From contig NC_018025.1 of assembly GCF_000266945.1 (NCBI RefSeq), forward strand, positions 992,001 to 1,056,000: DNA of 64,000 bases, in the 5' to 3' direction. The stretch is from Desulfomonile tiedjei DSM 6799 (GTDB lineage: Bacteria > Desulfobacterota > Desulfomonilia > Desulfomonilales > Desulfomonilaceae). The translations under genes were made by a program, and so were the position numbers. How positions within the stretch are numbered: the stretch's first letter is position 1; each line of letters begins with the position of its first letter. Positions 1 to 64,000 of this stretch are shown piece after piece. The notes under the pieces are model-generated. The model saw only the letters and a program-made list of their open reading frames with translations, had not been told where the DNA came from and searched no databases.

Positions 1-40
1 TTTGTCCGGATTTGATCGCACACATGTTACACAGTCATTG

Positions 41-188
41 CCGAAACTAATGTCCGAAACTCAATGTAGATGTTAGTCGAAAATCCCCCCAGCCCCCCTT
101 TACAAAAGGGGGGGTAAGAGGAGACTTCCTAATTCCCCCTTATTAAAGGGGGGTAGGGGGATTTTGATCGGACAAAACCTTTGGCAAA
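41..188. repeat. Inverted-repeat element, family A, with G/C-rich palindromic core
   Basis: The ends are inverted copies of each other: the left end reads TTGCCGAAACTAATGTCCGA and the right end is the reverse complement of TTGCCAAAGGTTTTGTCCGA. Between them (81-165) lies a long palindromic core of C6/G6-7 blocks framed by AAATCC and GGATTTT, which recurs at 20195-20279. Related ends bound repeats at 5631, 25542 and 59478. The right end overlaps a possible TTG start of the following ABC gene at 181, so that start is probably not used. No coding capacity. Confidence 0.7.
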
Positions 189-216
189 GACTGTAAAGAA
201 AGCAGATCGGGCAATC

Positions 217-969
217 ATGATTGCGCTGCAAATCGACAATGTAGATGTCCGCTTCGGAGGCCTTCAAGTCCTCACTATGTGCCGACTGTCCATCGAAGCA
301 GGTGAGAAGCGGGCCATCATCGGCCCTAACGGTGCAGGCAAAACTACCCTTTTCAACGTGATCAGCGGCATTATTATGCCCTCTGCCGGCAAAGTTCTCT
401 CGTTCGATCAAGACATAACGCGAAGCCCAGCACACGTGAGAGCCATGCACGGTTTGGCCAGGACATTTCAGATAACCAATCTCTTTAACAACTTGTCGGT
501 GCTGGAGAATATAATTCTTGGTCTGCAAGCGCTAACATCTACGAAATATATCTTCTACAGGACCACCTCTTCATTTACTGAGTTGATTGACAATGCTGTT
601 TCTCTGCTGAGAACCTGGGGACTGGAAGACAAAAAAGATCGACCGGTTCGTAGCTTATCCCATGGTGAGCAGCGACAGCTTGAGATCATACTCGCCCTGG
701 CTTCGCGACCTAAAATCCTCTTGTTGGACGAACCAACCCAGGGATTGTCCACGGCTGAAACGGCTCTCGTCGTTCCCATGGTAAGATCCTTGGACCCGTC
801 GACGACCGTCTTGTTCATCGAGCACGACATGGATGTCGCATTTCAAATGGCTGATAAAATCACAGTTCTTTACTATGGATCGGTCCTGGCGGAAGGCACT
901 GAAGACGAGATTCGTGGCAATCCCAATGTGGCCGAGGTATATCTCGGGTTAGAGGGCGACAATGCTTGA
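217..969 (+). CDS. livG: Branched-chain amino-acid-type ABC transporter, ATP-binding protein LivG
   Basis: One of the two cytoplasmic ATPases that power a LivHMGJF-type importer of branched-chain amino acids, amides or short organic acids. The 250-residue protein has Walker A GPNGAGKTT (about residues 36-44), a LivG-style signature LSHGEQ and Walker B LLLDEP followed by the switch His (IEHDMD). The frame is open from a TTG at 181, but that codon lies in the end of a repeat; ATG 217 gives the usual LivG N-terminus and is preferred, although no strong ribosome site is visible. It overlaps livF by 8 bases. The permease and binding-protein genes are not in the window and may lie to the left. Substrate unknown. 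Confidence 0.9.
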   Translation: MIALQIDNVDVRFGGLQVLTMCRLSIEAGEKRAIIGPNGAGKTTLFNVISGIIMPSAGKVLSFDQDITRSPAHVRAMHGLARTFQITNLFNNLSVLENIILGLQALTSTKYIFYRTTSSFTELIDNAVSLLRTWGLEDKKDRPVRSLSHGEQRQLEIILALASRPKILLLDEPTQGLSTAETALVVPMVRSLDPSTTVLFIEHDMDVAFQMADKITVLYYGSVLAEGTEDEIRGNPNVAEVYLGLEGDNA

Positions 970-1666
970 AGTAACCGAACTAAACACGTATTACGGATAC
1001 AGCCACATATTGCACGGCGTCTCTCTGACAGTGAAACAAGGTGAGGTTTTGGCTGTGCTGGGACGCAATGGTGTGGGTAAGACTACGCTGGTGCACTCTA
1101 TAGTGTCATTCGCAAAACCTGCCACAGGCCGGATAAAGCTCAATCGTGAGGAGATCACCGGACTGCCGACTCATCAAATCGTCCGCAAAGGAATAGCTCT
1201 TGTGCCTCAGGGCAGGCGAGTGTTCCGCTCTTTGAGCGTTATCGAGAATCTCTCGATTCCTTTTCCCTGCCAGACAAAGACACGAGATAATTCATGGGAT
1301 CTGGAGAAGACGTTCCAGGTTTTCCCCACACTGCGTGCTCGACGAGATCAGCGGGCCGGAAATCTCAGCGGCGGCGAGCAGCAGATGCTCGCGATGGCAA
1401 GAGCATTGGTGAGCGGCCCGGATGTTCTCCTTCTCGATGAGCCTTCCGAGGGACTCGCCCCATTAATAGTGAAAGGTATATCTGAAGTCATTCAGAAACT
1501 GGCCGCCGGCGGAATGGCGATACTCCTGGTAGAACAAAATTTCAATATGGCCTTGAAGACTGCACATAGCGTACTCGTCATGAGCCGAGGCCAGATAGTC
1601 CACCAGTCTACACCGCAGGATCTTGCGGCGAATCACGAAATAAAGGCACGTTACCTGGGCATGTAG
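962..1666 (+). CDS. livF: Branched-chain amino-acid-type ABC transporter, ATP-binding protein LivF
   Basis: Second ATPase of the Liv-type importer, 234 residues, the usual LivF length. Walker A reads GRNGVGKTT, the signature NLSGGEQQ and Walker B LLLDEPSEG, followed by VEQN, the LivF hallmark. The start overlaps the livG stop, so the two are translationally coupled. A response-regulator gene follows after 30 bases. The same order of LivG/LivF plus this type of regulator recurs, inverted, at the right end of the window. LivF proteins are not substrate specific, so the cargo cannot be inferred. Confidence 0.92.
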   Translation: MLEVTELNTYYGYSHILHGVSLTVKQGEVLAVLGRNGVGKTTLVHSIVSFAKPATGRIKLNREEITGLPTHQIVRKGIALVPQGRRVFRSLSVIENLSIPFPCQTKTRDNSWDLEKTFQVFPTLRARRDQRAGNLSGGEQQMLAMARALVSGPDVLLLDEPSEGLAPLIVKGISEVIQKLAAGGMAILLVEQNFNMALKTAHSVLVMSRGQIVHQSTPQDLAANHEIKARYLGM

Positions 1667-1696
1667 TATAGCTGCCTGGAGCTCCGGAGCGGGCCC

Positions 1697-2260
1697 ATGA
1701 AGGCGAAAATGGCAAAATCGGAGATATTGCGTGATAAAACAATTCTGGTCGTGGATGACGAGCCGGACGTTCTGGAGAGTCTTGAGGAATTATTGAGAGA
1801 CCACACAGACCTCATCGTTCACACAGCCACGGACTTCCACGAAGCGCGGCAACTCCTGTTTTCTCATAATTACGATGTGGCTGTTCTCGACATTATGGGG
1901 GTGCGAGGATTTGAACTGCTTGAGATTGCCCATCATCGCGGGTTTCCCGTAGTCATGCTGACGGCTCATGCACTCAATCCTGATGCTCTCAAACGATCGA
2001 TCGAACTGGGGGCCAGAGCATATCTGCCCAAAGACCATTTAGCTTTCCTGCCCGAGTTCCTGGAAGACATTCTGAAGCTCAGTTATCGATCGGTGTGGCG
2101 AAAAGCGCTTGATGACCTCCTGAGCATATTCGACACAAGATTCGGATCGAATTGGAGAAAGCCGGAACAACAATTCTGGACCGAGTTTGAGAAGACTCTC
2201 CAGGTGGACGAACCGACAATTTTATCCGATCAACGGTCTGACACAAAGGACAGCGGTTGA
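1697..2260 (+). CDS. Single receiver-domain response regulator with C-terminal helical extension
   Basis: Residues about 13-130 form a CheY-like receiver: the acidic pair in VVDDEPD, the phospho-acceptor Asp in VLDIMG, the Thr in MLTAHA and the Lys in LPKDH. There is no DNA-binding or enzymatic output domain; the last 50 or so residues are a Trp-rich extension (VWRKALDD, SNWRKPEQ, FWTEFEK). A close paralogue lies at 60422-60943 with the same extension, also beside Liv ABC genes. This suggests a conserved two-partner module in which the regulator modulates transporter or ligase activity by protein contact. ATG 1697 and ATG 1709 are both possible starts. Confidence 0.85.
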   Translation: MKAKMAKSEILRDKTILVVDDEPDVLESLEELLRDHTDLIVHTATDFHEARQLLFSHNYDVAVLDIMGVRGFELLEIAHHRGFPVVMLTAHALNPDALKRSIELGARAYLPKDHLAFLPEFLEDILKLSYRSVWRKALDDLLSIFDTRFGSNWRKPEQQFWTEFEKTLQVDEPTILSDQRSDTKDSG

Positions 2261-2865
2261 TGAAAGCAGATTCGCTGTCGAAATTCCTCGCAATCCATGG
2301 GATGTCCGCTTTAGAGAAACATCAAGTCCTGTCTTCATGACTCATACCATTTCGCAGTTATGCAATAACATAGCGAAGGATACCTCCAGCCTCCCGGATT
2401 GTGAAAAGAAAAGCGAATCGGTACCAATAGGTTTGGGCAGAATCTCTCCCGCCTTTCTTCCGTCTTGTGTCCATTCGATCCGTGATTTATTCGAATGTGC
2501 GTTCAAAGAAGTAATCCTGCCACCGGCGGGAGCGAATCCGGTCCCGGCATGCCTCCGAAGCGAAGTCAGGCGGTGCCGTTCGTAGCGAAGGAGATTTGCC
2601 GGGACTGGCAAATAACAAGTTTCTCAATATTCCCTCTATGAAAGCACATTGGTATTACATACGTCTCGAAGATCTTTGCATTTTCTTCCAGCTCCAAGAA
2701 ATGTTGAAAAACCACATTCTCGTGTTAAAATGCCATCTGTATAAATCTGAATAATTTCATTGCCAGGAACAGTGGGCAGTGACCAGAAGACCAAGTTGAT
2801 ATTGAACCGCGATTGTAAATTGGTGAAATCGCTTCCCTCTGGCAGATAGTTGGTGGAGTTGTATC
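2261..2865. other. Intergenic stretch without a supported gene
   Basis: About 600 bases between the response regulator and the histidine kinase. Small open frames on both strands have no ribosome sites or recognisable composition. The last 100 bases are A/T-rich and probably hold the kinase promoter; no clear -35/-10 pair stood out. Confidence 0.5.
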
Positions 2866-5484
2866 ATGTCTAAGCCTGTGCATGATAATAACGTTGCGTG
2901 GCCGTGGCTTTCTTTGTTTATAGGAATCTGTCTCGGTCTCGTGATAGGGGGGTATAAGTATTACCAATTTGAGGCCGGCCGAATTAGCGAAGAAAAGTAT
3001 GAAAGATTGGCTGCAATTGGAGAGCTCAAGGCGAACCAGATCCAAAAATGGCGGGAAGAGAACCTTAGAGATATTGTTGCTTTTGCAAAAGCTCCGTTTT
3101 TCAGAAGAGAGTTACAAAAGTGGCTCGGCAATAGAAGCGACATTGTGATTGAAAAAGAGTTGCAGCAATATTTCCTGGTACAAAAAGAAAACTACAATTA
3201 CACCGATATACTCCTTACCGATTCTGATGGCAGATTTCTCCTTTCAGCTAACAACCGTTCGGATGCTTTGAGCCCGACCGAAGAATCTATCATCAAAACC
3301 GTTCTCGGCAAGCGCATTGCTTTGATAGGAGATCTCTATCGCTCCCAACAAGGAATTCCCGAATTAGATGTGGCAGTGCCGATTTTCGATGAGAACCGAC
3401 GAGCGATTGCAGTGTTAGTTGGAAAAATTAACGCTGAAGACCTTCTGTATCCTTTGATCGAATTTTGGCCGACCTCCAGCAAAACGGCAGAGACGCTTCT
3501 CGTTCGCAAAGATGGCGAGGAAGTCCTCTTTTTGAACAAGCTTCGCCATCTGCCGCATAGTGCGCTATCGTTTAGGCAACCGCTTAATTCGAGCGATCTC
3601 CCCGCAGCTCGGGCAATTTCAGGAGAAAAGGGAGTATTCCGCGGGAAAGATTACCGCGGAATTGATGTACTGGCCGATCTGCGTTCTATAGTGGACTCCT
3701 CCTGGTTTATGGTGGCTAAAGTAGATGCTAGCGAAATATTTGCCGAGATTCGCTATCGTGGTGCAGTAGTTTTTTCTTTTGCCATACTTTCCATTTTGCT
3801 TACAGCCAGCGCAATCGCTTACGGGTATAGACATCGTCAGGCAACACTTTATAGGAATCTTTATCAGTTAGAGCAAAAGCAACGAGAAACTCAGGAGCAG
3901 TTTCGAACCATCCTTTACAGTATTGGTGACGCGGTAATAACCACAGATACAAACGGTCTGGTACAACAGATGAATCCCGTGGCTGAGAGACTCACAGGTT
4001 GGTCGGAACAAGAAGCCAAGGGCCAGGCAATTGAGACGGTCTTCAACATTGTTAACGAGAGCACAAGAGAACCTGTAGAGAATCCTCAAAAGAAGGTTTT
4101 CCGAGATGGCGTTATTAGCGGTCTTGCCAACCATGCATTACTCATTGCGAGGAATGGTGCTGAGTACCCCATTGCAGATAATGCTGCTCCCGTTCGAAAC
4201 GAAAAAGGTGAAATCATGGGTGTGGTCCTGGTGTTCCGAGATCAAATCGAAGAACGGAAGACCGCCAAACAGCTCATGGAAGCTCATGCGAACATGGAAA
4301 CAAAAGTTTTCAATCGCACAGCGCAACTTAGTGTGGCAAATGAAAAGTTAATGCTCGAAATTGAACAACGTAAGTTGGCGGAAGCCTCTGTGGCAAAGGA
4401 GCGCCAACGATTTTTCGACGTGATGGAGACACTTCCTGTTTATATAGTATTACTCACGTCAGATTATCACGTACTCTTTGAAAATCGTGTCTTTCGGGAG
4501 CGTTTCGGACAATCCAACGGCAAACGGTGTTTTGAGTTCCTGTTCAACCGAACGGAGCCATGCGAAAATTGCGAAACGTACGGAGTTCTCAAGACCAATG
4601 AATCTCACCACTGGGAATGGACTGGACCTGATGGGAGGGATTATGACATTTACGATTTTCCGTTTGTCGATTCTGATGGCTCTTCTCTTATTCTTGAAAT
4701 GGGAATCGATATAACGGAACGAAAACAGGCTGAAGATGCTCTCAAGCAAACACTTTTGGATTTGACGAGGTCGAATTCGGATCTTGAGCATTTCGCGTAT
4801 GTGGCCTCCCATGATTTGCAGGAACCGTTGCGCACAGTAACAACTGCTCTGCAAATTTTTGAGAAGAAGCACAGAGGGAAATTTGACGAAGATTCCGATC
4901 AACTGGTTGATTTTGCTGTTGAGGGAGCAAAGAAAATGAGAGCCCTCATCCAGGATCTGTTGGCCTATTCCCGTCTCAATACTCGCGGCAAACCATTTGG
5001 AGCGGTTGATATGCAGGAAATCCTGGATCAGTGCCTCTTCAGTTTGAAAACTCTGATAGAAGAGAAGGGCTCGGAAGTAACCTCGGACCACATGCCTACA
5101 ATCTTGGGCGATGCCGTTCAGTTATTTCAGTTATTTCAGAATCTCATCGGAAATGCGATCAAATTCGGCCCTGCCAAGTCTCCGAAAGTGCATGTGTCTG
5201 CACAACAGATCGGAAATGAGTGGATTTTTTCCGTCAAAGATAACGGCATAGGAATCGAAGAAAAGTATTTCGATCGGATCTTTGTAATTTTCCAGCAGTT
5301 AAGTAAGAAAGGTCCTTTTCATGGAACGGGTATGGGGTTGGCTATTGTGAAGAAAATTATCGAACGTCATCATGGACGGATATGGGTGGAATCTGAAGTC
5401 GGCGTAGGTTCTACCTTTTGTTTTGCCCTTCCGATTGACACTAATACCAGTTTGCATTCAAAGTTAGACGAAAATCCTCTCTAA
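2866..5484 (+). CDS. Membrane-bound sensor histidine kinase with extracytoplasmic sensor and two PAS domains
   Basis: An 872-residue sensor kinase. A first membrane helix (about 14-33) and a second (about 303-322) bracket a roughly 270-residue extracytoplasmic sensor of Cache-like size. Then come a PAS domain (about 345-465), a coiled linker with the repeated RKLAEAS pattern, and a second PAS (about 505-625) containing a Cys cluster (RTEPCENCETYG). The HisKA box is FAYVASHDLQEP (His about 650) and the HATPase holds N-box NLIGNAIKFG, DNGIGI and GTGMGLAIV. A ribosome site (TGGAG) precedes ATG 2866. The protein has no receiver, so its partner must be separate; the regulator gene upstream is a candidate. 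Signal unknown. Confidence 0.9.
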   Translation: MSKPVHDNNVAWPWLSLFIGICLGLVIGGYKYYQFEAGRISEEKYERLAAIGELKANQIQKWREENLRDIVAFAKAPFFRRELQKWLGNRSDIVIEKELQQYFLVQKENYNYTDILLTDSDGRFLLSANNRSDALSPTEESIIKTVLGKRIALIGDLYRSQQGIPELDVAVPIFDENRRAIAVLVGKINAEDLLYPLIEFWPTSSKTAETLLVRKDGEEVLFLNKLRHLPHSALSFRQPLNSSDLPAARAISGEKGVFRGKDYRGIDVLADLRSIVDSSWFMVAKVDASEIFAEIRYRGAVVFSFAILSILLTASAIAYGYRHRQATLYRNLYQLEQKQRETQEQFRTILYSIGDAVITTDTNGLVQQMNPVAERLTGWSEQEAKGQAIETVFNIVNESTREPVENPQKKVFRDGVISGLANHALLIARNGAEYPIADNAAPVRNEKGEIMGVVLVFRDQIEERKTAKQLMEAHANMETKVFNRTAQLSVANEKLMLEIEQRKLAEASVAKERQRFFDVMETLPVYIVLLTSDYHVLFENRVFRERFGQSNGKRCFEFLFNRTEPCENCETYGVLKTNESHHWEWTGPDGRDYDIYDFPFVDSDGSSLILEMGIDITERKQAEDALKQTLLDLTRSNSDLEHFAYVASHDLQEPLRTVTTALQIFEKKHRGKFDEDSDQLVDFAVEGAKKMRALIQDLLAYSRLNTRGKPFGAVDMQEILDQCLFSLKTLIEEKGSEVTSDHMPTILGDAVQLFQLFQNLIGNAIKFGPAKSPKVHVSAQQIGNEWIFSVKDNGIGIEEKYFDRIFVIFQQLSKKGPFHGTGMGLAIVKKIIERHHGRIWVESEVGVGSTFCFALPIDTNTSLHSKLDENPL

Positions 5485-5592
5485 CCCCCTTTATAAGGGG
5501 AGAATGGGTCATAGGCGTTAAAATAGAAATCCCACGTCGGATGTGATGACCAAAGCGAACCGCGAACGTTTTGGCAGAGTGTCTGAATGACT

Positions 5593-5860
5593 GTCATTGC
5601 GAGCGAAGCAATCGCCTGATATTATATCAGTTGCCAAAATTAGTGACCGATTGAAGATTAGGAAGATTGGTAGGTGCCGTGCCTCCGTGCCGGCACATCT
5701 TAAATATGATCAATGATATCGATAGAATGGACCGGCAGGGACGCCGGTCCCTACCAATATCCTGTAATTCAAACGAGGGATAAACGACAGAATTTTTGGC
5801 ACTGACTATAAGCGCCTGATTCCCAGGCGATTGCCACGTCGCTGCGCTCCTCGCAATGAC
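5593..5860. repeat. Composite repeat: family A element inside a GTCATTGCGAG palindromic repeat
   Basis: An outer palindrome runs from GTCATTGCGAGCGAAGCAAT (5593) to its complementary partner ending CTCGCAATGAC (5860). Between its arms sits a family A element (about 5631-5801) with ends TTGCCAAAAT and TTTTTGGCA and the inner hairpin GCCGTGCCTCCGTGCCGGCA. The arrangement reads as insertion of A into the older palindrome. Before it, at 5486-5500, CCCCT-TTATA-AGGGG directly after the kinase stop could be a weak terminator. No gene is supported between 5485 and 6023. Confidence 0.65.
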
Positions 5861-6023
5861 AATTATCGTTTCTTTGATGGCTTATGCTGTGAGTTCGTAA
5901 ACGCGTCTTCGTCAGGCCTGGGGCCAGCCCCATCAATGTGAACAGGATGCTCTTATTTTAACGCCTATCACGAGTCCCACCTCATGTACTTTTAGCACCC
6001 ATCGGAACCTGAATCGGAAACGA

Positions 6024-9000
6024 TTACTTCTCGTCCAGAGTCTTCCTTACCTGCCTCAACAACTCCTTGAATCTGAAAGGTTTTGGCACGAATCCCTTAG
6101 CGCCTATTTCAAGGCATTCTTTCGTCGAGGAATCTGCCGAATAACCGCTGGCAATGATGATTCTTGCGTGAGAATCGAGCATAAGCAATTTCCTAAGACA
6201 GTCTCTTCCTCCCATGGTTGGCATTATGAGATCAAGAATCACCAGGTCAATCTTGTCTTTCTCTTGGCTATAAACCTTTAGAGCTTCTTCCCCATCGTCG
6301 GCCGTGAGCACACTATAGCCGTTTCTCTCGAGAATTCGGCAGCCTAATTCCCGAACAAATCTCTCATCGTCAACTATAAGCACGGTTTCTGTTCCAAAGG
6401 CCGGCATTTCCAATGATGACTCAATGTCAGTTATAGTATCTCTCTTAATTGCCGGGAAGTAGATCTCGAACCTAGTACCCTTTCCTACTTCACTGTAACA
6501 GGCAATATGCCCGCCGTGCTGTTTTATTATGCCGTAGATGATGGCTAATCCCAGCCCGGTGCCTCTTCCCAATTCTTTCGTCGTATAGAATGGTTCAAAA
6601 ATGTGTTGCAGTTCCTCCTTGTGCATCCCGTGTCCCGTGTCGGAAACGGAAAGCAAAACGTAATCCCCGGGAGTCGCTTCCGCATGAAAATTGCAATAGT
6701 CTGTGTCGAGAGTTACATCGTGAGTTCTTATGGTAATGGTTCCACCATCCGGCATCGCATCCCGTGCATTTACGGCAAGATTCATCAGAACTTGCTCTAT
6801 TTGAGTCGGATCCGCGTCAATCTCTGAAACATCGGGATCCAGATTGAGCTGAATCTCGATCATTCTGGGAATTGTCCTTCTCAGAAGCTTTTCCACTTGT
6901 GTGATTTGCCGATTAATACTTAATTGGACGAATTTCGGCTCCACCTTTCTGCTGAATGTAAGGAGACTTTGGACCAATTCGGCCCCGTTTTTGGCAGCAT
7001 GCAGAATTTTCTTGAGATCCGCATATTCCGAATCTCCTTCCTCTTTCTCCTGTAGCAGCAGCTCCGAGTATCCTAAAGTCACTTGGAGAATATTATTGAA
7101 GTCGTGAGCTATACCTCCGGCCAGTGTGCCAACAGCCTCCATTTTTTGTGCCTGGAGAAGTTGAGCCTGCAATGAGACCTCTCTCGTTACGTCTCTTTTG
7201 ACGGCTACATAGTTTGCTATCTTCCCTGAATCATCCTTCACAGGGGAGATGGTAGATTCCTCTTCAAACAGAGAGCCGTCTTTCTTCCTGTTGATGATGC
7301 GTCCGCTCCAGACCTTACCGTCGGTGATTGTCTTCCAAAGGTGCTCATAAAAGTCATTATTATGTTGGCCACTCTTGAGAATGTTCGGCTTATTGCCGAT
7401 AGCGTCTTCCCGGGAATATCCTGTGATCTTCTCGAATGCAGGATTTGCATACAGGATCGTTCCCGCAGCATCGGTCACCATCACCATCTCTGCAGATTGT
7501 TCAATTGCGGTAATGAGGCGAATGCGCTCTTCTTCGGCGAGTTTGCGTTGAATGGTTTCCCAGACCACATCCGCCAGATACGAAACTATTTCAGCATCTT
7601 TTTCGGTATAATCTGAGGGTTTGTTCCCTACACCAAGAATAGCCACAATTCGATCGGATCGCATTACGGGAACGACAAGCTCCCTGATTACGGGAGCGTG
7701 TCCCGGAGGCATTCCCTTGCGGTGGTGGAGAGCAGAGTAATCATTGTGAATCACCGGTTTTCGTTCATATACACAATCTACCCATACTCCAGCCTGATCG
7801 ATGCCGTAATGAAGTCCTTTTCCCTCTGCCCGACAGAACTCATTGACGGTTCGGGTGGACCAGGCTTGAAGGTTCAGAGTCGTCTGATCATCCTCCACGA
7901 AGTGATAGAATCCGATGAAACTGTTTGTCATTGCACTAACTTCATCCAACGTCTTCTGAAGTAATTCTTCGGTAGAATGCGTAGCAGCATATTCCAAGAG
8001 AGTCATTCGAATGAGCATCAATTTTTCCGCTCGTTTACGTTCAGTAATATCAGCATGAGTGCCTATCATCCTCAGTGGTTTTCCGTCCCGATCACGAGCT
8101 ACTACCTTACCGCGAGAGAGCATCCATACAGAATCACCTGATTTGTTGGACACACGAAACTCTACTTCATACGTATCTCTCTTACCGCTGAGGTACTCGT
8201 CCAAAGCTTCAATGGTCGGCTCAAGATCTTCCGGATGGATCAGTCTTCGCCATTCTTCAAAACTCGCACTGAACTCTTCGGCTTCATATCCCAGCATCGA
8301 GAAGAAACCCGGACTCCGAAGTACTTCCCCCGTTTCGATATTCCAGTCCCAGACCCCATCAGAAGTGGCTTCCAACGCCAATCTCAATCGTTCTTCACTC
8401 TTTCGAAGGGCTTCCTCAGATCGTTTCCGGTCAGTAATGTCACGGAGAATTTCAATAATCATAGAGGGTTTGCCAGAGTCGTCCAAAACCGGGAGGGCCC
8501 GAGTTTCCAGCCAGGTTTTTTTCTCAGGAAAGTATCTCTCCGTAGTTTCAATTTGTCCGGAAAGTCCGACCTTGGTCGTTGCGCATGCTTCAATTACACC
8601 ATCTCGACTTCCGAGTGAGAAGCACTTACGGTCATCGATTTCCGAATGAGACGTGTCGAGGAAATCGTAGCCGGCTTGATTGTAAAATATGACTGAATGA
8701 TCGGGTCTTTGCAGGGCCACAATATCCGGCAGTCCGTTAATCAGTGTACTCAGCAGTTTGGTTTGTTCGTTCTTAGCCTGTTCCGCTTCTTTGCGCTTGG
8801 TAATATCGTAGGATACAGCCACAAAGTAGTCTTTTTCCGTACTATACACGGAAATGGCAAGCCAAATTCCTAATGGCTTAATGTAAGTCTCGAATGTCTC
8901 GGGAATGCCGGACTGGGAAACTCTGCCGAAAATTTCGAATAGTTCGGGATTTGAGTCTCCGATCCCAGGGACGATTTCTGTAACTCTTTTACCGACAGGG

Positions 9001-9560
9001 TCATCCAAACCCGTCATCCTTCGAAAAGAATCATTCACATTCAAGTGAACAAAATCCCGTGGTTTTCCGTTATCAATGATTATCCTGCAATGAGCCAGGC
9101 CTTCCAGCATGTTTTTGAACAATAAGCGATAATGCTTTTCACTCTCTCGCAAAGCTTCTTCTGCACGTAGCTTCTCGATGCGCAGATGCTTCTGCTCCAG
9201 AGCGGCCAACACTGCCGGGCCCAGTCGTTTGGTATGTTCCTTGATCACGTAATCCCATGCGCCGGCTTTCATGCATTCCACCGCTGTCTCCTCGTTCATG
9301 GATCCGGTCAGAATGATAAAAGGTGTTTCCGGTGCGTGTTCCTGAGCAAGTTTCAACGCACTCATACCATCAAAGTAAGGGAGCATATAGTCTGAGATGA
9401 TCATGTCCGGCTGGAATGATTCAAACGAGGCCAAAAAATCTTCCTGCGTTTCGACACGAAGAAACCTGCTTCGAGGAAGAACCTTTAATACTTCACGTTC
9501 AGCAAGTTCTGCATCCGTCGAAAGATCCTCGACAATGAGTACCCTTACGGTGTTAATCAT
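6024..9560 (-). CDS. Hybrid histidine kinase: REC-PAS(n)-GAF-PAS-HisKA-HATPase-REC
   Basis: A soluble 1178-residue hybrid kinase with receivers at both ends. The N-terminal receiver (about 5-122) has IVEDLSTDAE, phospho-acceptor DYMLP and a distal Lys. It is followed by three PAS modules (about 140-510, each closing with an ITKRKEAE- or ITERKRAE-type linker), a GAF domain (about 525-680), a fourth PAS (about 690-805), HisKA with LAGGIAHDFNNIL (about 835), and HATPase with GTGLGLAIIYG. The C-terminal receiver (about 1055-1178) has VDDER and LDLIMP. ATG 9560 follows GGAGAGGCGAAT. It is the third gene of a minus-strand operon after the 816-residue kinase and its Rcp-type regulator, so the N-terminal receiver may take phosphate from the first kinase, making a phosphorelay. 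Confidence 0.9.
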   Translation of the reverse strand: MINTVRVLIVEDLSTDAELAEREVLKVLPRSRFLRVETQEDFLASFESFQPDMIISDYMLPYFDGMSALKLAQEHAPETPFIILTGSMNEETAVECMKAGAWDYVIKEHTKRLGPAVLAALEQKHLRIEKLRAEEALRESEKHYRLLFKNMLEGLAHCRIIIDNGKPRDFVHLNVNDSFRRMTGLDDPVGKRVTEIVPGIGDSNPELFEIFGRVSQSGIPETFETYIKPLGIWLAISVYSTEKDYFVAVSYDITKRKEAEQAKNEQTKLLSTLINGLPDIVALQRPDHSVIFYNQAGYDFLDTSHSEIDDRKCFSLGSRDGVIEACATTKVGLSGQIETTERYFPEKKTWLETRALPVLDDSGKPSMIIEILRDITDRKRSEEALRKSEERLRLALEATSDGVWDWNIETGEVLRSPGFFSMLGYEAEEFSASFEEWRRLIHPEDLEPTIEALDEYLSGKRDTYEVEFRVSNKSGDSVWMLSRGKVVARDRDGKPLRMIGTHADITERKRAEKLMLIRMTLLEYAATHSTEELLQKTLDEVSAMTNSFIGFYHFVEDDQTTLNLQAWSTRTVNEFCRAEGKGLHYGIDQAGVWVDCVYERKPVIHNDYSALHHRKGMPPGHAPVIRELVVPVMRSDRIVAILGVGNKPSDYTEKDAEIVSYLADVVWETIQRKLAEEERIRLITAIEQSAEMVMVTDAAGTILYANPAFEKITGYSREDAIGNKPNILKSGQHNNDFYEHLWKTITDGKVWSGRIINRKKDGSLFEEESTISPVKDDSGKIANYVAVKRDVTREVSLQAQLLQAQKMEAVGTLAGGIAHDFNNILQVTLGYSELLLQEKEEGDSEYADLKKILHAAKNGAELVQSLLTFSRKVEPKFVQLSINRQITQVEKLLRRTIPRMIEIQLNLDPDVSEIDADPTQIEQVLMNLAVNARDAMPDGGTITIRTHDVTLDTDYCNFHAEATPGDYVLLSVSDTGHGMHKEELQHIFEPFYTTKELGRGTGLGLAIIYGIIKQHGGHIACYSEVGKGTRFEIYFPAIKRDTITDIESSLEMPAFGTETVLIVDDERFVRELGCRILERNGYSVLTADDGEEALKVYSQEKDKIDLVILDLIMPTMGGRDCLRKLLMLDSHARIIIASGYSADSSTKECLEIGAKGFVPKPFRFKELLRQVRKTLDEK

Positions 9561-9592
9561 ATTCGCCTCTCCGCATTATGCTTCCTGACAGA

Positions 9593-10037
9593 TCATCTCG
9601 GAGCGTTGTTAACCAGCAGCCAGTACAGACCGAGACTGCTCATTGCGTTGATAAAGGCATCGAAATCGACCGGTTTTACCACATAGCTGTTAGCCCCCAG
9701 GTCATAAGCCGCGGCGACGTCCGGGTCTTCCCTGGAAGAAGTCACGACTACTACAGGAATGCGCTTCAGGCGCCGGTCCGACTTGAGTATTCGGAGTACT
9801 TCCAGGCCACTGACTTTGGGAAGTTTGAGATCCAGAAGGATCACCTTTGGCGGTCTCAACATATCCCTGGTTTTGTAAGCTCCCCTGCAAAAAAACGAAA
9901 TCGATGGCCTCTTCACCGTCCTCCACCCAGTGCAGCGGGTTGGCCAAATTGTGTTTCTTGAGGGCCATCATGGTTAGTTCGGCGTCACGAGGGTCGTCCT
10001 CGACCAGCAAGATATCTACCACGTTCAAATCGGTCAC
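9593..10037 (-). pseudogene. Rcp1/CheY-type response regulator broken by a one-base frameshift in an A7 run
   Basis: The N-terminal half ([20 protein letters not shown], through AIDFVF) and the C-terminal half (GAYKTRDML, then [19 protein letters not shown] and VVKPVDF) lie in two frames that overlap around 9889-9895. The plus strand there reads seven A. Removing one A joins them as [15 protein letters not shown], which matches the usual FCRGAY motif of Rcp-type regulators, so the intact protein would be about 147 residues. The start overlaps the stop of the upstream kinase (ATGA), the usual order for this kinase/regulator pair. It could be a sequencing error, a true null mutation, or slippage-dependent expression. 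Confidence 0.85.
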
Positions 10038-12484
10038 TTCAAATCCCCTTTCGGCAGTGTGAAATGGAATGATGCACCGATTCCCGTTTCACCTTTAGCC
10101 CACACTTCCCCATGATGCCGATGGACTATGCGATGGACGATGGCCAAGCCTACGCCAGTCCCGTCGAACTCTCTTTTGCTATGTAAACGCTGGAATACTC
10201 CAAAGAGTTTGTTCACATATTTCATGTCGAAACCCGCACCGTTGTCGTGAATCGAATAGACGATTTTGTCACCATCTTGCTCGCCCTTGACCTCTATTAT
10301 GGGGCGGTCCTTCCTCGAAGAGAACTTGATCGCGTTGCTCAGCAGGTTTATCCAGACTTGACGGATAAGCCTGGGATCGCTTGATGAGCCAGGCAACAGG
10401 CCGATACGGATATCGATGCGCATTCGGTCCTCAGGAGTCGTCAGCTCAAGATAGATCGAATTCACCAGGGCCTGCATATCAACTGATGAAAGCTGCATGT
10501 CCATGCGTCCGACACGAGAAAGCGCCAAGAGATCGTCTATCAGTTTAGCCATCATCTGAGCGCTCTCGTTGATTATGGAGCAAACGCGCTTTCCTTCAGG
10601 GTTAAGACTGGGCTCATGGTCTTCAAGAAGAATGCGGGTATAGCCGTTAATAGCTCTGAGCGGTGCGCGTAAATCATGGGACACAGAATATGAGAAAGCC
10701 TCCAATTCTTTGTTTGCAGCCTCGAGCTGAGCCGTACGCTTTCGGACTTTATCTTCCAATTCCGCAGTATATCGCTCCAACTCTTTGCGCATGCGTGCTT
10801 GTTCCATAGCAATTGCTATCTGGGTTGTAGCTTCTCCAGCAATCTCCATTTCCTCTGAAGAAAAAGTTCGAGAATTTTCCCAACTGATATTCAGGACTCC
10901 AATTAACTCCTTTCCCGCAAGGAGCGGCACATTAATATAGGAGCGTATTCCTTCAGCAATGAGCACTCGAGCAATGGGTGACGGAGAAGGATTTTCATAC
11001 AAATCCTCAACCACATCCATTTTCTGCTGCTCGAAAAATTTCAGATCGCCGTAAGCCTCCTCTGAGAGTATTTTTCCGACTTGTATAATCGATTCACCAT
11101 GTACGTCTGCCGCAAAGATTCTTGCTGTCTTCGTGTCAGAATCAAAGATTCCGATACTGGCACGACTAGACTTGAGCAAGCGGCGAATACGTCCAAGCAC
11201 AGTCTGTGCTATTGATTCGGGCGACTCGATTGCCTCCAGAATGGACTTGTCCGCCTCATGCAGGATTCGCAAGCGCTCCATCTTTTTCCGTAAAGCTTCC
11301 TCAGCCCGCTTGCGTTCCGTAACATTCTCGGTAAAGATGATTATACCGCCTATGGTTCCCTTAGTCGCGAACCAGGGATGCACCTCCCATCTCAGCCATT
11401 GAGTGGAACCATCGATCGTCACGAAATCATCATCAGCTCTGACGACCTCACCCGAAAGTCCTCGGCGATGTGCCGCTTTCCAACGCTCCGGAAGTTCCGA
11501 GAAAATCTTGTAGTGTGAGCGGCCGATAATGTCCCGGTCTCCCAGATGATAGTCCTTTCTCCAGCGGTGACTGACCGCACAGTAGCGCATTTCACGATCG
11601 AACATCGCGAGAGCGGTCGGTGCGTGCTCGATGAACAGCCGCAGTTTTTCTTCACTCTCTCTCAGAGCCTGCTCGACTCGTTTACGCTCTTCCAGTTCCA
11701 GATGAAGTCTCTCATTGGCATTCCGGACCTCTTCAGTGCGCTCTAAGACTCTTAGTTCCAACTCTTCTTTGGACCTTAGTAATGCTTCCTCCGCCTTTAT
11801 CCTGGCGAGTACGACCCCTATGCTGGCTCCGATACCTTCAAAGAAGGTAACCATGTCCAATGTGAAACAATCTTTGCGAAAATCGTTGAGTTGCAGGAGT
11901 CCGACAGTCTCCCCGTGAGAACGTAAAGGAATCAGCGCTACGGATTCATAGCCGGATGCATTGCACCGGTTTCTGGTCCGCGTTTGACGATCCGCGTCCG
12001 ATGTCGTTGCCAGCAGTTCCGTTGTCTGACAACTCCAAAAACTACCGCCCTCTGTGAAGAAAGAGAATGAAGGGTCCGTTCGACCGCATAATATATTTCC
12101 GCACATGCATTCCAGAATCGGGTTTCCTGCCGGATCCCGGATGATCTCGCCCGCCTCGTCACGATCGCATAAGGAATTCTCAGCTTCGACGAATTCTTCG
12201 GGAAATCCCTGCGTAACAAAGTAAGGAAAGTCGTCTTCCTGACGCAGACGGATTGCCACAGCTTCAAATCCGGTGAATTCCTTCACCAATGCGAGCACTT
12301 GTCGAATCGCATCCCTGGCGGTCATCTGCTGGTTCAGAAGAGTCAGAATGCGCACGGCCAGTGCCTGGCTGCCCTGAGCCCATCGAAGGTTCGCCCTCAG
12401 TTCTTCCAATTCTTTGGAGATCTCTATAGAATCATATGGATCCGCTCCGGTCTGTTGATGTTTCAAACTGTCATCTCTCATCAA
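10034..12484 (-). CDS. Soluble GAF-PAS-GAF sensor histidine kinase
   Basis: An 816-residue kinase without membrane helices. The first GAF domain (about 45-235) carries an unusual Cys-rich insert ([11 protein letters not shown], later FWSCQTT and [11 protein letters not shown]). A long coiled linker follows, then PAS (about 285-405), a second GAF (about 425-585), His[17 protein letters not shown] (His about 620) and HATPase with [17 protein letters not shown] and GTGVGLAIV. The HisKA/HATPase pattern is that of phytochrome-like kinases that work with Rcp regulators, and such a regulator follows with an ATGA overlap. The Cys cluster suggests a metal, heme or redox ligand, which is inference. A strong ribosome site (GGGGGGAT) precedes ATG 12484. 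Confidence 0.9.
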
Positions 12485-13062
12485 TCCCCCCTGAAGTAGT
12501 GAGTTGAGGCCGATTCTATAGGTTATGGTCCTTACTCTAGAAGTTCATGCAATGTTGAACTATTGGGGTCCGACAAATGTTCCTCGGCTGAAGGTTCTTA
12601 CAAACCGGAAAAACAGACATCAACCATTCTGTCAGTATACGACCATACTCTGCACCCAATCGCCGGGTCAAGAATTCTTGTAGAATTTGTGACAGAAAAC
12701 CTCATCGAAACTGAACTATTCCTGGGCAAGGAAGCTTCCCGGGCTCTATACGCCGTATCCATCGTGTCATTCGAGGGGAAAATCCATATCCCCCCCGGGG
12801 GGGGGGGCAGAGGTATCACGATCGCAAGAGAATCTTCTCTCCCCAGCTCCCCGGCGTAACTGAACGGTTACCATGCGTTTCTCGTATTTCATTGATTCTT
12901 GAGGCGAACTTCAGGTATTCTTGACGGAATGCGTCCATTATGCAATCGGACTACAAGGTTATTCATTGTCGTGAATTTGTTGATTCAGGTTGGAAGCGAA
13001 ATGGGGACCATTAAATATCAACGCCATGAATTTCATCAAGATGAGCCGGAAGGAGGGTCCGA
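12485..13062. other. Intergenic stretch with C7/G11 homopolymer palindrome
   Basis: No supported gene. At 12790-12807 seven C are followed directly by eleven G, a self-complementary block likely to be unstable or hard to sequence. The surrounding open frames have no ribosome sites. The promoter of the minus-strand kinase operon must lie near 12485-12560 but no clear match was seen. Confidence 0.5.
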
Positions 13063-13227
13063 ATGCAATCTCCCGTAGTGTGCGTCCATTGTGGATTGCC
13101 AATAGAAACATTGAACGATCTTATCATCCGCGGCATTAGCTACAATATGCACACTTTTCACAAGGATTGTTATCAAAGTGTACGATCGAAGTGGATCTAC
13201 AAATTACCATTGAGCTTCAGAGGATGA
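13063..13227 (+). CDS. Small putative zinc-finger protein, 54 residues
   Basis: A short frame starting at ATG 13063, seven bases after a near-perfect ribosome site (AAGGAGGG), and ending at TGA 13225-13227. Its metal-binding-like pattern is C-V-H-C near residue 7-10, then HTFHKDCY near residue 30-37, as in treble-clef or LIM-like zinc knuckles where FHxxC supplies the second ligand pair. It stands alone between a kinase operon and the convergent MFS gene. Function unknown; a small regulatory or chaperone-like zinc protein is possible. The strong ribosome site and ordered Cys/His spacing argue that it is real despite its length. Confidence 0.6.
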   Translation: MQSPVVCVHCGLPIETLNDLIIRGISYNMHTFHKDCYQSVRSKWIYKLPLSFRG

Positions 13228-13469
13228 ACCTTTTGGATATACCTGCTTAGTCTGAATTCTATTCTTGTCCTCTGCTTCTTTGTTTTCCCGGATTCCTGGC
13301 ACGATCTCCGATGGTTTTTTCTGATCGTCAATATATCTCAAGGGATATTTCGTGCCATTGCTTTCTTTTCTTACGAGCTGCCTCTGAGAAACTAAGTTAA
13401 TAGCAATCCGGATACGAAAGACCTGGACAACGGTAGTAGCAAAGGAATGACATGACTGTAGTCTTGCTG

Positions 13470-14771
13470 TCAATTTTTCTCGCTCCGACTCATATCTTCC
13501 ATAGGCCTTACTTCGAGCAGGCTTTGCTGCGTTTGAATCCGCACGGGTCTCATAAGATATATAAGCCAAAGCATGGTTAACAGGATTAGTCCCGTAATAA
13601 GACCAAGAGAAACGAAGACTGCTTCAATTCCCCACGATGTACTGACGAAGCTCACCAATTTGACAGAAAATGCGCCTACACCGAAGTACAGAATGTATTT
13701 CAACCCGAATGCCGAATGACGAAGCGACTTTGGAGTGAGACTGGCTGTAACGGTGTTTTCCACGGACTGAGTTCCGAGAAGAAAGAAAAAGTAAACGCCG
13801 GACAAAACCGCCAGCGTCGGTCCTTGTGTGTATGCCATGAAGAGCGCGAGCGGTATACAGGCAAAGTAGAATCCAAAATATACCCATTTGGGTTCATAGC
13901 GATCGCCTGTTATTCCCCCGGCAAATTGTCCTCCAATTCCCACAAGGTACACCATGGAAGCTATGGCAGTGGCAGTGAGATTTGCAGACGTGCTGAACGG
14001 GACAATATGAGAAATCATCGAGGTGAGGTCGCTGCTTTTAAGTTCGAGAAATGCCGGTAAAATTACCGTGGAACCTGTGGTAACGATTCCCGCGAAGGTC
14101 ATGGCCGCGAGCATGATGCCAAACTCAAGTTTCAGGCCTTCGGCGGACTCGATATCCTGCTTACCGGACGGACGGTTTTCCACAGAACCCAACAATGCCA
14201 TTACTGCCAAACCAGTGAAGTTCAAAATGCCTACGAACACGTACGCAGATCGAGGACCCCAGAAATAATTCATGCCCCCTGTCAGAATGGGGGCAACCAC
14301 CATGCCAAGTCCCCCGAATATTGCGTTATAAGCCATCGCGAGATTGACCCGTCCCATGGTAAGAGAGATCATCCCCATGCCCACTGGATGATAAATTCCT
14401 GAAAAAAGACCTATTCCTCCCAGAGCAAGATAAAATATTCCAGGACTCTCAATAGTAAATGCAGCGACTAGCGAACTGAAGGCACATCCGAGGAGCATCA
14501 AAACGATCAGCGGGCGAGCTCCGAACCTGTCGCCCAACATTCCCCAGGGGAGCGCACCCAGTCCAAACAACAAGAATTGTAGAAAGGAAAGCTCCACCAC
14601 CTGTCCTACCGACCAATGAAGCCGTTCCGCCAGAGGCACAACGAGCGCGGGGAATACCGTAATGTTGTAGTGACACACGAAATGTCCGAAACAAGCTATG
14701 ATCAGTACCTTCATCTCATTCGAATTCACGGGGGACTCCGGAAAAATACAGAGAACGGTCCGTTTCTCCAT
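13470..14771 (-). CDS. Major facilitator superfamily transporter
   Basis: About 430 residues with roughly twelve hydrophobic segments, e.g. around FGHFVCHYNITVFPALVV and LFGLGALPWGMLGDRFGARP, the latter being the MFS loop 2-3 motif (G-x-x-x-D-R-x-G-x-R). It probably exports or imports a small organic anion across the inner membrane. Two starts are possible: ATG 14771, or ATG 14714, which begins just before the first helix and removes an unusual hydrophilic N-terminus. It is the last gene in the same direction as the Tct/CoA-transferase/oxidoreductase genes, 225 bases after tctA, and may be an alternative carrier for the same substrate or product. Substrate cannot be read from sequence. Confidence 0.85.
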   Translation of the reverse strand: MEKRTVLCIFPESPVNSNEMKVLIIACFGHFVCHYNITVFPALVVPLAERLHWSVGQVVELSFLQFLLFGLGALPWGMLGDRFGARPLIVLMLLGCAFSSLVAAFTIESPGIFYLALGGIGLFSGIYHPVGMGMISLTMGRVNLAMAYNAIFGGLGMVVAPILTGGMNYFWGPRSAYVFVGILNFTGLAVMALLGSVENRPSGKQDIESAEGLKLEFGIMLAAMTFAGIVTTGSTVILPAFLELKSSDLTSMISHIVPFSTSANLTATAIASMVYLVGIGGQFAGGITGDRYEPKWVYFGFYFACIPLALFMAYTQGPTLAVLSGVYFFFLLGTQSVENTVTASLTPKSLRHSAFGLKYILYFGVGAFSVKLVSFVSTSWGIEAVFVSLGLITGLILLTMLWLIYLMRPVRIQTQQSLLEVRPMEDMSRSEKN

Positions 14772-14996
14772 ACAAGGGGCTATTTCATTGGGAAATCATC
14801 TTCCGAGGCTCCATGATTCCTTCAACGTATGCCGATCCAGAAGTGGCGAATAATGAATCATGAGAGTAGCCGGAAATTGATGCAGAGCCCCCTTCTTGGA
14901 TTGGGTAGCGGGGGTGACAGGATGGGTGGTGAGGGGGAACTCTGCAACCTCTGTAAAACGATTCAGGACCTCGGGGTCCATGCTACACGCCAGGGA

Positions 14997-16505
14997 CTAT
15001 ATCGGCAGGGCAGAATCCTCCTTTCTCTTGCGCCGCCTTTGCAGCAAAGGCAAGAAGAGAATCGCAATGGAAATCAGAATCAAAGCTGCACTCACGGGAC
15101 GGTATATGAACGTGCTTATGTCGTTACCGCACCCGATCATGGAAGTGAGGAAGTAGCGTTCCGCAAGCGGTCCAAGGATGATCCCCAGAACAAGCGGGGG
15201 AATCGGCAAATCGAATCTTCTCATGAAGTATCCGGCAATACCGAAAACAGCCATGTACATTACATCCGCCATATCGTTTCGCAGAGCGTATGCGCCGACA
15301 AAGCTCAGAGCGATAATGAACGCTCCCATAATGTGCTCGGGGACTCGCATCAGTTCGGCAAAAAACATTGCGCAAACCAGTCCGGCCAGAATCATGAGCA
15401 GATTACAGGAGAGCATTCCCGCGAAGATGGTGTACACCGATTCTGGTGACTTCGTGAACAGAAGTGGACCTGGTTGAATTCCGTGCAGCAGGAACGCCCC
15501 CATCATTACCGCAGTGGCTCCGCTGCCTGGTATACCCAGCGTCAAGAGCGGAATCATTGCTCCGCCGGTGGAACCGTTGATTGCCGCAGAAGTAGCGGAC
15601 AATCCTTCCCAACTGCCTTTTCCGAATTTCTCCGGTTCTCTGCTGAATTGTTTTTCTACTCCGTAGCTCACAAAAGATGCAACTGTTGCGCCTGCTCCGG
15701 GAATCGCTCCGATGAAGGTTCCGACTCCAAAACCCCTCAGAATAGATCCCCACAAACGTTTGAGATCGCTTAATCCCGGCAAAACGGTTTTGGTTCTTCC
15801 TCTGATCTTGTCTCCATCCCCTGGTGCCATAGTACAAAGTTGCTCAAGCACCTCGCCGATGGCAAACAACCCGATGAGCACCACGGTAAAGTTGATTCCT
15901 GTTTCCAGCAACCTTGAGCCAAAGCTGAAACGGGCCGCTCCGTAGATGTCATCAATACCGATAGTCCCGAGGAACATACCGATAAAGAGGCAGATCAATG
16001 CGGACCCAATGGATTTGGTGCCAATCACGACTACGCTTACCAGACCGAGGAGGATCACTCCAAAGTATTCGCATGCCGAAAACGACAGAGCTATCCTCGC
16101 GAAAGGTGGCGACACGAATGTCATGATTAATGCGCTGAGAAATCCTCCCAATGCGGAGCACATGACTGCAACGCCGAGAGCTTTGGAAACATGCCCTTGT
16201 TTGTTCAGTTTGTACCCCTCCCATGTGGCTGGGACATTCATGGGATCTCCCGGAATATTAAAAAGAATTCCGGTAATCGATCCGCCGAATATACCTCCGG
16301 AGTACACTCCTGTCATAAGAAGAAGAGAAGGAACGATGTCCATGGCATAGGTGAAGGGAAGCACCAGGACTATCGCGTTTAACATAGTTATTCCGGGCAA
16401 TGCCCCGGCCACGACGCCGATGACGAGCCCGAGCAAGGTCATACCGATGTTGATCGGTTGAAATGAATTCAGAAGCCCGACCCATAGAAGATCTAGGGAA
16501 CTCAT
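14997..16505 (-). CDS. tctA: Tripartite tricarboxylate transporter large membrane subunit TctA
   Basis: A 502-residue, about 12-helix protein of the TctA family, the channel-forming subunit of binding-protein-dependent, ion-driven carboxylate importers. The N-terminal signature GVVAGALPGITMLNAIVLVLP and the loop GGSITGILFNIPGDP are diagnostic; the second half repeats the theme with GAIPGAGATVASFVSYG and LGIPGSGATAVMMGA. ATG 16505 follows GAGGT. It is third in the tctC-tctB-tctA order. Known relatives carry citrate, tartrate or aromatic acids; the neighbouring CoA-transferase and 2-oxoacid oxidoreductase suggest a dicarboxylate, 2-oxoacid or aromatic acid here. Confidence 0.95.
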   Translation of the reverse strand: MSSLDLLWVGLLNSFQPINIGMTLLGLVIGVVAGALPGITMLNAIVLVLPFTYAMDIVPSLLLMTGVYSGGIFGGSITGILFNIPGDPMNVPATWEGYKLNKQGHVSKALGVAVMCSALGGFLSALIMTFVSPPFARIALSFSACEYFGVILLGLVSVVVIGTKSIGSALICLFIGMFLGTIGIDDIYGAARFSFGSRLLETGINFTVVLIGLFAIGEVLEQLCTMAPGDGDKIRGRTKTVLPGLSDLKRLWGSILRGFGVGTFIGAIPGAGATVASFVSYGVEKQFSREPEKFGKGSWEGLSATSAAINGSTGGAMIPLLTLGIPGSGATAVMMGAFLLHGIQPGPLLFTKSPESVYTIFAGMLSCNLLMILAGLVCAMFFAELMRVPEHIMGAFIIALSFVGAYALRNDMADVMYMAVFGIAGYFMRRFDLPIPPLVLGIILGPLAERYFLTSMIGCGNDISTFIYRPVSAALILISIAILFLPLLQRRRKRKEDSALPI

Positions 16506-16536
16506 GTGATTACCTCACCACAACCCCCGGGCCGAG

Positions 16537-17079
16537 TTACAGAATGAACAAAGCCCGATATATCGCGAGACTGATGTCTTCGAAAAAACCCCAACCTTTG
16601 GGCAGGGGGAGATAGACTATCTTGGCGAATACGTACACCAGCACCGCTGTCCCGATTACAGATACCGCCACGAGCGGCACCACCTTTCTCATGCCGGCCA
16701 GATAGAGGAAAAGCAGCATGAAGAGAAGGTTTCCCACTGCAAATCCGGTTATGTCGATAGCCGCTACTGTGGCCGCCAACAACACAATCATGAGGACAAG
16801 CCTGAAATTATTCATTTCCGGCTTACTCGCCGCTTCTTCAGCCAGGTTTTTCCGATTTAAGAAGATTTCGACGAATTTGATCCCGCAACTGACCATGAGA
16901 AAAATCAAAATCATTCTGGGCCAGAAATCGGCCCCCAGTTGATCGGTTGGGGCCTGATCGATGCAACAGGCCAGATAATAGCCATAAGCAGCCAAGACCA
17001 AAATTATGAACGGTCCCAGCATCGCCTTCATCAGCAATCCGGAATCCGGACTGTCCGCGGATCTTGCTTCCGAGGTCAT
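16537..17079 (-). CDS. tctB: Tripartite tricarboxylate transporter small membrane subunit TctB
   Basis: 180 residues with four predicted membrane segments (about 17-37, 45-63, 88-110 and 122-160), the size and topology of TctB, the poorly conserved small integral subunit. Segment 1 contains LGPFIILVLAAYGYYLACC, and the loop GADFWPRMI is typical of the family. It lies between tctC and tctA with short gaps, which supports the call more than sequence alone does. Confidence 0.88.
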   Translation of the reverse strand: MTSEARSADSPDSGLLMKAMLGPFIILVLAAYGYYLACCIDQAPTDQLGADFWPRMILIFLMVSCGIKFVEIFLNRKNLAEEAASKPEMNNFRLVLMIVLLAATVAAIDITGFAVGNLLFMLLFLYLAGMRKVVPLVAVSVIGTAVLVYVFAKIVYLPLPKGWGFFEDISLAIYRALFIL

Positions 17080-17114
17080 AGAGAACCTCCTTCCACCTTG
17101 CTTCTTCGGTGTAG

Positions 17115-18080
17115 CTACTTCTTGATAAACCCGAATTCAATCAGGTGGCTTCTCATGACCTCCATTTCCTGTTTAGCCCATTTTCCGAACTCTTCCGGCG
17201 GCATGTAGCTGTCCGCCTCAACGTATTGATCTTTTTCGAACTGCTTCCATTCAGGCGTATCCATGGCTTGCTTGAAAGAATCAGCCAGAATCTTCAACCT
17301 TTCCGGAGGAACACCCTTTTTGGCTACTACACACCGGAATTGTGGCAGATAGATGGTCAATCCGAGTTCTTTCGAACACGGCACATCCGGAAATCCGGCG
17401 CTACGTTTCTCAGCGAAAATGATGAGAGGTCTGAGTTGGCCGGCATCTATGTACTGTTTGACATCTCCCGCCTGCTCATAGAGAACTTCATTGTGGCCGC
17501 CGAGGGTAGCTGCATAGCGTTCACCTGGACTGGGAACGGGAACCACAACCATTTTGTATCCTTTGGAGCCCAAAAAGCGCACGGTCATGTCTTCCACCGT
17601 GCCGAACCCAGTGACACCAACTTTTATTTTTCCCGGATTTTTCTTGGCATATTCGAGAAGATCTTGAATTGTCTTGAATTCGCTCTCTTTTCTTACAAAG
17701 AGATACGAAGGAGCAAGCTGAGTCCGCACGACCCACTCGAGATCGTCAAACTTGTACCGAGCTTGACCTGAAGGAATCGTGCAGAGCGTATCGGCTATGA
17801 GAACTCCGATGGTGTAACCGTCCGATCGGCCTGCCAAGATATCTGTCATTCCGGTATTTCCGGAAGCTCCCGGTTTGTTGGATACCGGTAAGGGAACCCC
17901 AAGGATTGGTTCAGCCAGCTTGCCGAGCGTTCTCGACATTTGGTCCGCACCGCCTCCTACTCCCCATGTACAGATGAAGTCTATGGGGCGGCTTGGATAT
18001 TTTTCTTGAGCGGATGAAAAGGTACTCATGGTGACGATTACCATGAGGGCACATAAAACGGCAGCTACTTTGAGGTACAT
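17115..18080 (-). CDS. tctC: Tripartite tricarboxylate transporter periplasmic binding protein TctC (Bug family)
   Basis: A 321-residue exported solute-binding protein. A signal peptide (about 1-24) ends near STFSSAQ-EKYPSRPI; the mature N-terminus YPSRPIDFICTWGVGGG and the following NKPGASGNTG are hallmarks of Bug-family receptors, as is FGTVEDMTVRF in the second lobe. It captures a carboxylate in the periplasm for TctAB. It lies 35 bases upstream of tctB. The usual conserved Asp-containing loop is not obvious, so the ligand is not predicted beyond a small carboxylate. Confidence 0.93.
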   Translation of the reverse strand: MYLKVAAVLCALMVIVTMSTFSSAQEKYPSRPIDFICTWGVGGGADQMSRTLGKLAEPILGVPLPVSNKPGASGNTGMTDILAGRSDGYTIGVLIADTLCTIPSGQARYKFDDLEWVVRTQLAPSYLFVRKESEFKTIQDLLEYAKKNPGKIKVGVTGFGTVEDMTVRFLGSKGYKMVVVPVPSPGERYAATLGGHNEVLYEQAGDVKQYIDAGQLRPLIIFAEKRSAGFPDVPCSKELGLTIYLPQFRCVVAKKGVPPERLKILADSFKQAMDTPEWKQFEKDQYVEADSYMPPEEFGKWAKQEMEVMRSHLIEFGFIKK

Positions 18081-18356
18081 GGTTTACTCCTGGTAATGAG
18101 AAAACTAGTTCAGGAAAATTGAACTTTGAGCCGAAAGTGCTGCCGGCCCGCATTCGGCTCTCCCATATAGAAACCCCAAGCACTCGAACGTCTGATTTGA
18201 AAGATCTATTTCCCGTTGCATGCTGCACTAAATCGTGAAGCAATCCGCGGGATTCCAAGGATTACTTACTAAGATCCGACCGGAAAAGATCCTCCAAGCA
18301 CGATTGGTCGGATTCTCGAACAGTTAGCATCCATCTTCCACTATGTCGTCATCCGA

Positions 18357-20135
18357 CTAATCGCCGACCAGATAGACCGGTCCAATTTTCGCCCTGAGAA
18401 CCGATAACTCTTGTTCGGAGGGCTGAGGAGTTTGCTTTATGTCAGGTGCAAAGAGCAGCTCGAAGCCGGTAGCATCCTGTATCTGCTCTCTTGTCACTCC
18501 AGGATGCAAAGAAATAACACGCATCCGCTTGGTTTCGGGTTCGAAGTCCATGATACCCAGGTCGGTAATGACTTTGTCCGGACCTCCTCCACGAAGTCCC
18601 GATTCCCATCGTGTCTGATATCCGTCAAGAAATCCGGGACTGGTGATATAGTCGACACGTTCGATAAACCTTCGTTTCTCGTGCCGAATAATAATCAACA
18701 CACGTTTGGAACATGATGCGATCGGATTCGCTCCGCCGCTGCCGGGGAAGCGTTTCTTGGGACTGTTATAATCTCCTGCAGATGTTGCATTGAGATTGCC
18801 GTATTTGTCGATCTGTGCTCCGCCGAGGAAGCCCACGTCGGCAAGCCCCCTTTGCACCAGAAAGCCCAATGCTTCCATGGTGTTCCGCACGTACGCCGGT
18901 TTTGCTGCTCCGAGAAGTCTCGTATCCGCAACCGATAAGCAGGCGTGGAGGGGGGACATATCGCCTATACCGGTTTCCACGACATACGTCAGCCCAGGGG
19001 CGTAGGTGTGCATGGCTAAAGAAGTGGCCGCCATAGGCAGTCCGGTCCCGATAATCGCTATTTCGCCGTCTCTTATTTCCCGTGCTGCAGCTACGATCAT
19101 CATTTCGTTCCGGGTGTAGCCGTTCGATGGGAGTTCGCGTTTCTTGGCGCCTACTGTCACGATTTCCGCAATCTCTCTCGAATAGCCGAGCCTTGGATCG
19201 TTCTTGATTTGCTGCATCCTGGAAGGAGTCAACGTGAGATCCAGGTATTCCGAAAAACAGCTTGTGCCATATACGTACTTGTCCAGGTAATCTCGAAAAG
19301 TCGCTGCATCTCGCGCTGCTTGTTGATAACGATTTAGCTCTTCATAGTCGTAATCATATTTTCCCGGCAAGGCAGTAGGGTAAGCTCCCCAGGGTTCATG
19401 GACCAGAGCATTCACCCGGTACGCCGGAATGAGGGTTTCCGAAGGGCATCTCCGAATAGTGTCCGAATCGACGATTTCTTCGGCGACTACAATCACGTGT
19501 TTCGCCGATTTCGCAATATATTCGTCCGCGAATGCAGATCCCTCTATTTGAGCATTCCCGCATTCATCAGCCCTTGTGACGAATATAACAGCTACATCAG
19601 GGGTACAGGCCGGTAGCAGCACATATTTTTCGTTCGTAAAAGGGCAGGTGCCGAGTTTCAGTTTCTTATCCGAAATGTTCCACTTGCCCGCGATGTCGGA
19701 TCCCAGCTCTGCTTTGGTGGGAATGAAGCCGATTCCAAGCGCACCGGCCAGATAACGCATGGTCATCCCCAGGTGCTCATAGTCTTCCGACTTTACTTGG
19801 CCCTTTTCAACGGCCCTGCAGAAGTTACGAGGCAACCCGAGTCGCTCCATGTTAAGACAGCCCGATTCTACCTCGGTCACAAGGCCGGATCCGATCAGAA
19901 TGTCTACGCCGTATGCCGGGTTCACACTGGAAATATGAAGATTTCCGACACCCTGCCGGATAATCTCATGAGAGATCGACATAGCGTTTCGACACAGGGA
20001 AAAACCGCCGAATCCTATGTGAGATCCCTCCTTTATATAGAGAGCCACCGCTTCCCGGGCGGACATCATCTTGCCGGTACCGACGGGCCTCTCACCGCAT
20101 GTCATCGTCTCACAAAGCCCAATATTGGTCTGCAT
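18357..20135 (-). CDS. Family I CoA-transferase, alpha and beta halves fused
   Basis: 592 residues: an alpha half (about 20-310, with IGFGGFSLCRNA, FVTRADECGNAQIEG and EEIVD) and a beta half (about 345-592, with EMMIVAAAREIRDGE, YVVETGIGD and GGAQIDKYGNLNAT). The E of the ETG in the beta half is the likely CoA-thioester-forming glutamate, by analogy with glutaconate CoA-transferase GctB. GctA/GctB are usually separate chains; here they are one. The enzyme would move CoA between an acyl-CoA and the acid imported by TctABC or produced by the oxidoreductase. A ribosome site (AAGGTG) precedes ATG 20135. Substrate not resolved. Confidence 0.85.
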   Translation of the reverse strand: MQTNIGLCETMTCGERPVGTGKMMSAREAVALYIKEGSHIGFGGFSLCRNAMSISHEIIRQGVGNLHISSVNPAYGVDILIGSGLVTEVESGCLNMERLGLPRNFCRAVEKGQVKSEDYEHLGMTMRYLAGALGIGFIPTKAELGSDIAGKWNISDKKLKLGTCPFTNEKYVLLPACTPDVAVIFVTRADECGNAQIEGSAFADEYIAKSAKHVIVVAEEIVDSDTIRRCPSETLIPAYRVNALVHEPWGAYPTALPGKYDYDYEELNRYQQAARDAATFRDYLDKYVYGTSCFSEYLDLTLTPSRMQQIKNDPRLGYSREIAEIVTVGAKKRELPSNGYTRNEMMIVAAAREIRDGEIAIIGTGLPMAATSLAMHTYAPGLTYVVETGIGDMSPLHACLSVADTRLLGAAKPAYVRNTMEALGFLVQRGLADVGFLGGAQIDKYGNLNATSAGDYNSPKKRFPGSGGANPIASCSKRVLIIIRHEKRRFIERVDYITSPGFLDGYQTRWESGLRGGGPDKVITDLGIMDFEPETKRMRVISLHPGVTREQIQDATGFELLFAPDIKQTPQPSEQELSVLRAKIGPVYLVGD

Positions 20136-20170
20136 GGTTCACCTTGGACTCGATATTCTATTATAGTGTT

Positions 20171-20297
20171 TGCCAAAAGTTTTTTATCCGATTCAAATCC
20201 CCCTACCCCCCTTTATAAAAGGGGGGTAAAGAAGCAACCCGAAATCCCCCCTTTCGTAAAGGGGGGCTGGGGGGATTTTCCCCACGTATAACTGAAT
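20171..20297. repeat. G/C-block palindromic repeat with family A-like left end
   Basis: The left end TTGCCAAAAGTTTTTTATCC resembles family A ends; the core 20195-20279 (AAATCCCCC ... GGGGGGATTTT) matches 81-165 in reversed context; the right part ends in ATAACTGAATG, the end seen in family C elements at about 26350 and 57200. It sits between the CoA-transferase start and the oxidoreductase gamma gene, so it would be transcribed within the operon and could fold or terminate RNA. Confidence 0.6.
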
Positions 20298-20396
20298 GGA
20301 TACTTCTTGATAGAAAAATTCCGTCACGATTCTCGCAGCGGGAATTCTCCTGTCGAATTTCTTTACACTATGTGTTGATTCTCAAGGCTCGAGTTT

Positions 20397-20930
20397 TCAG
20401 GAATATTCAAAGCCATATTCAAAAGCTTTCCTGTTTTCGGCCTTGTACTTGGGAATAACCTCAAGGAAACTATCCAGGACCGTTTCCTTGTCCAACGCTT
20501 CTTGCAAAAGTTTGGCCATTGCTCCCAATGCAACGGCATTGGAAAAAATCGGCCTGTTAAAGTGTTCCATCGCAATCTCTTTTGCGGGTACGGGAACCTG
20601 TTTACAGGGAAGAGAAGTGTCGACGTTGTCCACGAATGCCGGGTCGTAGATAATGATGCCATTCGCGGGAACCGTGTCTTTGAAGCGATTATATGCTGCG
20701 CTTGAGAGGGCGAGGAACACGTCAGGGTTCTCGCACATGGGGCTGTCGATCTGTTTTTCAGAGAGAACCACCTGGCTTCGCACGTAACCGCCACGCATTT
20801 CCGTCCCGTGACTCTTGAGCATGGTGACTCTCAAGCCCTGCTTGACCGCGGCTTCGCCAATCGTTTGGCCGAGTCGGACTACACCCTGACCTCCGAAGCC
20901 GCTCGCAACTATTTCCAGTCTGTCTTTCAT
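20397..20930 (-). CDS. korC: 2-oxoacid:ferredoxin oxidoreductase, gamma subunit
   Basis: 177 residues from ATG 20930, which overlaps the beta-subunit stop (ATGA); a longer frame upstream is only the antisense or alternative reading of the beta gene. The family signature GFGGQGVVRLGQTIGEAA opens the protein, followed by SHGTEMRGG and a C-terminal domain with NAVALGAMAKLL. In heterotrimeric or heterotetrameric enzymes the gamma chain binds at the CoA end and helps electron transfer. With KorA and KorB next to it, it forms an enzyme oxidising a 2-oxoacid to acyl-CoA with ferredoxin as acceptor. The exact acid (2-oxoisovalerate, 2-oxoglutarate or aryl) is open. Confidence 0.93.
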   Translation of the reverse strand: MKDRLEIVASGFGGQGVVRLGQTIGEAAVKQGLRVTMLKSHGTEMRGGYVRSQVVLSEKQIDSPMCENPDVFLALSSAAYNRFKDTVPANGIIIYDPAFVDNVDTSLPCKQVPVPAKEIAMEHFNRPIFSNAVALGAMAKLLQEALDKETVLDSFLEVIPKYKAENRKAFEYGFEYS

Positions 20931-21781
20931 AGCGCGCCCGTCCTCCTTATCTTGCCTACCGATTCCCAGACATGCTCGGACATCTCGGGTCTCGAACCGC
21001 GGGCATCGTAGTACACGCCGTTTGACCATATAGTGTCCGGCTTTTCCTGTCCTCGCGGGGCAGAGTGTTCCTGCATCCAACGAAAAATGTTCACCGCACT
21101 GCGACTGCCGAGATGGCGCGATGCAAAATTGGTCGGACAAGGATACGGCATATGAACCAACGAAAATCCGTTATTGGATAGCGCCTTCTTTACGCTCTCT
21201 ACGGCCGACAATGCATCCGTTGCCGTGTGACGAGCCAGGAAGGTGGCTCCGGCACTTTTCAGGATGTCCATGACATCCAATCCCTCACTCATGAGGTTAT
21301 GCTCGAACATCCCGTACGGGCTCGAGTCGGTTTTTGCTCCCTGAGGTGTGGTGAATCCGAACTGACCGCCTGTCGACTGATAGCCCAGGTTGTCCATAAC
21401 GATTACGGTTATGCCCGCGTTCGATCTGGCTGCATGGATAAGGTGCAATAACCCGATTCCGAATGCATCGCCGTCACCCACGGTCAAGACAATCTTCTTT
21501 TCGGGGGGCAGCGCGATACGAAGCCCGCGAGCGATCGCGTACACCCGACCGTGTGTACCGGCAAAACCGTCTCCTTTCCAGGTTCCGAAGGTTTGGCGGC
21601 CTGCGCAGCCAATAGCCGTACCCCAGATGATGTCGGATGTTTTCAAACCGAGTTCGGAAATTGCCTGAATGACTACTTTGTGATTGATTCCCAGGCCGCA
21701 GCCCGAACAGGCAGTGCTGGGTATTTTTCTGGTCCTCAGATAGTCTTCTACAAGAGCGCTGGACAGATGTGCCATCACCAT
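20927..21781 (-). CDS. korB: 2-oxoacid:ferredoxin oxidoreductase, beta (thiamine diphosphate) subunit
   Basis: 284 residues. The N-terminal STACSGCGLGI supplies Cys residues like those of KorB/VorC; GCAGRQTFGTWKGDGFAGTHG and the ThDP-binding GDGDAFGIG ... DNLGYQSTGGQ motif (GDG-x(25-30)-N) are clear. It overlaps korA by seven bases and korC by four, so the three are translated together. It holds the thiamine diphosphate that decarboxylates the 2-oxoacid. Confidence 0.94.
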   Translation of the reverse strand: MVMAHLSSALVEDYLRTRKIPSTACSGCGLGINHKVVIQAISELGLKTSDIIWGTAIGCAGRQTFGTWKGDGFAGTHGRVYAIARGLRIALPPEKKIVLTVGDGDAFGIGLLHLIHAARSNAGITVIVMDNLGYQSTGGQFGFTTPQGAKTDSSPYGMFEHNLMSEGLDVMDILKSAGATFLARHTATDALSAVESVKKALSNNGFSLVHMPYPCPTNFASRHLGSRSAVNIFRWMQEHSAPRGQEKPDTIWSNGVYYDARGSRPEMSEHVWESVGKIRRTGAL

Positions 21782-22950
21782 GCCTCCAGTACCCAGCCCT
21801 TGCGTTCAAGGGGTTGGTTTTTCAAAATTTTCTCAAAGTTTTCGATCAAGTCCGGTATGGTCGGCAGATCCCCGCACGTACCGAGAAAGTTGACGGTTGC
21901 ATCCTTGGGCACCGCACGTTGGATTTCTCTCACCAATTGACCGTCCCAATTCAACTCCACGGAGAGATATTTTGTTTTTCGCGTGAAGAGTTCATCCGGG
22001 AAAGGCCACAAATTGATAAGTCGCAATGCTCCGACTTTGAGTCCCTGAGATCGTGCACGGTCTACGGCCGTATTCACCACTCTGGAAGGAGTCCCAAAGG
22101 ATACGACCACCAGATCGGGATCGTCGTCCATAAATTTCTTCTCGTATAGTTCAGAGAAGAGGTTCCGGTTATTTCTTACCTTGTAGATAAGCCGATATGC
22201 ATGTCGATGATGCTCTTCGACTTCTTCGATGTCGTACCCTTCAACAGTAGGAGTCCAGTCGGAACAGAGCGCCCCTGTGTTGTACCCCATCTGAACCGGA
22301 GGAATGTCCAAGGAATCGATTGAAGGATAGAAGTCCGGACCCTTATGGTACGAACGGGGCCATACGCGAAAGCCCATTTCCTTCATCTCTCCATCGTTTT
22401 CCGGTACGCTGATATCTTCCATGCCGTCCGTAAGCAGTTGATCGCCGAGCACGGTCACCGGCATTCTTAGGCGTTCCGATAGGTAAAATGCCTCTACAAT
22501 GATCTTCATGCACTCCTGGGCGGAATTGGGAGCAAGTGTGATGGTCTCGAAGTTTCCTCCCTGGGTAGGATAACGGGTGAGATAGAATTCCCCTTGTCCC
22601 GGAGCGCCCGTGATCCCTGAGACCGGCCCGACGCGGCCGGAATTCATCACCACCATGGGGGTCTCGCAGCCAAGTGCCCAGCCGTAGGGGTCCGCATACA
22701 GAATGAACCCCGGGCCGGATGTGGCGGTCATGGATTTCATCCCTCCCAACGAAGCTCCTATGCACAGATGCATGGCTGCGCATTCATCTTCCGCCTGGAG
22801 ATAAACACCGCCGACCTGAGGCAGCCTCATGCTCATGGCTTCAGCCAGCTCCGTCGCAGGAGTTATGGGATAACCGCAGAAAAACCTGCACCCGGCCAGT
22901 ATGGCTCCTTCAGTAATCGCAAAGTTTCCTGTTTCTAAAAATCTTTTCAT
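21775..22950 (-). CDS. korA: 2-oxoacid:ferredoxin oxidoreductase, alpha subunit
   Basis: 391 residues from ATG 22950 (an upstream in-frame start at 22992 lies inside the preceding gene and lacks family similarity). It begins RFLETGNFAITEGAILAGC, followed by FFCGYPITPATELAEAM and SGPGFILYADPYGWA, typical of VorB/KorA pyrimidine-binding subunits, with LRLINLWPFP in the C-terminal domain. It gives the substrate tunnel and pairs with KorB. The order GltD-ferredoxin, A, B, C suggests that the ferredoxin-bearing subunit is the fused protein upstream. Confidence 0.93.
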   Translation of the reverse strand: MKRFLETGNFAITEGAILAGCRFFCGYPITPATELAEAMSMRLPQVGGVYLQAEDECAAMHLCIGASLGGMKSMTATSGPGFILYADPYGWALGCETPMVVMNSGRVGPVSGITGAPGQGEFYLTRYPTQGGNFETITLAPNSAQECMKIIVEAFYLSERLRMPVTVLGDQLLTDGMEDISVPENDGEMKEMGFRVWPRSYHKGPDFYPSIDSLDIPPVQMGYNTGALCSDWTPTVEGYDIEEVEEHHRHAYRLIYKVRNNRNLFSELYEKKFMDDDPDLVVVSFGTPSRVVNTAVDRARSQGLKVGALRLINLWPFPDELFTRKTKYLSVELNWDGQLVREIQRAVPKDATVNFLGTCGDLPTIPDLIENFEKILKNQPLERKGWVLEAW

Positions 22951-22960
22951 TTCCGATACC

Positions 22961-24604
22961 TCACGCCGTTCTTTCGCGAACGTCGATGGCAAAATCCGGG
23001 CAGCAGAAGAAGCATTTCAGGCACCCTATGCACCAGTCGGAAGATTTCGTCTCCATAGGTCTGTAGCCTCGTGCATTGAAATTCGCTGCCGGACCGAACA
23101 CTTGCATTGAACACACTTCAGCGCAGTACCCACACTCTTTGCAGTTCGCTGTATTGACAGTAACTTCAAATTTGCGAGCATCGCACTCGAGGCATCGAGA
23201 AGCTTCTTGCGCTATTTGAGAATCGTTTAACCCTATTTCGACTTGATCGAAATTTCCAAGTCGTTGCCATCCTTTGAGATGACGTATCTCCTGCCGGGCA
23301 CTGATAGGTAGTTGGTCGGAGAGAATGACTTCAGTTTCGGGTTCGGCCAGGGTTTCCGAAATGTCTCCGGATCCTCCGAGAAATTTGTCAATGGATTCCG
23401 CCAGGCTTCGACCCTGTGAAATGGAATTGATGATAGAAGACGGGCCGGTCACTACGTCGCCTGCTGCAAAAATGCCCTTCGTACCGGTGGACAGGTCCTC
23501 TTTGACGCCGACTCTGTTTCCTGAAGTCTGGATGTCGGGACAGGATTTGAGAAAAGCAAGATCCGGCACCTGTCCGATTGCGGCGACAATGCTGTCTGCG
23601 GAAATGCGATGAGTAATCTCATCGTCGTACACAGGGTTGAAATTGCAGGCATTATCGAAAACGGACACGCAACGTCTCAGGCCCAGCCCTGCAACCTTGT
23701 CATCTCCAAGCACCTTCTTTGGGGCCCACGAGTTGTTGATGAAAACGCCCTCCTCTTCGGCAAGGGCTATTTCCCAGGGGTGAGCAGGCATTTCCTCTCT
23801 GGATTCAAGACAGAAAATCGTTACTTCTTCGGCTCCAAGTCTCTTTGCAGTGAGTGCAACGTCGATTGCAACGTTACCTCCTCCAATGACTACCACTTTT
23901 TTACCGAGATCCACGGGCTTACCCAGAGCCGTATCTTTGAGGAATTCCAGTCCCCAATAAAAGCTGCGTTTTTCTGCACCTTCAAGGGGAATCCGTGTTC
24001 CGGCGGCTGCACCTACGGTAATGCAGACTGCATCGAAATCCTGGCCGAGGCTGCTCAGGCTGACGTCACGGCCAAGGAGCGTATTGCCCTTGAATTCCAC
24101 ACCGAGTTCCATGATCTCTCGGATGTCGCGCTCAAGTCGCTCTTCTGGAAGTCGGTATTTGGGGATCGCATACCTCATCATACCGCCGGGCCTGGGAAAC
24201 TCGTCCATTAATGTGACGCTGTGTCCTGCCCTGGCAAGATAGTATGCAGCAGTAAGTCCGGCGGGACCTGCTCCGATCACCGCAACCTTCTTCGTGGTGG
24301 GAGGGTTTTTCGTTTGGTTTTTCTTCCATGAATCGCCCGCCTTATCGACAGCGGCCCTTTTCAAAGCCCTAATTGCAATGGGGTCCCCGAACTGACGGTA
24401 CGCACACGCATCTTCGCATGGGGCAAAGCATGCGTCCGCGCACACTACGGGGAATGGAATACGTTCCCGTATAACTGCCAGTGCCTCATCAAACTTGCCC
24501 ATACGGATAGCGCGAATATAACGCGGGACATCCACTCCAGCCGGGCAAGACTTTGTGCAGCGAGGCACGATGAAGTCCTCTCTGAGAACTCGATTATCAG
24601 TCAT
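22961..24604 (-). CDS. GltD-like FAD/NAD(P) oxidoreductase fused to a 2x[4Fe-4S] ferredoxin
   Basis: 547 residues. N-terminal [4Fe-4S] module of the glutamate-synthase small-subunit type (CTKSCPAGVDV; CADACFAPCEDAC), FAD fold (VIGAGPAGLTAAYYLARAG, about 110), NAD(P) fold (VIGGGNVAIDVALTAKRLG, about 245), FAD-closing AAGDVVTGPSS, and a C-terminal ferredoxin with CKECGYCAEVC and CIGCLKCFFCC (about 490-540). It probably takes electrons from KorABC and links ferredoxin to NAD(P)H, replacing a separate KorD. ATG 24604 follows AGGAGAT and the gene is directly downstream of the GntR gene. Confidence 0.9.
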   Translation of the reverse strand: MTDNRVLREDFIVPRCTKSCPAGVDVPRYIRAIRMGKFDEALAVIRERIPFPVVCADACFAPCEDACAYRQFGDPIAIRALKRAAVDKAGDSWKKNQTKNPPTTKKVAVIGAGPAGLTAAYYLARAGHSVTLMDEFPRPGGMMRYAIPKYRLPEERLERDIREIMELGVEFKGNTLLGRDVSLSSLGQDFDAVCITVGAAAGTRIPLEGAEKRSFYWGLEFLKDTALGKPVDLGKKVVVIGGGNVAIDVALTAKRLGAEEVTIFCLESREEMPAHPWEIALAEEEGVFINNSWAPKKVLGDDKVAGLGLRRCVSVFDNACNFNPVYDDEITHRISADSIVAAIGQVPDLAFLKSCPDIQTSGNRVGVKEDLSTGTKGIFAAGDVVTGPSSIINSISQGRSLAESIDKFLGGSGDISETLAEPETEVILSDQLPISARQEIRHLKGWQRLGNFDQVEIGLNDSQIAQEASRCLECDARKFEVTVNTANCKECGYCAEVCSMQVFGPAANFNARGYRPMETKSSDWCIGCLKCFFCCPDFAIDVRERTA

Positions 24605-24663
24605 GCCGTATCTCCTGAGGAATGGGTCGATTCTATTCGACCGCGGTTAATCGTGGATTAGGT

Positions 24664-25347
24664 CTATTTTTGCTTCTCCCATGGAAATCGTGCCCCTTCT
24701 TCCACATGACGAGCAAGACCGAGAATATGCTCTCGCATGCGGCTTGCGGAGAGATCGGGGTTACGCTGCTCCAGGGACTCTATGATCGAGAGATGCTCAA
24801 GAAGTGCATTGCGGGCTCTGCCGCCTGCACGGATCGTGAAAATACGAACGAGTCGAATCTGGTCCCGAATGTTTGCGGCGAATTCAATCAGCTTGGAACT
24901 GCGGCTCAAGTCCAGGACTTTTTCGTGAAACACCACATTTGCGAGGGCGAAATCAGCGGTATGTTGTTCTACGGTATCAGGATCGAATTGCTGAAAGGTG
25001 GTCCGGAGGTCTCGGACGTTCTTCGGAGTGATGTATTTGCAGGCCAGGCGAGCGGCCATGCTTTCCAGTGCGGCCCTAACATAGAGAATCTCGACAATTT
25101 CTTCCTTTGGACGGTAATTGATGAAAATCCCTTTTCGGGGTTCGATTCGTACAAAGCCTTCAAGAGAGAGACGATGCAGCGCTTCCCTTAAAGGGGTTCT
25201 ACTGATGCCAAGCTGCTCGGCAAGGGCTCGTTCATCGAGCTTCTGATCCTGTTCCAGGTCGCTGGACAGGATAAAATCCTTGAGTGAACTGTATGCAAGC
25301 TCCGCCAGTCTGGCGGGTTGTGTGATGGGTTTAACGGAGAGTTCCAT
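24664..25347 (-). CDS. GntR-family transcriptional regulator, FadR/FCD subfamily
   Basis: 227 residues: winged helix (about 15-80) with LAEQLGISRTPLREALHRLSLEGFV, the GntR signature, then an all-helical FCD effector domain (about 95-215) holding the family's metal/carboxylate-binding His positions (e.g. ANVVFHEKVLDLS). FCD regulators usually bind the organic acid whose catabolism they control. As first gene of the 25.3-13.5 kb minus-strand set, with two TGGT-ACCA half-site pairs just upstream of its start, it is probably an autorepressor of the oxidoreductase/CoA-transferase/Tct genes. ATG 25347 follows GGAGG. Confidence 0.92.
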   Translation of the reverse strand: MELSVKPITQPARLAELAYSSLKDFILSSDLEQDQKLDERALAEQLGISRTPLREALHRLSLEGFVRIEPRKGIFINYRPKEEIVEILYVRAALESMAARLACKYITPKNVRDLRTTFQQFDPDTVEQHTADFALANVVFHEKVLDLSRSSKLIEFAANIRDQIRLVRIFTIRAGGRARNALLEHLSIIESLEQRNPDLSASRMREHILGLARHVEEGARFPWEKQK

Positions 25348-25370
25348 AAAATCGCCTCCGCCCAGGTATG

Positions 25371-25396
25371 TGGTATACCAGATTGGTTATACCAAT
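25371..25396. promoter_or_regulatory. Tandem FadR/FCD-type operators upstream of the GntR gene
   Basis: Two adjacent dyads: a perfect TGGTATACCA (25371-25380) and ATTGGTTATACCAAT (25382-25396), which contains TGGT-TAT-ACCA. FadR/FCD regulators are known to bind TGGT-NNN-ACCA-type sites. Their place 24-49 bases before the gntR start fits autoregulation. Confidence 0.7.
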
Positions 25397-25541
25397 GACA
25401 TCCCCGCTGTCAAGAAAAATTTAGCGGAACGTAAAAGTTTAGTTTAGGTCGCAGCTAGAGCGGTATTTCAGTCTCTAAATTACTTCTGTGAGCCTGAGAA
25501 GCTGGCTGATCCGGTGTCTTTGCTCGAACCTGATATAGCGA

Positions 25542-25712
25542 TTGGCAAAATTAGTGTCCGATTGAAGATTAAGGATATTGGTGGGTGCCGTGCCTCCGTG
25601 CCGGCACATATTCAACATAATCAATGATATCGATAGAATGGACCGGCAGCGACGTCGGTCCCCACCGGTGGCTTGTATCGGAGCATGGGATAATCGTCAG
25701 AATCTTTGGCAA
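25542..25712. repeat. Family A inverted-repeat element
   Basis: The left end TTGGCAAAATTAGTGTCCGA and the right end CAGAATCTTTGGCAA are imperfect inverted copies. The interior shares the hairpin GCCGTGCCTCCGTGCCGGCA and the tract GATATCGATAGAATGGACCG with the copies at 5631-5801 and 59478-59871. Non-coding, about 170 bases, MITE-like. Confidence 0.75.
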
Positions 25713-25894
25713 TTGCCATAATTCGGCAAGTCAAAGCACAAACTGCATCTGGGTGAATCTATCCCAAAAGAATGTTTTCACATAGTGGCAGGAACCGCCA
25801 GACAGAGTGCTGCCATAGCGCGGGTTATCCTGCAGTACAGATCATGGAGGCGACACATACAGAAAATGAGTATCCGCGTAGCAGTTCGCGCAAC

Positions 25895-26350
25895 CATTCA
25901 GTTACACGGAGTAGAGGGTTCTACAGCCCCATAGGGGCTACCCAACAGTAGCCGTGGGTGCAAACCCACGGAAGCGATATAGGAAGTTTTTTGTTTTCAA
26001 GACCCTGAAGGGGTCTACCAACGTCATTTGAGAATTATTGCCTATCGGTGGACCCTTTCAGGGTCGCCCAATTATGCATGGGGGCGCGCCGCTGTCCACG
26101 GGTTGACGAGACTGTCTCAAAAGTCAAAATTTACCCTGGATCGTGGCACGAAATTTTCATCATCTTCCCGGCCTGACTGTAGGGGCGGGCCTCGTGTCCG
26201 CCCAAATAGGGGTAGGCACTAGGCCTACCCCTACGAAGATGGCGAATCGTGGCACGATTTGTTATGCACTCGAGAATTTTGAGACAGTTTCTGACACCCG
26301 TGGCTACTATCGGGCCGCCCTTTCAGGGCGTGCCCGGCTATGACTGAATG
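25895..26350. repeat. Family C repeat carrying a nested family B element
   Basis: Bounded by CATTCAGTTAC-like and TGACTGAATG ends, with internal palindromes (AGCCCCATAGGGGCT; CCGTGGGTGCAAACCCACGG; ACCCTGAAGGGGT paired with ACCCTTTCAGGGT). A 184-base family B element sits inside at 26108-26291. A shorter relative with the same nested B lies at about 56877-57205. From 25348 to 26577 no gene is supported; the stretch is almost wholly repeats. Confidence 0.65.
26108..26291. mobile_element. Family B MITE-like element
   Basis: Terminal inverted repeats GAGACTGTCTCAAAA and TTTTGAGACAGTTTC, subterminal TCGTGGCACGA on both sides, and a central pair TAGGGGTAGGC / GCCTACCCCTA. It is flanked by TGAC on both sides, as expected of a target-site duplication. 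No open frame. Other copies: 56949-57133 (same flanks) and 59587-59799 (different flanks). Confidence 0.7.
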
Positions 26351-26577
26351 ATTACCAGTTCGCTAGTCGTTTTGTTGACAAATTTGGGCACGGTCTGTTA
26401 CTCTAATCCAGTTAAGGTAAGTCCGAAACCGGGCAATCGCCGTGACTCCGAAAAGACTCATCCTTACTGTGTCGGGGAGCAAGAGGTAAACCGCAATCGG
26501 AGGTTCCCAAACATTCAAAACGACTATCTCAAAATTTTTTCTACCTCCATCAATTCAGTAAAGTACGGTGAAGCAAA

Positions 26578-27522
26578 ATGTTCCTGAGTCGACTCAACGT
26601 CAGTGGCTTCAAATCATATACGGAACCTGTTGTCGTAGATTTTGATGAAAAAATTTCTGTGATAATAGGCAGTAACGGTGTGGGAAAGAGCAATGCCTTG
26701 GACGCGATCGCATGGGCGCTGGGTGAAGACGACTTAACGAGATTGCGTTGTGGCGATAGAAAGGATCTGCTGTTCTCCGGCTCTGAGATAACGCCTCCAG
26801 TGGAAGAGGCCAGGGTAGAACTGACTTTTTCCGGTAATGGAACCGAAATTCTGGCATCTCGAGCTCTAACGACTTCGGGGAAGGAAGAGTTTCTGGTTCA
26901 GAATGAGTCCTTGGGCAGTGCGAGCGATTACCGGGCTACGCTGGCGAACCTCGGCCTCGGTTACGCCAGACGCAATATTGTCAGACAAGAGCGGTTGACG
27001 GATTTTTTCTTCAAAGCCGCCCCCGACCGAAGAAGATATATACTCCGTTACGTAACAGCCGATACGGAATTTGATCGAATAAATACTCTTTTCCAGGAAT
27101 ATCTCGATGCTCTTATACCAGGATCGTACGGACGCATTTTCCTCGATGAAATCGGAGAAGATGCAGACGTTGAAGTTACTTTCCCGAAAAAAGGAGCCAA
27201 GCGCGGAGTACTACTCTCCGGCGGCGAAAGGGCATCAACTGCGCTTGCCCTGAAACTGGCCCTTTTTAGCATGGCACCCGGCCCCATGTACATGCTCGAT
27301 GAAGTGGAACCTTCTCTGGATTGGACGCACAACCACAATATGCAGGAGTTACTCAAGAAACTGGCGGAGCATCGGCAGCTTATCATTGTCACCCATTTCC
27401 AGAGTACCATCAGAATGGCAAGAACAGTGCACGGAGTGCGCATCAGGCCGGATGGATCGAGTTGGCTCAAATTCCATTTTGTTATGGATGAGCGACTCTT
27501 CAAAATCTATAAATGCTGTTGA
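26578..27522 (+). CDS. Armless SMC-like ATPase (SMC head without coiled coils or hinge)
   Basis: 314 residues. The N-terminal half matches an SMC N-head: FKSYTEPVVVDF, Walker A GSNGVGKSN (about 32-40), and the ALGE and R-loop region, ending about residue 165. Within about 20 residues the sequence passes into an SMC C-head: FQEYLDALIPGSYGRIF, signature LLSGGERASTALALKLALF (about 215), Walker B MYMLDEVEPSLD and the switch-His region IIVTHFQSTIRMA. True SMCs separate these halves by about 700 residues of coiled coil and hinge, all missing here. It should dimerise as a compact ATPase, but cannot form a ring. It is followed after 16 bases by a zinc-ribbon gene. Role unknown: repair, defence or RNA handling are possible. 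Confidence 0.8.
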   Translation: MFLSRLNVSGFKSYTEPVVVDFDEKISVIIGSNGVGKSNALDAIAWALGEDDLTRLRCGDRKDLLFSGSEITPPVEEARVELTFSGNGTEILASRALTTSGKEEFLVQNESLGSASDYRATLANLGLGYARRNIVRQERLTDFFFKAAPDRRRYILRYVTADTEFDRINTLFQEYLDALIPGSYGRIFLDEIGEDADVEVTFPKKGAKRGVLLSGGERASTALALKLALFSMAPGPMYMLDEVEPSLDWTHNHNMQELLKKLAEHRQLIIVTHFQSTIRMARTVHGVRIRPDGSSWLKFHFVMDERLFKIYKCC

Positions 27523-27538
27523 GAAGGGATTGTGCGGG

Positions 27539-27826
27539 ATGGACGAAACGGATGCTGCCGATATTTTGAGAGGATTCTGGTTGAACCGGGTGGAAAGCTC
27601 AAGCTCTCAGGAATTAATTTTGGCGACTTGTCCTTTTTGCGGAAAGGGAGATCGGATTCGGCTGTTGTCCGATGAGACTCAAGAAGTTTCAGTCATCCAG
27701 GAAACGGATTATCAAGCTGCCTGGGAAACGTTAGCCTCGAAAGATCGATTACCGGCAATCTGCGGATTTTGTCTGAACGTAGTACTTATACGCGACGGTC
27801 AGGCCGAAATGCCTGGGGCACAGTAA
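27539..27826 (+). CDS. Zinc-ribbon protein paired with the armless SMC ATPase
   Basis: 95 residues from ATG 27539, preceded by GAGAAGGGA just after the stop of the ATPase gene. The motif CPFCGKGD (about 31) and CGFCLN (about 75) form a four-Cys zinc site. The N-terminal 25 residues (MDETDAADILRGF) look helical. No enzymatic motif. The tight spacing suggests that the protein works with the ATPase, perhaps as its nucleic-acid adaptor. Family not recognised. Confidence 0.7.
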   Translation: MDETDAADILRGFWLNRVESSSSQELILATCPFCGKGDRIRLLSDETQEVSVIQETDYQAAWETLASKDRLPAICGFCLNVVLIRDGQAEMPGAQ

Positions 27827-27854
27827 TTTCACTACATTTTCCAGGGCAAAAAAA

Positions 27855-27884
27855 AAGGAACCTTTCTCATAGAAAAGATTCCTT
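27855..27884 (-). terminator. Rho-independent terminator
   Basis: The hairpin AAGGAA-CTTTCT / AGAAAAG-TTCCTT with a short CAT loop is followed on the minus strand by a run of T. It sits 32 bases after the stop of the minus-strand monooxygenase-like gene and also lies beyond the plus-strand zinc-ribbon gene, so it may serve both. Confidence 0.75.
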
Positions 27885-27915
27885 GATTTCTTTCAAAGCA
27901 GTATCAACAGGATTT

Positions 27916-28233
27916 CTAGGTGATTTCCGCCCATACGGGAATTGTTGCTCCTACACAAAAGATTTCTATGTGCTCAGGGGATTCCAACAATTCTCCCAGT
28001 CGCTCCATGAACTCGCTCCTTCTTGGGTCGGCTAACCATTCTTCCCATCTTTCCCGGCTGGCCCAATGGCTTATAACGAGCACCTTTCTCGCGTCTGTTT
28101 CGCTCACGAGAGTCTCACCCGAAATATAGCCCCTGCGAAGAGTCACCACTGACCTGAGTTCCATAAGGGGTTCGTACGCTTTTGGAAGGTGTTCTTGCTT
28201 GAATATCCTGGTGATGAGGACCTTTACTGCCAT
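27916..28233 (-). CDS. Antibiotic-biosynthesis-monooxygenase (ABM) domain protein
   Basis: 105 residues with the dimeric ferredoxin-like ABM fold pattern: VKVLITRIFK as first strand, VVTLRRGYISGETLVSETD, then VLVISHWASRERWEEWLADPRR. The Trp-rich WASxExWxxW tract is typical. Relatives include quinol monooxygenases and heme-degrading proteins, but many have no known substrate. A strong ribosome site (AAGGAGG) precedes ATG 28233. It lies downstream of the CobW gene of the C1 island, 140 bases away, and may be the last gene of that transcript. Confidence 0.85.
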   Translation of the reverse strand: MAVKVLITRIFKQEHLPKAYEPLMELRSVVTLRRGYISGETLVSETDARKVLVISHWASRERWEEWLADPRRSEFMERLGELLESPEHIEIFCVGATIPVWAEIT

Positions 28234-28374
28234 GATTGCCTCCTTCCATGGTCCATTTGGGAATACGACCCATTAAGGCCGGTATTTGCCAATGACGAGA
28301 AGGAACTTCCGGATGGGGTGTGGGCAGCCCGCCTCCGGATCATATGAACAGTATAAATCCTTGAAAATTATTTG

Positions 28375-29376
28375 CTAGACCAAATTCAAACCCTGTTCCG
28401 CAAACAATGAACGGATATCGTCCTCCTGGAACTCGCGGCGTATGAATACAACCCTATTCACTGAACGGTCGAGGAGCCTGGAACCATCAAATGGTTCTAT
28501 ATCGTACGAATGTCCCACATGACTGTAAAGATATGGGCGACCGTCCTGAATGATGAAACCCTTTGCACGAACTACGTCCGCAGGCAATTTATCCGCAATG
28601 GGGCGAAAATCTTCCACAGATCCCGAATGCCACCTGCATGTGATGGAGATGAGTCTGTCCGGCGGGGTCACCTGTGCGGCTTCGTCTTCCAGGATCCTGT
28701 CTACCGCCTCTTCCAGAGCGGTATCGCTCAGAAGCTCTGATTTATCGGCTGGTTTGGCAAGACGTGAGCTACTGCTGGCGGGCAACGAAATGAGATCGGC
28801 AACACTCACCCTGCCATACGTTGTTTCCACAAATTTGGCTTTCGGATTATGTCTCAGAACCACTTCTTTGACAGAGTCAATAGTTGGAACGTCCACGAGA
28901 TCCGTTTTGTTTACGATGAAATTGTCTGCCGCTTCAACCTGCTTTTCGAGAGCGGTAAAGACTTCGTATTGTTCCAGGAAGTTTGCTGCGTCAATCACAC
29001 ACACTTTTTCCAGGGTTTTGTAAACACCCTTGTATATAGGGTTGAAAAGATCTCTGCCGATATCCGTGGGGTTTGCCACTCCACTGGCTTCGATCACCAG
29101 CACCTCGGGTTTGATTACAAAAGCGATTTGGTAGAGTGCTTTGATGAAGTCGCCCTTGACGCAAGCACAAAAAATAGATCCCTTGCTGATTTCGAGCATC
29201 TCCAATTCAGGATCTTCAACCAACGCGCCATCGATGCTCTCTTCTCCGAATTCATTCATCAGCACGAGCAGCTTCAGATCCGGGGGAGTGTCTTTAAGCA
29301 TATGGTTAAGAAACGAGGTTTTTCCACTGCCCAGAAAGCCCGAAATCAAGAACACCTGTGTGCCGGGCTCACTCAT
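28375..29376 (-). CDS. CobW/COG0523 metallochaperone GTPase
   Basis: 333 residues of the G3E GTPase family. Walker A GFLGSGKTS (about 14-22), then NEFGEESIDG, a variant metal motif FCACVKGDF in place of the usual CxCC, Walker B IEASGVANP and base-recognition NKTD; the C-terminal CobW_C-like domain starts near residue 230 (SITCRWHSGS). Members insert or deliver zinc, cobalt or other metals. ATG 29376 is preferred because GGAGAG sits just before it and it follows the stop of the thioredoxin-like gene by one base. In this island it may supply zinc to MtaA-type enzymes or cobalt for corrinoid. Metal unknown. Confidence 0.9.
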   Translation of the reverse strand: MSEPGTQVFLISGFLGSGKTSFLNHMLKDTPPDLKLLVLMNEFGEESIDGALVEDPELEMLEISKGSIFCACVKGDFIKALYQIAFVIKPEVLVIEASGVANPTDIGRDLFNPIYKGVYKTLEKVCVIDAANFLEQYEVFTALEKQVEAADNFIVNKTDLVDVPTIDSVKEVVLRHNPKAKFVETTYGRVSVADLISLPASSSSRLAKPADKSELLSDTALEEAVDRILEDEAAQVTPPDRLISITCRWHSGSVEDFRPIADKLPADVVRAKGFIIQDGRPYLYSHVGHSYDIEPFDGSRLLDRSVNRVVFIRREFQEDDIRSLFAEQGLNLV

Positions 29377-29377
29377 G

Positions 29378-29626
29378 TTACTCTCCACTCCGCTTCAGTA
29401 GTTCAGTCTCTATCTCGTCTACGGTGAGCAATTTTCCCGTGGAAACTACTTCATCATCGATGACGAGCGCGGGGGTCATGTTGACTTTCAAGCGGAAGAA
29501 GACCTCCGGGTCGGCTGTCTTTTCCACCTTGGTATCCGAATCTTTAAGTCTACTGAGGGCTGCTACGGCATTGTTGTAGAGATCTTCACAGCGAGCACAC
29601 CCTGATCCCAGAATTTGCACTTTCAT
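29378..29626 (-). CDS. Small thioredoxin-fold protein (redox-active disulfide protein type)
   Basis: 82 residues: MKVQILGSGCARCEDLYNN gives a C-A-R-C active site at about 10-13; MTPALVIDDEVVSTGK contains the cis-Pro. It is a minimal thioredoxin with the glutaredoxin-like layout of methanogen and Desulfo-type 'thioredoxin family' proteins. It is translationally linked to the CobW gene downstream. A thioredoxin reductase is encoded about 4 kb upstream in the same direction and could reduce it. Confidence 0.9.
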   Translation of the reverse strand: MKVQILGSGCARCEDLYNNAVAALSRLKDSDTKVEKTADPEVFFRLKVNMTPALVIDDEVVSTGKLLTVDEIETELLKRSGE

Positions 29627-29656
29627 GATGATTTTTCTCCGTTTGGCCGATTGGCT

Positions 29657-30286
29657 TTATGTCAGCAAAATAAGTGAATAGCTTCTGTAAGAATCTTCGA
29701 TGTTATGCACGATGGAGATAGATTTTCCCAGCCTCTTCAAAGTCTGGAAGACGTCGATGGAACAGGCTTCCAATGAGGGTCTTTTTTCATTCGGAAACTT
29801 GCACTGATTCGGATATGCGCATTCCTTACAAAGAGCACAACATTCTGCAGGAAGGCCGAACGCCTTGTAGTAGCCCATCAGGAAAAGCTTGCGTTCGAGA
29901 GCTACGGTAGATTTCCATTGTCTGATCTGTATACGTCGCTTTTCGCCCGAATTTCGATAAAAATGTTCATTACAGTTTTCGGTGACCAGCAATAGGGCAG
30001 AATCATATTCCGCGAGGAGATCTCTCGTAGTCTCAAGATCCGGAGCGGCAGGAGGACAGCACCAACTGGTATTGTAATTGGCGCACCCATAGCGGCACTT
30101 CAGACCTACCCATCTCGCCGTAACGATATGAGAGGTTTCCAGCAAATGAACCTCAATAAAACCGAGATCCTTTGCAATCAACTCGATTTCTTCAAGAGCA
30201 TCGACAGTCAGGTTGGACGATATCTGCCTTCCGCGCTTTCGGCAAAGGCCTCTCAAATCAATCAGATCATCGTTTCTCACCGGCAT
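29657..30286 (-). CDS. DUF2284 metal-binding protein
   Basis: 209 residues with the DUF2284 Cys pattern: KCRYGCANYNTSWCCPP (about 75-92), then ECCALCKECAYPNQCKFP (about 155-172). The eight or so Cys residues suggest iron-sulfur or zinc binding. A shorter relative is at 55896-56402, also beside CobW genes. Function is not known; recurrence next to corrinoid and CobW genes suggests a role in methyl transfer or metal delivery. ATG 30286 follows AGGT. Confidence 0.8.
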   Translation of the reverse strand: MPVRNDDLIDLRGLCRKRGRQISSNLTVDALEEIELIAKDLGFIEVHLLETSHIVTARWVGLKCRYGCANYNTSWCCPPAAPDLETTRDLLAEYDSALLLVTENCNEHFYRNSGEKRRIQIRQWKSTVALERKLFLMGYYKAFGLPAECCALCKECAYPNQCKFPNEKRPSLEACSIDVFQTLKRLGKSISIVHNIEDSYRSYSLILLT

Positions 30287-30356
30287 GGGATTTTACCTCG
30301 AGCGATGTATCATTTCGTCTGACGTTACGTCCTTATCCGGATCTGGATCTTTAGAT

Positions 30357-30698
30357 TTAGGATTCATCCTCCGGTTCGCATTCAAATTCGATACTTACTG
30401 AACTTGGCACATTTAACCCGAGAGCGACCTCCGCGGCTTTGATTATCGCCACCGGCACGGGGCACGCCGAATGTGGCAATTTCTCAGTTGCAACCTGAAA
30501 TACTCGATTCTTCCCGGGGTTTGTGCTCAAGATCTCTTTGAGTCCGAGCGGATCCATTTGCTCCAAAATGCATGCCAGGTCAGCGACAGAATCGCAGTCT
30601 GATTCCATTTCTATGCAGACTGTACGCTTGTCTCCTTTGTTTGCCTTGACCAGTGTCACGAATCCGCATGCACCGGCAGATATTTTTACGGTTGTCAT
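30357..30698 (-). CDS. Uncharacterised small Cys-containing protein of the C1 island
   Basis: 113 residues, not recognised with certainty (perhaps DUF6951). Conserved-looking features are SAGACGFVTLVKA near the N-terminus, ESDCDSV around residue 35 and HSACPVPVAIIKAAEVALG near residue 80. These three Cys plus the alternating strand/helix pattern suggest a compact metal- or thiol-binding domain. Its ATG overlaps the stop of the Sec-containing thioredoxin-like gene (ATGA), so the two are probably made together. A GAGGA site precedes the start. Confidence 0.75.
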   Translation of the reverse strand: MTTVKISAGACGFVTLVKANKGDKRTVCIEMESDCDSVADLACILEQMDPLGLKEILSTNPGKNRVFQVATEKLPHSACPVPVAIIKAAEVALGLNVPSSVSIEFECEPEDES

Positions 30699-30985
30699 AT
30701 TGTCCTCAGAACAGAAGCACTCTTTATTGCATTAACCAAATCCTCTTCAGGTGGAATGTTGCATTCAAAGACCAATCTTCCATCAATTGCCACCGCCGGG
30801 AGGCTCCTTGCATTCAATTCTTGAAAGCGAGCGACCCCCTCGCGCGTCCGAAGGCTCCACTCGCGATACTCTATCTGTTCCAAAACTTCCTGCGGCAAAC
30901 CCTTTACCGCTGCGACCATATAGACGCACGCGTGTCATTGCGAAAAATCTGTAACCAAAACCTCTACGCACGTTTTCGTATGCAT
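30695..30985 (-). CDS. Putative selenoprotein: thioredoxin-fold protein with U-x-x-C active site (in-frame TGA at 30935-30937)
   Basis: From ATG 30985 (GGAG seven bases upstream) 16 codons lead to TGA, then 79 sense codons to the stop at 30695, giving 96 residues with Sec17-His-Ala-Cys20. The whole reading aligns without gaps to the Cys protein at 37799-38191: VEVLVTDFSQ-U-HACVYM against IDVLTLDSVQ-C-AACGYM, then IEYREWSLRTREG against IEYKEWSIKNKEG. An ATG 18 bases after TGA (30919) would give a 74-residue protein lacking the active site, which is how it would usually be annotated. A SECIS-like hairpin follows at 30892-30910. Likely a thiol/selenol reductase or metal carrier for the corrinoid system. 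Confidence 0.85.
30892..30910 (-). promoter_or_regulatory. SECIS-like hairpin after TGA of the thioredoxin-fold selenoprotein
   Basis: On the minus strand GCGGTAAA-GGG-TTTGCCGC forms eight pairs (one G-U) with loop GGG, starting 24 nt after TGA, so the loop is 32 nt away. Bacterial SECIS elements have the loop about 16-37 nt after UGA and a G in the first two loop positions. Confidence 0.6.
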
Positions 30986-31118
30986 TGGGACTCCAGTATT
31001 CGGCGAACATTTTCCGGATTCTTGACCGGTTTTATGCAACATACCTTGCCTAACAGTATAGCTTCCGCATTTCTGCCGTCAAGTTACAAAGAGAAGTCTG
31101 AGGTTCCGTTTAACGGCT

Positions 31119-31219
31119 AATACCGATTCGCTTTTCTTCTCATGATCTGGTAGGCTGGAGGTATCCTTCGCTCCGGACGACGCAAAGCCGTCCGATCACT
31201 CCGCTTAGGACACCCCAGC
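31119..31219. repeat. Family D repeat, copy 1
   Basis: About 100 bases starting AATACCGATTCGC and ending CACCCCAGC, with the central hairpin CGGACGACGCAAAGCCGTCC. A diverged copy lies at 58096-58196. The stretch 30986-31262 holds no gene otherwise. Confidence 0.65.
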
Positions 31220-31262
31220 GTACAAGTTACGCTCGTTCATCCTTTGTCACCGAAAACGGAAT

Positions 31263-31289
31263 GGGGAGACCCCTTTCCGGGGACTCCCC
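31263..31289 (-). terminator. Hairpin after the RACE gene
   Basis: GGGGAG-A-CCCC-TTTCC-GGGG-A-CTCCCC forms a ten-pair stem 10 bases after the stop of the corrinoid activation gene on the minus strand. No T run follows, so the strength is uncertain. Confidence 0.55.
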
Positions 31290-31298
31290 ACGAGCATG

Positions 31299-33374
31299 TT
31301 ACTTCTGATGCAGCACCTCTGGCGCAACGACTCCTTCGAGGTGAGGAAATTCGTCCTTCATGTGAGGCAACTGCATTGCTTCCATGAACTGCTGTTGAAA
31401 ATCGCTTTCTACCGTGAGTTCTATGTACTCAACATTGCGAGAAACCCAATTGGCTTCGGCTCTCTTTTCACGATTGAGAAGAGCAGCTCTGGCCCCGTCT
31501 CCTGCCGCATTACCCACGGCAAAAACCTTCTCCAGGTCGCAATCTGGAAAGAGGCCCATGATTAGGGCTTTCGTCTTGTCAACATGGGTCCCGAAGGCTC
31601 CTGCAATCTTGATTGAGTCAACTTTATCCAGGCCAAGCCGTCTCATCATCAGCTTGCATCCCGTGTAGAGCGCACCTTTACCTAACTGGATCTGGCGGAT
31701 GTCTTTCTGGCTTATGACGACATCTTTGCCGATGGAAGTCTCATTGGCCCAGGCAATCACGAATTCCGGTTGTTTCGTGTCGGGGTTCACCCTATAGCGA
31801 TTGGATTTTTGTTTTTTGCTGAATCTGCCGCTCTTCATGATGACTCCCGAAGCGTACAGTTCCGCCAGCACGTCGAGAATTCCGGAACCGCATATGCCCT
31901 TCGTCTTCATGTCTTCGGGCTTGGAATACTTCCGCCAGGCGTCTCGTCCAATGACTTTATAGTCTACGTCGTGAGTCTCGGGGTCGATGTGTATTCGCTC
32001 AATGGCACCTGGAGCCGCTCGCATGCCAAAGCTCAATTGAGCTCCTTCCAGAGCGGGTCCGGTAGCGCATGAACAGGAGATCAACTTGCGATTATTGCCC
32101 AGAACCAGTTCGCCGTTTGTTCCGATATCGATAAGCAGTTGCGTCTGATCGAATTTATACGGCTCTTCTGCTATGAGCACACCCACATTATCTGCTCCGA
32201 CGAATCCGGCTTCGTTCGGCAACACGTGTACGTATGCAGAATCATTTATCTTGATTCCAAGATCGCGAGCCCTGATATCCAAGCTGCGATGAATAACAGG
32301 TGGGAAGGGAGCCAGACCCACGAATTCCGGATCGAGCTTCAGCAGAATGTGGTGCATGGCCGTATTGCAGACGATGGTCATGTCAACGATGTCCGCCGGA
32401 ATCAGATTCAAGTATTTGGACTCGTCCAGCTCTTCGGCGTGTTCCGTGACATCGGGTGCCTCAATGATCTCATCCGCTTCCTCGGCTTTTTTCTTCTTCC
32501 GTTTTTTCGGAGGATGCGTACTCTCGCAAGCTTCGACCACCAACTTGTTCAACCCCTCGATGAGATCGTTGCTCATAGTCTCGAGGCCGCCGGGATTCAT
32601 CATATGATAGGTGATGCGAGCCATGACGTCTTCGCCATATTTGCACTGCGGATTCATCATGGAAACGGTTTTGATGACCTCCATAGTGCGCAGGTTGCAC
32701 AGGTACGCCGCAACGGTGGTTGTGCCGACATCTATGGCAATGCCATAAGAGTCCTCGACTTTGCCCGGTAATACGCGGACTATTTCTTTGTCCATCCAGA
32801 CAGCGACAGTAACACCCCAGTTTCCATCACGCTGACGCCGGGGCAGTTTTCTCAGAGTCGGCCAGTCTATGTTGAGGTCTTTGAGCCCGTAATTACGCTC
32901 GAGCTCAGCGCAGATTCGCTCAAAGTCGCCAGCAGGCTCTTCGAATGTGGGCGGAACCACTTGGACATGATACTGCTTTACAGCGGGATTCCAATCAATA
33001 TGAATATCCCTTGCAGCCTTGCTGACGACCTGCTTTCCGGCACGGGCTTCCTCAGGAACGAATACCAGCATGTCCCCCTGGACCTTGGCCACGCAGGCGA
33101 GGCGGTATCCTTCGTCCTTCTGAGCCGGTGTGAAGAATTTGTCCTCTTCCTCTTGCCATTCACTTGCATGAGAACGACTGGAGGTAATGGCGAATTTCTC
33201 GTAGAACCCTTCTTCGATTCTTACTTTGCATTTACCGCAAACTTTCTTTTCTCCGCAGAGGGCTTCAATATCGACCCCCAACTGACGCGATGCTTCGATG
33301 AGGTTGGTTCCTTCATCGACAAAACCTCTACGTGCTGATGGTTGGAAGATCACCATGTACTGTTTTTTACTCAT
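31299..33374 (-). CDS. Corrinoid-protein reductive activator (RACE/ASKHA type) with [2Fe-2S] domain
   Basis: 691 residues. An N-terminal plant-type [2Fe-2S] ferredoxin (C40, C46, C49 and C94) precedes a linker and a C-terminal ASKHA-type ATPase domain (about 210-690) with AIDVGTTTVAAYLC, LIDIGTNGELVLGN and IAGAFGTHVDK. RACE proteins use ATP and ferredoxin to reduce accidentally oxidised Co(II) to Co(I) in corrinoid proteins of O-demethylases and related C1 systems. An acidic/Lys-rich insert (KKRKKKKAEEADEI, about 290) is unusual. It lies downstream of the corrinoid protein and methyltransferase genes, fitting that role. Confidence 0.92.
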   Translation of the reverse strand: MSKKQYMVIFQPSARRGFVDEGTNLIEASRQLGVDIEALCGEKKVCGKCKVRIEEGFYEKFAITSSRSHASEWQEEEDKFFTPAQKDEGYRLACVAKVQGDMLVFVPEEARAGKQVVSKAARDIHIDWNPAVKQYHVQVVPPTFEEPAGDFERICAELERNYGLKDLNIDWPTLRKLPRRQRDGNWGVTVAVWMDKEIVRVLPGKVEDSYGIAIDVGTTTVAAYLCNLRTMEVIKTVSMMNPQCKYGEDVMARITYHMMNPGGLETMSNDLIEGLNKLVVEACESTHPPKKRKKKKAEEADEIIEAPDVTEHAEELDESKYLNLIPADIVDMTIVCNTAMHHILLKLDPEFVGLAPFPPVIHRSLDIRARDLGIKINDSAYVHVLPNEAGFVGADNVGVLIAEEPYKFDQTQLLIDIGTNGELVLGNNRKLISCSCATGPALEGAQLSFGMRAAPGAIERIHIDPETHDVDYKVIGRDAWRKYSKPEDMKTKGICGSGILDVLAELYASGVIMKSGRFSKKQKSNRYRVNPDTKQPEFVIAWANETSIGKDVVISQKDIRQIQLGKGALYTGCKLMMRRLGLDKVDSIKIAGAFGTHVDKTKALIMGLFPDCDLEKVFAVGNAAGDGARAALLNREKRAEANWVSRNVEYIELTVESDFQQQFMEAMQLPHMKDEFPHLEGVVAPEVLHQK

Positions 33375-33494
33375 TCCGCGATTTCCCTTCTTTTCTTGAC
33401 TGTAGCTCGTGTGCTTTATGTGCTGTAGTGTGCCTCAAAGTTTGCGGGCAGACGGGAGCTCAAGGTAGACTGACGCCTGCCTGAATCCATGCTG

Positions 33495-34460
33495 CTACTG
33501 GGGTTTGTCCGGAAGCATGCGCAAGTAGTCTGCCGCAGTCTGAGCTGCCAAAGCGCCATCTGCCGCTGCAGTCAGGATCTGACGCAACGGAGTGTCCCTT
33601 ACGTCACCCGCAGCAAAAACTCCGAGCGCTGATGTATTGAGTCGAGCATCGGTAATGATGAAGCCGCTCGCTGTCAACTCAAGTTTGCCGTCCAAGAATT
33701 CTGTGACCGGCGATTGTCCCACGCCCACAAACACCGCATCTACCCCAAAAGTCTCAAAATTCTTTGTTTCCGTATTTTGCAGAGAAAGGCAGGTAACCCC
33801 TTGTTCGCCAATGATTTCAGTCACGGAGCGTTGAACGAGAATACTTGCCTTTTGACTCTGCTGTAACCTTTGAATGAGCGCCGGTTTTGCCCTGGGTTCC
33901 GATCCTCTCGTTATAACTGTAACCAATTCGGCATGGGGCAACAGGGCCATGGCAGTATGAAAGGCAGTATCGCCACCCCCTATTACGGCAGCCCGACGAC
34001 TGGACATTGTTCTGAGCAAGGGAGCATCACAAGTGGCACAGAAAAAGACGCCTTTGCCTTCTAACCTGGACTCTCCGGGAACCTCAAGTCGGCGAGGCTT
34101 GGAACCGGTAGCTACGATGACTGCCTTGGCCCTAAATACATCGTCGTTGACGTAAACTTCCTTGATCCGGTTTGAAAAGTCGACGGAAGTTACCGAACTG
34201 GGTCTGGGCATTTCACCGACTTCGTCGATGAGCTGCTTGAGCCACCGTGTCATGAGTTCCGCGCCGGTAATTCCTCCAGGGAATCCCGGATAATTTTCGA
34301 CATTGTAATGATGAGTGACTTGCCCGCCCGGAGCATATCCTCCGATCATGAGGACTTTAAGTCCTGCCCGGTGCCCATAGATCCCTGCAGTGAGACCTGA
34401 AGGCCCGGCACCGATTACCAGGAGATCGTACAGTTCGGTGTTCACTGTTCGCTTTCCCAT
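33495..34460 (-). CDS. trxB: Thioredoxin reductase (NAD(P)H, FAD)
   Basis: About 321 residues. FAD motif VIGAGPSGLTAGIYGHRAG, redox-active disulfide FFCATCDAPLL (CxxC, about 143), NAD(P) motif VIGGGDTAFHTAM and FAD-closing FAAGDVRDTPLRQ. The start ATG 34460 overlaps the end of the preceding thioredoxin-like gene by 19 bases. In TrxB the CxxC is usually CATC, as here. It likely reduces the several thioredoxin-fold proteins of the island, including the Sec-containing one, instead of or besides the general thioredoxin. Confidence 0.93.
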   Translation of the reverse strand: MGKRTVNTELYDLLVIGAGPSGLTAGIYGHRAGLKVLMIGGYAPGGQVTHHYNVENYPGFPGGITGAELMTRWLKQLIDEVGEMPRPSSVTSVDFSNRIKEVYVNDDVFRAKAVIVATGSKPRRLEVPGESRLEGKGVFFCATCDAPLLRTMSSRRAAVIGGGDTAFHTAMALLPHAELVTVITRGSEPRAKPALIQRLQQSQKASILVQRSVTEIIGEQGVTCLSLQNTETKNFETFGVDAVFVGVGQSPVTEFLDGKLELTASGFIITDARLNTSALGVFAAGDVRDTPLRQILTAAADGALAAQTAADYLRMLPDKPQ

Positions 34461-34783
34461 TTCAAAAGAGCTTCGTCGAGAGCACGACATAGCTCATCCG
34501 GCCCAGGGATTTCGTCAAATACCAAGCGGCCGGAAAAGAGAATTGCCGGCACGGGGAGGCGTCCCCCATGCTCCTTGCACAATGCAAGATATCGAAGTGC
34601 GTCGGCAGGACGCTTTGTCTCCAGGATTTTTACTTCAACGCGGCCTTCGTACTGAGGAGCAACATACTCCACAGCCGCAATCGCATACTCGCAAGGGACG
34701 CAGTGAGGTCCCTCTGAAACGACCTCTATGATAAGCGGCCCCTTCCCATAATCCCCAGTCTTTTCCTCAAACGATTCGACCAA
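34442..34783 (-). CDS. Thioredoxin-fold protein with HCVPC site
   Basis: 113 residues from a TTG at 34783 (no ATG is available before the active site). The core IIEVVSEGPHCVPCEYAIAA has a C-V-P-C site near residue 28-31; RLPVPAILFSGRLVF contains the cis-Pro. It is paralogous to 58285-58641, where the second Cys is Tyr. It overlaps trxB, a direct sign that the reductase serves it. Upstream is a strong hairpin separating it from the corrinoid protein gene. Confidence 0.85.
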   Translation of the reverse strand: MVESFEEKTGDYGKGPLIIEVVSEGPHCVPCEYAIAAVEYVAPQYEGRVEVKILETKRPADALRYLALCKEHGGRLPVPAILFSGRLVFDEIPGPDELCRALDEALLKWESEQ

Positions 34784-34813
34784 TTCGAAACCGTTCAGTA
34801 CCCCTTATCCCTA

Positions 34814-34854
34814 AACCCTGGCACTCCCGAGCGTGAATCGGGAATGTCAGGGTT
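34814..34854 (-). terminator. Strong intercistronic hairpin
   Basis: AACCCTGGCA-C-TCCCGA pairs with TCGGGA-A-TGTCAGGGTT around the loop GCGTGAA. It lies 57 bases after the corrinoid-protein stop and before the thioredoxin-like gene. With no T run, it may act as a partial terminator or 3'-end stabiliser that sets the ratio of corrinoid protein to redox proteins. Confidence 0.6.
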
Positions 34855-34910
34855 CGGACTTCGGGAACAGAGAAAGTTATGGGTATCCGGAAGTCGTCAA
34901 TGCAGATCGC

Positions 34911-35591
34911 TTAGACTCCGGTTTCTTTCAACTTACGCAACTGACCGATCATTTTGATTGCTTCTTGCACGGCATTACCTGCGCTCTCGGCATAACCGTC
35001 TGCACCAAAAAGATTGGCCACGTCTTTGGTCACCGGCGCTCCTCCGAGCATGATGGCGACATCGGGATTCTTCTCTTTAATCATGGCAATGACTTTCTTC
35101 ATTCCCATCATCGTCGTAGTCATCATGGCTGAAAGAGCTACGATTTCAGAATCAGTGCGGAGCTGTTCTTCCGCGAATTTCTCCAGGGGAACGTCTCGAC
35201 CCAGGTCGTGCACGGTAAATCCGCCAACGTCAAACATCATCTTGATGAGGTTCTTACCGATGTCATGGACATCACCCTGCACGGTGCCGATTACCACTTG
35301 CCCTTTCATTCCGGACGCGGTGTCTTTTTTCAAATGAGGTTTGAGAATGTCCAGGCCTGCATAGAGAGCGTCCGCGCACATCAAGATTTCGGGCACGAAG
35401 TACTCTTGCCTATCGTACAGATCCCCGACGATCTCCATACCAGCGGCCAAGCCGTTCATAATCGCGTCGTAAGGGTCAACTCCTTCTTCCAGGGCTATAT
35501 TGGAATATTCCTTTACCTGGTCTTCCTGATACTCGACCACTCCGTCCGAGAGATTTTTCAGAATTTCTGCTCGTCTTTCTTCTGACACCAT
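34911..35591 (-). CDS. Corrinoid (B12-binding) methyl-carrier protein, MtaC/MtbC/MttC type
   Basis: 226 residues from ATG 35591, which follows GGAGGAAACGAA; a longer frame upstream lacks family sequence. An N-terminal helical cap (about 1-90, EEGVDPYDAIMNGLAAGM) and a B12-binding Rossmann domain (about 95-215) with DVHDIGKN, whose His is the lower cobalt ligand, then SAMMTTTM and GGAPV. It carries the methyl group between the substrate methyltransferase and the acceptor enzyme. Neighbours are MtaA-like and MtrH-like methyltransferases upstream and RACE downstream, so a complete methyl-transfer unit is present. Confidence 0.95.
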   Translation of the reverse strand: MVSEERRAEILKNLSDGVVEYQEDQVKEYSNIALEEGVDPYDAIMNGLAAGMEIVGDLYDRQEYFVPEILMCADALYAGLDILKPHLKKDTASGMKGQVVIGTVQGDVHDIGKNLIKMMFDVGGFTVHDLGRDVPLEKFAEEQLRTDSEIVALSAMMTTTMMGMKKVIAMIKEKNPDVAIMLGGAPVTKDVANLFGADGYAESAGNAVQEAIKMIGQLRKLKETGV

Positions 35592-35623
35592 TTCGTTTCC
35601 TCCATTCAGGTCTTTTCTATCGG

Positions 35624-36664
35624 TTATATTCTTCCAACTGCAGGTGTAGGTTTCTTGCCCGCTTCGCGAACAGTGCGCACCCAAGCATTCACGTTCTCAG
35701 GCTTGACATCAGGCCAAATGTCGCATCCGGGCCACACTGCATCCACGCCGGCATTAATGCAGTCTTCGATGACTGCGGGCACTTCGGAGGCTTCTTTCTG
35801 ACACAGGGTGCCGTACGGGTCGAAGTTGCCCAGAAGGAGCATGTCGTTTCCGATCTTCTGTCTTGTTTCGACCAGATTATTCTTCTGATCGAAGCTCAGA
35901 GCGTCTGCCCCGCACTCGTTCATGAGGCTGACTATCAAGTCTGTTCCGCCGCAGATGTGGAGAATCTTCGGAGATTCAAGCGCGTTGAAGATTTCCTGGA
36001 GATAAGGTTGAATGAGCTGCTTCCACATGCGCGGGGATAGGAGGTCGGTGCCGGAACCCATCTCCCGTATTGTTATGTAGTCGATGCCCAACGCCTGGTA
36101 ACGCTTGGCTACTTCGATTACGACCTTGGTCATCTTTTCCATGAATGCATGGACCCTTTCGGCGTCTTTCTTGATGCCCTTCAATAAGAGATCAAGTTCG
36201 ATCACCTGGCCGCCCAACGTAAAAGGTCCCAGTACCCAGCCGCCGACAGCGTACTTCCCTTCCGAGACCAGCATCTTCAGCGCGTCTTCTACGACGGGCA
36301 TTCTCGCCTTGGCCGCCCAATCGGCATTGATATCGACTACGTCGAGATTTTCCCATTTCGTGGGAACCGTAGGATAAAGAATTCCTTCAGCATCCGCATA
36401 CGTACTGCAACCCCTACCCATAGCTTCGGGGATGGTGCACATATCATAGGGAACGATTACGGAATCGAACCCAAAGATATCCGCACTGTAGGTTGCCGAT
36501 TTAGCCAGATTTTCAGCAGAACCGTGAACTGAGGCAAAGCGTATCCCCATTTTGTCGATAGCCTGAACCGTCACCATTCCCATTCCGCTGAAGACTGGCA
36601 TAGTGTCCACCGGTTCACGTCTCAGTAGCTTTTTTACCCGTTCCTTCGGGGTCATTGTTGCCAT
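35624..36664 (-). CDS. MtaA/UroD-fold zinc methyltransferase (Cys form)
   Basis: 346 residues of the uroporphyrinogen-decarboxylase/MtaA superfamily. The zinc ligands are visible as HICGG (about 236-240) and WPGCD (about 316). The presence of H-x-C and the distal Cys marks the methyltransferase rather than the decarboxylase branch, in which zinc activates a thiol or other nucleophile. It lies 32 bases upstream of the corrinoid gene. It either methylates corrinoid from a substrate or transfers methyl from corrinoid to a thiol; direction unknown. Two paralogues occur in the window. Confidence 0.9.
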   Translation of the reverse strand: MATMTPKERVKKLLRREPVDTMPVFSGMGMVTVQAIDKMGIRFASVHGSAENLAKSATYSADIFGFDSVIVPYDMCTIPEAMGRGCSTYADAEGILYPTVPTKWENLDVVDINADWAAKARMPVVEDALKMLVSEGKYAVGGWVLGPFTLGGQVIELDLLLKGIKKDAERVHAFMEKMTKVVIEVAKRYQALGIDYITIREMGSGTDLLSPRMWKQLIQPYLQEIFNALESPKILHICGGTDLIVSLMNECGADALSFDQKNNLVETRQKIGNDMLLLGNFDPYGTLCQKEASEVPAVIEDCINAGVDAVWPGCDIWPDVKPENVNAWVRTVREAGKKPTPAVGRI

Positions 36665-36752
36665 TTACAAATTCCTCTCTTCTCTTCGTTCTCATTCGGG
36701 AACAGTGTCATATAGAATACAGACATTGTCCCGGAATTTTTCAGATCCACCA

Positions 36753-37700
36753 CTACATAGTTTTGAGTTGCTCCACGAAATCCGGGAACAGCTTCCTGAG
36801 GGGATGATTCTCCGATTCCGGCAGTTTCTTCGTTTCACCGAAAACCAGGGTGGCAGTGAAAGCGTCAGCCATAGCGACTGCAGGGAAAATGCGGTCGGAT
36901 CCTGCCATGGGGCCGGAAAAGATCATATCGTGGTAGAGGGTTGAAGATAAGGCTTCCAATGCTGCGTCAGCACCGGCCCAACCCTTTTGGCCCCACATTT
37001 CACGTGCGGCTTTCCACATGTACGAACCATTGGAGGGGGCACTTCCGCAGGGAAAACCCCATTTCTCCTTGATAAGCTTGTTTGCCAGAGAGCAAAAAGC
37101 CGTCGCAGGCCCGTTCATTACTGAAGTGTCAACGAACAGGCTTTCGAATTTGGCTCCTACCTTCTCAATGGCGTCCAGAAGCTTCTGAGTCCCGGAAATG
37201 CGCCCCGTGGGCATCTGATCGACGGGATCGAAGGCTACCAGCAATACGTGCTTAACGCCGATGGCAGCAATTTCTTTGATCTCGGTCTCAAGATCTTTTT
37301 CCCAGACGGTGATGCTGTTGTAGAACATACGGTCGAGCAGACCCTTTTCTGCACAGTATGCAGCCGCTTCCAATTTCGGTTTCATGACCCATGCGTCTAT
37401 GCAAAACGGCATGCAAGTCGTTTCAGTGTAAAAGTCTATGTAGCTTTTGAGTTCGTCGCCTTTTGTGCCGACAAGGTCCGCCATGTAAGGAACACCGGTT
37501 TCCGCACAGAGTTTGTCACACATTTTCACGAGCTCAGTGGCGCGATCCCTGTCGAAGCCTTCTTTTCGCTTGCCCTCGAAAACCTTGTCACCTTTTTGAA
37601 ATATTGAAGGAACAATGACTGTCGGATGCTCTCCCGGCTGTCCGCCAAACTTTATTCCCCCGACCTCACATACTTTTTGCTCGGTCTTGAACCTGAACAT
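36753..37700 (-). CDS. MtrH-like methyltransferase (tetrahydrofolate/tetrahydropterin branch)
   Basis: 315 residues of the MtrH family, starting FRFKTEQKVCEVGGIKFGGQPGEHPTV in pieces (KVCEVGGIKFGGQPGE is diagnostic). MtrH proteins move methyl between a corrinoid protein and tetrahydromethanopterin or tetrahydrofolate. In a bacterium this would feed methyl groups into the Wood-Ljungdahl pathway or the reverse. A strong ribosome site (AGGAGG) precedes ATG 37700. It lies between a thioredoxin-fold gene and the Cys MtaA-like gene, within the same direction of transcription. Confidence 0.93.
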   Translation of the reverse strand: MFRFKTEQKVCEVGGIKFGGQPGEHPTVIVPSIFQKGDKVFEGKRKEGFDRDRATELVKMCDKLCAETGVPYMADLVGTKGDELKSYIDFYTETTCMPFCIDAWVMKPKLEAAAYCAEKGLLDRMFYNSITVWEKDLETEIKEIAAIGVKHVLLVAFDPVDQMPTGRISGTQKLLDAIEKVGAKFESLFVDTSVMNGPATAFCSLANKLIKEKWGFPCGSAPSNGSYMWKAAREMWGQKGWAGADAALEALSSTLYHDMIFSGPMAGSDRIFPAVAMADAFTATLVFGETKKLPESENHPLRKLFPDFVEQLKTM

Positions 37701-37718
37701 GAGAATCCTCCTGAGGGG

Positions 37719-37744
37719 AGGCGGTCTGCATGTTCAGACCGCCT
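37719..37744 (-). terminator. Perfect intercistronic hairpin
   Basis: AGGCGGTCTG-CATGTT-CAGACCGCCT, ten perfect pairs, lies between the thioredoxin-fold gene (stop at 37799) and the MtrH start (37700). No T run. It probably protects a processed 3' end or partly terminates, separating the Sec-MtaA/thioredoxin pair from the MtrH-corrinoid genes. Confidence 0.6.
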
Positions 37745-37798
37745 GTTACCTGTTACGGCTTTAGGATTGAAAGAATGTAAACGCCTGAGAAGCGGGGT

Positions 37799-38191
37799 TT
37801 ATACCTCGCGGCGTGTCTTCATGCCGGACTCGGCTTTCGCCAAATTCGCCTCGAGATTGTCGAAATCAAACCCCTTGTCTCTCAGCATTCTGATCTTGGT
37901 TGCCAATTCCGGGTTGGGCGCCCGGTCGGCCATTGCATCGATGAGCTCTTCGTACTGAGGAATAATGGACTCGAACAAGAGATCTCCTTGAATGGCAATA
38001 GTCGGAAGCACTCTACCCTTCATCTCGATAAACTTGCCGATTCCTTCCTTGTTCTTAATCGACCACTCTTTGTATTCGATTACATCCTGGATCTCGGGGG
38101 GTAGAGCAGCTATTGATTCCATCATGTAACCACAGGCCGCGCACTGAACACTGTCCAGAGTAAGTACGTCTATGATTATTTTATCGGACAT
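37799..38191 (-). CDS. Thioredoxin-fold protein with C-A-A-C site (Cys form)
   Basis: 130 residues. VLTLDSVQCAACGYMMESI gives Cys17-Ala-Ala-Cys20; GRVLPTIAIQGDLLF holds the cis-Pro. After about residue 90 a charged C-terminal tail follows (LRDKGFDFDNLEANL). It begins 13 bases after the stop of the Sec-MtaA gene when the TGA in that gene is read through, so the two are probably translated as a pair. It is the Cys counterpart of the Sec protein at 30695-30985. A role as electron donor or metal carrier to the methyltransferase is inferred. Confidence 0.9.
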   Translation of the reverse strand: MSDKIIIDVLTLDSVQCAACGYMMESIAALPPEIQDVIEYKEWSIKNKEGIGKFIEMKGRVLPTIAIQGDLLFESIIPQYEELIDAMADRAPNPELATKIRMLRDKGFDFDNLEANLAKAESGMKTRREV

Positions 38192-38204
38192 GACTTAACC
38201 CCTA

Positions 38205-39242
38205 TCATTTGACCATGTGGTGCGGATACTTCGCGTAATACGTATTGTAGAACTCCACCGCCTCGATAGCTTGATCCATATGTTCCAACGGAACATCGTA
38301 GGGCATGTCTCAGCCTGGGGCAAAAACGAATCCGGTACTACCTCCTGCGGCCAGGGAAATGATGGCATCCTCCCGAGGAGATATTAGGCCCAGAGACAGG
38401 GCCAGCGTGAGTTTGAGGTTTCCTCCGAACCCTACCTTGTGCCTCAAAGCTACGTCCCGCACATAGTTGAGATTGAGTTGTTCGTCGATGGCGAATCCAT
38501 CGGTTCCTACAGTGGCTACTTCTTCGAGCACCTTGGTCGCGTCTCCGCATATGAAGAAGCTTGACACCTTACCAGCTTTCTTCGTTGCTTGAACAGCCGG
38601 CTGAGTGGCAGGAGTGACAAATTCACGGAAAGTTTCAGGTTTGATCTGCGACGCAACGGGATCGGTGATCGCTATTACGTCACATCCGATCTCTTCAGCG
38701 TAAATCCTTGCAGCTTCGCCTGCCACTTCTCCACTGAAATCTATGATTTCCTTTGCAACAGCTTTATTCTTGTAAACGTCGGTGAAGATGCGAACTCCTC
38801 TTAAATGACTTGCCAATGTGAGAGGCCCGCATAAAATGCCGTAAAGAGCTACATCCGGCAACGCTGCCCTGACTTTCTTGCCCGCTTCTATTATCACAGG
38901 CCAGCGACCGTCTTTTGGACCAGGAATCTTCAGACCGGACTCGGCAAGAGTCTTCTTATCGAGAGGATGTCCGGTGATTGAGGGGGGATTGTCCGGCCAC
39001 CATTTGTGATCGCATCCCATGGAAATGGCTTCCACGGTGAGGTCGAACAGGAGGGGAACACCGTCTGCCTTATACCTCTCGGCAGCGAAAATAACCCCTT
39101 TGGCTATGAGATCCGGATCCTTGAGGAACTTGTCCGCGGGTTCTCCGATGAGAAAGGCGCTATGTACTCCCGAGTACGGTACCCAGGGCACTTTCTCAGT
39201 GGGAAGCCCTTTCACGGCATTGATAACATCCTGCTTTCCCAT
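38205..39242 (-). CDS. Putative selenoprotein: MtaA/UroD-fold methyltransferase with Sec as zinc ligand (in-frame TGA at 38310-38312)
   Basis: From ATG 39242 (AAGGAG upstream) 310 codons lead to TGA; 34 sense codons follow in frame to a second TGA at 38205. The break falls at GFVFAPG-U-DMPYDVPLEHM, exactly where MtaA-like enzymes have PGCD followed by PPD/P-E-N and a final helix; the Cys paralogue at 35624 reads WPGCDIWPDVKPEN. Sec311 thus replaces the distal zinc Cys. The proximal site reads FFICG (Cys232), so the usual His is Phe. Read-through gives 345 residues, the normal length, and cuts the gap to the next gene to 13 bases. A perfect SECIS-like hairpin follows. It is first in the C1 gene set. 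Confidence 0.88.
38280..38296 (-). promoter_or_regulatory. SECIS-like hairpin after TGA of the MtaA-like selenoprotein
   Basis: Minus strand ATGTTCC-GTT-GGAACAT: seven perfect pairs and a GTT loop, starting 13 nt after TGA, with the loop G 21st after it. This matches known bacterial SECIS geometry, including the loop G and U needed by SelB in E. coli. Confidence 0.75.
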
Positions 39243-39815
39243 TTCGCTCTCCTTGAAAAGCTTTGCTAGTGGTAAGTACGAGATACGCTTCTTGCCGCAG
39301 TTTGCCTGGCGTTGCTTACCCGGCCTCCTTCCGGGAGCCTTATTACACAGAGCAATAAGAAGTCTGGACAATCATGGTGAAAGGTAACCGACGAAAGGCT
39401 ATGTTATATGTTAAACGTTTTATGCCGTGGACGCGAGATTCTGAGGTTTTCGAATTCTTGAGTATGAACATACGTCGCAGGAGATTACCCGTCAAGATCT
39501 AATTACAGTCTAATAAAGTCTAAGCCTTCAACTAACTTTTTGAGATACGTCTAAATTCGATATTGTACTCATGTTTTGGTAACTAATTGATATCACAAAA
39601 TATCAGAATTGCATAACTCCAAATTACTCCTTGTAAGTCAGTAAACGTTATCAACAGTCGTGCTCAAATCTATTAGACCTTATGACTTACGCATTGAGTA
39701 AGAATTATTTAGTGCAACGCATTTCCGCTGGAGCGTACTAACGTGCATGCCGCGTTGGCTACTCTCAAATTCATCTCGCTGAACAATAGTATTTTGCATC
39801 CGGATACGCATGCAA
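39243..39815. other. A/T-rich intergenic stretch upstream of the Sec-MtaA gene
   Basis: About 570 bases, clearly more A/T-rich than the flanks (39400-39700), containing the dyad TGATAT-CACAAA-ATATCA (39589-39606). It lies between the PAS-LuxR regulator gene (ending 39816) and the Sec-MtaA gene, both on the minus strand, and is the likely promoter region of the C1 gene set. No convincing -35/-10 or sigma-54 box was found. Confidence 0.5.
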
Positions 39816-42224
39816 TCAGGATAAATCGGTTTTCTTGAGGTAAGCGCTGAGGTTTCTGTCTTTTTGCGAGATTCCAAGTTTCTTGCGAATAGAAATTCGT
39901 TGTAAGCGAATAGTGTCAGGGCTCTTGTCCAGAATGAAGGCTATTTCCTGCGTTGTCTTTCCCAAACGGATAAGCTGAGCCACCTCACGTTCTTTTTCCG
40001 TTAATCTTAGCCCCGAATCATTCTTGTTAATTTCACTGACCTCGGGTGCAATTTTCAGTTCTTGCAGCAAGAGCTTTGCCTGGGTTTCTACGGTGTGCGC
40101 TTTGTTCTTGTTCTGAAGAATTTGGAATAATCGATCGGTTATCTTCCGTGATAGGTCTGCTGCAATGTGTTCGCACGCCATTACCCTTTCGGTTTCAGCA
40201 TGTCTCAGGAGTGTATTGAGAGCGAAATTCTTCTCCTGAAGCTCCTGACTCTTGGCAGTAAGTCTTTCCTCGAGACGTTTACGTTCGGTAAGGTCGTGAC
40301 ACAACCCTACCGTGCCGTAGATCTTCCCCTGATCGTCTTTGAGCATTGCGAAAACGGAAAAAGCGACTCCCCGGGAACCATCCTCACGGACAAATTCGTA
40401 TTCACCTTTCCAAACGTCTCCATCCCGGAGAATGTCCCGTGATTGTTGCCGCAATTGGAGTCCGTCAGCTTTTTGGGTCAATATATAAGCAGACTTGCCG
40501 AGAATCTGCTCCTTTGTGTACCCGAACATGCGTTCGCTCGCCGGATTCCAGTCAATGATATTCCCGTCAAGGTCAGTGACAATGATAGCTTCTTCCATAT
40601 GGGAAAATACATGCCGATACTGTTTCAGATGTGTCTCTTCTTCACGTTTGGCAGTCACGTCGTGGAAGAATAACGCTACTCCGTCTCCCATTTTCCCAAA
40701 CCAGAATCGAATGATCTTTTGTTCGACCTTTTTGAGTTTGAGAGTTATCCGAACCTCGAAATCTCTGCATTGACCCGTTTCAGTGACTTGTCGAGCATGA
40801 TCTATCAAGAGTTTTGCAGTCTTCACTTCCCTCAATACGCGTGTGAGGAGCATTCCGGGCCTGAAGTCGTCTTCAAGTCTCAGTAGCTTTACACAAGCCA
40901 AGTTCATATTCATGCACTTAAAATCATAAATGTGTCCGTCATCATCCCGAACTGCCTGCAACAAGATAAAGGGTCGAGGGATTTCGGTCAAAATTTTGTC
41001 GGCAAACATAATCGGTGAACGGTTTTCCAATGCATCGGAGCGTAGGTCTTCGCGAGGAGCCAGGGCAGCCAGAATGGCCCATTGCTCTTTTGTTCCTGTT
41101 GGTACCCGGTTCACAAAGATATGCTGGAGGATATGGCGTCCTGGCAGTCCTATCGGAGGTATCCCAATTTCATCGGAGGGATTATGCGATGCTGTCTCGC
41201 ACAGGAATTTGTGCCACAAGGAAGCTGTTTCTCGAGGCAGTGGAAGCTCCTCAATTTTTTTCCCCACTACTTCATTTGTACTCAGCTTACATGAAAAAGC
41301 TCGGTTCAAAAGCTCCAGTGCCGCGGCTGAAATTCTGATGAAACCTTTTGATGGGAGATACTTGTACACCGCAAATGGACCGGATTCGCACAAAAGCTCA
41401 TATTCATGAATCGATCCGAATTCCAGAGGGTCGAAGAAGAAGGCAGTGATTTGTCTTGCCTGACCGATATTGTCCAGGACGACTATCGCCGTCATGGATA
41501 TAGTGAGGATTCGTCCGTCTTTGCGTTTGATTTTCAAACGCATGTTGTCTCGTCCTATTTTTTTGGCCCAGAAAACAGATATGGAATCCAAGAACGTGCG
41601 GAGGATCTCCTGGTCAACAAGCACCGCGTGGGTCCAGACGTGTATGTGTGCCACTTCTTCTATAGAATAACCGGTGAGGCGCTCAGCTTCGGAGTTGTAC
41701 GAAGTGAAGAATCCGTCACGGCGCATGCTGAACATGCCGATGCTATTCTGACGCGAGAGGAGTGCAAGAATCGCCTCTGTGCTCGTCCGGGACATTCCGA
41801 TGTGGTCACCGATCCCGCGGCTGAGTTGCTCGTAATCCTCTTTGGCTTCAACCATCTCCTGAAGCTTTGCTACACACGAAATCAAAGTGTCAGGTCCGCA
41901 TTGCGGATCCAGGAGAAGCGGGCGATAGTAACGGGGCAGCATCAGGTTTGCCCATGCCAATCCAGGGGTTCCGAACACGATAATTTCTATGGCGGGATTG
42001 ATCTGTTTTATTCCCGTAGTAAGTGGGGCCAAATCCAGGCACGCGAACCGTTCATCTATAATAACAATTAGATACTTTCCAGGGGTCTCGGCAAGAACAT
42101 TGAGAGCTTGTCTGCCATCAGGGATGACGTCTATAGTGAGCTTATCCAATTGGGTCTCAAGAGCTTCGCGGGTCTCCGCCATTTCAGAAGAATAGCCGAT
42201 CCAGAGAAGATGACTGCTTGACAT
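39816..42224 (-). CDS. PAS-domain LuxR-type transcriptional regulator with N-terminal receiver-like domain
   Basis: 802 residues from ATG 42224 (an upstream frame extends into the divergent gene and is ignored). The N-terminal 120 residues resemble a receiver fold (LLWIGYSSEM, VIIDERFACLDL) but lack a clear phosphorylation set. Several PAS units follow, the best at about 600-715 (AIIVTDLDGNIIDWNPASERM). The C-terminal HTH (about 740-800) reads LTEKEREVAQLI, TTQEIAFIL and RKKLGI, typical of LuxR/FixJ. It lies divergent to cobA and just upstream of the C1 gene set, so it is a good candidate activator. A related regulator is at 52994. Confidence 0.88.
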   Translation of the reverse strand: MSSSHLLWIGYSSEMAETREALETQLDKLTIDVIPDGRQALNVLAETPGKYLIVIIDERFACLDLAPLTTGIKQINPAIEIIVFGTPGLAWANLMLPRYYRPLLLDPQCGPDTLISCVAKLQEMVEAKEDYEQLSRGIGDHIGMSRTSTEAILALLSRQNSIGMFSMRRDGFFTSYNSEAERLTGYSIEEVAHIHVWTHAVLVDQEILRTFLDSISVFWAKKIGRDNMRLKIKRKDGRILTISMTAIVVLDNIGQARQITAFFFDPLEFGSIHEYELLCESGPFAVYKYLPSKGFIRISAAALELLNRAFSCKLSTNEVVGKKIEELPLPRETASLWHKFLCETASHNPSDEIGIPPIGLPGRHILQHIFVNRVPTGTKEQWAILAALAPREDLRSDALENRSPIMFADKILTEIPRPFILLQAVRDDDGHIYDFKCMNMNLACVKLLRLEDDFRPGMLLTRVLREVKTAKLLIDHARQVTETGQCRDFEVRITLKLKKVEQKIIRFWFGKMGDGVALFFHDVTAKREEETHLKQYRHVFSHMEEAIIVTDLDGNIIDWNPASERMFGYTKEQILGKSAYILTQKADGLQLRQQSRDILRDGDVWKGEYEFVREDGSRGVAFSVFAMLKDDQGKIYGTVGLCHDLTERKRLEERLTAKSQELQEKNFALNTLLRHAETERVMACEHIAADLSRKITDRLFQILQNKNKAHTVETQAKLLLQELKIAPEVSEINKNDSGLRLTEKEREVAQLIRLGKTTQEIAFILDKSPDTIRLQRISIRKKLGISQKDRNLSAYLKKTDLS

Positions 42225-42341
42225 TGGAAGACCTAGGGTGAGATAAAATGTTGCAAAAAGGTCATGAACCGTTATTTCGGCCCACGCGTGTAAATTTCTC
42301 CATATTTTACGTACTACTGTTTTTTTTTCAAGTAGGTGGTA

Positions 42342-42869
42342 ATGAGCGGTCCGGGAAAAATCCTGGTAATTACCGGGAACGGCAAAGGAAAAACTACGGC
42401 AGCTCTCGGACTGGCATTGCAGGCAATCAGTCATGGCCGCAAAGTCTTCATGATTCAATTCCTTAAGGCTCCGGATACTTCGGGCGAACATCTATCCGGG
42501 TTATTGCTGGCTCCTTACCTCGTAATAAAATCCATGGGAAAAAGGGGGTTTATCACGAGACGAGGCTGTGATCCTTTGGACACGCTCATGGCGAAGATTG
42601 CCCTGGATGCAGCTCGCGACAGAATGATGAGTGGAAATTATGATGTAATCATCCTGGATGAGATCAATGTCGCGGTCTATTTTAATCTCATCCAGATTGA
42701 AGAGCTTCTCGAGTTTATCGATTCCAAGCCGGAGAAAGTCGAACTCGTGTTAACCGGACGATACGCGGCACAAGAGATTATTCAGTGTGCAGATCACGTG
42801 AAAGAAATGAAGAACGTTAGACATCACTACAGGAGTGGAGTAAAAGCGAAACAGGGCATCGAATACTGA
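42342..42869 (+). CDS. cobA: Cob(I)alamin adenosyltransferase, CobA/BtuR type
   Basis: 175 residues. P-loop GNGKGKTTAALG (about 10-21), MIQFLKAP and LDEINVAVYFNL with the C-terminal TGRYAAQEII, all CobA hallmarks. It attaches 5'-deoxyadenosyl to cobalt in corrinoids. ATG 42342 follows AGGTGG; a GTG two codons earlier is possible. Divergent from the PAS-LuxR gene. A second CobA is at 57209-57736, and the two differ enough to suggest different corrinoid substrates or expression. It sits within the C1 island, where methylcorrinoids are made. Confidence 0.92.
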   Translation: MSGPGKILVITGNGKGKTTAALGLALQAISHGRKVFMIQFLKAPDTSGEHLSGLLLAPYLVIKSMGKRGFITRRGCDPLDTLMAKIALDAARDRMMSGNYDVIILDEINVAVYFNLIQIEELLEFIDSKPEKVELVLTGRYAAQEIIQCADHVKEMKNVRHHYRSGVKAKQGIEY

Positions 42870-43009
42870 ATCTTACATTCTGCTCATTCCTTTCTTACAG
42901 TTATCTCCTTTGCCGATTCTTCTTGAATCATACATCTGACAAAAAAACTTCAGCCACAACATCGCATTTGAATCTTGTAAGAAACTGTCGCTTTAGACTC
43001 GATTATATC

Positions 43010-43057
43010 TTGACAGGAATGATCAACTCTATCACTATAGGATTTAATCCAATAGTG
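43010..43057 (+). promoter_or_regulatory. Probable promoter with overlapping operator for the PadR gene
   Basis: TTGACA at 43010-43015 is followed after 17 bases by CACTAT (weak -10). A dyad CACTATAGGAT-TTA-ATCCAATAGTG (43033-43057) covers the -10 region and ends 11 bases before the start codon, a good position for repression by the PadR protein itself. Confidence 0.5.
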
Positions 43058-43068
43058 GAGTTCAACAC

Positions 43069-43464
43069 ATGAAAGACCTGGACCAGTGTCCTTGCGCCGG
43101 CATCAATCTCGATAAACTCGTCCAACCTACGATTCTTGCGCTGTTGGCACGCGAGGATCTTCACGGATACGGTCTCGTTCAAAAAATTACGGAATACCCC
43201 ATGTTTGCCGGAGACAAACCGGATCCGACAGGCGTGTACCGCTTCTTGAAAATTCTGGAACAGCGGGGGCTTGTTACTGCGGAATGGGAATTGGCCGATT
43301 CAGGCCCACCCAAAAAAGTCTACAAAATTACTGCGGAAGGTATCGAATGTCTGGAGAGATGGATCGTGACACTCGATGAATATCGTCGGTCCATTGACAC
43401 GTTGTTATCCGGAGCAAGGTCTACATTGGAGTTTTTTCATCATAACGACCGTAAGAAACGATAG
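43069..43464 (+). CDS. PadR-family transcriptional regulator
   Basis: 131 residues. A winged helix spans about 20-95: PTILALLAREDLHGYGLVQKI, then DPTGVYRFLKILEQRGLVTAEW and KKVYKITAEGIECL, the PadR pattern, with a short C-terminal dimerisation helix. An N-terminal CPCAG (about 7-11) adds two Cys that could sense metal or redox state; they are not part of the classical family core. It is followed after 49 bases by the aquaglyceroporin gene, which it may control. Confidence 0.88.
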   Translation: MKDLDQCPCAGINLDKLVQPTILALLAREDLHGYGLVQKITEYPMFAGDKPDPTGVYRFLKILEQRGLVTAEWELADSGPPKKVYKITAEGIECLERWIVTLDEYRRSIDTLLSGARSTLEFFHHNDRKKR

Positions 43465-43513
43465 AGGGACAAGGTCCTGCTTAGATCGACACACTGTTCG
43501 AAGGAAGCGGCAC

Positions 43514-44410
43514 ATGGGTAAATTGGCGGCTGTTTGTTTTGGAGAATTCCTTGGCGTGTTTCTCCTGGTATTCATAGGCACTTCTTCGGTTGCTGCGGCT
43601 GTTCTCTTCAACGCTTTTTCCGGATTGGCACAAGTGGCGTTCATCTGGGGGATCGGTGTAATCCTTGCCATATATGCCACCCGGCACTTGTCCTGTGCTC
43701 ACTTGAACCCTGCAGTTACCATAGGCATGGTGCTGGCCGGCAGAATGGAACCGCGATTACTCCCCTGGTATTTGGTATCGCAAATGGTGGGAGGAATAGC
43801 CGCCGGCTGCATCGTCTTATTGTTGTTTGGCGGTACCATATCCCAGTACGAAGCCGCCAACGCCATTGTCCGAGGTGCTCCGGAATCGGTGCGAACAGCG
43901 ATGATGTTCGGTGAGTATTTTCCCAATCCGGGCATGGCTCCGGAATGGCTGAAAATCTCAACCGTTCAAGCAATGTTTGCGGAAGCGCTCGGAACGTTCC
44001 TCTTGGTGTTCCTCATATTCTTGCTAACAGAAGGCTGCAATGTGGGGAGACCCAGCGAAGGCGTGTCACCGGTATTCATCGGTGGAGCAGTGGCTGTGAT
44101 CATCTCCATTGTAGCTCCCTTGACTCAGGCGGGTTTGAATCCGGCCCGCGATTTCGGGCCTCGTCTAGTGGCTTATCTGGCCGGTTGGGGAACCGTTGCC
44201 ATACCCGGCCCTCAGGGTGGCTTCTTCTCTGTTTATGTTCTGGCTCCAATAATCGGAGGAGCTTGTGCAGCGGCAGTCTGGCGTTTCGTTACGATTCCCC
44301 TGATGCGCGAGAGAACTGCTCATTTGGCGTCTTGCGAATGCATGATCGGGCCTCTGAAGACATCAGACGTGGCATCTGCGAATCTCCTGGCAGTAAAAGA
44401 ATTTGATTGA
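43514..44410 (+). CDS. Aquaglyceroporin (MIP family, GlpF-like)
   Basis: 298 residues from ATG 43514. Two NPA boxes are present, HLNPAVTIG (about 70) and GLNPARDFGPR (about 215); the D after the second NPAR is typical of glycerol facilitators rather than water-only channels. Six helices plus two half-helices fit the length. The C-terminal tail contains SCECMIGPL. GlpF-like channels conduct glycerol, urea, and also arsenite or small methylated solutes. Between PadR and CobW genes it could import an uncharged methylated C1 substrate, which is inference only. Confidence 0.9.
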   Translation: MGKLAAVCFGEFLGVFLLVFIGTSSVAAAVLFNAFSGLAQVAFIWGIGVILAIYATRHLSCAHLNPAVTIGMVLAGRMEPRLLPWYLVSQMVGGIAAGCIVLLLFGGTISQYEAANAIVRGAPESVRTAMMFGEYFPNPGMAPEWLKISTVQAMFAEALGTFLLVFLIFLLTEGCNVGRPSEGVSPVFIGGAVAVIISIVAPLTQAGLNPARDFGPRLVAYLAGWGTVAIPGPQGGFFSVYVLAPIIGGACAAAVWRFVTIPLMRERTAHLASCECMIGPLKTSDVASANLLAVKEFD

Positions 44411-44501
44411 TCCATCCATAATCGAACCCTTGCATGCTCAACCAGTGCTTATCGGGACAGCGTAATCCGAACGCACTGACTTCTTGTTCAGGAGATTCAA
44501 A

Positions 44502-45593
44502 ATGGGACAGACTCCGTGGCTATTTTTCGTAGGCGGTTTTCTGGGAGCAGGAAAGACTACCGCCATCAATGGTCTGAGCAAACTGTTGGCTCAAAAAGGC
44601 ACAAAAGTGGCTGCCATTACGAACGATCAGGCAGCGGGTCTGGTGGATACCTTTTTCTTGTCAGGAGAAGGAATACCCGCCGAGGAAGTAGCTGGTTCGT
44701 GTTTTTGCTGCAATTTCGATGGTCTTACTGAGGCAATTGATCATAGCGTGCAAAAAGTGGAGCCGGAAATCATCTTGGCTGAGCCTGTGGGAAGCTGCAC
44801 TGACATAGTGGCCACCGTAATCAGACCCATGCAACATCTCATGCGAGACAAAGTGTCTGTGTTCGGGTATTCGGTCCTGGTGGAACCGGATCGATGGAAA
44901 GAGTTGCGGCAAGGAGAAGACGTTCCGTGGTCTATGAAATTCCTCTTTGATAAGCAAATCGAAGAAGCGGACATCGTCGTCATCACGAAAATCGACACGC
45001 TTACTCACGAAGAACTGACTAAAATACGCTCTGATTTCGAATCCCGTTATCCGCACGTGAAGGTGTTTCCTGTCTCGGCAAGAACCGGTTCAGGCATGGA
45101 GGAATGGCTGAATTTCGTCCAAAACTCGGTTCCCGGAGATCGATGGTTGAAGGAAATCGACTATCAAAAATATGCGGAAGCAGAAGCAGAAATGGGCTGG
45201 CTGAATGCGCAAGCAACGCTCAAGTTCCCCATTCCCGTCGATGGAAAGGCAGTAACGGGCAAAATCGTTGAAGAAATAAGGAATGAAGTCGCACGGCGGG
45301 GCGGTAGAGTGGGCCATCTGAAACTGCTCGCGGTGGCCAGGACCGGTAGTATAAAAGCCGGGATTACCGTGTCCGGCGAGCACCTGGAGGTTGATGGTAC
45401 CTTTACCGGTCCACTATCCGAACTGCAATTAACCGTCAATATCCGTGCAGCAGTGTCACCAGGTGATTTGTCGGAAACAGTGAATTCCACATTGACGCTC
45501 ATCAAGAACTCGGATAATGCGGAGGTCGACCTGTCTTACGTGAACACGTTCAGACCTTCACCGCCAAATCCGACGCATCGGTACAGCACGTGA
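44502..45593 (+). CDS. CobW-like metallochaperone GTPase, long form
   Basis: 363 residues from ATG 44502, after AGGAG. Walker A GGFLGAGKTT (about 12-21), ITNDQAAGLVD, metal motif GSCFCCNFDG (CxCC, about 67-72), AEPVGSCTDI and NKxD-like ITKIDTL. The C-terminal 130 residues (AEMGWLNAQATLKF onward) are unlike the short CobW proteins of the window. It is in the same direction as the aquaglyceroporin, 91 bases downstream. Likely delivers zinc or cobalt to enzymes of the island. Confidence 0.87.
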   Translation: MGQTPWLFFVGGFLGAGKTTAINGLSKLLAQKGTKVAAITNDQAAGLVDTFFLSGEGIPAEEVAGSCFCCNFDGLTEAIDHSVQKVEPEIILAEPVGSCTDIVATVIRPMQHLMRDKVSVFGYSVLVEPDRWKELRQGEDVPWSMKFLFDKQIEEADIVVITKIDTLTHEELTKIRSDFESRYPHVKVFPVSARTGSGMEEWLNFVQNSVPGDRWLKEIDYQKYAEAEAEMGWLNAQATLKFPIPVDGKAVTGKIVEEIRNEVARRGGRVGHLKLLAVARTGSIKAGITVSGEHLEVDGTFTGPLSELQLTVNIRAAVSPGDLSETVNSTLTLIKNSDNAEVDLSYVNTFRPSPPNPTHRYST

Positions 45594-45949
45594 TACAGAT
45601 ATTACGAGGCCTCTTGCCCGCTCCATTCCCCGTGAGCCAATTGTCCGAGCAGTGGAACGCATAATTGCACCTTCAATCTTGTTTTTACTACTTGCCGGAA
45701 GCCTGCAACGTGACAGAAATGGCTTTGACATATTGCACTCCGAGGATGTATCCTGCGTCTCAGGTGTTTCTTTCAGAAGAAGCGCCAACAGCGGATTCAT
45801 GGACGCTAGTACAAGGCTCCAAGGCTGAGGAGTGGTGCGAGAGCGTGCCCAGACCGTGAAGGCCTCCAGAATGTCAAGACCTCCGTATCATATATCATCT
45901 GCCAATCGAGGTCTTCTACAATAAACAACCTCTTCTGGGAGGAAAACTC
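45594..45949. other. Intergenic stretch, nothing supported
   Basis: About 350 bases between the CobW gene and the nuclease pair. Short open frames lack ribosome sites. A GGGAGGAAAA site at about 45935-45945 belongs to the next gene. Confidence 0.5.
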
Positions 45950-46450
45950 ATGAGAGAGCGTGAGCTCTATGGTTACTTAAGGGCGCTACCTAAGCAAACC
46001 ACAGCTAGCCATACAACTCTTTTGGCATCAGTTCTTCCTGACTTTCTGGAAATTTTGGGATATGAGGGATCGACAATTTTTTTCGATTTTTTACTCAGCT
46101 TGCCTCTTCGAATCAAGGCAGATGCCTTGGTAGCGGAGCATAGAACCGGATTGCCGTGGATAATTGTTGAGGTGAAAACGTTCAATGCAATGCGAGACGA
46201 TCCCAGGCAAGAATGGCAGGCAGTGAAACATTCCTACCTACAGTTTCTCTCAAAGGACGAGCAATGGTTGCTGCTGTTCTCGCCGAAAGTTTTGGGTTTG
46301 GCGTCCAAATCCGAAGAGCATGTCTACGATCTGACTCAGTTGACCGTAGCCCAATCGTCTGAAATCTATTCACTTTTGCGACGACCTTTGAAATCCTCAG
46401 ACGGGTCGAGTAAGCGACCCTGTGACATCGGCACAGAGGCACCTCTATGA
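45950..46450 (+). CDS. Small PD-(D/E)XK nuclease-like protein
   Basis: 166 residues. IKADALVAEHRTG ... PWIIVEVKTF (about 63-85) fits the PD-(D/E)XK core (D ... E-V-K), as in the N-terminal part of type I restriction subunits and related nucleases. The rest is helical with WLLLFSPKVLG. No methylase or specificity subunit is nearby. The start of the next gene, also nuclease-like, overlaps its stop by four bases (ATGA), so the two proteins are probably partners. A strong ribosome site precedes ATG 45950. Confidence 0.65.
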   Translation: MRERELYGYLRALPKQTTASHTTLLASVLPDFLEILGYEGSTIFFDFLLSLPLRIKADALVAEHRTGLPWIIVEVKTFNAMRDDPRQEWQAVKHSYLQFLSKDEQWLLLFSPKVLGLASKSEEHVYDLTQLTVAQSSEIYSLLRRPLKSSDGSSKRPCDIGTEAPL

Positions 46451-46992
46451 AAGCCGTGTTCTTCATCGACGTTGAAGAATACGCAGCGGCTCTAGCCAAG
46501 ACAAAGACAGCACAAACCAATGACGAGAAGAAACAGTCTCTCGAGGGTCTTGCGAAACTGCTGTTTGAAGGCATCGCCTTCTTAAGATTTAAGTACTCCA
46601 ACCTGAGGACAGCAAGCGCTGAAATTGACTTAGTTTTTCGTTATCAGGGTTTCAAAGAAACAACCGTCTTCGACGAATTGGGGAGTTATTTCTTCGTAGA
46701 ATGCAGAAACTGGAAAGACCCTGTTGGAGCCAAACACGTGCGCGATTTCATTGGAAAGATGCAGAGCTCACGAGTGAAACTGGGTGTCCTGGTGGCTCCG
46801 GAGGGGGTTACAGGGGAAAGTGACAGTGCTGACGCTCTCCGAGAGATTCGCAAAGCCTATGACAAATATGGACTGTTCGTCCCTGTGATAGCGGAAGAGC
46901 ACCTCGAGTTAATTAGGAAAGGCGAGAACTTCTATGAGCTTTTGGAATACGAGATCGAGAGCATAAGGTTCGATTTTGCATATAAGAATTGA
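46447..46992 (+). CDS. Mrr-like restriction endonuclease-fold protein
   Basis: 181 residues. ASAEIDLVFRY (about 53-63) and YFFVECRNWKDPVGAKHVRDF (in two parts: FFVECRNW then GAKHVRDF, about 78-100) match the Mrr/PD-(D/E)XK pattern E-I-D ... E-C-R, with Arg where Mrr usually has Lys. Mrr-type enzymes cut DNA with methylated bases. With the preceding nuclease-like gene it may form a small defence or DNA-repair unit. Activity is uncertain because of the altered Lys position. Confidence 0.7.
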   Translation: MKAVFFIDVEEYAAALAKTKTAQTNDEKKQSLEGLAKLLFEGIAFLRFKYSNLRTASAEIDLVFRYQGFKETTVFDELGSYFFVECRNWKDPVGAKHVRDFIGKMQSSRVKLGVLVAPEGVTGESDSADALREIRKAYDKYGLFVPVIAEEHLELIRKGENFYELLEYEIESIRFDFAYKN

Positions 46993-47311
46993 CCGTCAGA
47001 TATTACCGTCAGAAATAACAAAAGAATTCCAGCAACATTCACTCGACGGATCAGGACTGTAAGATCGCTTTGTGAGACTGAACCTACTGTAAGTATCTGT
47101 TGTTATAGCAGATGACACAATTTTTGACCTTTTGAACACATTGTGCTTTACATGAACGGTAGGGGTCGGCGTCCCTGCCGACCCGAACGGGTTGATCTGT
47201 ATTTGACAAATGTGCCGGCACGGAGGCACGGCACCCACCAATTGCCGAAAAGTGCTTTCTGCAATTGGACACTGTTTTACACAGGTGTTATAAAAGATCC
47301 TGGGAAGGATT
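46993..47311. repeat. Intergenic stretch with degenerate family A-type hairpins
   Basis: Contains GGTCGGCGTCCCTGCCGACC (about 47164-47184) and TGCCGGCACGGAGGCACGGCA (about 47213-47233), the inner hairpins of family A in inverted order, followed by a TTGCCGAAAAGTG-like end. It is a diverged or rearranged copy. No gene. Confidence 0.5.
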
Positions 47312-47345
47312 CGGGGAAACACTTCTTACAAGAAGGGTTTCCCCG
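47312..47345 (-). terminator. Terminator hairpin of the flavin-binding protein gene
   Basis: CGGGGAAAC-A-CTTCTT-ACA-AGAAG-GG-TTTCCCCG, a long stem with small interruptions, 30 bases after the minus-strand stop at 47375. Confidence 0.65.
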
Positions 47346-47374
47346 TCTTACCTCTTCAATTGCGTACTAGGCAA

Positions 47375-47797
47375 TCAGATAGATTTTTCCCAGCTTTGAC
47401 CGAAATCCGCGAGCGGTCTTATGTTATCTATTTCAAAGGTAATAGCAGCGTGGATCATCTTATTCGCCACTTCAGGTCCGACTCTTTCGGCGATTGCTGC
47501 TCGCATCTGGTCCAGTTGTTGTCCGGAGGTTGCGCAGTCCTTCATCGTGACGTAAATGCGCACGCCTTTCCATTCCGCGATCGTCTTTCCAGGCTCCATG
47601 ATGAGAAACACTGCCTTGGGGTTCTCGCGTAAGTTCGCTAGCGTACGATTAGTCCCGGAGCCCATCACAATGGTTTTTTCATCGATCATTCGTGGCGAAC
47701 CAAAATAAGCGGAATCGACATTCCCTTTGCTGTCCGCTGTACTGAGTGTCGCCATCCTGGGCTGCTTATTGAAGTATTCCATGAGTTCTTTAGACAT
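47375..47797 (-). CDS. Pyridoxamine 5'-phosphate oxidase-like FMN-binding protein
   Basis: 140 residues with the split-barrel flavin fold: MATLSTADSKGNVDSAYFGSP, TIVMGSGTNRTLANLRENPKAVF and ILF-type strands up to GVRIYVTM. The family binds FMN or F420 and often acts as a small reductase. GGAGGAGCGG precedes ATG 47797. It lies 71 bases after the VWA gene and may end that transcript. Substrate unknown. Confidence 0.85.
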   Translation of the reverse strand: MSKELMEYFNKQPRMATLSTADSKGNVDSAYFGSPRMIDEKTIVMGSGTNRTLANLRENPKAVFLIMEPGKTIAEWKGVRIYVTMKDCATSGQQLDQMRAAIAERVGPEVANKMIHAAITFEIDNIRPLADFGQSWEKSI

Positions 47798-47868
47798 CCG
47801 CTCCTCCGTTGATCCGGTTCTTAGAAGGGGAACCTTGGTAATAAGATGCTCACCATCTCAAAAGAATA

Positions 47869-50172
47869 CTAAAGAGTGAGCCGTTTATATAGTGCGGGCA
47901 GAACATGAGGCAGGATTTCCGCCCTGGGCAGAACAATACTCTGGGTCTGGGCACAAATCTGTTTCAGGTAAGAGACTCCCTTTTTGTCGGAAGTAATGAT
48001 GAATGGATGAATTTTACGAGTCCTCGCCTCTTTGATGGCTTTTCGTGTATCGGCCATCGCATATTCCAGGTTTCCATATTCAATGTCGTAGGGTCGGCCG
48101 TCTGTCAAGAGTATCATGAGTTTATTCGTGGCAGCGACATCTTCCAGCACGTACATTCCATGACGAATTATCGTACCGAGGCGTGTCAGCGTGCGGGGTT
48201 CCAGATTGCCCATTCTATGGCGTACACTGTCTCCATAAGGCTCACTGAATTTTTTCAAGCACAGCATGTCCACACGGAATCTTCCCTCCGAGCTGAATCC
48301 ATAGATGGCAAATGGGTCTCCGAGTGAATCAAGGGCTTCGGCCATCAATGTCATGGCTTCTTTCTCGATGTCCAGGAAACGAACTCCGTCCAGTTCCTGC
48401 TCGGTGGAAGCGCTCAGATCCACCAGAAAAAGAACCGCGACATCTCTCACCCTTTTGTCACGACGAATGTACACTTTATCCGAAAGAAAAGACCCGGAAC
48501 GCATCTCGACAATTGCATTGATCAGCGCATCAAGATCCAACTCATCTCCAAAATTCTGCGCCCTGAATTTACGGAACCTTTCCGGCTTCAGTTTGCTGAA
48601 TTGGCGCCGAATGAGACTGATGATGCCTTTTCTCCGTTCCGTCAAATTCCTCGCAAAAGAATTCGGATCGTCCGAGGGAGTCCACTGACGCACAAGACAC
48701 CAGTCCAGTTTGTAATCGGAAAGGATCGAATCCCATTCCTTATAGAAGAACGTCTGGACATTTTCCCCGAGATCTTCGGCGTCAGGTGAGTCGAAATCGA
48801 TGTTATCCAGCATCAGCCCCAATTTAGCCAATAGTGCGTTCGGTTCGCGTTCACCTTGAGCCAGGAGCGAGTCCACCAGTTTCTCGATAAGTTCCGGGGG
48901 TAAATCCGAGGACTCAGGAAGACCGTCTTTAATTTTACGAACTGTACTTTCCGTTTCACTTACCAGGTGTGGCAGTAAATCTCCCCACCAGGGTAGGTTA
49001 CTTGGAAGGACATGTCCCGAATGCGGATAACCTTCCGAGAGTAACGGCCCGGCAATTCGTCGCATATGCCTTGCCATTCCAGGGAAAATTTCGATGAGTT
49101 TGCGATCGGCTTCGATATGAATGTCCGCAGGCCAGGCAACCGAGTCTTTGAGGGCCTCGTGCCAGCCCTCTATATTCAGCAGGGTTGCCTGATGAAGCGC
49201 CATAAGCTTCATGAGTTCAAAGCTCTGAACCACTTCCGGCAGATAAATCACACGGCCGTCCGTCACTGGGCCGAACGAGAATCCCTTTACCCCAACCAAC
49301 CCTCTGTTGGATCGTATCTTGACCGGTCGCGCCAGATACGCCTGACATATGAGAGACAACGAACCGATTCTGTCCTTCAGTGTCTCGCCCTGGATAAGAG
49401 CGTCCCGCGTGTCCAGGGATTTGAGAGAACGGCCACTGAAGTAACTTCCCAGTTCTGCGGTCGAAGAACAGGTGGTAAGCCCCTCTTGTACCCATTGTGC
49501 GGTCTCCTGCTCGGTCAGCAACAGGCAAATCCGTGATCCGGAGCGAATGAACTCTTCTGCTGCACTTGGCGAGCGTTGGGCGATTATGGATGCTTGCTCG
49601 AGGTTGAAGACCCATCGCTCCGGTGTCGTGCCACAGCGATCTTCGACTGATTCTTCAAGGTATGCTCTAGCCGCCTTCCACATGAACTGAGGATTCTTCA
49701 GAGCGTTTCGAGCCAGTTCTCCCCACCGAAGCACTGCTTCCTTACCGAGAACGGAAAGAGCGCCGGGAGTTTTGTGGAGAAATGTTACGGCAACGTCAAT
49801 ATCTCTGTCGGCCAATCGTTGAGAACACTGCAACCAGGCTTCAAAGAAATCGTCTCCATTGGGAATGTGTTTAGCTGCCACAAAATAGGGCAACACGAGG
49901 GCCCAGTTGCGCGATCCCAGAGTCGTAGCTCCATTGAGTACCAGGCGAATGTCGTGCTGGGAACCGATGGATTCAATGGCTCTGAAGGTACTCATAAAAA
50001 AATCGACTGCTTTTCGTGACCTCAAATGGGCGACGTACGCACAGAGTTTTATGAAATCATTCTGGCTGGCCCGAGGGAGACTGTTCAACACATGAGGATG
50101 CGCCTCGAGAAATTCCCGGAGCGTCTTTAGATGTTCGCGTGAGAAGGTTCTGCAGGAATTGTAATCTTCCAT
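47869..50172 (-). CDS. NorD/CbbO-type VWA-domain protein
   Basis: 767 residues. A long helical N-terminal part (about 1-560) is followed by a von Willebrand A domain (about 575-767) with MIDAS motif VDLSAST, Thr in TRLGT and Asp in LLTDGRPYD. NorD/CbbO proteins work with a MoxR-type AAA+ ATPase to remodel metalloenzymes or load metal (NorB, Rubisco). Its partner, directly upstream, is 11 bases away. No norBC or Rubisco gene is in the window; the nearest candidate client is the MtaA-like methyltransferase gene two genes upstream. ATG 50172 follows GAGG. Confidence 0.88.
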   Translation of the reverse strand: MEDYNSCRTFSREHLKTLREFLEAHPHVLNSLPRASQNDFIKLCAYVAHLRSRKAVDFFMSTFRAIESIGSQHDIRLVLNGATTLGSRNWALVLPYFVAAKHIPNGDDFFEAWLQCSQRLADRDIDVAVTFLHKTPGALSVLGKEAVLRWGELARNALKNPQFMWKAARAYLEESVEDRCGTTPERWVFNLEQASIIAQRSPSAAEEFIRSGSRICLLLTEQETAQWVQEGLTTCSSTAELGSYFSGRSLKSLDTRDALIQGETLKDRIGSLSLICQAYLARPVKIRSNRGLVGVKGFSFGPVTDGRVIYLPEVVQSFELMKLMALHQATLLNIEGWHEALKDSVAWPADIHIEADRKLIEIFPGMARHMRRIAGPLLSEGYPHSGHVLPSNLPWWGDLLPHLVSETESTVRKIKDGLPESSDLPPELIEKLVDSLLAQGEREPNALLAKLGLMLDNIDFDSPDAEDLGENVQTFFYKEWDSILSDYKLDWCLVRQWTPSDDPNSFARNLTERRKGIISLIRRQFSKLKPERFRKFRAQNFGDELDLDALINAIVEMRSGSFLSDKVYIRRDKRVRDVAVLFLVDLSASTEQELDGVRFLDIEKEAMTLMAEALDSLGDPFAIYGFSSEGRFRVDMLCLKKFSEPYGDSVRHRMGNLEPRTLTRLGTIIRHGMYVLEDVAATNKLMILLTDGRPYDIEYGNLEYAMADTRKAIKEARTRKIHPFIITSDKKGVSYLKQICAQTQSIVLPRAEILPHVLPALYKRLTL

Positions 50173-50183
50173 AAAAGCCTCGG

Positions 50184-51023
50184 TCAGAAAAGCCCGGAAA
50201 CGATTTCGTCAATTGTCTCCTGCATCTCCGGATCGTCTGTCATTGCCTGTGTCACAGCAGCGGTGCATGCCTGACGTGTGTCATGACCTGCTGAAATAAG
50301 CTTGGCTGCATACACCAGGAGCCTGGTAGACACACCTTCCTCCAATCCGTGCTGCCTCAGATTACGAACCATTTCTCCCAGGCGTACCAGGCGGACTGCA
50401 GTTTCCCGGTCCACGCCGCCTTCACTCATAAGGATGGCCTGTTCTTTCTCTGCCGGAGGATAGTTGAAGTCAATGGCAACGAACCGCTGACGAGTGGACT
50501 GTTTGAGATCTTTCGTCACACTCTGATAGCCCGGATTATATGAAATCACGAGCAGAAAATTCGGATGAGCTTCCAGGACGACCCCTTTCTTCTCCTGGGG
50601 CAGCATCCGCCTGTCGTCCGTCAATGGATGTATGACAACAGTAGTGTCTTTTCGCGCTTCCACAACCTCATCCAGATAACAGATGGCTCCGTGTTTTACG
50701 GCCAGGCTCAGGGGACCGTCGGACCATGTAGTTTCATGACCTTTAAGGAGAAAGCGTCCTACAAGATCCGAGGCGGTGAGATCCTCATGACATGCTATGG
50801 TCACCAGAGGAAGAGATAGTCTCCACGCCATATGCGCAAGAAACCGTGTCTTGCCGCATCCGGTAGGACCCTTGAGCATTATGGGAAGCCTCAAACGGTA
50901 AGCGGAATCGAAGAGTTCTATTTCATCGGCTACCGCAACATAAAACGGTTCCTCATTAACGAAGAACTCTTCAATAGCCAATTCTCTGGAATCGATTTCT
51001 GAATGCGCTCTCTTTATTGCCAC
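50184..51023 (-). CDS. NorQ/CbbQ-type MoxR AAA+ ATPase
   Basis: 279 residues starting at GTG 51023, with GGGAGGAAA just upstream; longer frames lack this site. Walker A GPTGCGKTRF (about 51-60), Walker B ICYLDEVVEA, sensor VISYNPGYQS and the C-terminal CbbQ_C helices (about 210-275). It forms hexamers that act through the VWA protein encoded next. Located between the MtaA-like gene and the NorD-like gene on the same strand, 91 bases after the former. Confidence 0.9.
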   Translation of the reverse strand: MAIKRAHSEIDSRELAIEEFFVNEEPFYVAVADEIELFDSAYRLRLPIMLKGPTGCGKTRFLAHMAWRLSLPLVTIACHEDLTASDLVGRFLLKGHETTWSDGPLSLAVKHGAICYLDEVVEARKDTTVVIHPLTDDRRMLPQEKKGVVLEAHPNFLLVISYNPGYQSVTKDLKQSTRQRFVAIDFNYPPAEKEQAILMSEGGVDRETAVRLVRLGEMVRNLRQHGLEEGVSTRLLVYAAKLISAGHDTRQACTAAVTQAMTDDPEMQETIDEIVSGLF

Positions 51024-51113
51024 ACTTTCCTCCCGGCCGTCACTCCGGACACACATGCCTCGTACAAGGGGCAGCATCGCGCCGCTGCCCCGGGACACAC
51101 AAGATACGTTTAA

Positions 51114-52169
51114 TTAATCGAATTTTAACGGATACCTACCATACAGTTCGGCTGCCTCGACCATTGCTATAGCGTTCATCAACGATCCATTCGGAGGGAA
51201 TTCGCACCCGGTCGCGAGAATGAATCCGCCGCCTTGACCCAATTCCTGTATTTCACGTTTGCATTCTTCCTTGACCTGATCGGGAGTGCCGAGAAACATG
51301 TACTGAGCTGGACTGATATAACCGCACAGAGTGGTTTTGTCACCCCATTGTCTTTTGGTATCGGCCATATCCGCGCAACCATCCGGCGTATAGGCGTACG
51401 AGATTGCAACTGGTTGCATCATTTCCATCTGAGTATCAAAATGCACGCCATTTCCGCAGTTATGCACCATGACCATTGCGCCGCCTTCGCGGATAGCATC
51501 GGCCAGTCTTTTGGTAAAAGGAGCTTCTGTCTGCATCCACAATTTCTTACTCATGATCGTGTTGGAGGCAAACAGGGTATCCAAAACAACCGCATGGACT
51601 CCGGTCTTGGTCATAGCTTTAATATAATCCACCAAAACGTCGGTGACGATCTCCATGCCTTTGATAACCGCCTCTTTGTGCTTCATACAATCTCTGAAGA
51701 GGGTTTCCGCTCCACGCATCATGGAGAGTATTCCCAGCGGACCGTACACAAATCCCATCACCGGAACCGTGGAACCTCGCTCAGTCATCAGGATGTCACA
51801 ATACTTGAGCATTTCTTTCATTCTGGGTCCCTTGGTGGGATCGATACGCTCGATTTTTTCGTAATCATCCGGCGATTTGATCATGGGGTTGTCATAATTG
51901 GGATGCGCGGTATCCTCTACGGGGAAAATCATCTCCTGGCCGAAATCAGCCGCTTCCACAGAGAGATCCACCAAGGTGAGAATTCCGTCGAACCCAATCA
52001 GTTCCTGGGCCTGCAGCATGCTTTTTGCCATGATTTCGCCATCCTGAGACCACTCCGCATAGGTCACTCCGTAAACACGGCGTGATGCACCGCACACGAG
52101 TGGAGCAACGGGAACTCGATCGGGTTCCTTGTGCTGTAGAGCTGTCGCGACTCTTTCCAATGGTGTCAT
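51114..52169 (-). CDS. MtaA/UroD-fold zinc methyltransferase (Cys form, second paralogue)
   Basis: 351 residues from ATG 52169. The zinc set is complete: VHNCGNG (His and Cys, about 240) and ATGCEFPPNGSL (about 322). N-terminal MTPLERVATALQHKEPDRVP is the standard UroD/MtaA opening. It is closest in layout to trimethylamine/methanol-type MtaA/MtbA or O-demethylase components. It heads a minus-strand set with NorQ and NorD, an unusual pairing. Methyl donor and acceptor unknown. Confidence 0.9.
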   Translation of the reverse strand: MTPLERVATALQHKEPDRVPVAPLVCGASRRVYGVTYAEWSQDGEIMAKSMLQAQELIGFDGILTLVDLSVEAADFGQEMIFPVEDTAHPNYDNPMIKSPDDYEKIERIDPTKGPRMKEMLKYCDILMTERGSTVPVMGFVYGPLGILSMMRGAETLFRDCMKHKEAVIKGMEIVTDVLVDYIKAMTKTGVHAVVLDTLFASNTIMSKKLWMQTEAPFTKRLADAIREGGAMVMVHNCGNGVHFDTQMEMMQPVAISYAYTPDGCADMADTKRQWGDKTTLCGYISPAQYMFLGTPDQVKEECKREIQELGQGGGFILATGCEFPPNGSLMNAIAMVEAAELYGRYPLKFD

Positions 52170-52519
52170 GCGTGTACCTCTCACTTTCTTTGGTTTAGGC
52201 CCGGGATGTCCCGGAAGGTTTGGTTGAATACCGCGGTGAATTCCTTGCAGAACAGAGAACAAATTTCCTAGTAATTCAATGATACATCCTTTTGCGAAAG
52301 GGAGAACAACAGAAGAACAGTAAGATACTGGTAGGGAAAAACTACCGGCGCGGCCAGTGTATATCTGTTTGCTCTAAATATTATCAGGCTTCAGGGGGAT
52401 CGAAACACTGGAAGAAGAGTGCTACTTTAATTCTCGTTATTCGGCGGAAAACAAAGAAAAGTGTGTTCCTGTCGACCAAGATGATATTGTGAAAAGAATA
52501 AAACTGCAATGGGGTATCG
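52170..52519. other. Divergent intergenic region
   Basis: 350 bases between the divergent MtaA-like gene and the plus-strand thioredoxin-fold gene, so it should hold two promoters. No convincing boxes or dyads were identified. GGGGTATCG before 52520 is the ribosome site of the latter. Confidence 0.5.
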
Positions 52520-52984
52520 ATGGGAATGAAAAAGAACACTATTGATGTTCTGGTGATCGGAACAGAGCCGCCTTGTCCACGTTGCGACCTGATGAGCTGT
52601 CTTGCTGAAGAATTGGCTGGTGAGGCTTCTGTCGAAGTAAATGTCCGTCACTGTGCGTTCGATTCCTCAGAGGCCTTTGCCCTGGGGCAGAAATTCGGTC
52701 GAAAGGTCGGGACCGCAAAACATGTTGCCGATGCCGCAGGAATCTCGATGGACTGGAATGCGGTATATGCCTTGATCCAAAGCAAAAGCGATGCAGTAGG
52801 TCCCGATCGGCGTCCGGCAGAAACGTGGACCCTGGAACTGGATGAAATGCTCGAGCCATGTCAGTTCGTTGCTGACACGGTGGGATATTTCATGACTCCT
52901 GTCCTGGTGGTAAATGGGTCAGTAAAACACCATGGGAGCGTTCCTTCGCGTGAAAAGATCCAGGTACTTATCTTCGGAGAGTAG
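52520..52984 (+). CDS. Thioredoxin-fold protein with CPRC site, duplicated-looking C-terminal half
   Basis: 154 residues. VLVIGTEPPCPRCDLMSCLAEE carries C-P-R-C (about 19-22); VNVRHCAFDSSEAFALGQKFG follows; MTPVLVVNGSVKHHG (about 135) has the cis-Pro region. The insert between (DAAGISMDWNAVYALIQ) makes it larger than the other thioredoxin-fold proteins of the island. It is divergent from the MtaA-like/NorQD set. Likely a thiol reductase or metal carrier; the exact family was not recognised. Confidence 0.8.
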   Translation: MGMKKNTIDVLVIGTEPPCPRCDLMSCLAEELAGEASVEVNVRHCAFDSSEAFALGQKFGRKVGTAKHVADAAGISMDWNAVYALIQSKSDAVGPDRRPAETWTLELDEMLEPCQFVADTVGYFMTPVLVVNGSVKHHGSVPSREKIQVLIFGE

Positions 52985-52993
52985 CAATTTGTT

Positions 52994-53962
52994 TTAATCC
53001 TCTACGGAGTTGCGATGGTTGTTCCACGCATGAAATTGTTGGTACAGACAATTGGGCTCCAGTGAAAGCAGGCGCGTCCTCAAATTAACTTTCTTATTTC
53101 TGATACCGAGTTTGCGCCTGATTCCTTTCCTGTGAAATTCAACTGCATTGGCCGAGATACACAATATGTCGGCAATTTCCTTGGTTCCTCTTCCCTCCAG
53201 GATCAAATTGGCCACACTGATTTCTCGTGAGGAAAAATTGAACGCTTTTGAGGAAAGATGATGCGCGAATGGAGCAGTCACCCCCTCTATGTTCGCCTGT
53301 ATTATCGCCAGATACTCTCTTTGAGTGGAATCCAGGTTGGTTTTACGAAGCTTTTCAAGATAGGGATTCACCAGTTCTCTGATATTTGAGAGGACATTAT
53401 TTTCGAGTTCCTTTTTGTCGTCTTCTCTGCGTTTCAGTATGACGTTGAGGGCAGTATTTACAGTCTCGAGATTCGCTTTTTGCGTGGCAAGTTCTCGCTG
53501 GAGATCCGCCAATGCTGCGGAAGCATACATTTCCGCTGTAATATCTTCGTGGCTCAGGACGACTCGCAACGTTCCGAATCCTTCAAGCGGAGCAGCCCGC
53601 ATTCGGCACCATCGTTCATGGTCGACTTCATGGCATGGATAGTCGATGATGAACTCCTCGGCTTGTCGCTGAAGCACCGATCGTATCCCGTAGGCCGCCT
53701 CCTCGGCTTTTTCGGAGGAATACCCTCTCGCAGAATCTGTAACCTCGAAATAATTGATGCCCAATGCCTCCGGGTGTCTTACGTTCTTTCTTTGGCCGAA
53801 TATTCGCCAGGCTCTATTCGTAATGCAGATTGTTCCCTTGTCATCCAGAATGGCCGAATTTGTGGAGAGACAATCGAGTAAAGTACTCGCAACGTCTCGC
53901 AGTACGTTTTCCCGGTCCAATGAATTCCCTGCCGCATCGGAATCACAGACTGATCTCAACAT
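52994..53962 (-). CDS. PAS-LuxR transcriptional regulator
   Basis: 322 residues from ATG 53962. One PAS domain (about 30-150: AILDDKGTICITNRAW ... VVLSHEDITAEM), a coiled linker (about 160-215), and a LuxR HTH (about 255-315: FSSREISVANLILEGRGTKEI, ISANAVEFHRKGIRRKLG). The HTH resembles that of the larger PAS-LuxR regulator at 39816. It overlaps no gene and converges on the thioredoxin-fold gene, ten bases apart. It may control the selenoprotein CobW set upstream or the MtaA/NorQD set downstream. Confidence 0.87.
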   Translation of the reverse strand: MLRSVCDSDAAGNSLDRENVLRDVASTLLDCLSTNSAILDDKGTICITNRAWRIFGQRKNVRHPEALGINYFEVTDSARGYSSEKAEEAAYGIRSVLQRQAEEFIIDYPCHEVDHERWCRMRAAPLEGFGTLRVVLSHEDITAEMYASAALADLQRELATQKANLETVNTALNVILKRREDDKKELENNVLSNIRELVNPYLEKLRKTNLDSTQREYLAIIQANIEGVTAPFAHHLSSKAFNFSSREISVANLILEGRGTKEIADILCISANAVEFHRKGIRRKLGIRNKKVNLRTRLLSLEPNCLYQQFHAWNNHRNSVED

Positions 53963-54074
53963 ATTCAATGGCCTTTCCCGGTATAATGCGCAAAGTGATG
54001 AAAGCGCCGTGTTGCGGGTTTTTGTAAACATGAATTATGACAATTTATTATCGGATATGAGACTCCCTGTTATG

Positions 54075-54683
54075 TTATTTGAGAGGCCTGCCATTAGGAT
54101 TTATCGCGTCCATGATGAATTCCGTACCGAGTTCCTGCAGAGTGCTCAACTCTATGATTTTGTCCGAATTCCCTTCTAAGGTCTCTCGGATACGGTCTCG
54201 CTGATGTCTCTCCAGCATGTCCGCTCTACTGATAGCGACCAAATCTGCACCGGCAATTTGTGCAAGCAAAAGTTTCTGACGATCTGCCCACGTCGCCTCG
54301 AATTCAGGTCCGTCCACGAGAGTAACGAAAGGACCTATATGATAGGAACAATCCCGAAGCCCGGAAGCTGCCGCAGCATTCAACTCCTGAGTGGTCACCA
54401 TGCTCGAAGGCTCTATAAAGAGAAAATCAGGCTTCGTCTCTCTGCAAAAACTTTTGATAAGGACTGCAAAACTTGCCATCAGGGAACAGCCCAGTCATCC
54501 TCCACGCAAAGGTTCTACCCTGATATCGTGCGACCGAACAAAGCCCTCATCATAGCGAGCGATGCCATCTTCATTCACGATGACTCCGCATCGCTTTCCC
54601 AGCACGTTAAGCCGTACGATCAGCTCTCGAATCAAGGTTGTCTTTCCGCTGTCGAGCATGCCTGAAACAGCGATCAACTTCAC
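54075..54683 (-). CDS. Putative selenoprotein: CobW-type GTPase with Sec in the metal motif (in-frame TGA at 54495-54497)
   Basis: GTG 54683 (AAAGGAG upstream) starts a 202-residue protein with TGA as codon 63. Before TGA: Walker A GMLDSGKTT (8-16) and VNEDGIARYDEG; after it: LGCSLMASFAVLIKSF, Walker B FIEPSSM and ISRADM in place of NKxD. The stop falls at RGG-U-LGCS, aligned with GGG-C-ICCE of the CobW protein two genes upstream, so Sec replaces the first Cys of CxCC while the last Cys is kept. An annotator would see two fragments of 62 and 134 residues. A SECIS-like hairpin follows. It is third in a tight set CobW, unknown, Sec-CobW, with gaps of three bases. Confidence 0.87.
54462..54480 (-). 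promoter_or_regulatory. SECIS-like hairpin after TGA of the CobW-type selenoprotein
   Basis: Minus strand GAT-G-GCAA-GTT-TTGC-A-GTC: seven pairs around one G-A mismatch, loop GTT, starting 14 nt after TGA. The loop sequence is the same as in the MtaA-like selenoprotein gene. Confidence 0.65.
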
Positions 54684-54686
54684 TCG

Positions 54687-55208
54687 CTACTCCTTTTCTT
54701 CTTTACTAGGATTTTCCATCGCGGCCAATTGTTCCTCCAATTGTCGGCGATATTCCTCCTTGGATGCAGTAAAATCGAATTCATCAAAATATGCGTGCTC
54801 TTTTTCCTTCGTTACCGAAAGGCCCCGTTCTTCTGCAACCTCGTGAATACCGTCCAGAGTTGCCTGTTTCACTTCGTCTTGATGCATTCCCTGTATAATG
54901 CTGTTCACGGCCATATACAGATCGTGAACCGGATGTTCCAAGTGTCCCGTGGAGAATGCTCCATGAGCGATACCGATGGTGTCGGATTTAATGGTGCCTG
55001 CATCAGTCCTTACATGCGACTTGATGTGACCGATACAACGAGCCCCTCGGTTTATACACTTTCCAGCTATGTTAAGCATCATGGATTCCGCAATGGACTT
55101 CACCAGCGACTCATCCATGAGATCCTGAGCGGAAAGCTTAATTGCAACTCCATAGCCGCTTACACCATGCTCTGTGTAGCATCCTGCTTGCTGTTCTTGA
55201 GTTTCCAT
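54687..55208 (-). CDS. Uncharacterised protein between two CobW GTPases
   Basis: 173 residues, not recognised. The core (about 20-125) is a mixed fold with AGKCINRGARCIGHIKSHV, TIGIAHGAFSTGHLEHPVHD (His-rich) and LYMAVNSIIQGMH. The C-terminal 45 residues are charged and helical (ASKEEYRRQLEEQLA). The two Cys near residue 50-57 and several His could bind metal. It lies three bases from both CobW genes, which suggests a complex with the GTPases, perhaps as the metal-binding partner. Confidence 0.75.
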   Translation of the reverse strand: METQEQQAGCYTEHGVSGYGVAIKLSAQDLMDESLVKSIAESMMLNIAGKCINRGARCIGHIKSHVRTDAGTIKSDTIGIAHGAFSTGHLEHPVHDLYMAVNSIIQGMHQDEVKQATLDGIHEVAEERGLSVTKEKEHAYFDEFDFTASKEEYRRQLEEQLAAMENPSKEEKE

Positions 55209-55211
55209 AGG

Positions 55212-55823
55212 TTAACCCTTCCATTCCAGGATAATTTGTTTGATTCGTTCCAGTCCCAAACCGGTAAAGGAGGACAATTGCAGGATTTCAGCTTTTTCGT
55301 TGAGATTGCAGACCCTGTCTGCTGTTTCGGCAAGCTCTTCTTCGCTTACCGCATCAGCTTTGCTGATTGCAACGACATCAGCGTCTTTCACCTGAGTCGT
55401 CACGAGCTGTCCAAGCATGTCCATATCGAGCAGTTCTGCCGGCCGAGTAGCGTCAAAGAGCACAATGGCGGGCCCCAGGGAAATCTTGGCATCTCGACTG
55501 CTCATTCTTGCAGCTAACTTTACCTGATGGGGAACAGCAACACCGGTGGGCTCAACCAAGAGGTGGTCGGGTCCGAATTCTTTGTACAGGCTGTAAACCG
55601 TCTTTGCGAAAGTCGATGCCACTTCGCAGCAGATACAACCTCCACCGATATCTTTGACCCTCATGCCGCTCTCTTCCATTATTTTTCCGTCAACGGGAAT
55701 TTCTCCGATTTCGTTCACGACAAGAGCTACCTTTCTGATACCAGCCGCAAGCTCTTTTGAGAGTCTCAACATCAGGGTGGTTTTCCCGCAGCCCAGAAAA
55801 CCTGCCACTTGCGTTATCTTCAT
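55212..55823 (-). CDS. Short CobW-type GTPase (Cys form)
   Basis: 203 residues from ATG 55823, after GTGGAGG. Walker A GFLGCGKTT (about 8-16), VNEIGEIPVDG, metal motif GGGCICCEV (about 60-68), VEPTGVAVP and ISKADAV for base recognition. The C-terminal CobW_C domain is absent, so it is a G-domain-only member, near HypB-like proteins in size. It is the Cys counterpart of the Sec protein two genes downstream. The two may form a heterodimer of GTPases delivering a metal. Confidence 0.88.
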   Translation of the reverse strand: MKITQVAGFLGCGKTTLMLRLSKELAAGIRKVALVVNEIGEIPVDGKIMEESGMRVKDIGGGCICCEVASTFAKTVYSLYKEFGPDHLLVEPTGVAVPHQVKLAARMSSRDAKISLGPAIVLFDATRPAELLDMDMLGQLVTTQVKDADVVAISKADAVSEEELAETADRVCNLNEKAEILQLSSFTGLGLERIKQIILEWKG

Positions 55824-55895
55824 CGTTCCTCCACGAATTCCCAAATTTAGGAGAGGTTTGTGCAGTCTGACATGTTCTTGTCCCCGAAAAGCAGA

Positions 55896-56402
55896 CTAAT
55901 CGAGAAGAACCATGCTGTACCATGCAGGCAGAAGCGTGCCCTGAGAATCAAATTGCACTTTGAATCCGAGCGGTTCGACGGTTTTTGCTATGTCCACGCC
56001 CATACCGTCCATCGCCGGTCTCGCAAGATGCGGAAACCTGCACGGATCGGGGAACGCGCATTCTTCGCAAAGCACACAAAGCACCAGGGCAAAGGCATAA
56101 ATGGCCCCATGTTCCAGCATCGCCTTCTTCTCGATTGCCAGGGTGATTTCCTGGGAAATTTTCGGATCGGGGCTTTGGATTGCGATCGCTGTTTGATAGC
56201 GTTCAAGAGCGTCGCGAAACTGTTCGGGAGTTATTCTAATATTCGGCTGACAGGTCCAGTATTTGCCCCAACGGTTACAGCCAAACCGACATTTTAGAAG
56301 TGAACGAGGGTCAAAGACTATGCCGTTGCGCTTCAAGAGTTTGGCATCGGATGCTCCCAGGCGAATAGCCTCGTCAATCAAGCTGTCAAACGCGTGAGTC
56401 AA
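55896..56402 (-). CDS. DUF2284 metal-binding protein, short form
   Basis: 168 residues from TTG 56402, chosen because GAGGAGAGAA lies just upstream. Cys pattern KCRFGCNRWGKYWTCQPN (about 38-55) and LCVLCEECAFPDPCRFP (about 105-121), as in 29657-30286 but with an N-terminal domain missing. It starts 73 bases upstream of the CobW set, same direction. Unknown role; recurrent with CobW and corrinoid genes. Confidence 0.82.
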   Translation of the reverse strand: MTHAFDSLIDEAIRLGASDAKLLKRNGIVFDPRSLLKCRFGCNRWGKYWTCQPNIRITPEQFRDALERYQTAIAIQSPDPKISQEITLAIEKKAMLEHGAIYAFALVLCVLCEECAFPDPCRFPHLARPAMDGMGVDIAKTVEPLGFKVQFDSQGTLLPAWYSMVLLD

Positions 56403-56876
56403 GATTCTCTCCTCTATTCTTGTCGAAGACGTAGTATCACACTGGATTCATCTGTAATGGTAAGTTAGTCATTAAGACTGGATTGAGTCCGCGAGTCAGT
56501 GACTGCAACGAATAGTTTCATGATCTTTGATGCATTGGCCAACGCTGAGGATTCTGAAACAATTTACTATAAGGATCGCCGAAACTGAAAACGCCACCGC
56601 GTTCTTACGGGAACAGCCTTATTTCATAATCGCAGTTTTTCGCCGATTGAACAAGCTATTCCAAGGATATTTTTCACTGGATACTATAGTTAACAAAATT
56701 TCTCAAGATTAAATCATGGCATCAACCAGGTAATTACCTGTAACCAGACCGGGTTCTTTCAGTCTTTTTGAGGGGCTGAATAAGGATTGATTCAGTATTT
56801 TCCAGATTTGCGTTATCCTGGAGGTCAACGCGCTTTCGCGATTTCGGAAATAGAAGTAAGGCTAAAAATCGTATCC
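56403..56876. other. Intergenic stretch, nothing supported
   Basis: Non-coding by all visible signs and A/T-rich towards 56700. The promoter of the DUF2284/CobW set probably lies at 56403-56500. Confidence 0.45.
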
Positions 56877-57205
56877 ATTCGGTTACGCGTGGAAGAGCTT
56901 TCTACAGCCCCATAGGGGCTGCCCAACAGCCTCTGTCCACGGATTGACGAGACTGTCTCAAAAGTCAAGATTTATCCTGGATCGTGGCACGAAATTCTCA
57001 TCATGTTCCCGGCCTGACTGTAGGGGCGGGCCTCGTGTCCGTCTAAATAGGGGTAGGCACTAGGCCTACCCCTACGAAGATGGAGAATCGTGGCACGATT
57101 TGTTATGCATTCGAGAAGTTTTGAGACAGTCTCTGACACCCGTGGCTATTATTGGGCCGCCCTTCCAGCGCGGAAAATTCCTAGTGCCCGCTCATAACTG
57201 AATTG
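56877..57205. repeat. Family C repeat with nested family B element, second copy
   Basis: Begins CATTCGGTTACGCG, contains AGCCCCATAGGGGCT, the B element at 56949-57133 with the same flanking TGAC as the 26108 copy, and ends near ATAACTGAATT. Compared with 25895-26350 it lacks about 150 bases left of B, so the copies diverged after B inserted. Confidence 0.65.
56949..57133. mobile_element. Family B MITE-like element, second copy
   Basis: Terminal repeats GAGACTGTCTCAAAAG and TTTTGAGACAGTCTC, flanked by TGAC. Nearly the same as 26108-26291. Confidence 0.7.
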
Positions 57206-57208
57206 TTG

Positions 57209-57736
57209 CTAAAAATCTACTCCTCTTGCGGCAGGGTGTCCCGTTTCATAGTGGTGTTTACACTTTCTCATCTCAAGTACCTGATCTGCCAAGGAAATGA
57301 CGTCCTCATGAGCGTAGCGGCCTGTGATGACCAACTCCACTTCTTCGGGCTTGGACTTTATGAAATCAAGGAGTACTTCCAATTCCAGTAGTTCTTTGTG
57401 AACGGCCACATTAGCCTCATCAAGAATGACAAGTCCGTACTCTCCACTCAACATGGCCTCTCGGCAATTGTCCAAGGCAAGCCGTGCTTCGAGTTTCTCC
57501 TCAGGTGCAGGTTTACGCTTGAGAATGAATCCTCTCGTGCCGACCGGTTTCAGCGTTAGCCATGATCCCAATGCCTGTACCGCGAAATGCTCGCCGCTGG
57601 AATCCGGTCGCTTGATGAACTGGACCATATAGACCTTTTTGTCCACACCTGCAAACTGCAGGGCAATACCCAGAGCTGATGTTGTCTTTCCTTTGCCTTC
57701 TCCGGTGAGCACCCGGATTCGGCCCTTCTTGCACAT
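57209..57736 (-). CDS. cobA: Cob(I)alamin adenosyltransferase, CobA type, second copy
   Basis: 175 residues from ATG 57736. P-loop GEGKGKTTSALG (about 11-22), MVQFIKRPDSSGEH, LDEANVAVHKEL and TGRYAHEDVI. Like 42342-42869 in length and motif order but clearly diverged. Preceded on its 5' side by GAGGAG. It lies divergent to the thioredoxin-fold and DUF1638 genes. It may serve a different corrinoid pool, or one copy may work on corrinoid protein. Confidence 0.92.
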   Translation of the reverse strand: MCKKGRIRVLTGEGKGKTTSALGIALQFAGVDKKVYMVQFIKRPDSSGEHFAVQALGSWLTLKPVGTRGFILKRKPAPEEKLEARLALDNCREAMLSGEYGLVILDEANVAVHKELLELEVLLDFIKSKPEEVELVITGRYAHEDVISLADQVLEMRKCKHHYETGHPAARGVDF

Positions 57737-58095
57737 AGAGCATTCTCCTCGAGCTGGATGCGCGCCATTTTGGATTACCATTCGCTTCATGTCAAACGAA
57801 TCCGATGTGCAACACGATTGTACCGGATATCTTCTTTGCTGTTCTGGAGTCAGCGAGAGCAATCTCGTTAAAACTTGCCACAATCACTCAGGTTTTTGGC
57901 AGATTATCGAGAAAGTTCTTGACAACTTTTTTCCAGTCGATCACAAATATATCAACAACCATTTATATGGACAGGCGATCAAGTTTGTCGCACTTTCAAA
58001 AAAGCTCCGTTCAAAGCCTATCCACAATGGTGGAAACAGTTTTTCTTACCTGGATGGTAGAATGAAAATCGAGATCGATGACAGGTAAACCTTAT

Positions 58096-58196
58096 AATAC
58101 CGATTCGCCTTTCTTTTTATAACCAGGAAGGCTAGGGGTATCTTTCGCTCCGGACGACGCAAAGCCGTCTAATCACTCCGCTCAGAACACCCCAGC
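58096..58196. repeat. Family D repeat, copy 2
   Basis: Diverged copy of 31119-31219, with TCTTTCGCTCCGGACGACGC and the ending CACCCCAGC. The remaining intergenic 57737-58284 shows no gene. Confidence 0.65.
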
Positions 58197-58284
58197 CTTC
58201 GCTATCTTATATGCATAACTGGGAAATGGTATAAGAGTTCACTTTTGTGCGTAATATCACCTTTGTCGGAGGGGTCGTGACATA

Positions 58285-58641
58285 ATGACCGATGCAGCGC
58301 ACCATGAAGAGGAACTGAACGATTCGCCGGACGCAGTGCTTGTGGAAGTTATCTGCGAGCGTTACCATTGTGTCATGTATGATTATGCTATTACCACTGT
58401 GGAGTTCGTGGCAGAAGACTTTGAAAAAGCGGTTCGGGTTAGGCCTGTTGTCAGAAGAGGAAACCGAGAGAATGCCGAGCGTTTTTTCGAGTTATGTAAA
58501 CGGAACGGACGCCATCTTTCGGTTCCAACGATTCTCATTGATGGAAAAGTGGTCTTTACGGATGTTCCCGGACCGGAAGAATTGCGTAAAGCTATCGAGC
58601 AAGCTTTAGACGCGAGAAAATCTGTCGCGGATTTGGGCTGA
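58285..58641 (+). CDS. Thioredoxin-fold protein with altered site HCVMYDY
   Basis: 118 residues. Paralogue of 34442-34783: LVEVICERYHCVMYDYAITT against IIEVVSEGPHCVPCEYAIAA, so the second active-site Cys is Tyr. The cis-Pro region HLSVPTILIDGKVVF and PGPEELRKAIEQAL are conserved. It cannot form the usual disulfide and may act by a single Cys (plus an upstream Cys in VICE) or bind a metal or partner. GGAGGGG precedes ATG 58285. A DUF1638 gene follows after 71 bases. Confidence 0.85.
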   Translation: MTDAAHHEEELNDSPDAVLVEVICERYHCVMYDYAITTVEFVAEDFEKAVRVRPVVRRGNRENAERFFELCKRNGRHLSVPTILIDGKVVFTDVPGPEELRKAIEQALDARKSVADLG

Positions 58642-58712
58642 ACCGTTCCGCTTCAATTCCATGAATGTTGGGTTAATGCATTCGTAGGGTAATTTCTAAA
58701 AGGTGGTTCCTT

Positions 58713-59474
58713 ATGCCGGTGATCGGACTCATTTGTTGCCAAGTTTTGGAAATGGAATTCGCTCATGTTCTTGCCAACGATCCGGTCGCGGATCCGGTAA
58801 TAGTCCTGCAGACGGATTTCTCAGACGGCTTTTCCAAAACGTTCGAAGGTTTACGGGGAAAACCTCCCACAGAAATTACGACTTTGGATGATGATCTCCC
58901 AGTCTCTGAGTCCATTACAGTACTCGTGAATGTTCTCCAAGTCGGTCTCCATACCGTCATAAAGGATCTCCAGACAGGCATTCTCCAAGCGGCATCGGCT
59001 ATGGCTCCATACGTCGATCTGTTTTTGCTGGGTTACGGTCTCTGCGGAAACGCTCTGGCCAATCCTATAGAGCTGCTGGCTTCCGTCGACACCCCCGTCA
59101 TGATCCCCATGGACGAGGATCATGCAGTTGACGACTGTATTGGGCTGCTCATAGGCGGCAGGGAACGTTATTACTCGGAACAATGTAAATGTGCCGGGAC
59201 AATGTTCATGACTTCAGGGTGGGCGAATCATTGGAAAGACATAATGCTCAAACAGAATCGCGGAAGTTTCGGCTGTGAAATATCCAAGCGTTTGATGGCG
59301 AATTACGAACGGGTACTTGTTCTCTCTACCTCTGTCATGTCCAGCGAAGAGATGACTGCACAAGTCACGGAATTTGGCGAACTCTATTCGTTGAGGACCG
59401 AGGTGCGCGATGGCACCCTGAAAATCCTGGAACAGACCTGGCAAAACGCAAAAGAGAAAGTGAGCCGGTTTTAG
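58713..59474 (+). CDS. DUF1638 protein of corrinoid methyl-transfer loci
   Basis: 253 residues. DUF1638 features: IGLICCQVLEMEFAHVL at the N-terminus, FLLGYGLCGNALANPIEL (GLCGN signature, about 110) and IPMDEDHAVDDCIGLLIGG. Cys-rich tail EQCKCAGTMFMTSGW. DUF1638 proteins recur beside corrinoid methyltransferases of methanogens and acetogens (family knowledge), where they have no proved role. Here it follows a thioredoxin-fold gene in an island with two CobA and several MtaA genes. AAAGGTGG precedes ATG 58713. Confidence 0.85.
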   Translation: MPVIGLICCQVLEMEFAHVLANDPVADPVIVLQTDFSDGFSKTFEGLRGKPPTEITTLDDDLPVSESITVLVNVLQVGLHTVIKDLQTGILQAASAMAPYVDLFLLGYGLCGNALANPIELLASVDTPVMIPMDEDHAVDDCIGLLIGGRERYYSEQCKCAGTMFMTSGWANHWKDIMLKQNRGSFGCEISKRLMANYERVLVLSTSVMSSEEMTAQVTEFGELYSLRTEVRDGTLKILEQTWQNAKEKVSRF

Positions 59475-59477
59475 GAA

Positions 59478-59871
59478 TTGCCAAAATCAATGTCCGATTG
59501 AGGAAAGGAGTATTGGTGGGCGTCGGCCTCCGTGCCGGCACATTTTCAATATGATCGATGAAATCGATAGAATGGACCGGCAGGGAGAAACTGTCTCAAG
59601 AATCGAAATCTGCTCCAGATCGTGCCACGAAGTTCTCATGATCTTCTCTGCCTGACTGTAGGGGCGGGCCTAGTGGGTGCCCGGTAGTGACCGGCCTCCG
59701 TGCCGGTCATTGCGAGAGGGTAGGTACCAGGCCTACCCCTACAAAGACGGTGAATCGTGGCACGATTTGTTCTTCATTCGAGAATTTTGAGACAGTCTCG
59801 GGACGCTGGGACGCCGGTCTCCACTAATATCTTGGACTGGAGCATGGGATAAACGTCAGAATTCTTGGCAA
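59478..59871. repeat. Family A element interrupted by a family B element
   Basis: Ends TTGCCAAAATCAATGTCCGA and GAATTCTTGGCAA. The interior shared with copies at 5631 and 25542 is split after GGACCGGCAGGGA by a B element (59587-59799) and resumes at GACGCCGGTCT. This shows that B jumped into A. No gene from 59475 to 59918. Confidence 0.75.
59587..59799. mobile_element. Family B MITE-like element inside a family A element
   Basis: Ends GAAACTGTCTCAAGA and TTTTGAGACAGTCTC; flanked by GGGA on each side (possible target duplication). Longer than other B copies by a 30-base insert containing GACCGGCCTCCGTGCCGGTC. Confidence 0.72.
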
Positions 59872-59918
59872 TTTCTCTAGCATAAACGCAAATTTACTTA
59901 CGTTCGCCGAATTCATAG

Positions 59919-60233
59919 TCATGCGTCCGTAATGATGTTCCCGACGAGGTTATCGACGATCACCGGACTGGCGAAGTATTGGACAGTCGGTTCTGCGCTG
60001 TACTTCTCTGCTATAAGGTTCCTCCAGGCATCAGTGTAGAGTTTTTCAGCATCTTCATGAGATCTCCACAAGTAAACGCCACCAGCCACTTCTCCGTTTT
60101 CCGAAAGAAGGTAATATTTGCGAATGAGCCCGTCGATATCTCGATATCTTGGCGCTGTGCTCAAGAAGATTTCTTTCGCTTTTTCCACGGTGATCGGTTG
60201 GGGAAGTTTAAACTGAACCAGTGCTGTAATCAT
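59919..60233 (-). CDS. YdhR-like putative monooxygenase
   Basis: 104 residues from ATG 60233, after GAGGAA. ITALVQFKLPQPITVEKAKEIF, then YRDIDGLIRKYYLLSENGEVAGGVYLWRS (in parts: GLIRKYYL, GGVYLWRS), the YdhR/ABM dimeric ferredoxin-like fold. YdhR-like proteins are small mono-oxygenase-fold proteins of unclear substrate. Upstream in-frame sequence enters hairpin repeats and is not coding. Stands alone between repeats and the response regulator. Confidence 0.82.
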   Translation of the reverse strand: MITALVQFKLPQPITVEKAKEIFLSTAPRYRDIDGLIRKYYLLSENGEVAGGVYLWRSHEDAEKLYTDAWRNLIAEKYSAEPTVQYFASPVIVDNLVGNIITDA

Positions 60234-60265
60234 GGCTTGTTCCTCACTCGTACCATTGCTAACTG

Positions 60266-60354
60266 CACTGACCTGGCTCCGCAGGTCAGTGGCACCCTTG
60301 TATCGGGGCTCAATGTCAATCTTGGGTGCCACGGACCTGCCCTGCAGGTCCGTG
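60266..60354. repeat. Paired palindromes with mutually exclusive stems
   Basis: CACTGACCTG-GCTCCG-CAGGTCAGTG (60266-60291) and CACGGACCTG-CCCTG-CAGGTCCGTG (60330-60354) each form a hairpin. Their inner flanks GTGGCACCC (60289-60297) and GGGTGCCAC (60324-60332) pair with each other and overlap both, so the two forms compete. Located 33-121 bases upstream of the minus-strand YdhR-like gene. Confidence 0.65.
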
Positions 60355-60421
60355 TTATCTACTGCCTAATGAGAACTATCTTGGCTGCAAGTCCGTGTCA
60401 ATCGGTGTTTTGTGCTTAGGT

Positions 60422-60943
60422 TCATTTAATAATTGTAGGCTCATCCAAGGAAAGTTTTTTCTCAAAGTCATTCCAGAAATGCTCCTCGGATTTCCTCCAG
60501 TCCGACCCGAATTTTTCGCTGAATATCACTCCAATGTGGTCCAACGCTTTCTTCCAGGTGGACTGATAGCTCAGTTTTAGCACATCTTCCAAAAAAGGAA
60601 CCAAAGAACGAAGGAAATCTTTTGGAAGATAAGCTTTTGCGCCTAATTCAATGGATTTTTTCAGCGCCTCAGGATTCACGGCATGGGCCGTCAACATAAC
60701 TGCCGGTAATCCTTCCAAGGTAGCGATCTGCAACAGGTCGAATCCCCTGACTCCCATGATGTCCAGGATTACCAAATCATAGGAGTAGGAAACCAGAAGT
60801 TGCCGTGCCTTTTCAAATGTAGTGGCAGTGTGCAGCGTTACTTCAGGATAATCGGAAAATAACTCCTGGATGATTTCCAGCACATCCGGTTCGTCGTCAA
60901 CCGCGAGTATCAGCTTGTCTTTCCATATTTCAGGACGGGCCAT
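60422..60943 (-). CDS. Single receiver-domain response regulator, paralogue of the left-end copy
   Basis: 173 residues from ATG 60943 (GAGAGGA six bases upstream). Receiver motifs AVDDEPD, VILDIMGVRGFD, MLTAHAVNPEALKKSIELGA and LPKDF are nearly the same as in 1697-2260, and the C-terminal extension (TWKKALD, GSDWRKSEEHFW) is conserved. No output domain. It follows the acyl-CoA ligase gene of the Liv cassette after 100 bases. Confidence 0.86.
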   Translation of the reverse strand: MARPEIWKDKLILAVDDEPDVLEIIQELFSDYPEVTLHTATTFEKARQLLVSYSYDLVILDIMGVRGFDLLQIATLEGLPAVMLTAHAVNPEALKKSIELGAKAYLPKDFLRSLVPFLEDVLKLSYQSTWKKALDHIGVIFSEKFGSDWRKSEEHFWNDFEKKLSLDEPTIIK

Positions 60944-61043
60944 TTGCATTCCTCTCTTTGGAAATCACGTGACATTGATGCAGCGAAACAGTCACAGATA
61001 GAGTCTTGTCAGCCCTTGTGGCAAGAGTTCAGCCTCCTCAAGG

Positions 61044-62687
61044 TTATCCCTTCTTGTCTTTTTCCATCTTTCGGCGCTCCTCGTCTCTGATTTCTCTGCG
61101 CAAGAGTTTACCGACTTTCGATTTGGGCAGCATGTCCCGGAATTCGATATAGGACGGCACCTTGTACGAGGCAAGTCGTTCCGAGCAAAACTTGATGAGC
61201 TCGGCTGCTCCCACACCTTTTGCATCGGTCTTCAACACCACGATTGCCTTTATGCGTTCGCCGACCTTTCGATCCGGAACTCCAACGACACAAGCGCCTA
61301 TGACCACCGGATGATCCTGTAAGACGGCCTCAACTTCTGATGCGGATACTCTGTACCCTTTGTGCTTCAATATGTCTGCAGAACGCTCCACATAAAAGAT
61401 CTGCCCGTCTTCCGAAAATTTTACGTAGTCGCCGGTGCGATAGTAGATTTCCCCGTTGATATTCACAAAAGAGGCCGCGGTCTCTGCCGGTTTGTTCAAA
61501 TATTCTTTCATCGCATGATCCGATGTGACCACCAATTCGCCTATCTCACCAGCGGGCAGAGGTTCCAGAGTCGCAGAATCGATCACCTTTGTGCGTCGGG
61601 ACGGAAGTGGCAATCCGATAGACATGGGATCGGGTTCTCCCAGATCGGGTCGAGAGTACGTCACATGCCCTGCTTCTGTTGACCCGTACACCTGATAAAT
61701 CGGAACGTGAACCCGTTCTTTCCAGCGGCTGAGCACCTCGCGAGGCAAGACATCTCCACCGCAATAGCAGTAGCGAAGCGAACTTATGTCATACTGTTCC
61801 TGACGATCGTTCTCGAGTATCATCCGATAGAGTGCTGGCACTCCAAGCATCCAGCGCACACGATATCGCTGTATTGCGTCCAGAATTGCGTCAACCTGGG
61901 GAACCGGCATGAGCACGGTTGTGTTTCCGCGATTCAATCCCAGAGCCATCATCAAACCCAAAGCCATGATGTGGAAAAGCGGGTTGATGGCGATATAAAC
62001 GTCTTTACCTTCCAACAAGTGATTTGCAAAAACCTCGTCCGTAATATCATTCACGTACGACGTGTGGCCCCAGTGGTTGCCCGGAACCCCCTTGGGAAAC
62101 CCTGTAGTTCCTCCCGTGTAGAGGATGTATGACAAGTCTGCGACGGGGTCCAATTCCACGCTTGGCGGTGAAGGTTCACTCTTCAGGAGTGTCTTGAAAT
62201 CGATCGTCTCGGGCCCGCCTTTCACGGTACCGTGGGGCGCCTTGTCAAATAGTGCAGCGACTAATCTCTTGACCGGAGAGACGAGATCCAAGAGATTCGT
62301 CACGATTATTCGCTTAAGACCCGATTCCGCGAATATTTCTTTCACATAGCCGTAATTGGTATCGTGGCAGATGATTGTTTCTGCACCTGAGTCTTTCACC
62401 ATATATTCAATTTCGTGAGATGTATAAATTGGCGAGACCATGACAATGACTGCTCCGATTCTCTGGGCAGCCAGAAACGCGATGACAAATTGTATTGAAT
62501 TGGAGAGGTAGACGAGCACGCGATCGCCTTTTTTCACTCCCAATCCTGCCAAACCGGTAGCAAAGCGATCTATTTTATCCTTCAGATCCCGATAGGAAAA
62601 CTTATTGCCCAGGAAAACAATGGCGGTATTATCGGGAAATTTGGCGCAAGCCTGCTCGAAACGAGTAAACGTGTATTCCGGTTGCAC
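61044..62687 (-). CDS. AMP-forming acyl-CoA ligase (ANL superfamily)
   Basis: 547 residues starting at GTG 62687, since AGGAGGAACTTCT lies just before it. P-loop LYTGGTTGFPKG (about 183), VYGSTEAGHV (A5 motif), YYRTGDYVKF (A7) and KVGKLLRRE with the catalytic Lys (A10, about 528). It activates a carboxylic acid to acyl-AMP and then acyl-CoA. Located downstream of LivF of the Liv-type transporter, suggesting that the imported acid (aryl, branched or short/medium chain) is activated here. Chain specificity is not determined. Confidence 0.92.
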   Translation of the reverse strand: MQPEYTFTRFEQACAKFPDNTAIVFLGNKFSYRDLKDKIDRFATGLAGLGVKKGDRVLVYLSNSIQFVIAFLAAQRIGAVIVMVSPIYTSHEIEYMVKDSGAETIICHDTNYGYVKEIFAESGLKRIIVTNLLDLVSPVKRLVAALFDKAPHGTVKGGPETIDFKTLLKSEPSPPSVELDPVADLSYILYTGGTTGFPKGVPGNHWGHTSYVNDITDEVFANHLLEGKDVYIAINPLFHIMALGLMMALGLNRGNTTVLMPVPQVDAILDAIQRYRVRWMLGVPALYRMILENDRQEQYDISSLRYCYCGGDVLPREVLSRWKERVHVPIYQVYGSTEAGHVTYSRPDLGEPDPMSIGLPLPSRRTKVIDSATLEPLPAGEIGELVVTSDHAMKEYLNKPAETAASFVNINGEIYYRTGDYVKFSEDGQIFYVERSADILKHKGYRVSASEVEAVLQDHPVVIGACVVGVPDRKVGERIKAIVVLKTDAKGVGAAELIKFCSERLASYKVPSYIEFRDMLPKSKVGKLLRREIRDEERRKMEKDKKG

Positions 62688-62701
62688 AGAAGTTCCTCCT
62701 A

Positions 62702-63448
62702 TCATGTCCCGAAATATGCTGCCTTAACGTCGGGGTTGTCCATCAATTCCGATTTGGTGCCTTCAACGACTGCTGCGCCGTTTTCCAGGATATAGCCGTA
62801 ATCGATGATAGGCATAATCGGTCTCGCGTACTGCTCGGAGACAATGATACTGGTTCCCCTCTGGTCGCGAATATTTTTGATCGATTTGGCAAGGAGATAT
62901 TGGATTGCCGGACTCAGTCCAAGCAGCGGTTCATCGAGCAGCAACAATCGCGGTTGCGCCATAAGTGACCTGCCAATAGCGAGCATCTGTTGTTCGCCGC
63001 CGCTGAGAAATCCGCCGAGTCGATTAGTGAGTCGTTTTAGTGCGGGAAAAATCTCCATCACGTAGTCAAGCGTATCCTTGGCCTGCTGGGCTGTTGCCAG
63101 ATATCCGCCAATGCGAAGATTCTCCAGTACAGTGCTTTCGGGGAAAATCCGGCGCCGCTCCGGACAGAGTATGATGCCCGCTTTAGCTCTGTTTGCCGGC
63201 TTTTCCCACATAACGTCTTTTCCCTCGAAGAGAATTTTCCCTCGAATCGTGATCCGCTCGCCACCGGCCATTTCTTCTTTTTTCCGGATGTCGAGAACGA
63301 TTCCCGAGAGGCAATACATCAGCGTCGATTTGCCTGCACTGTTTGCTCCGAATACGCCGATAATTTTGTTTCGGTCGCAATTCAGACTGACATTGTTCAG
63401 TGCCAGCATGTTTTCGTAGAAAACCATGAGCCCGGTGGCCTCAAACAT
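62702..63448 (-). CDS. livF: Branched-chain amino-acid-type ABC transporter, ATP-binding protein LivF
   Basis: 248 residues. Walker A GANSAGKST (about 34-42, with S instead of G at the fourth position), signature FLSGGEQQML, Walker B LLLDEPLLGLSP and SEQYAR instead of VEQN. Divergent from the LivF at 962. Start overlaps the livG-like stop by eight bases; ATG 63448 follows GAGGAGG. An AMP-forming ligase gene follows. Confidence 0.9.
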   Translation of the reverse strand: MFEATGLMVFYENMLALNNVSLNCDRNKIIGVFGANSAGKSTLMYCLSGIVLDIRKKEEMAGGERITIRGKILFEGKDVMWEKPANRAKAGIILCPERRRIFPESTVLENLRIGGYLATAQQAKDTLDYVMEIFPALKRLTNRLGGFLSGGEQQMLAIGRSLMAQPRLLLLDEPLLGLSPAIQYLLAKSIKNIRDQRGTSIIVSEQYARPIMPIIDYGYILENGAAVVEGTKSELMDNPDVKAAYFGT

Positions 63449-64000
63449 ACTCGTATACCTCCTCGGACCCGAAATAGGCTTCTTTGACTTCGCTTTGCTC
63501 CATGACTTCCTCGGCGGACCCTTCTGCGATCTTACAGCCGAAATTCAAGACCATGACGCGATTGGCAAGTCGGAAGAGCTCCCGAAGCCTGTGCTCCACC
63601 ATGAGGAGAGTCATACCTTCCATCTGTAGCTTTTCGATCAAGGGAACCATACTGGCCATTTCGCTCATGCTCAGACCGGAAAATACTTCGTCGCAGATGA
63701 TAAGGTCCGGTCGGAGCGCCAGGCAGCGAGCCAATTCCAACCGTTTGAGATAGCCGGTCGGCAATGAGGACGCTACTTTGTACGGCACGTATGAATCCCG
63801 TTCAAAGCCGATCTCTTCCAGGATGTCTACGGCAACCGTGTCTCTACTTCCCATTTTTCCACCTCCTCTCCATCCTCCCGTGCGCCGGGCTCGCGGAGAA
63901 AAGAGGGGCACAATGAGATTTTTGAAAGCAGGAAGCGTGTAGTATGGTCGCATCACCTGGAAAGTCCGGGTCAGTCCCAGGTCTGCGATCTTATGAGGTT
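63441..64000 (-). CDS. livG: Branched-chain amino-acid-type ABC transporter, ATP-binding protein LivG (5' end beyond window)
   Basis: Partial: the frame is open to the right edge. The visible part begins within the Q-loop region (IADLGLTRTFQVMRPYYTL, then FKNLIVPLFSP), so the Walker A half lies outside. It continues with SLPTGYLKRLELARCLA (a degenerate signature, LPTGY for LSGGQ), Walker B LIICDEVFSGLS and VEHRLRELF with the switch His. The odd signature suggests altered ATPase control. GTG/ATG codons near 63956 are internal, not starts. Confidence 0.85.
   Translation of the reverse strand, partial: PHKIADLGLTRTFQVMRPYYTLPAFKNLIVPLFSPRARRTGGWRGGGKMGSRDTVAVDILEEIGFERDSYVPYKVASSLPTGYLKRLELARCLALRPDLIICDEVFSGLSMSEMASMVPLIEKLQMEGMTLLMVEHRLRELFRLANRVMVLNFGCKIAEGSAEEVMEQSEVKEAYFGSEEVYEYV

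Follow-up and report, generated by a model that had tools for sequence, protein, structure and literature searches.

Soluble coenzyme M methyltransferases of the MtaA/MtbA type (4ay7) combine a URO-D fold with the canonical His-x-Cys...Cys zinc site of the TIGR01463 (MtaA/CmuA) subfamily and have corrinoid neighbours. Glycine and betaine reductases are made of proteins unrelated to the selenoprotein MtaA-Sec described below and involve no corrinoid. Type 1 mlp clusters, in the available text of Kountz & Balskus (PMC10418091), unite several MtaA-like proteins, a corrinoid protein, RACE and a link to selenium, and the three first described are given there without an H4folate methylase. The same text ties MtaA-like clusters to methyl-selenide, one member performing methylcobalamin:selenide transfer, treats H-C-C as an S-type site and mentions UroD-family O-demethylases with a corrinoid protein and an H4folate methylase. 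SAO/Tso selenoprotein operons (Haft and co-workers, via the available part of PMC13188914) hold several Sec proteins in an organometal/thiol-type neighbourhood; Sec enzymes with thioredoxin service, a further feature shared with our locus, are represented in that source by glycine reductase.

The window analysed here is the whole stretch of 64,000 nt from Desulfomonile tiedjei DSM 6799, a relative of sulfate reducers (NC_018025.1, 992,001-1,056,000; coordinates below are window-relative). Assignment by Pfam/NCBIfam profiles bears out the recurring gene types and numbers of the original prediction: three URO-D/MtaA proteins, MtrH, a B12-binding corrinoid protein, RACo, a thioredoxin-reductase (TrxR)-like flavoprotein, four CobW, two CobA, two DUF2284, one DUF1638 and six thioredoxin folds, the last partly by sub-cut-off or homology matches. 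The island consists of two blocks or more. One is a closely packed run of minus-strand genes (39239-28375, intergenic gaps of at most 313 bp), where a methyl donor enzyme, MtrH, RACE and a corrinoid protein are encoded together; the other (42336-59474) has genes on both strands. The western features are listed with profile scores versus cut-offs; here and below, neighbour counts are raw tallies without matched control loci over the best 80 of 112 MtaA-Sec loci, many of them incomplete at their ends.

38205-39239, minus strand: MtaA-Sec, URO-D/MtaA-fold methyltransferase, Sec codon 38312-38310
38280-38296, minus strand: bSECIS-like hairpin 3' of the MtaA-Sec TGA, 7-bp stem, GUU loop
37799-38191, minus strand: Trx_37799, CAAC thioredoxin-fold partner, 13 bp downstream of MtaA-Sec
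36753-37700, minus strand: MtrH-family methyltransferase (NF002142, 294.1 vs 287)
35624-36664, minus strand: MtaA_35624, H-C-C, soluble-coenzyme-M-methyltransferase-like (NF004889, 224.2 vs 244)
34911-35591, minus strand: corrinoid protein, MtbC/MtgC-like, start set downstream of the open frame's TTG
34442-34783, minus strand: thioredoxin fold with HCVPC motif, a Cys-containing relative of the HUIPC family of selenoproteins
33495-34490, minus strand: thioredoxin-reductase-like flavoprotein (TIGR01292, 303.1 vs 343.45)
31299-33374, minus strand: RACo/RACE corrinoid reductive activase, by profile match
30695-30985, minus strand: TrxSec, UHAC thioredoxin-fold selenoprotein, TGA 30937-30935 (Pfam just below cut-off, 22.2 vs 24.8)
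30357-30698, minus strand: DUF6951 protein
29657-30286, minus strand: DUF2284 predicted metal-binding protein
29378-29626, minus strand: small thioredoxin, GSGCARC, by homology, profile match taken from a relative
28375-29388, minus strand: CobW_A GTPase, relative in 64 of the best 80 loci, same-strand in 62
27539-27826, plus strand: CPFCGKGDRIR protein with inferred start, relatives in 27 of the best 80 loci
26578-27522, plus strand: short SMC/RecF-like ATPase, family in 11 of the best 80 loci

MtaA-Sec matches PF01208 (172 bits), which assigns it to the URO-D TIM-barrel fold, and aligns to the MtaA structures 4ay8/4ay7 with TM scores of 0.84-0.85 (4ay8, 0.85; Foldseek). It shares Cys231 and the third ligand position with MtaA/MtbA but is 29% identical to 4ay7 (Foldseek), scores 135.6 bits against the TIGR01463 cut-off of 235.4, and passes no NCBIfam cut-off. 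The TGA lies in the motif APGU, at the third Zn-ligand Cys position of MtaA. In the best 80 of 112 loci this codon is TGA in 75, Cys in four (L064, L066, L108, L124) and cut off in one, and the recurrence of TGA at the same codon places the Sec site beyond chance. The HxC motif of MtaA reads F-I-C in the window; its Zn-ligand His229 is lost in all 80 of these loci (F in 76, L in three, Y in one), while a new histidine at an active-site position, His145, is present in all 80 and in none of 14 other URO-D rows. Cys231 and residue 310 (Sec or Cys) are retained, and by alignment His145 probably lies near both. MtaA-Sec lacks the canonical zinc site of the TIGR01463 subfamily, and since the HxC histidine is absent throughout the best 80 loci, the zinc-bound chemistry foreseen in the original prediction is doubtful in its canonical form; MtaA-Sec could be Zn-free. 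A 2026 table covering 119 families of selenoproteins does not include it, and the review table in the available part of PMC13188914 lists no URO-D selenoprotein. MtaA-Sec therefore seems to represent a selenoprotein family not reported before.

MtaA-Sec is inherited jointly with its own thioredoxin, a candidate for one of the dedicated redox proteins that had been predicted. In 76 of the best 80 of 112 loci the next 500 bp downstream hold a same-strand CAAC thioredoxin gene, and among 395 sampled genomes of the phylum the Trx_37799 family (E<=1e-15) occurs in exactly eight, the eight with the Sec form. In two distant Cys homologues (L026, L027) a thioredoxin domain is fused to the methyltransferase. 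Isolates with the pair include Desulfospira joergensenii, Desulfatitalea alkaliphila and Desulfofundulus species.

We propose that the minus-strand run is a corrinoid methyl-transfer operon with a Sec-dependent, thioredoxin-coupled MtaA-Sec, which as a whole is moderately probable. To judge from their families, (I) the H-C-C MtaA_35624 would transfer the methyl group of a soft-heteroatom donor (thioether/selenoether class) to the corrinoid protein, (II) MtrH would hand it on to tetrahydrofolate, and (III) RACE would re-reduce the corrinoid. The near-constant pair of MtaA-Sec and CAAC thioredoxin accompanies these genes, usually with a CobW GTPase nearby; Cys231 and Sec310, probably together with His145 and a CobW-supplied metal, may handle the thiol/selenol side of methyl transfer, and Trx_37799, itself served by the TrxR of the operon, would hold the Cys/Sec pair reduced between turnovers. 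As substrates, soft S/Se methyl compounds would fit best; of the others first predicted, metalloids rank lower, arsenic being less likely, and methoxy compounds fit poorly.

In the best 80 of 112 loci, the corrinoid protein occurs in 53, RACE in 52, MtaA_35624 relatives in 38 and TrxR in 30. MtmB-like proteins lie near the pair in ten of these 80 loci, two of two scanned neighbour proteins are MttB-like (L137, L125), and a second MtaA-Sec copy in the own genome, ~0.7 kb away from Xsc, may belong to a coenzyme-M locus. Because the methyltransferase neighbours differ in this way (MtaA with MtrH, MtmB/MttB-like, possibly coenzyme M), the pair is more likely to act in a corrinoid/thiol half-reaction common to them than to be tied to a single substrate. 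Several observations count against the proposal. MtrH occurs in just 34 of the best 80 loci, and the Trx partner was not found in three MtaA-Sec genomes (Cys-form L064 and L066, TGA-form L067). Of the 52 loci among the best 80 with enough sequence, 36 have a same-strand CobW gene within 5 kb downstream; none was found there in the other 16, the window's own CobW being farther away. Finally, 17 of 20 other genomes, among them four of six with Cys forms (G330, G396, G397, G014), have a tRNA-Sec above cut-off; none was found above it in TGA-form G047 or Cys-form G306 and G395.

If true, the proposal would add to corrinoid C1 biochemistry a new selenoprotein family with Sec at the MtaA zinc-binding position, tied to its own thioredoxin across two phyla, and MtaA-Sec with Trx_37799 offers a handle on how non-methanogen anaerobes process methylated sulfur, selenium or metalloids. 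That His145, Cys231 and Sec310 form a rebuilt metal site, with a protein-borne thiol (the Trx partner, or in certain relatives a lipoyl protein) replacing CoM, is unlikely; if so, the selenolate would be a zinc ligand, and bacteria would have a protein-based substitute for the methanogens' CoM.

MtaA-Sec may instead be a Zn-free redox enzyme, a tentative possibility in which Trx_37799 reduces a Cys231-Sec310 selenenylsulfide and MtaA-Sec, by reduction, frees or activates a substrate in oxidised form (a disulfide, an S-oxide or a pentavalent metalloid) before demethylation by the H-C-C MtaA. The universal loss of the His ligand in the best 80 loci, the co-inherited and the two fused thioredoxin domains, and the TrxR relatives beside several Trx folds all agree with this. 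However, the frequency of CobW relatives (64 of the best 80 loci) suggests metal loading, the invariant His145 resembles a replacement ligand, and the URO-D fold is not known to include a disulfide reductase. This alternative overlaps those on substrate that follow, and their odds do not add to one.

Methyl-selenium salvage has a low probability. Here the operon would demethylate methylselenol or dimethylselenide for a Se-rich proteome, like the type 1 mlp clusters, whose relatives are tied to methyl-selenide (PMC10418091) and of whose parts (Mlp2, Mlp3, corrinoid protein, RACE) the island has the corrinoid protein and RACE. As described in the available text, however, the published clusters are almost all H-C-C and have no H4folate methylase; the island contains MtrH and further differs in its F-C-U MtaA-Sec, extra thioredoxins, TrxR, CobW and DUF2284.

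Slightly less probable again is the demethylation or detoxification of methylated arsenic or another metalloid. ArsE/MTH895-type small thioredoxins occur in 34 of the best 80 loci, one scanned by profile (L090, a relative of 29378-29626, above the TIGR00412 cut-off), DUF2284 is related, below cut-off, to ArsM-DUF2284 selenoproteins, and a MIP channel is found in the window and in six of the best 80 loci. Methylotrophic methanogens demethylate dimethylarsenate anaerobically (available text of PMC10579292). L031 encodes an arsenite methyltransferase (NF008823, 340.4 vs 263), but two L031 methyltransferase queries match none of the best 80 loci. O-demethylation of methoxy aromatics, for which the UroD-family O-demethylases in PMC10418091 offer a precedent, is highly unlikely: MtaA_35624 and MtaA_51114 are both H-C-C, S-type by that text, and the Trx/Sec pair would have no evident role. 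That the TGA is decoded as cysteine by selC* tRNA-Cys/SelB*, with no selenoprotein made, is barely credible, since, although selC*/selB* are present in the host genome and selC* with a UCA anticodon occurs in part of the Desulfobacterales (available part of the review PMC7609411), the host selC* anticodon is GCA and its UCA tRNA is a canonical tRNA-Sec (69.5 bits), carried together with SelB.

The hairpin downstream of the MtaA-Sec TGA is near-invariant at third codon positions in the 75 Sec loci among the best 80 (GTT, T in 75; CCG, G in 69; next codon, G in 73). Its mean energy is -8.4 kcal/mol in Sec forms, and the region gives -6.9 (a different stem), -3.1, -3.4 and -2.1 kcal/mol in four Cys forms. 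The RNAalifold consensus is weak (-1.7 kcal/mol) with little covariation, owing to the conservation of the protein. A strong hairpin follows the TrxSec TGA, and the 41 nt downstream in CobW-Sec fold at -3.9 kcal/mol.

The eastern block and the regulator gene before it comprise the following.

39816-42491, minus strand: PAS-LuxR regulator, in 14 of the best 80 loci
42336-42869, plus strand: first CobA corrinoid adenosyltransferase
43376-44410, plus strand: aquaporin-family (MIP) protein
44484-45593, plus strand: CobW_44484, in 13 of the best 80 loci
47869-51098, minus strand: large protein without family match, presumably VWA, plus a MoxR-type ATPase, weakly GvpN/CobS-like, below cut-offs
51114-52262, minus strand: MtaA_51114, H-x-C...C (H-C-C)
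54075-54683, minus strand: CobW-Sec, NF041053 CobW-related selenoprotein (266.8 vs 180), TGA 54497-54495, GGULGC
55212-55844, minus strand: CobW_55212, Cys relative of CobW-Sec
55896-56402, minus strand: DUF2284_B
57209-57883, minus strand: second CobA
58285-58641, plus strand: thioredoxin-fold protein, HUIPC-like
58713-59474, plus strand: DUF1638

All three predicted Sec sites (TrxSec, MtaA-Sec, CobW-Sec) are confirmed at conserved Cys positions. The companion claim of a Cys paralogue for each holds for TrxSec (43% identity to Trx_37799) and moderately for CobW-Sec (30% to CobW_55212), but hardly for MtaA-Sec, which shares just 21-22% identity with either of the remaining MtaAs. CobW-Sec belongs to the known family NF041053, from which we found no difference. 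Similar to the SAO/Tso setting, whose core proteins differ, the island has relatives of the HUIPC thioredoxin-like family (available part of PMC13188914), all below the NF047660 cut-off of 105 (34442, 91.5; 58285, 72.7; TrxSec, 39.6; 37799, 32.8). Pfam gave no match for the thioredoxin-fold genes 34442, 37799 and 58285; 52520 is above its cut-off. Relatives of 34442 occur in 33 of the best 80 loci and have an in-frame stop in 13 of these, and TGA is present in 13 of 56 matches to this protein.

The eastern half belongs to the island less certainly than the western. CobW-Sec and MtaA_51114 each recur in one of the best 80 of 112 loci, DUF1638 and DUF2284_B in two each, and with most eastern families recurring this rarely, the idea that the roughly 25 genes form one pathway is conjectural. 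Overall the original prediction has partial support: the gene-neighbourhood comparison, named at the outset as the refutation test, found the families linked in other genomes, and in one of these, L080, western and eastern families share a single stretch.

Three in-frame TGA codons lie in the window, at 30937-30935, 38312-38310 and 54497-54495, all at Cys positions of homologues, and the near-complete genome (6.53 Mb) encodes SelB and a canonical tRNA-Sec(UCA). The three Sec sites claimed in the original prediction are thus confirmed. The selenoproteins and the thioredoxin-fold partner of one of them are:

30695..30985, minus strand: TrxSec, thioredoxin-fold selenoprotein (UHAC)
37799..38191, minus strand: Trx_37799, thioredoxin-fold protein (CAAC)
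38205..39239, minus strand: MtaA-Sec, URO-D/MtaA-type methyltransferase with Sec
54075..54683, minus strand: CobW-Sec, CobW GTPase with Sec

TrxSec shares 43% identity with the Cys-form thioredoxin Trx_37799. CobW-Sec scores 266.8 against a cut-off of 180 on NCBIfam NF041053 and is, judged by this sequence match, an already known selenoprotein type. An Rfam scan of the window matched nothing, and ARAGORN found zero tRNA within it.

MtaA-Sec falls under every NCBIfam cut-off (best TIGR01463, 135.6 versus 235.4). Our literature search found no URO-D/MtaA-type selenoprotein of this kind, and a URO-D selenoprotein is absent from Table 1 of a 2026 review (PMC13188914; 119 families), the source through which alone the Haft 2023/2025 work is covered here. 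MtaA-Sec seems to be a selenoprotein methyltransferase not reported before; it comes with its own thioredoxin and belongs to a known kind of system. Matches at E<=1e-40 occur in 11 of 395 Desulfobacterota genomes: eight have the TGA form (in two copies in the own genome), G330 has a full-length Cys form, and the remaining two have distant Cys forms. A contig scan gave 112 relatives, and the counts that follow use the best 80. Desulfobacterota and Bacillota are among their source taxa, short contigs are frequent, and at least five loci are already in the phylum sample (L066=G330, L068=G337, L070=G215, L127=G390, L133=G142). The nearest named matches to the MtaA-Sec of the window come from two MAGs, one of Desulfomonilaceae (94%) and one labelled Desulfomonile tiedjei (93%). 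The codon is TGA in 75 loci and Cys in four (L064, L066, L108, L124), while L143 ends too early; sequencing error or a pseudogene is ruled out by the identical TGA in 75/80 loci.

The hairpin 3' of this TGA has near-invariant third codon positions. Its stretch folds with a mean of -8.4 kcal/mol in Sec forms, and less well or differently in the Cys forms L064 (-6.9, a different 5-bp stem), L066 (-3.1, 5/7 pairs), L108 (-3.4) and L124 (-2.1). Among 20 other genomes tested, 17 have tRNA-Sec above cut-off; none was found above it in G047 (a draft genome with the TGA form), G306 and G395 (both Cys forms). The Cys form is not simply trait loss, since tRNA-Sec is retained alongside it in G330, G396, G397 and G014.

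Structurally, MtaA-Sec has the fold of MtaA (PDB 4ay8/4ay7, TM 0.84-0.85; pLDDT of the predicted model 87.7), with a motif swap: a profile alignment with 4ay7 places FIC opposite the HIC of MtaA, and APG(U/C) opposite its APGC. The His position of HxC is Phe in 76 of the 80 loci, Leu in three and Tyr in one. Position 145, in the GPLTLASHL stretch, is His in 80/80 loci; in a 33-row comparison, His145 is present in 19/19 rows of MtaA-Sec and its fused relatives and in 0/14 others (13 distinct proteins). The fused relatives L026 and L027 are distant Cys homologues with a C-terminal thioredoxin-like CAAC domain (35% and 29% identical to Trx_37799). A tree of the 33 rows, with bootstrap not fully settled and several long branches, separates MtaA-Sec and these two from all but one of the 14 other URO-D rows (97/100); the exception, L043, sits on a very long branch. 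In uroporphyrinogen decarboxylase (3cyv), the residue opposite position 145 is the Tyr of the TLATYM stretch, which we take to correspond to human Tyr164, an active-site residue; PDB titles among the structural matches list Y164 mutants. The simplest reading is that His145 would be a relocated ligand in a rebuilt active site.

Trx_37799 starts 13 bp after MtaA-Sec, and a relative follows within 500 bp on the same strand in 76/80 loci. Of the other four, L143 stops at the gene, while such a relative is missing from L064, L066 and L067. No Trx_37799 match was found in the L064 and L066 genomes, both with Cys forms, or in the L067 genome although TGA is kept there, which argues against a strict Sec-Trx rule. 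A separate Trx_37799 search (E<=1e-15) returned 8/395 genomes, identical to the Sec-form set, and the two genes are thus co-inherited. TrxSec matches with TGA occur in 4/395 genomes and CobW-Sec in two, one being the query genome, all inside the same eight.

The wider neighbourhood was counted as best match per place (E<=1e-4) in the 80 loci, many on truncated contigs and without matched control loci; the Trx_37799 phylogenetic profile serves as control for the core pair. Families of the western minus-strand run (39239-28375) recur: CobW_A in 64, corrinoid protein in 53, RACE in 52, DUF6951, MtaA_35624 and DUF2284_A in 38 each, MtrH in 34, Trx_34442 in 33 (in-frame stop in 13), TrxSec in 30 (in-frame stop in 29) and TrxR in 30. 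A small ArsE-type thioredoxin is found in 34 and a CPYC protein in 27; CobW_A lies within 5 kb downstream on the same strand in 36 of 52 loci with enough sequence. Families of the eastern mixed-strand block (42336-59474) are rarer: CobW_44484 in 13, CobA_1 in 12, CobA_2 and Trx_58285 in seven, MIP in six, PadR in five, MoxR in four, DUF1638, DUF2284_B, Trx_52520 and CobW_55212 in two, and MtaA_51114 and CobW-Sec in one. In L080, the western set is adjoined by CobW_55212 with its neighbour, CobW-Sec, MtaA_51114 and MoxR, which ties the two blocks in a second genome. The predicted linkage therefore holds in other genomes; its reading as a single pathway is supported in part, by the western families and the MtaA-Sec/Trx pair, and the rare eastern families belong to it less certainly.

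Greedy open-frame calls include antisense artefacts, and a recurrent antisense cluster (24 loci, ~206 aa) was discarded. The stretch 47869-52262 holds MtaA_51114, then a MoxR-type ATPase and a large, presumably VWA, protein; MtaA_51114 and MoxR relatives are likewise adjacent in L080 and are perhaps a maturation pair. A short SMC/RecF-like ATPase (26578-27522), divergent from the putative western operon, belongs to a family present in 11/80 MtaA-Sec loci.

Besides the context seen in the window (MtaA, corrinoid protein, MtrH and RACE), the pair occurs in three others. MtmB-like proteins are found in 10/80 loci. MtmB-family proteins were noted beside MtaA-Sec in:

L041, 273-1655: MtmB-family protein
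L072, L108, L118, L123, L125, L132, L134-L137: MtmB-family proteins

The L041 protein, the only one aligned, speaks against a pyrrolysine-type amine pathway, since the codon where MtmB has pyrrolysine is a sense codon there; an NCBIfam scan of this protein gave no match. MttB-like proteins occur in L137 (PF06253) and L125 (TIGR02369, 422 versus 525, under cut-off). This context suggests that the pair is not bound to a single donor.

In the region G000:C1:3776106-3797611 (L009, L010), the own genome holds a second MtaA-Sec copy (85%) with its own Trx, ~0.7 kb downstream of the gene for a sulfoacetaldehyde acetyltransferase (Xsc; 768.1 versus 676.4). Within 20 kb lie a methanogenesis-marker-16 protein (395.1 versus 363.95), ABC-transporter genes that come closest to taurine and Sao types but all score under cut-off, an SCMT-like MtaA and a corrinoid protein. 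Marker-16 relatives, which participate in CoM synthesis, are also near MtaA-Sec in L124 and L127. From its gene content, the region possibly serves coenzyme M or methyl-CoM breakdown. In the last context, same-strand GcvH-like proteins occur in eight of the 80 loci and DGC proteins in seven, with lipoyl synthase in L071, the sole locus scanned; Hdr-like sulfur oxidation uses lipoate-binding proteins, according to PMC6067878. These two contexts appear to point to thiol chemistry.

We propose that the H-C-C MtaA would take a methyl group from a soft donor and put it on the corrinoid protein, that MtrH would supply tetrahydrofolate with methyl and that RACE would repair the corrinoid. MtaA-Sec may handle the thiol/selenol side, with Trx_37799 holding Cys231/Sec310 reduced; the main rival gives MtaA-Sec a zinc-free redox role. 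Among the substrates originally proposed, sulfur or selenium methyl donors are favoured, because both H-C-C enzymes (MtaA_35624 and MtaA_51114) have the S-type site that PMC10418091 describes; methoxy donors are unlikely. An arsenic substrate is possible, although ArsM-like queries from L031 matched 0/80 loci.

Elsewhere, the own genome carries a second tRNA-Sec-like gene with a GCA anticodon and a second SelB (G000:C1:3562734-3562821 and 3562952-3564838; L053, L060), the known selC* tRNA-Cys/SelB* type as described in PMC7609411. GCA forms are also present in L164-L168. Downstream on the opposite strand are a double-cubane reductase (NF040772, 469.2 versus 350) and its activator, relatives of which also adjoin the selC*/SelB* type genes in L167.
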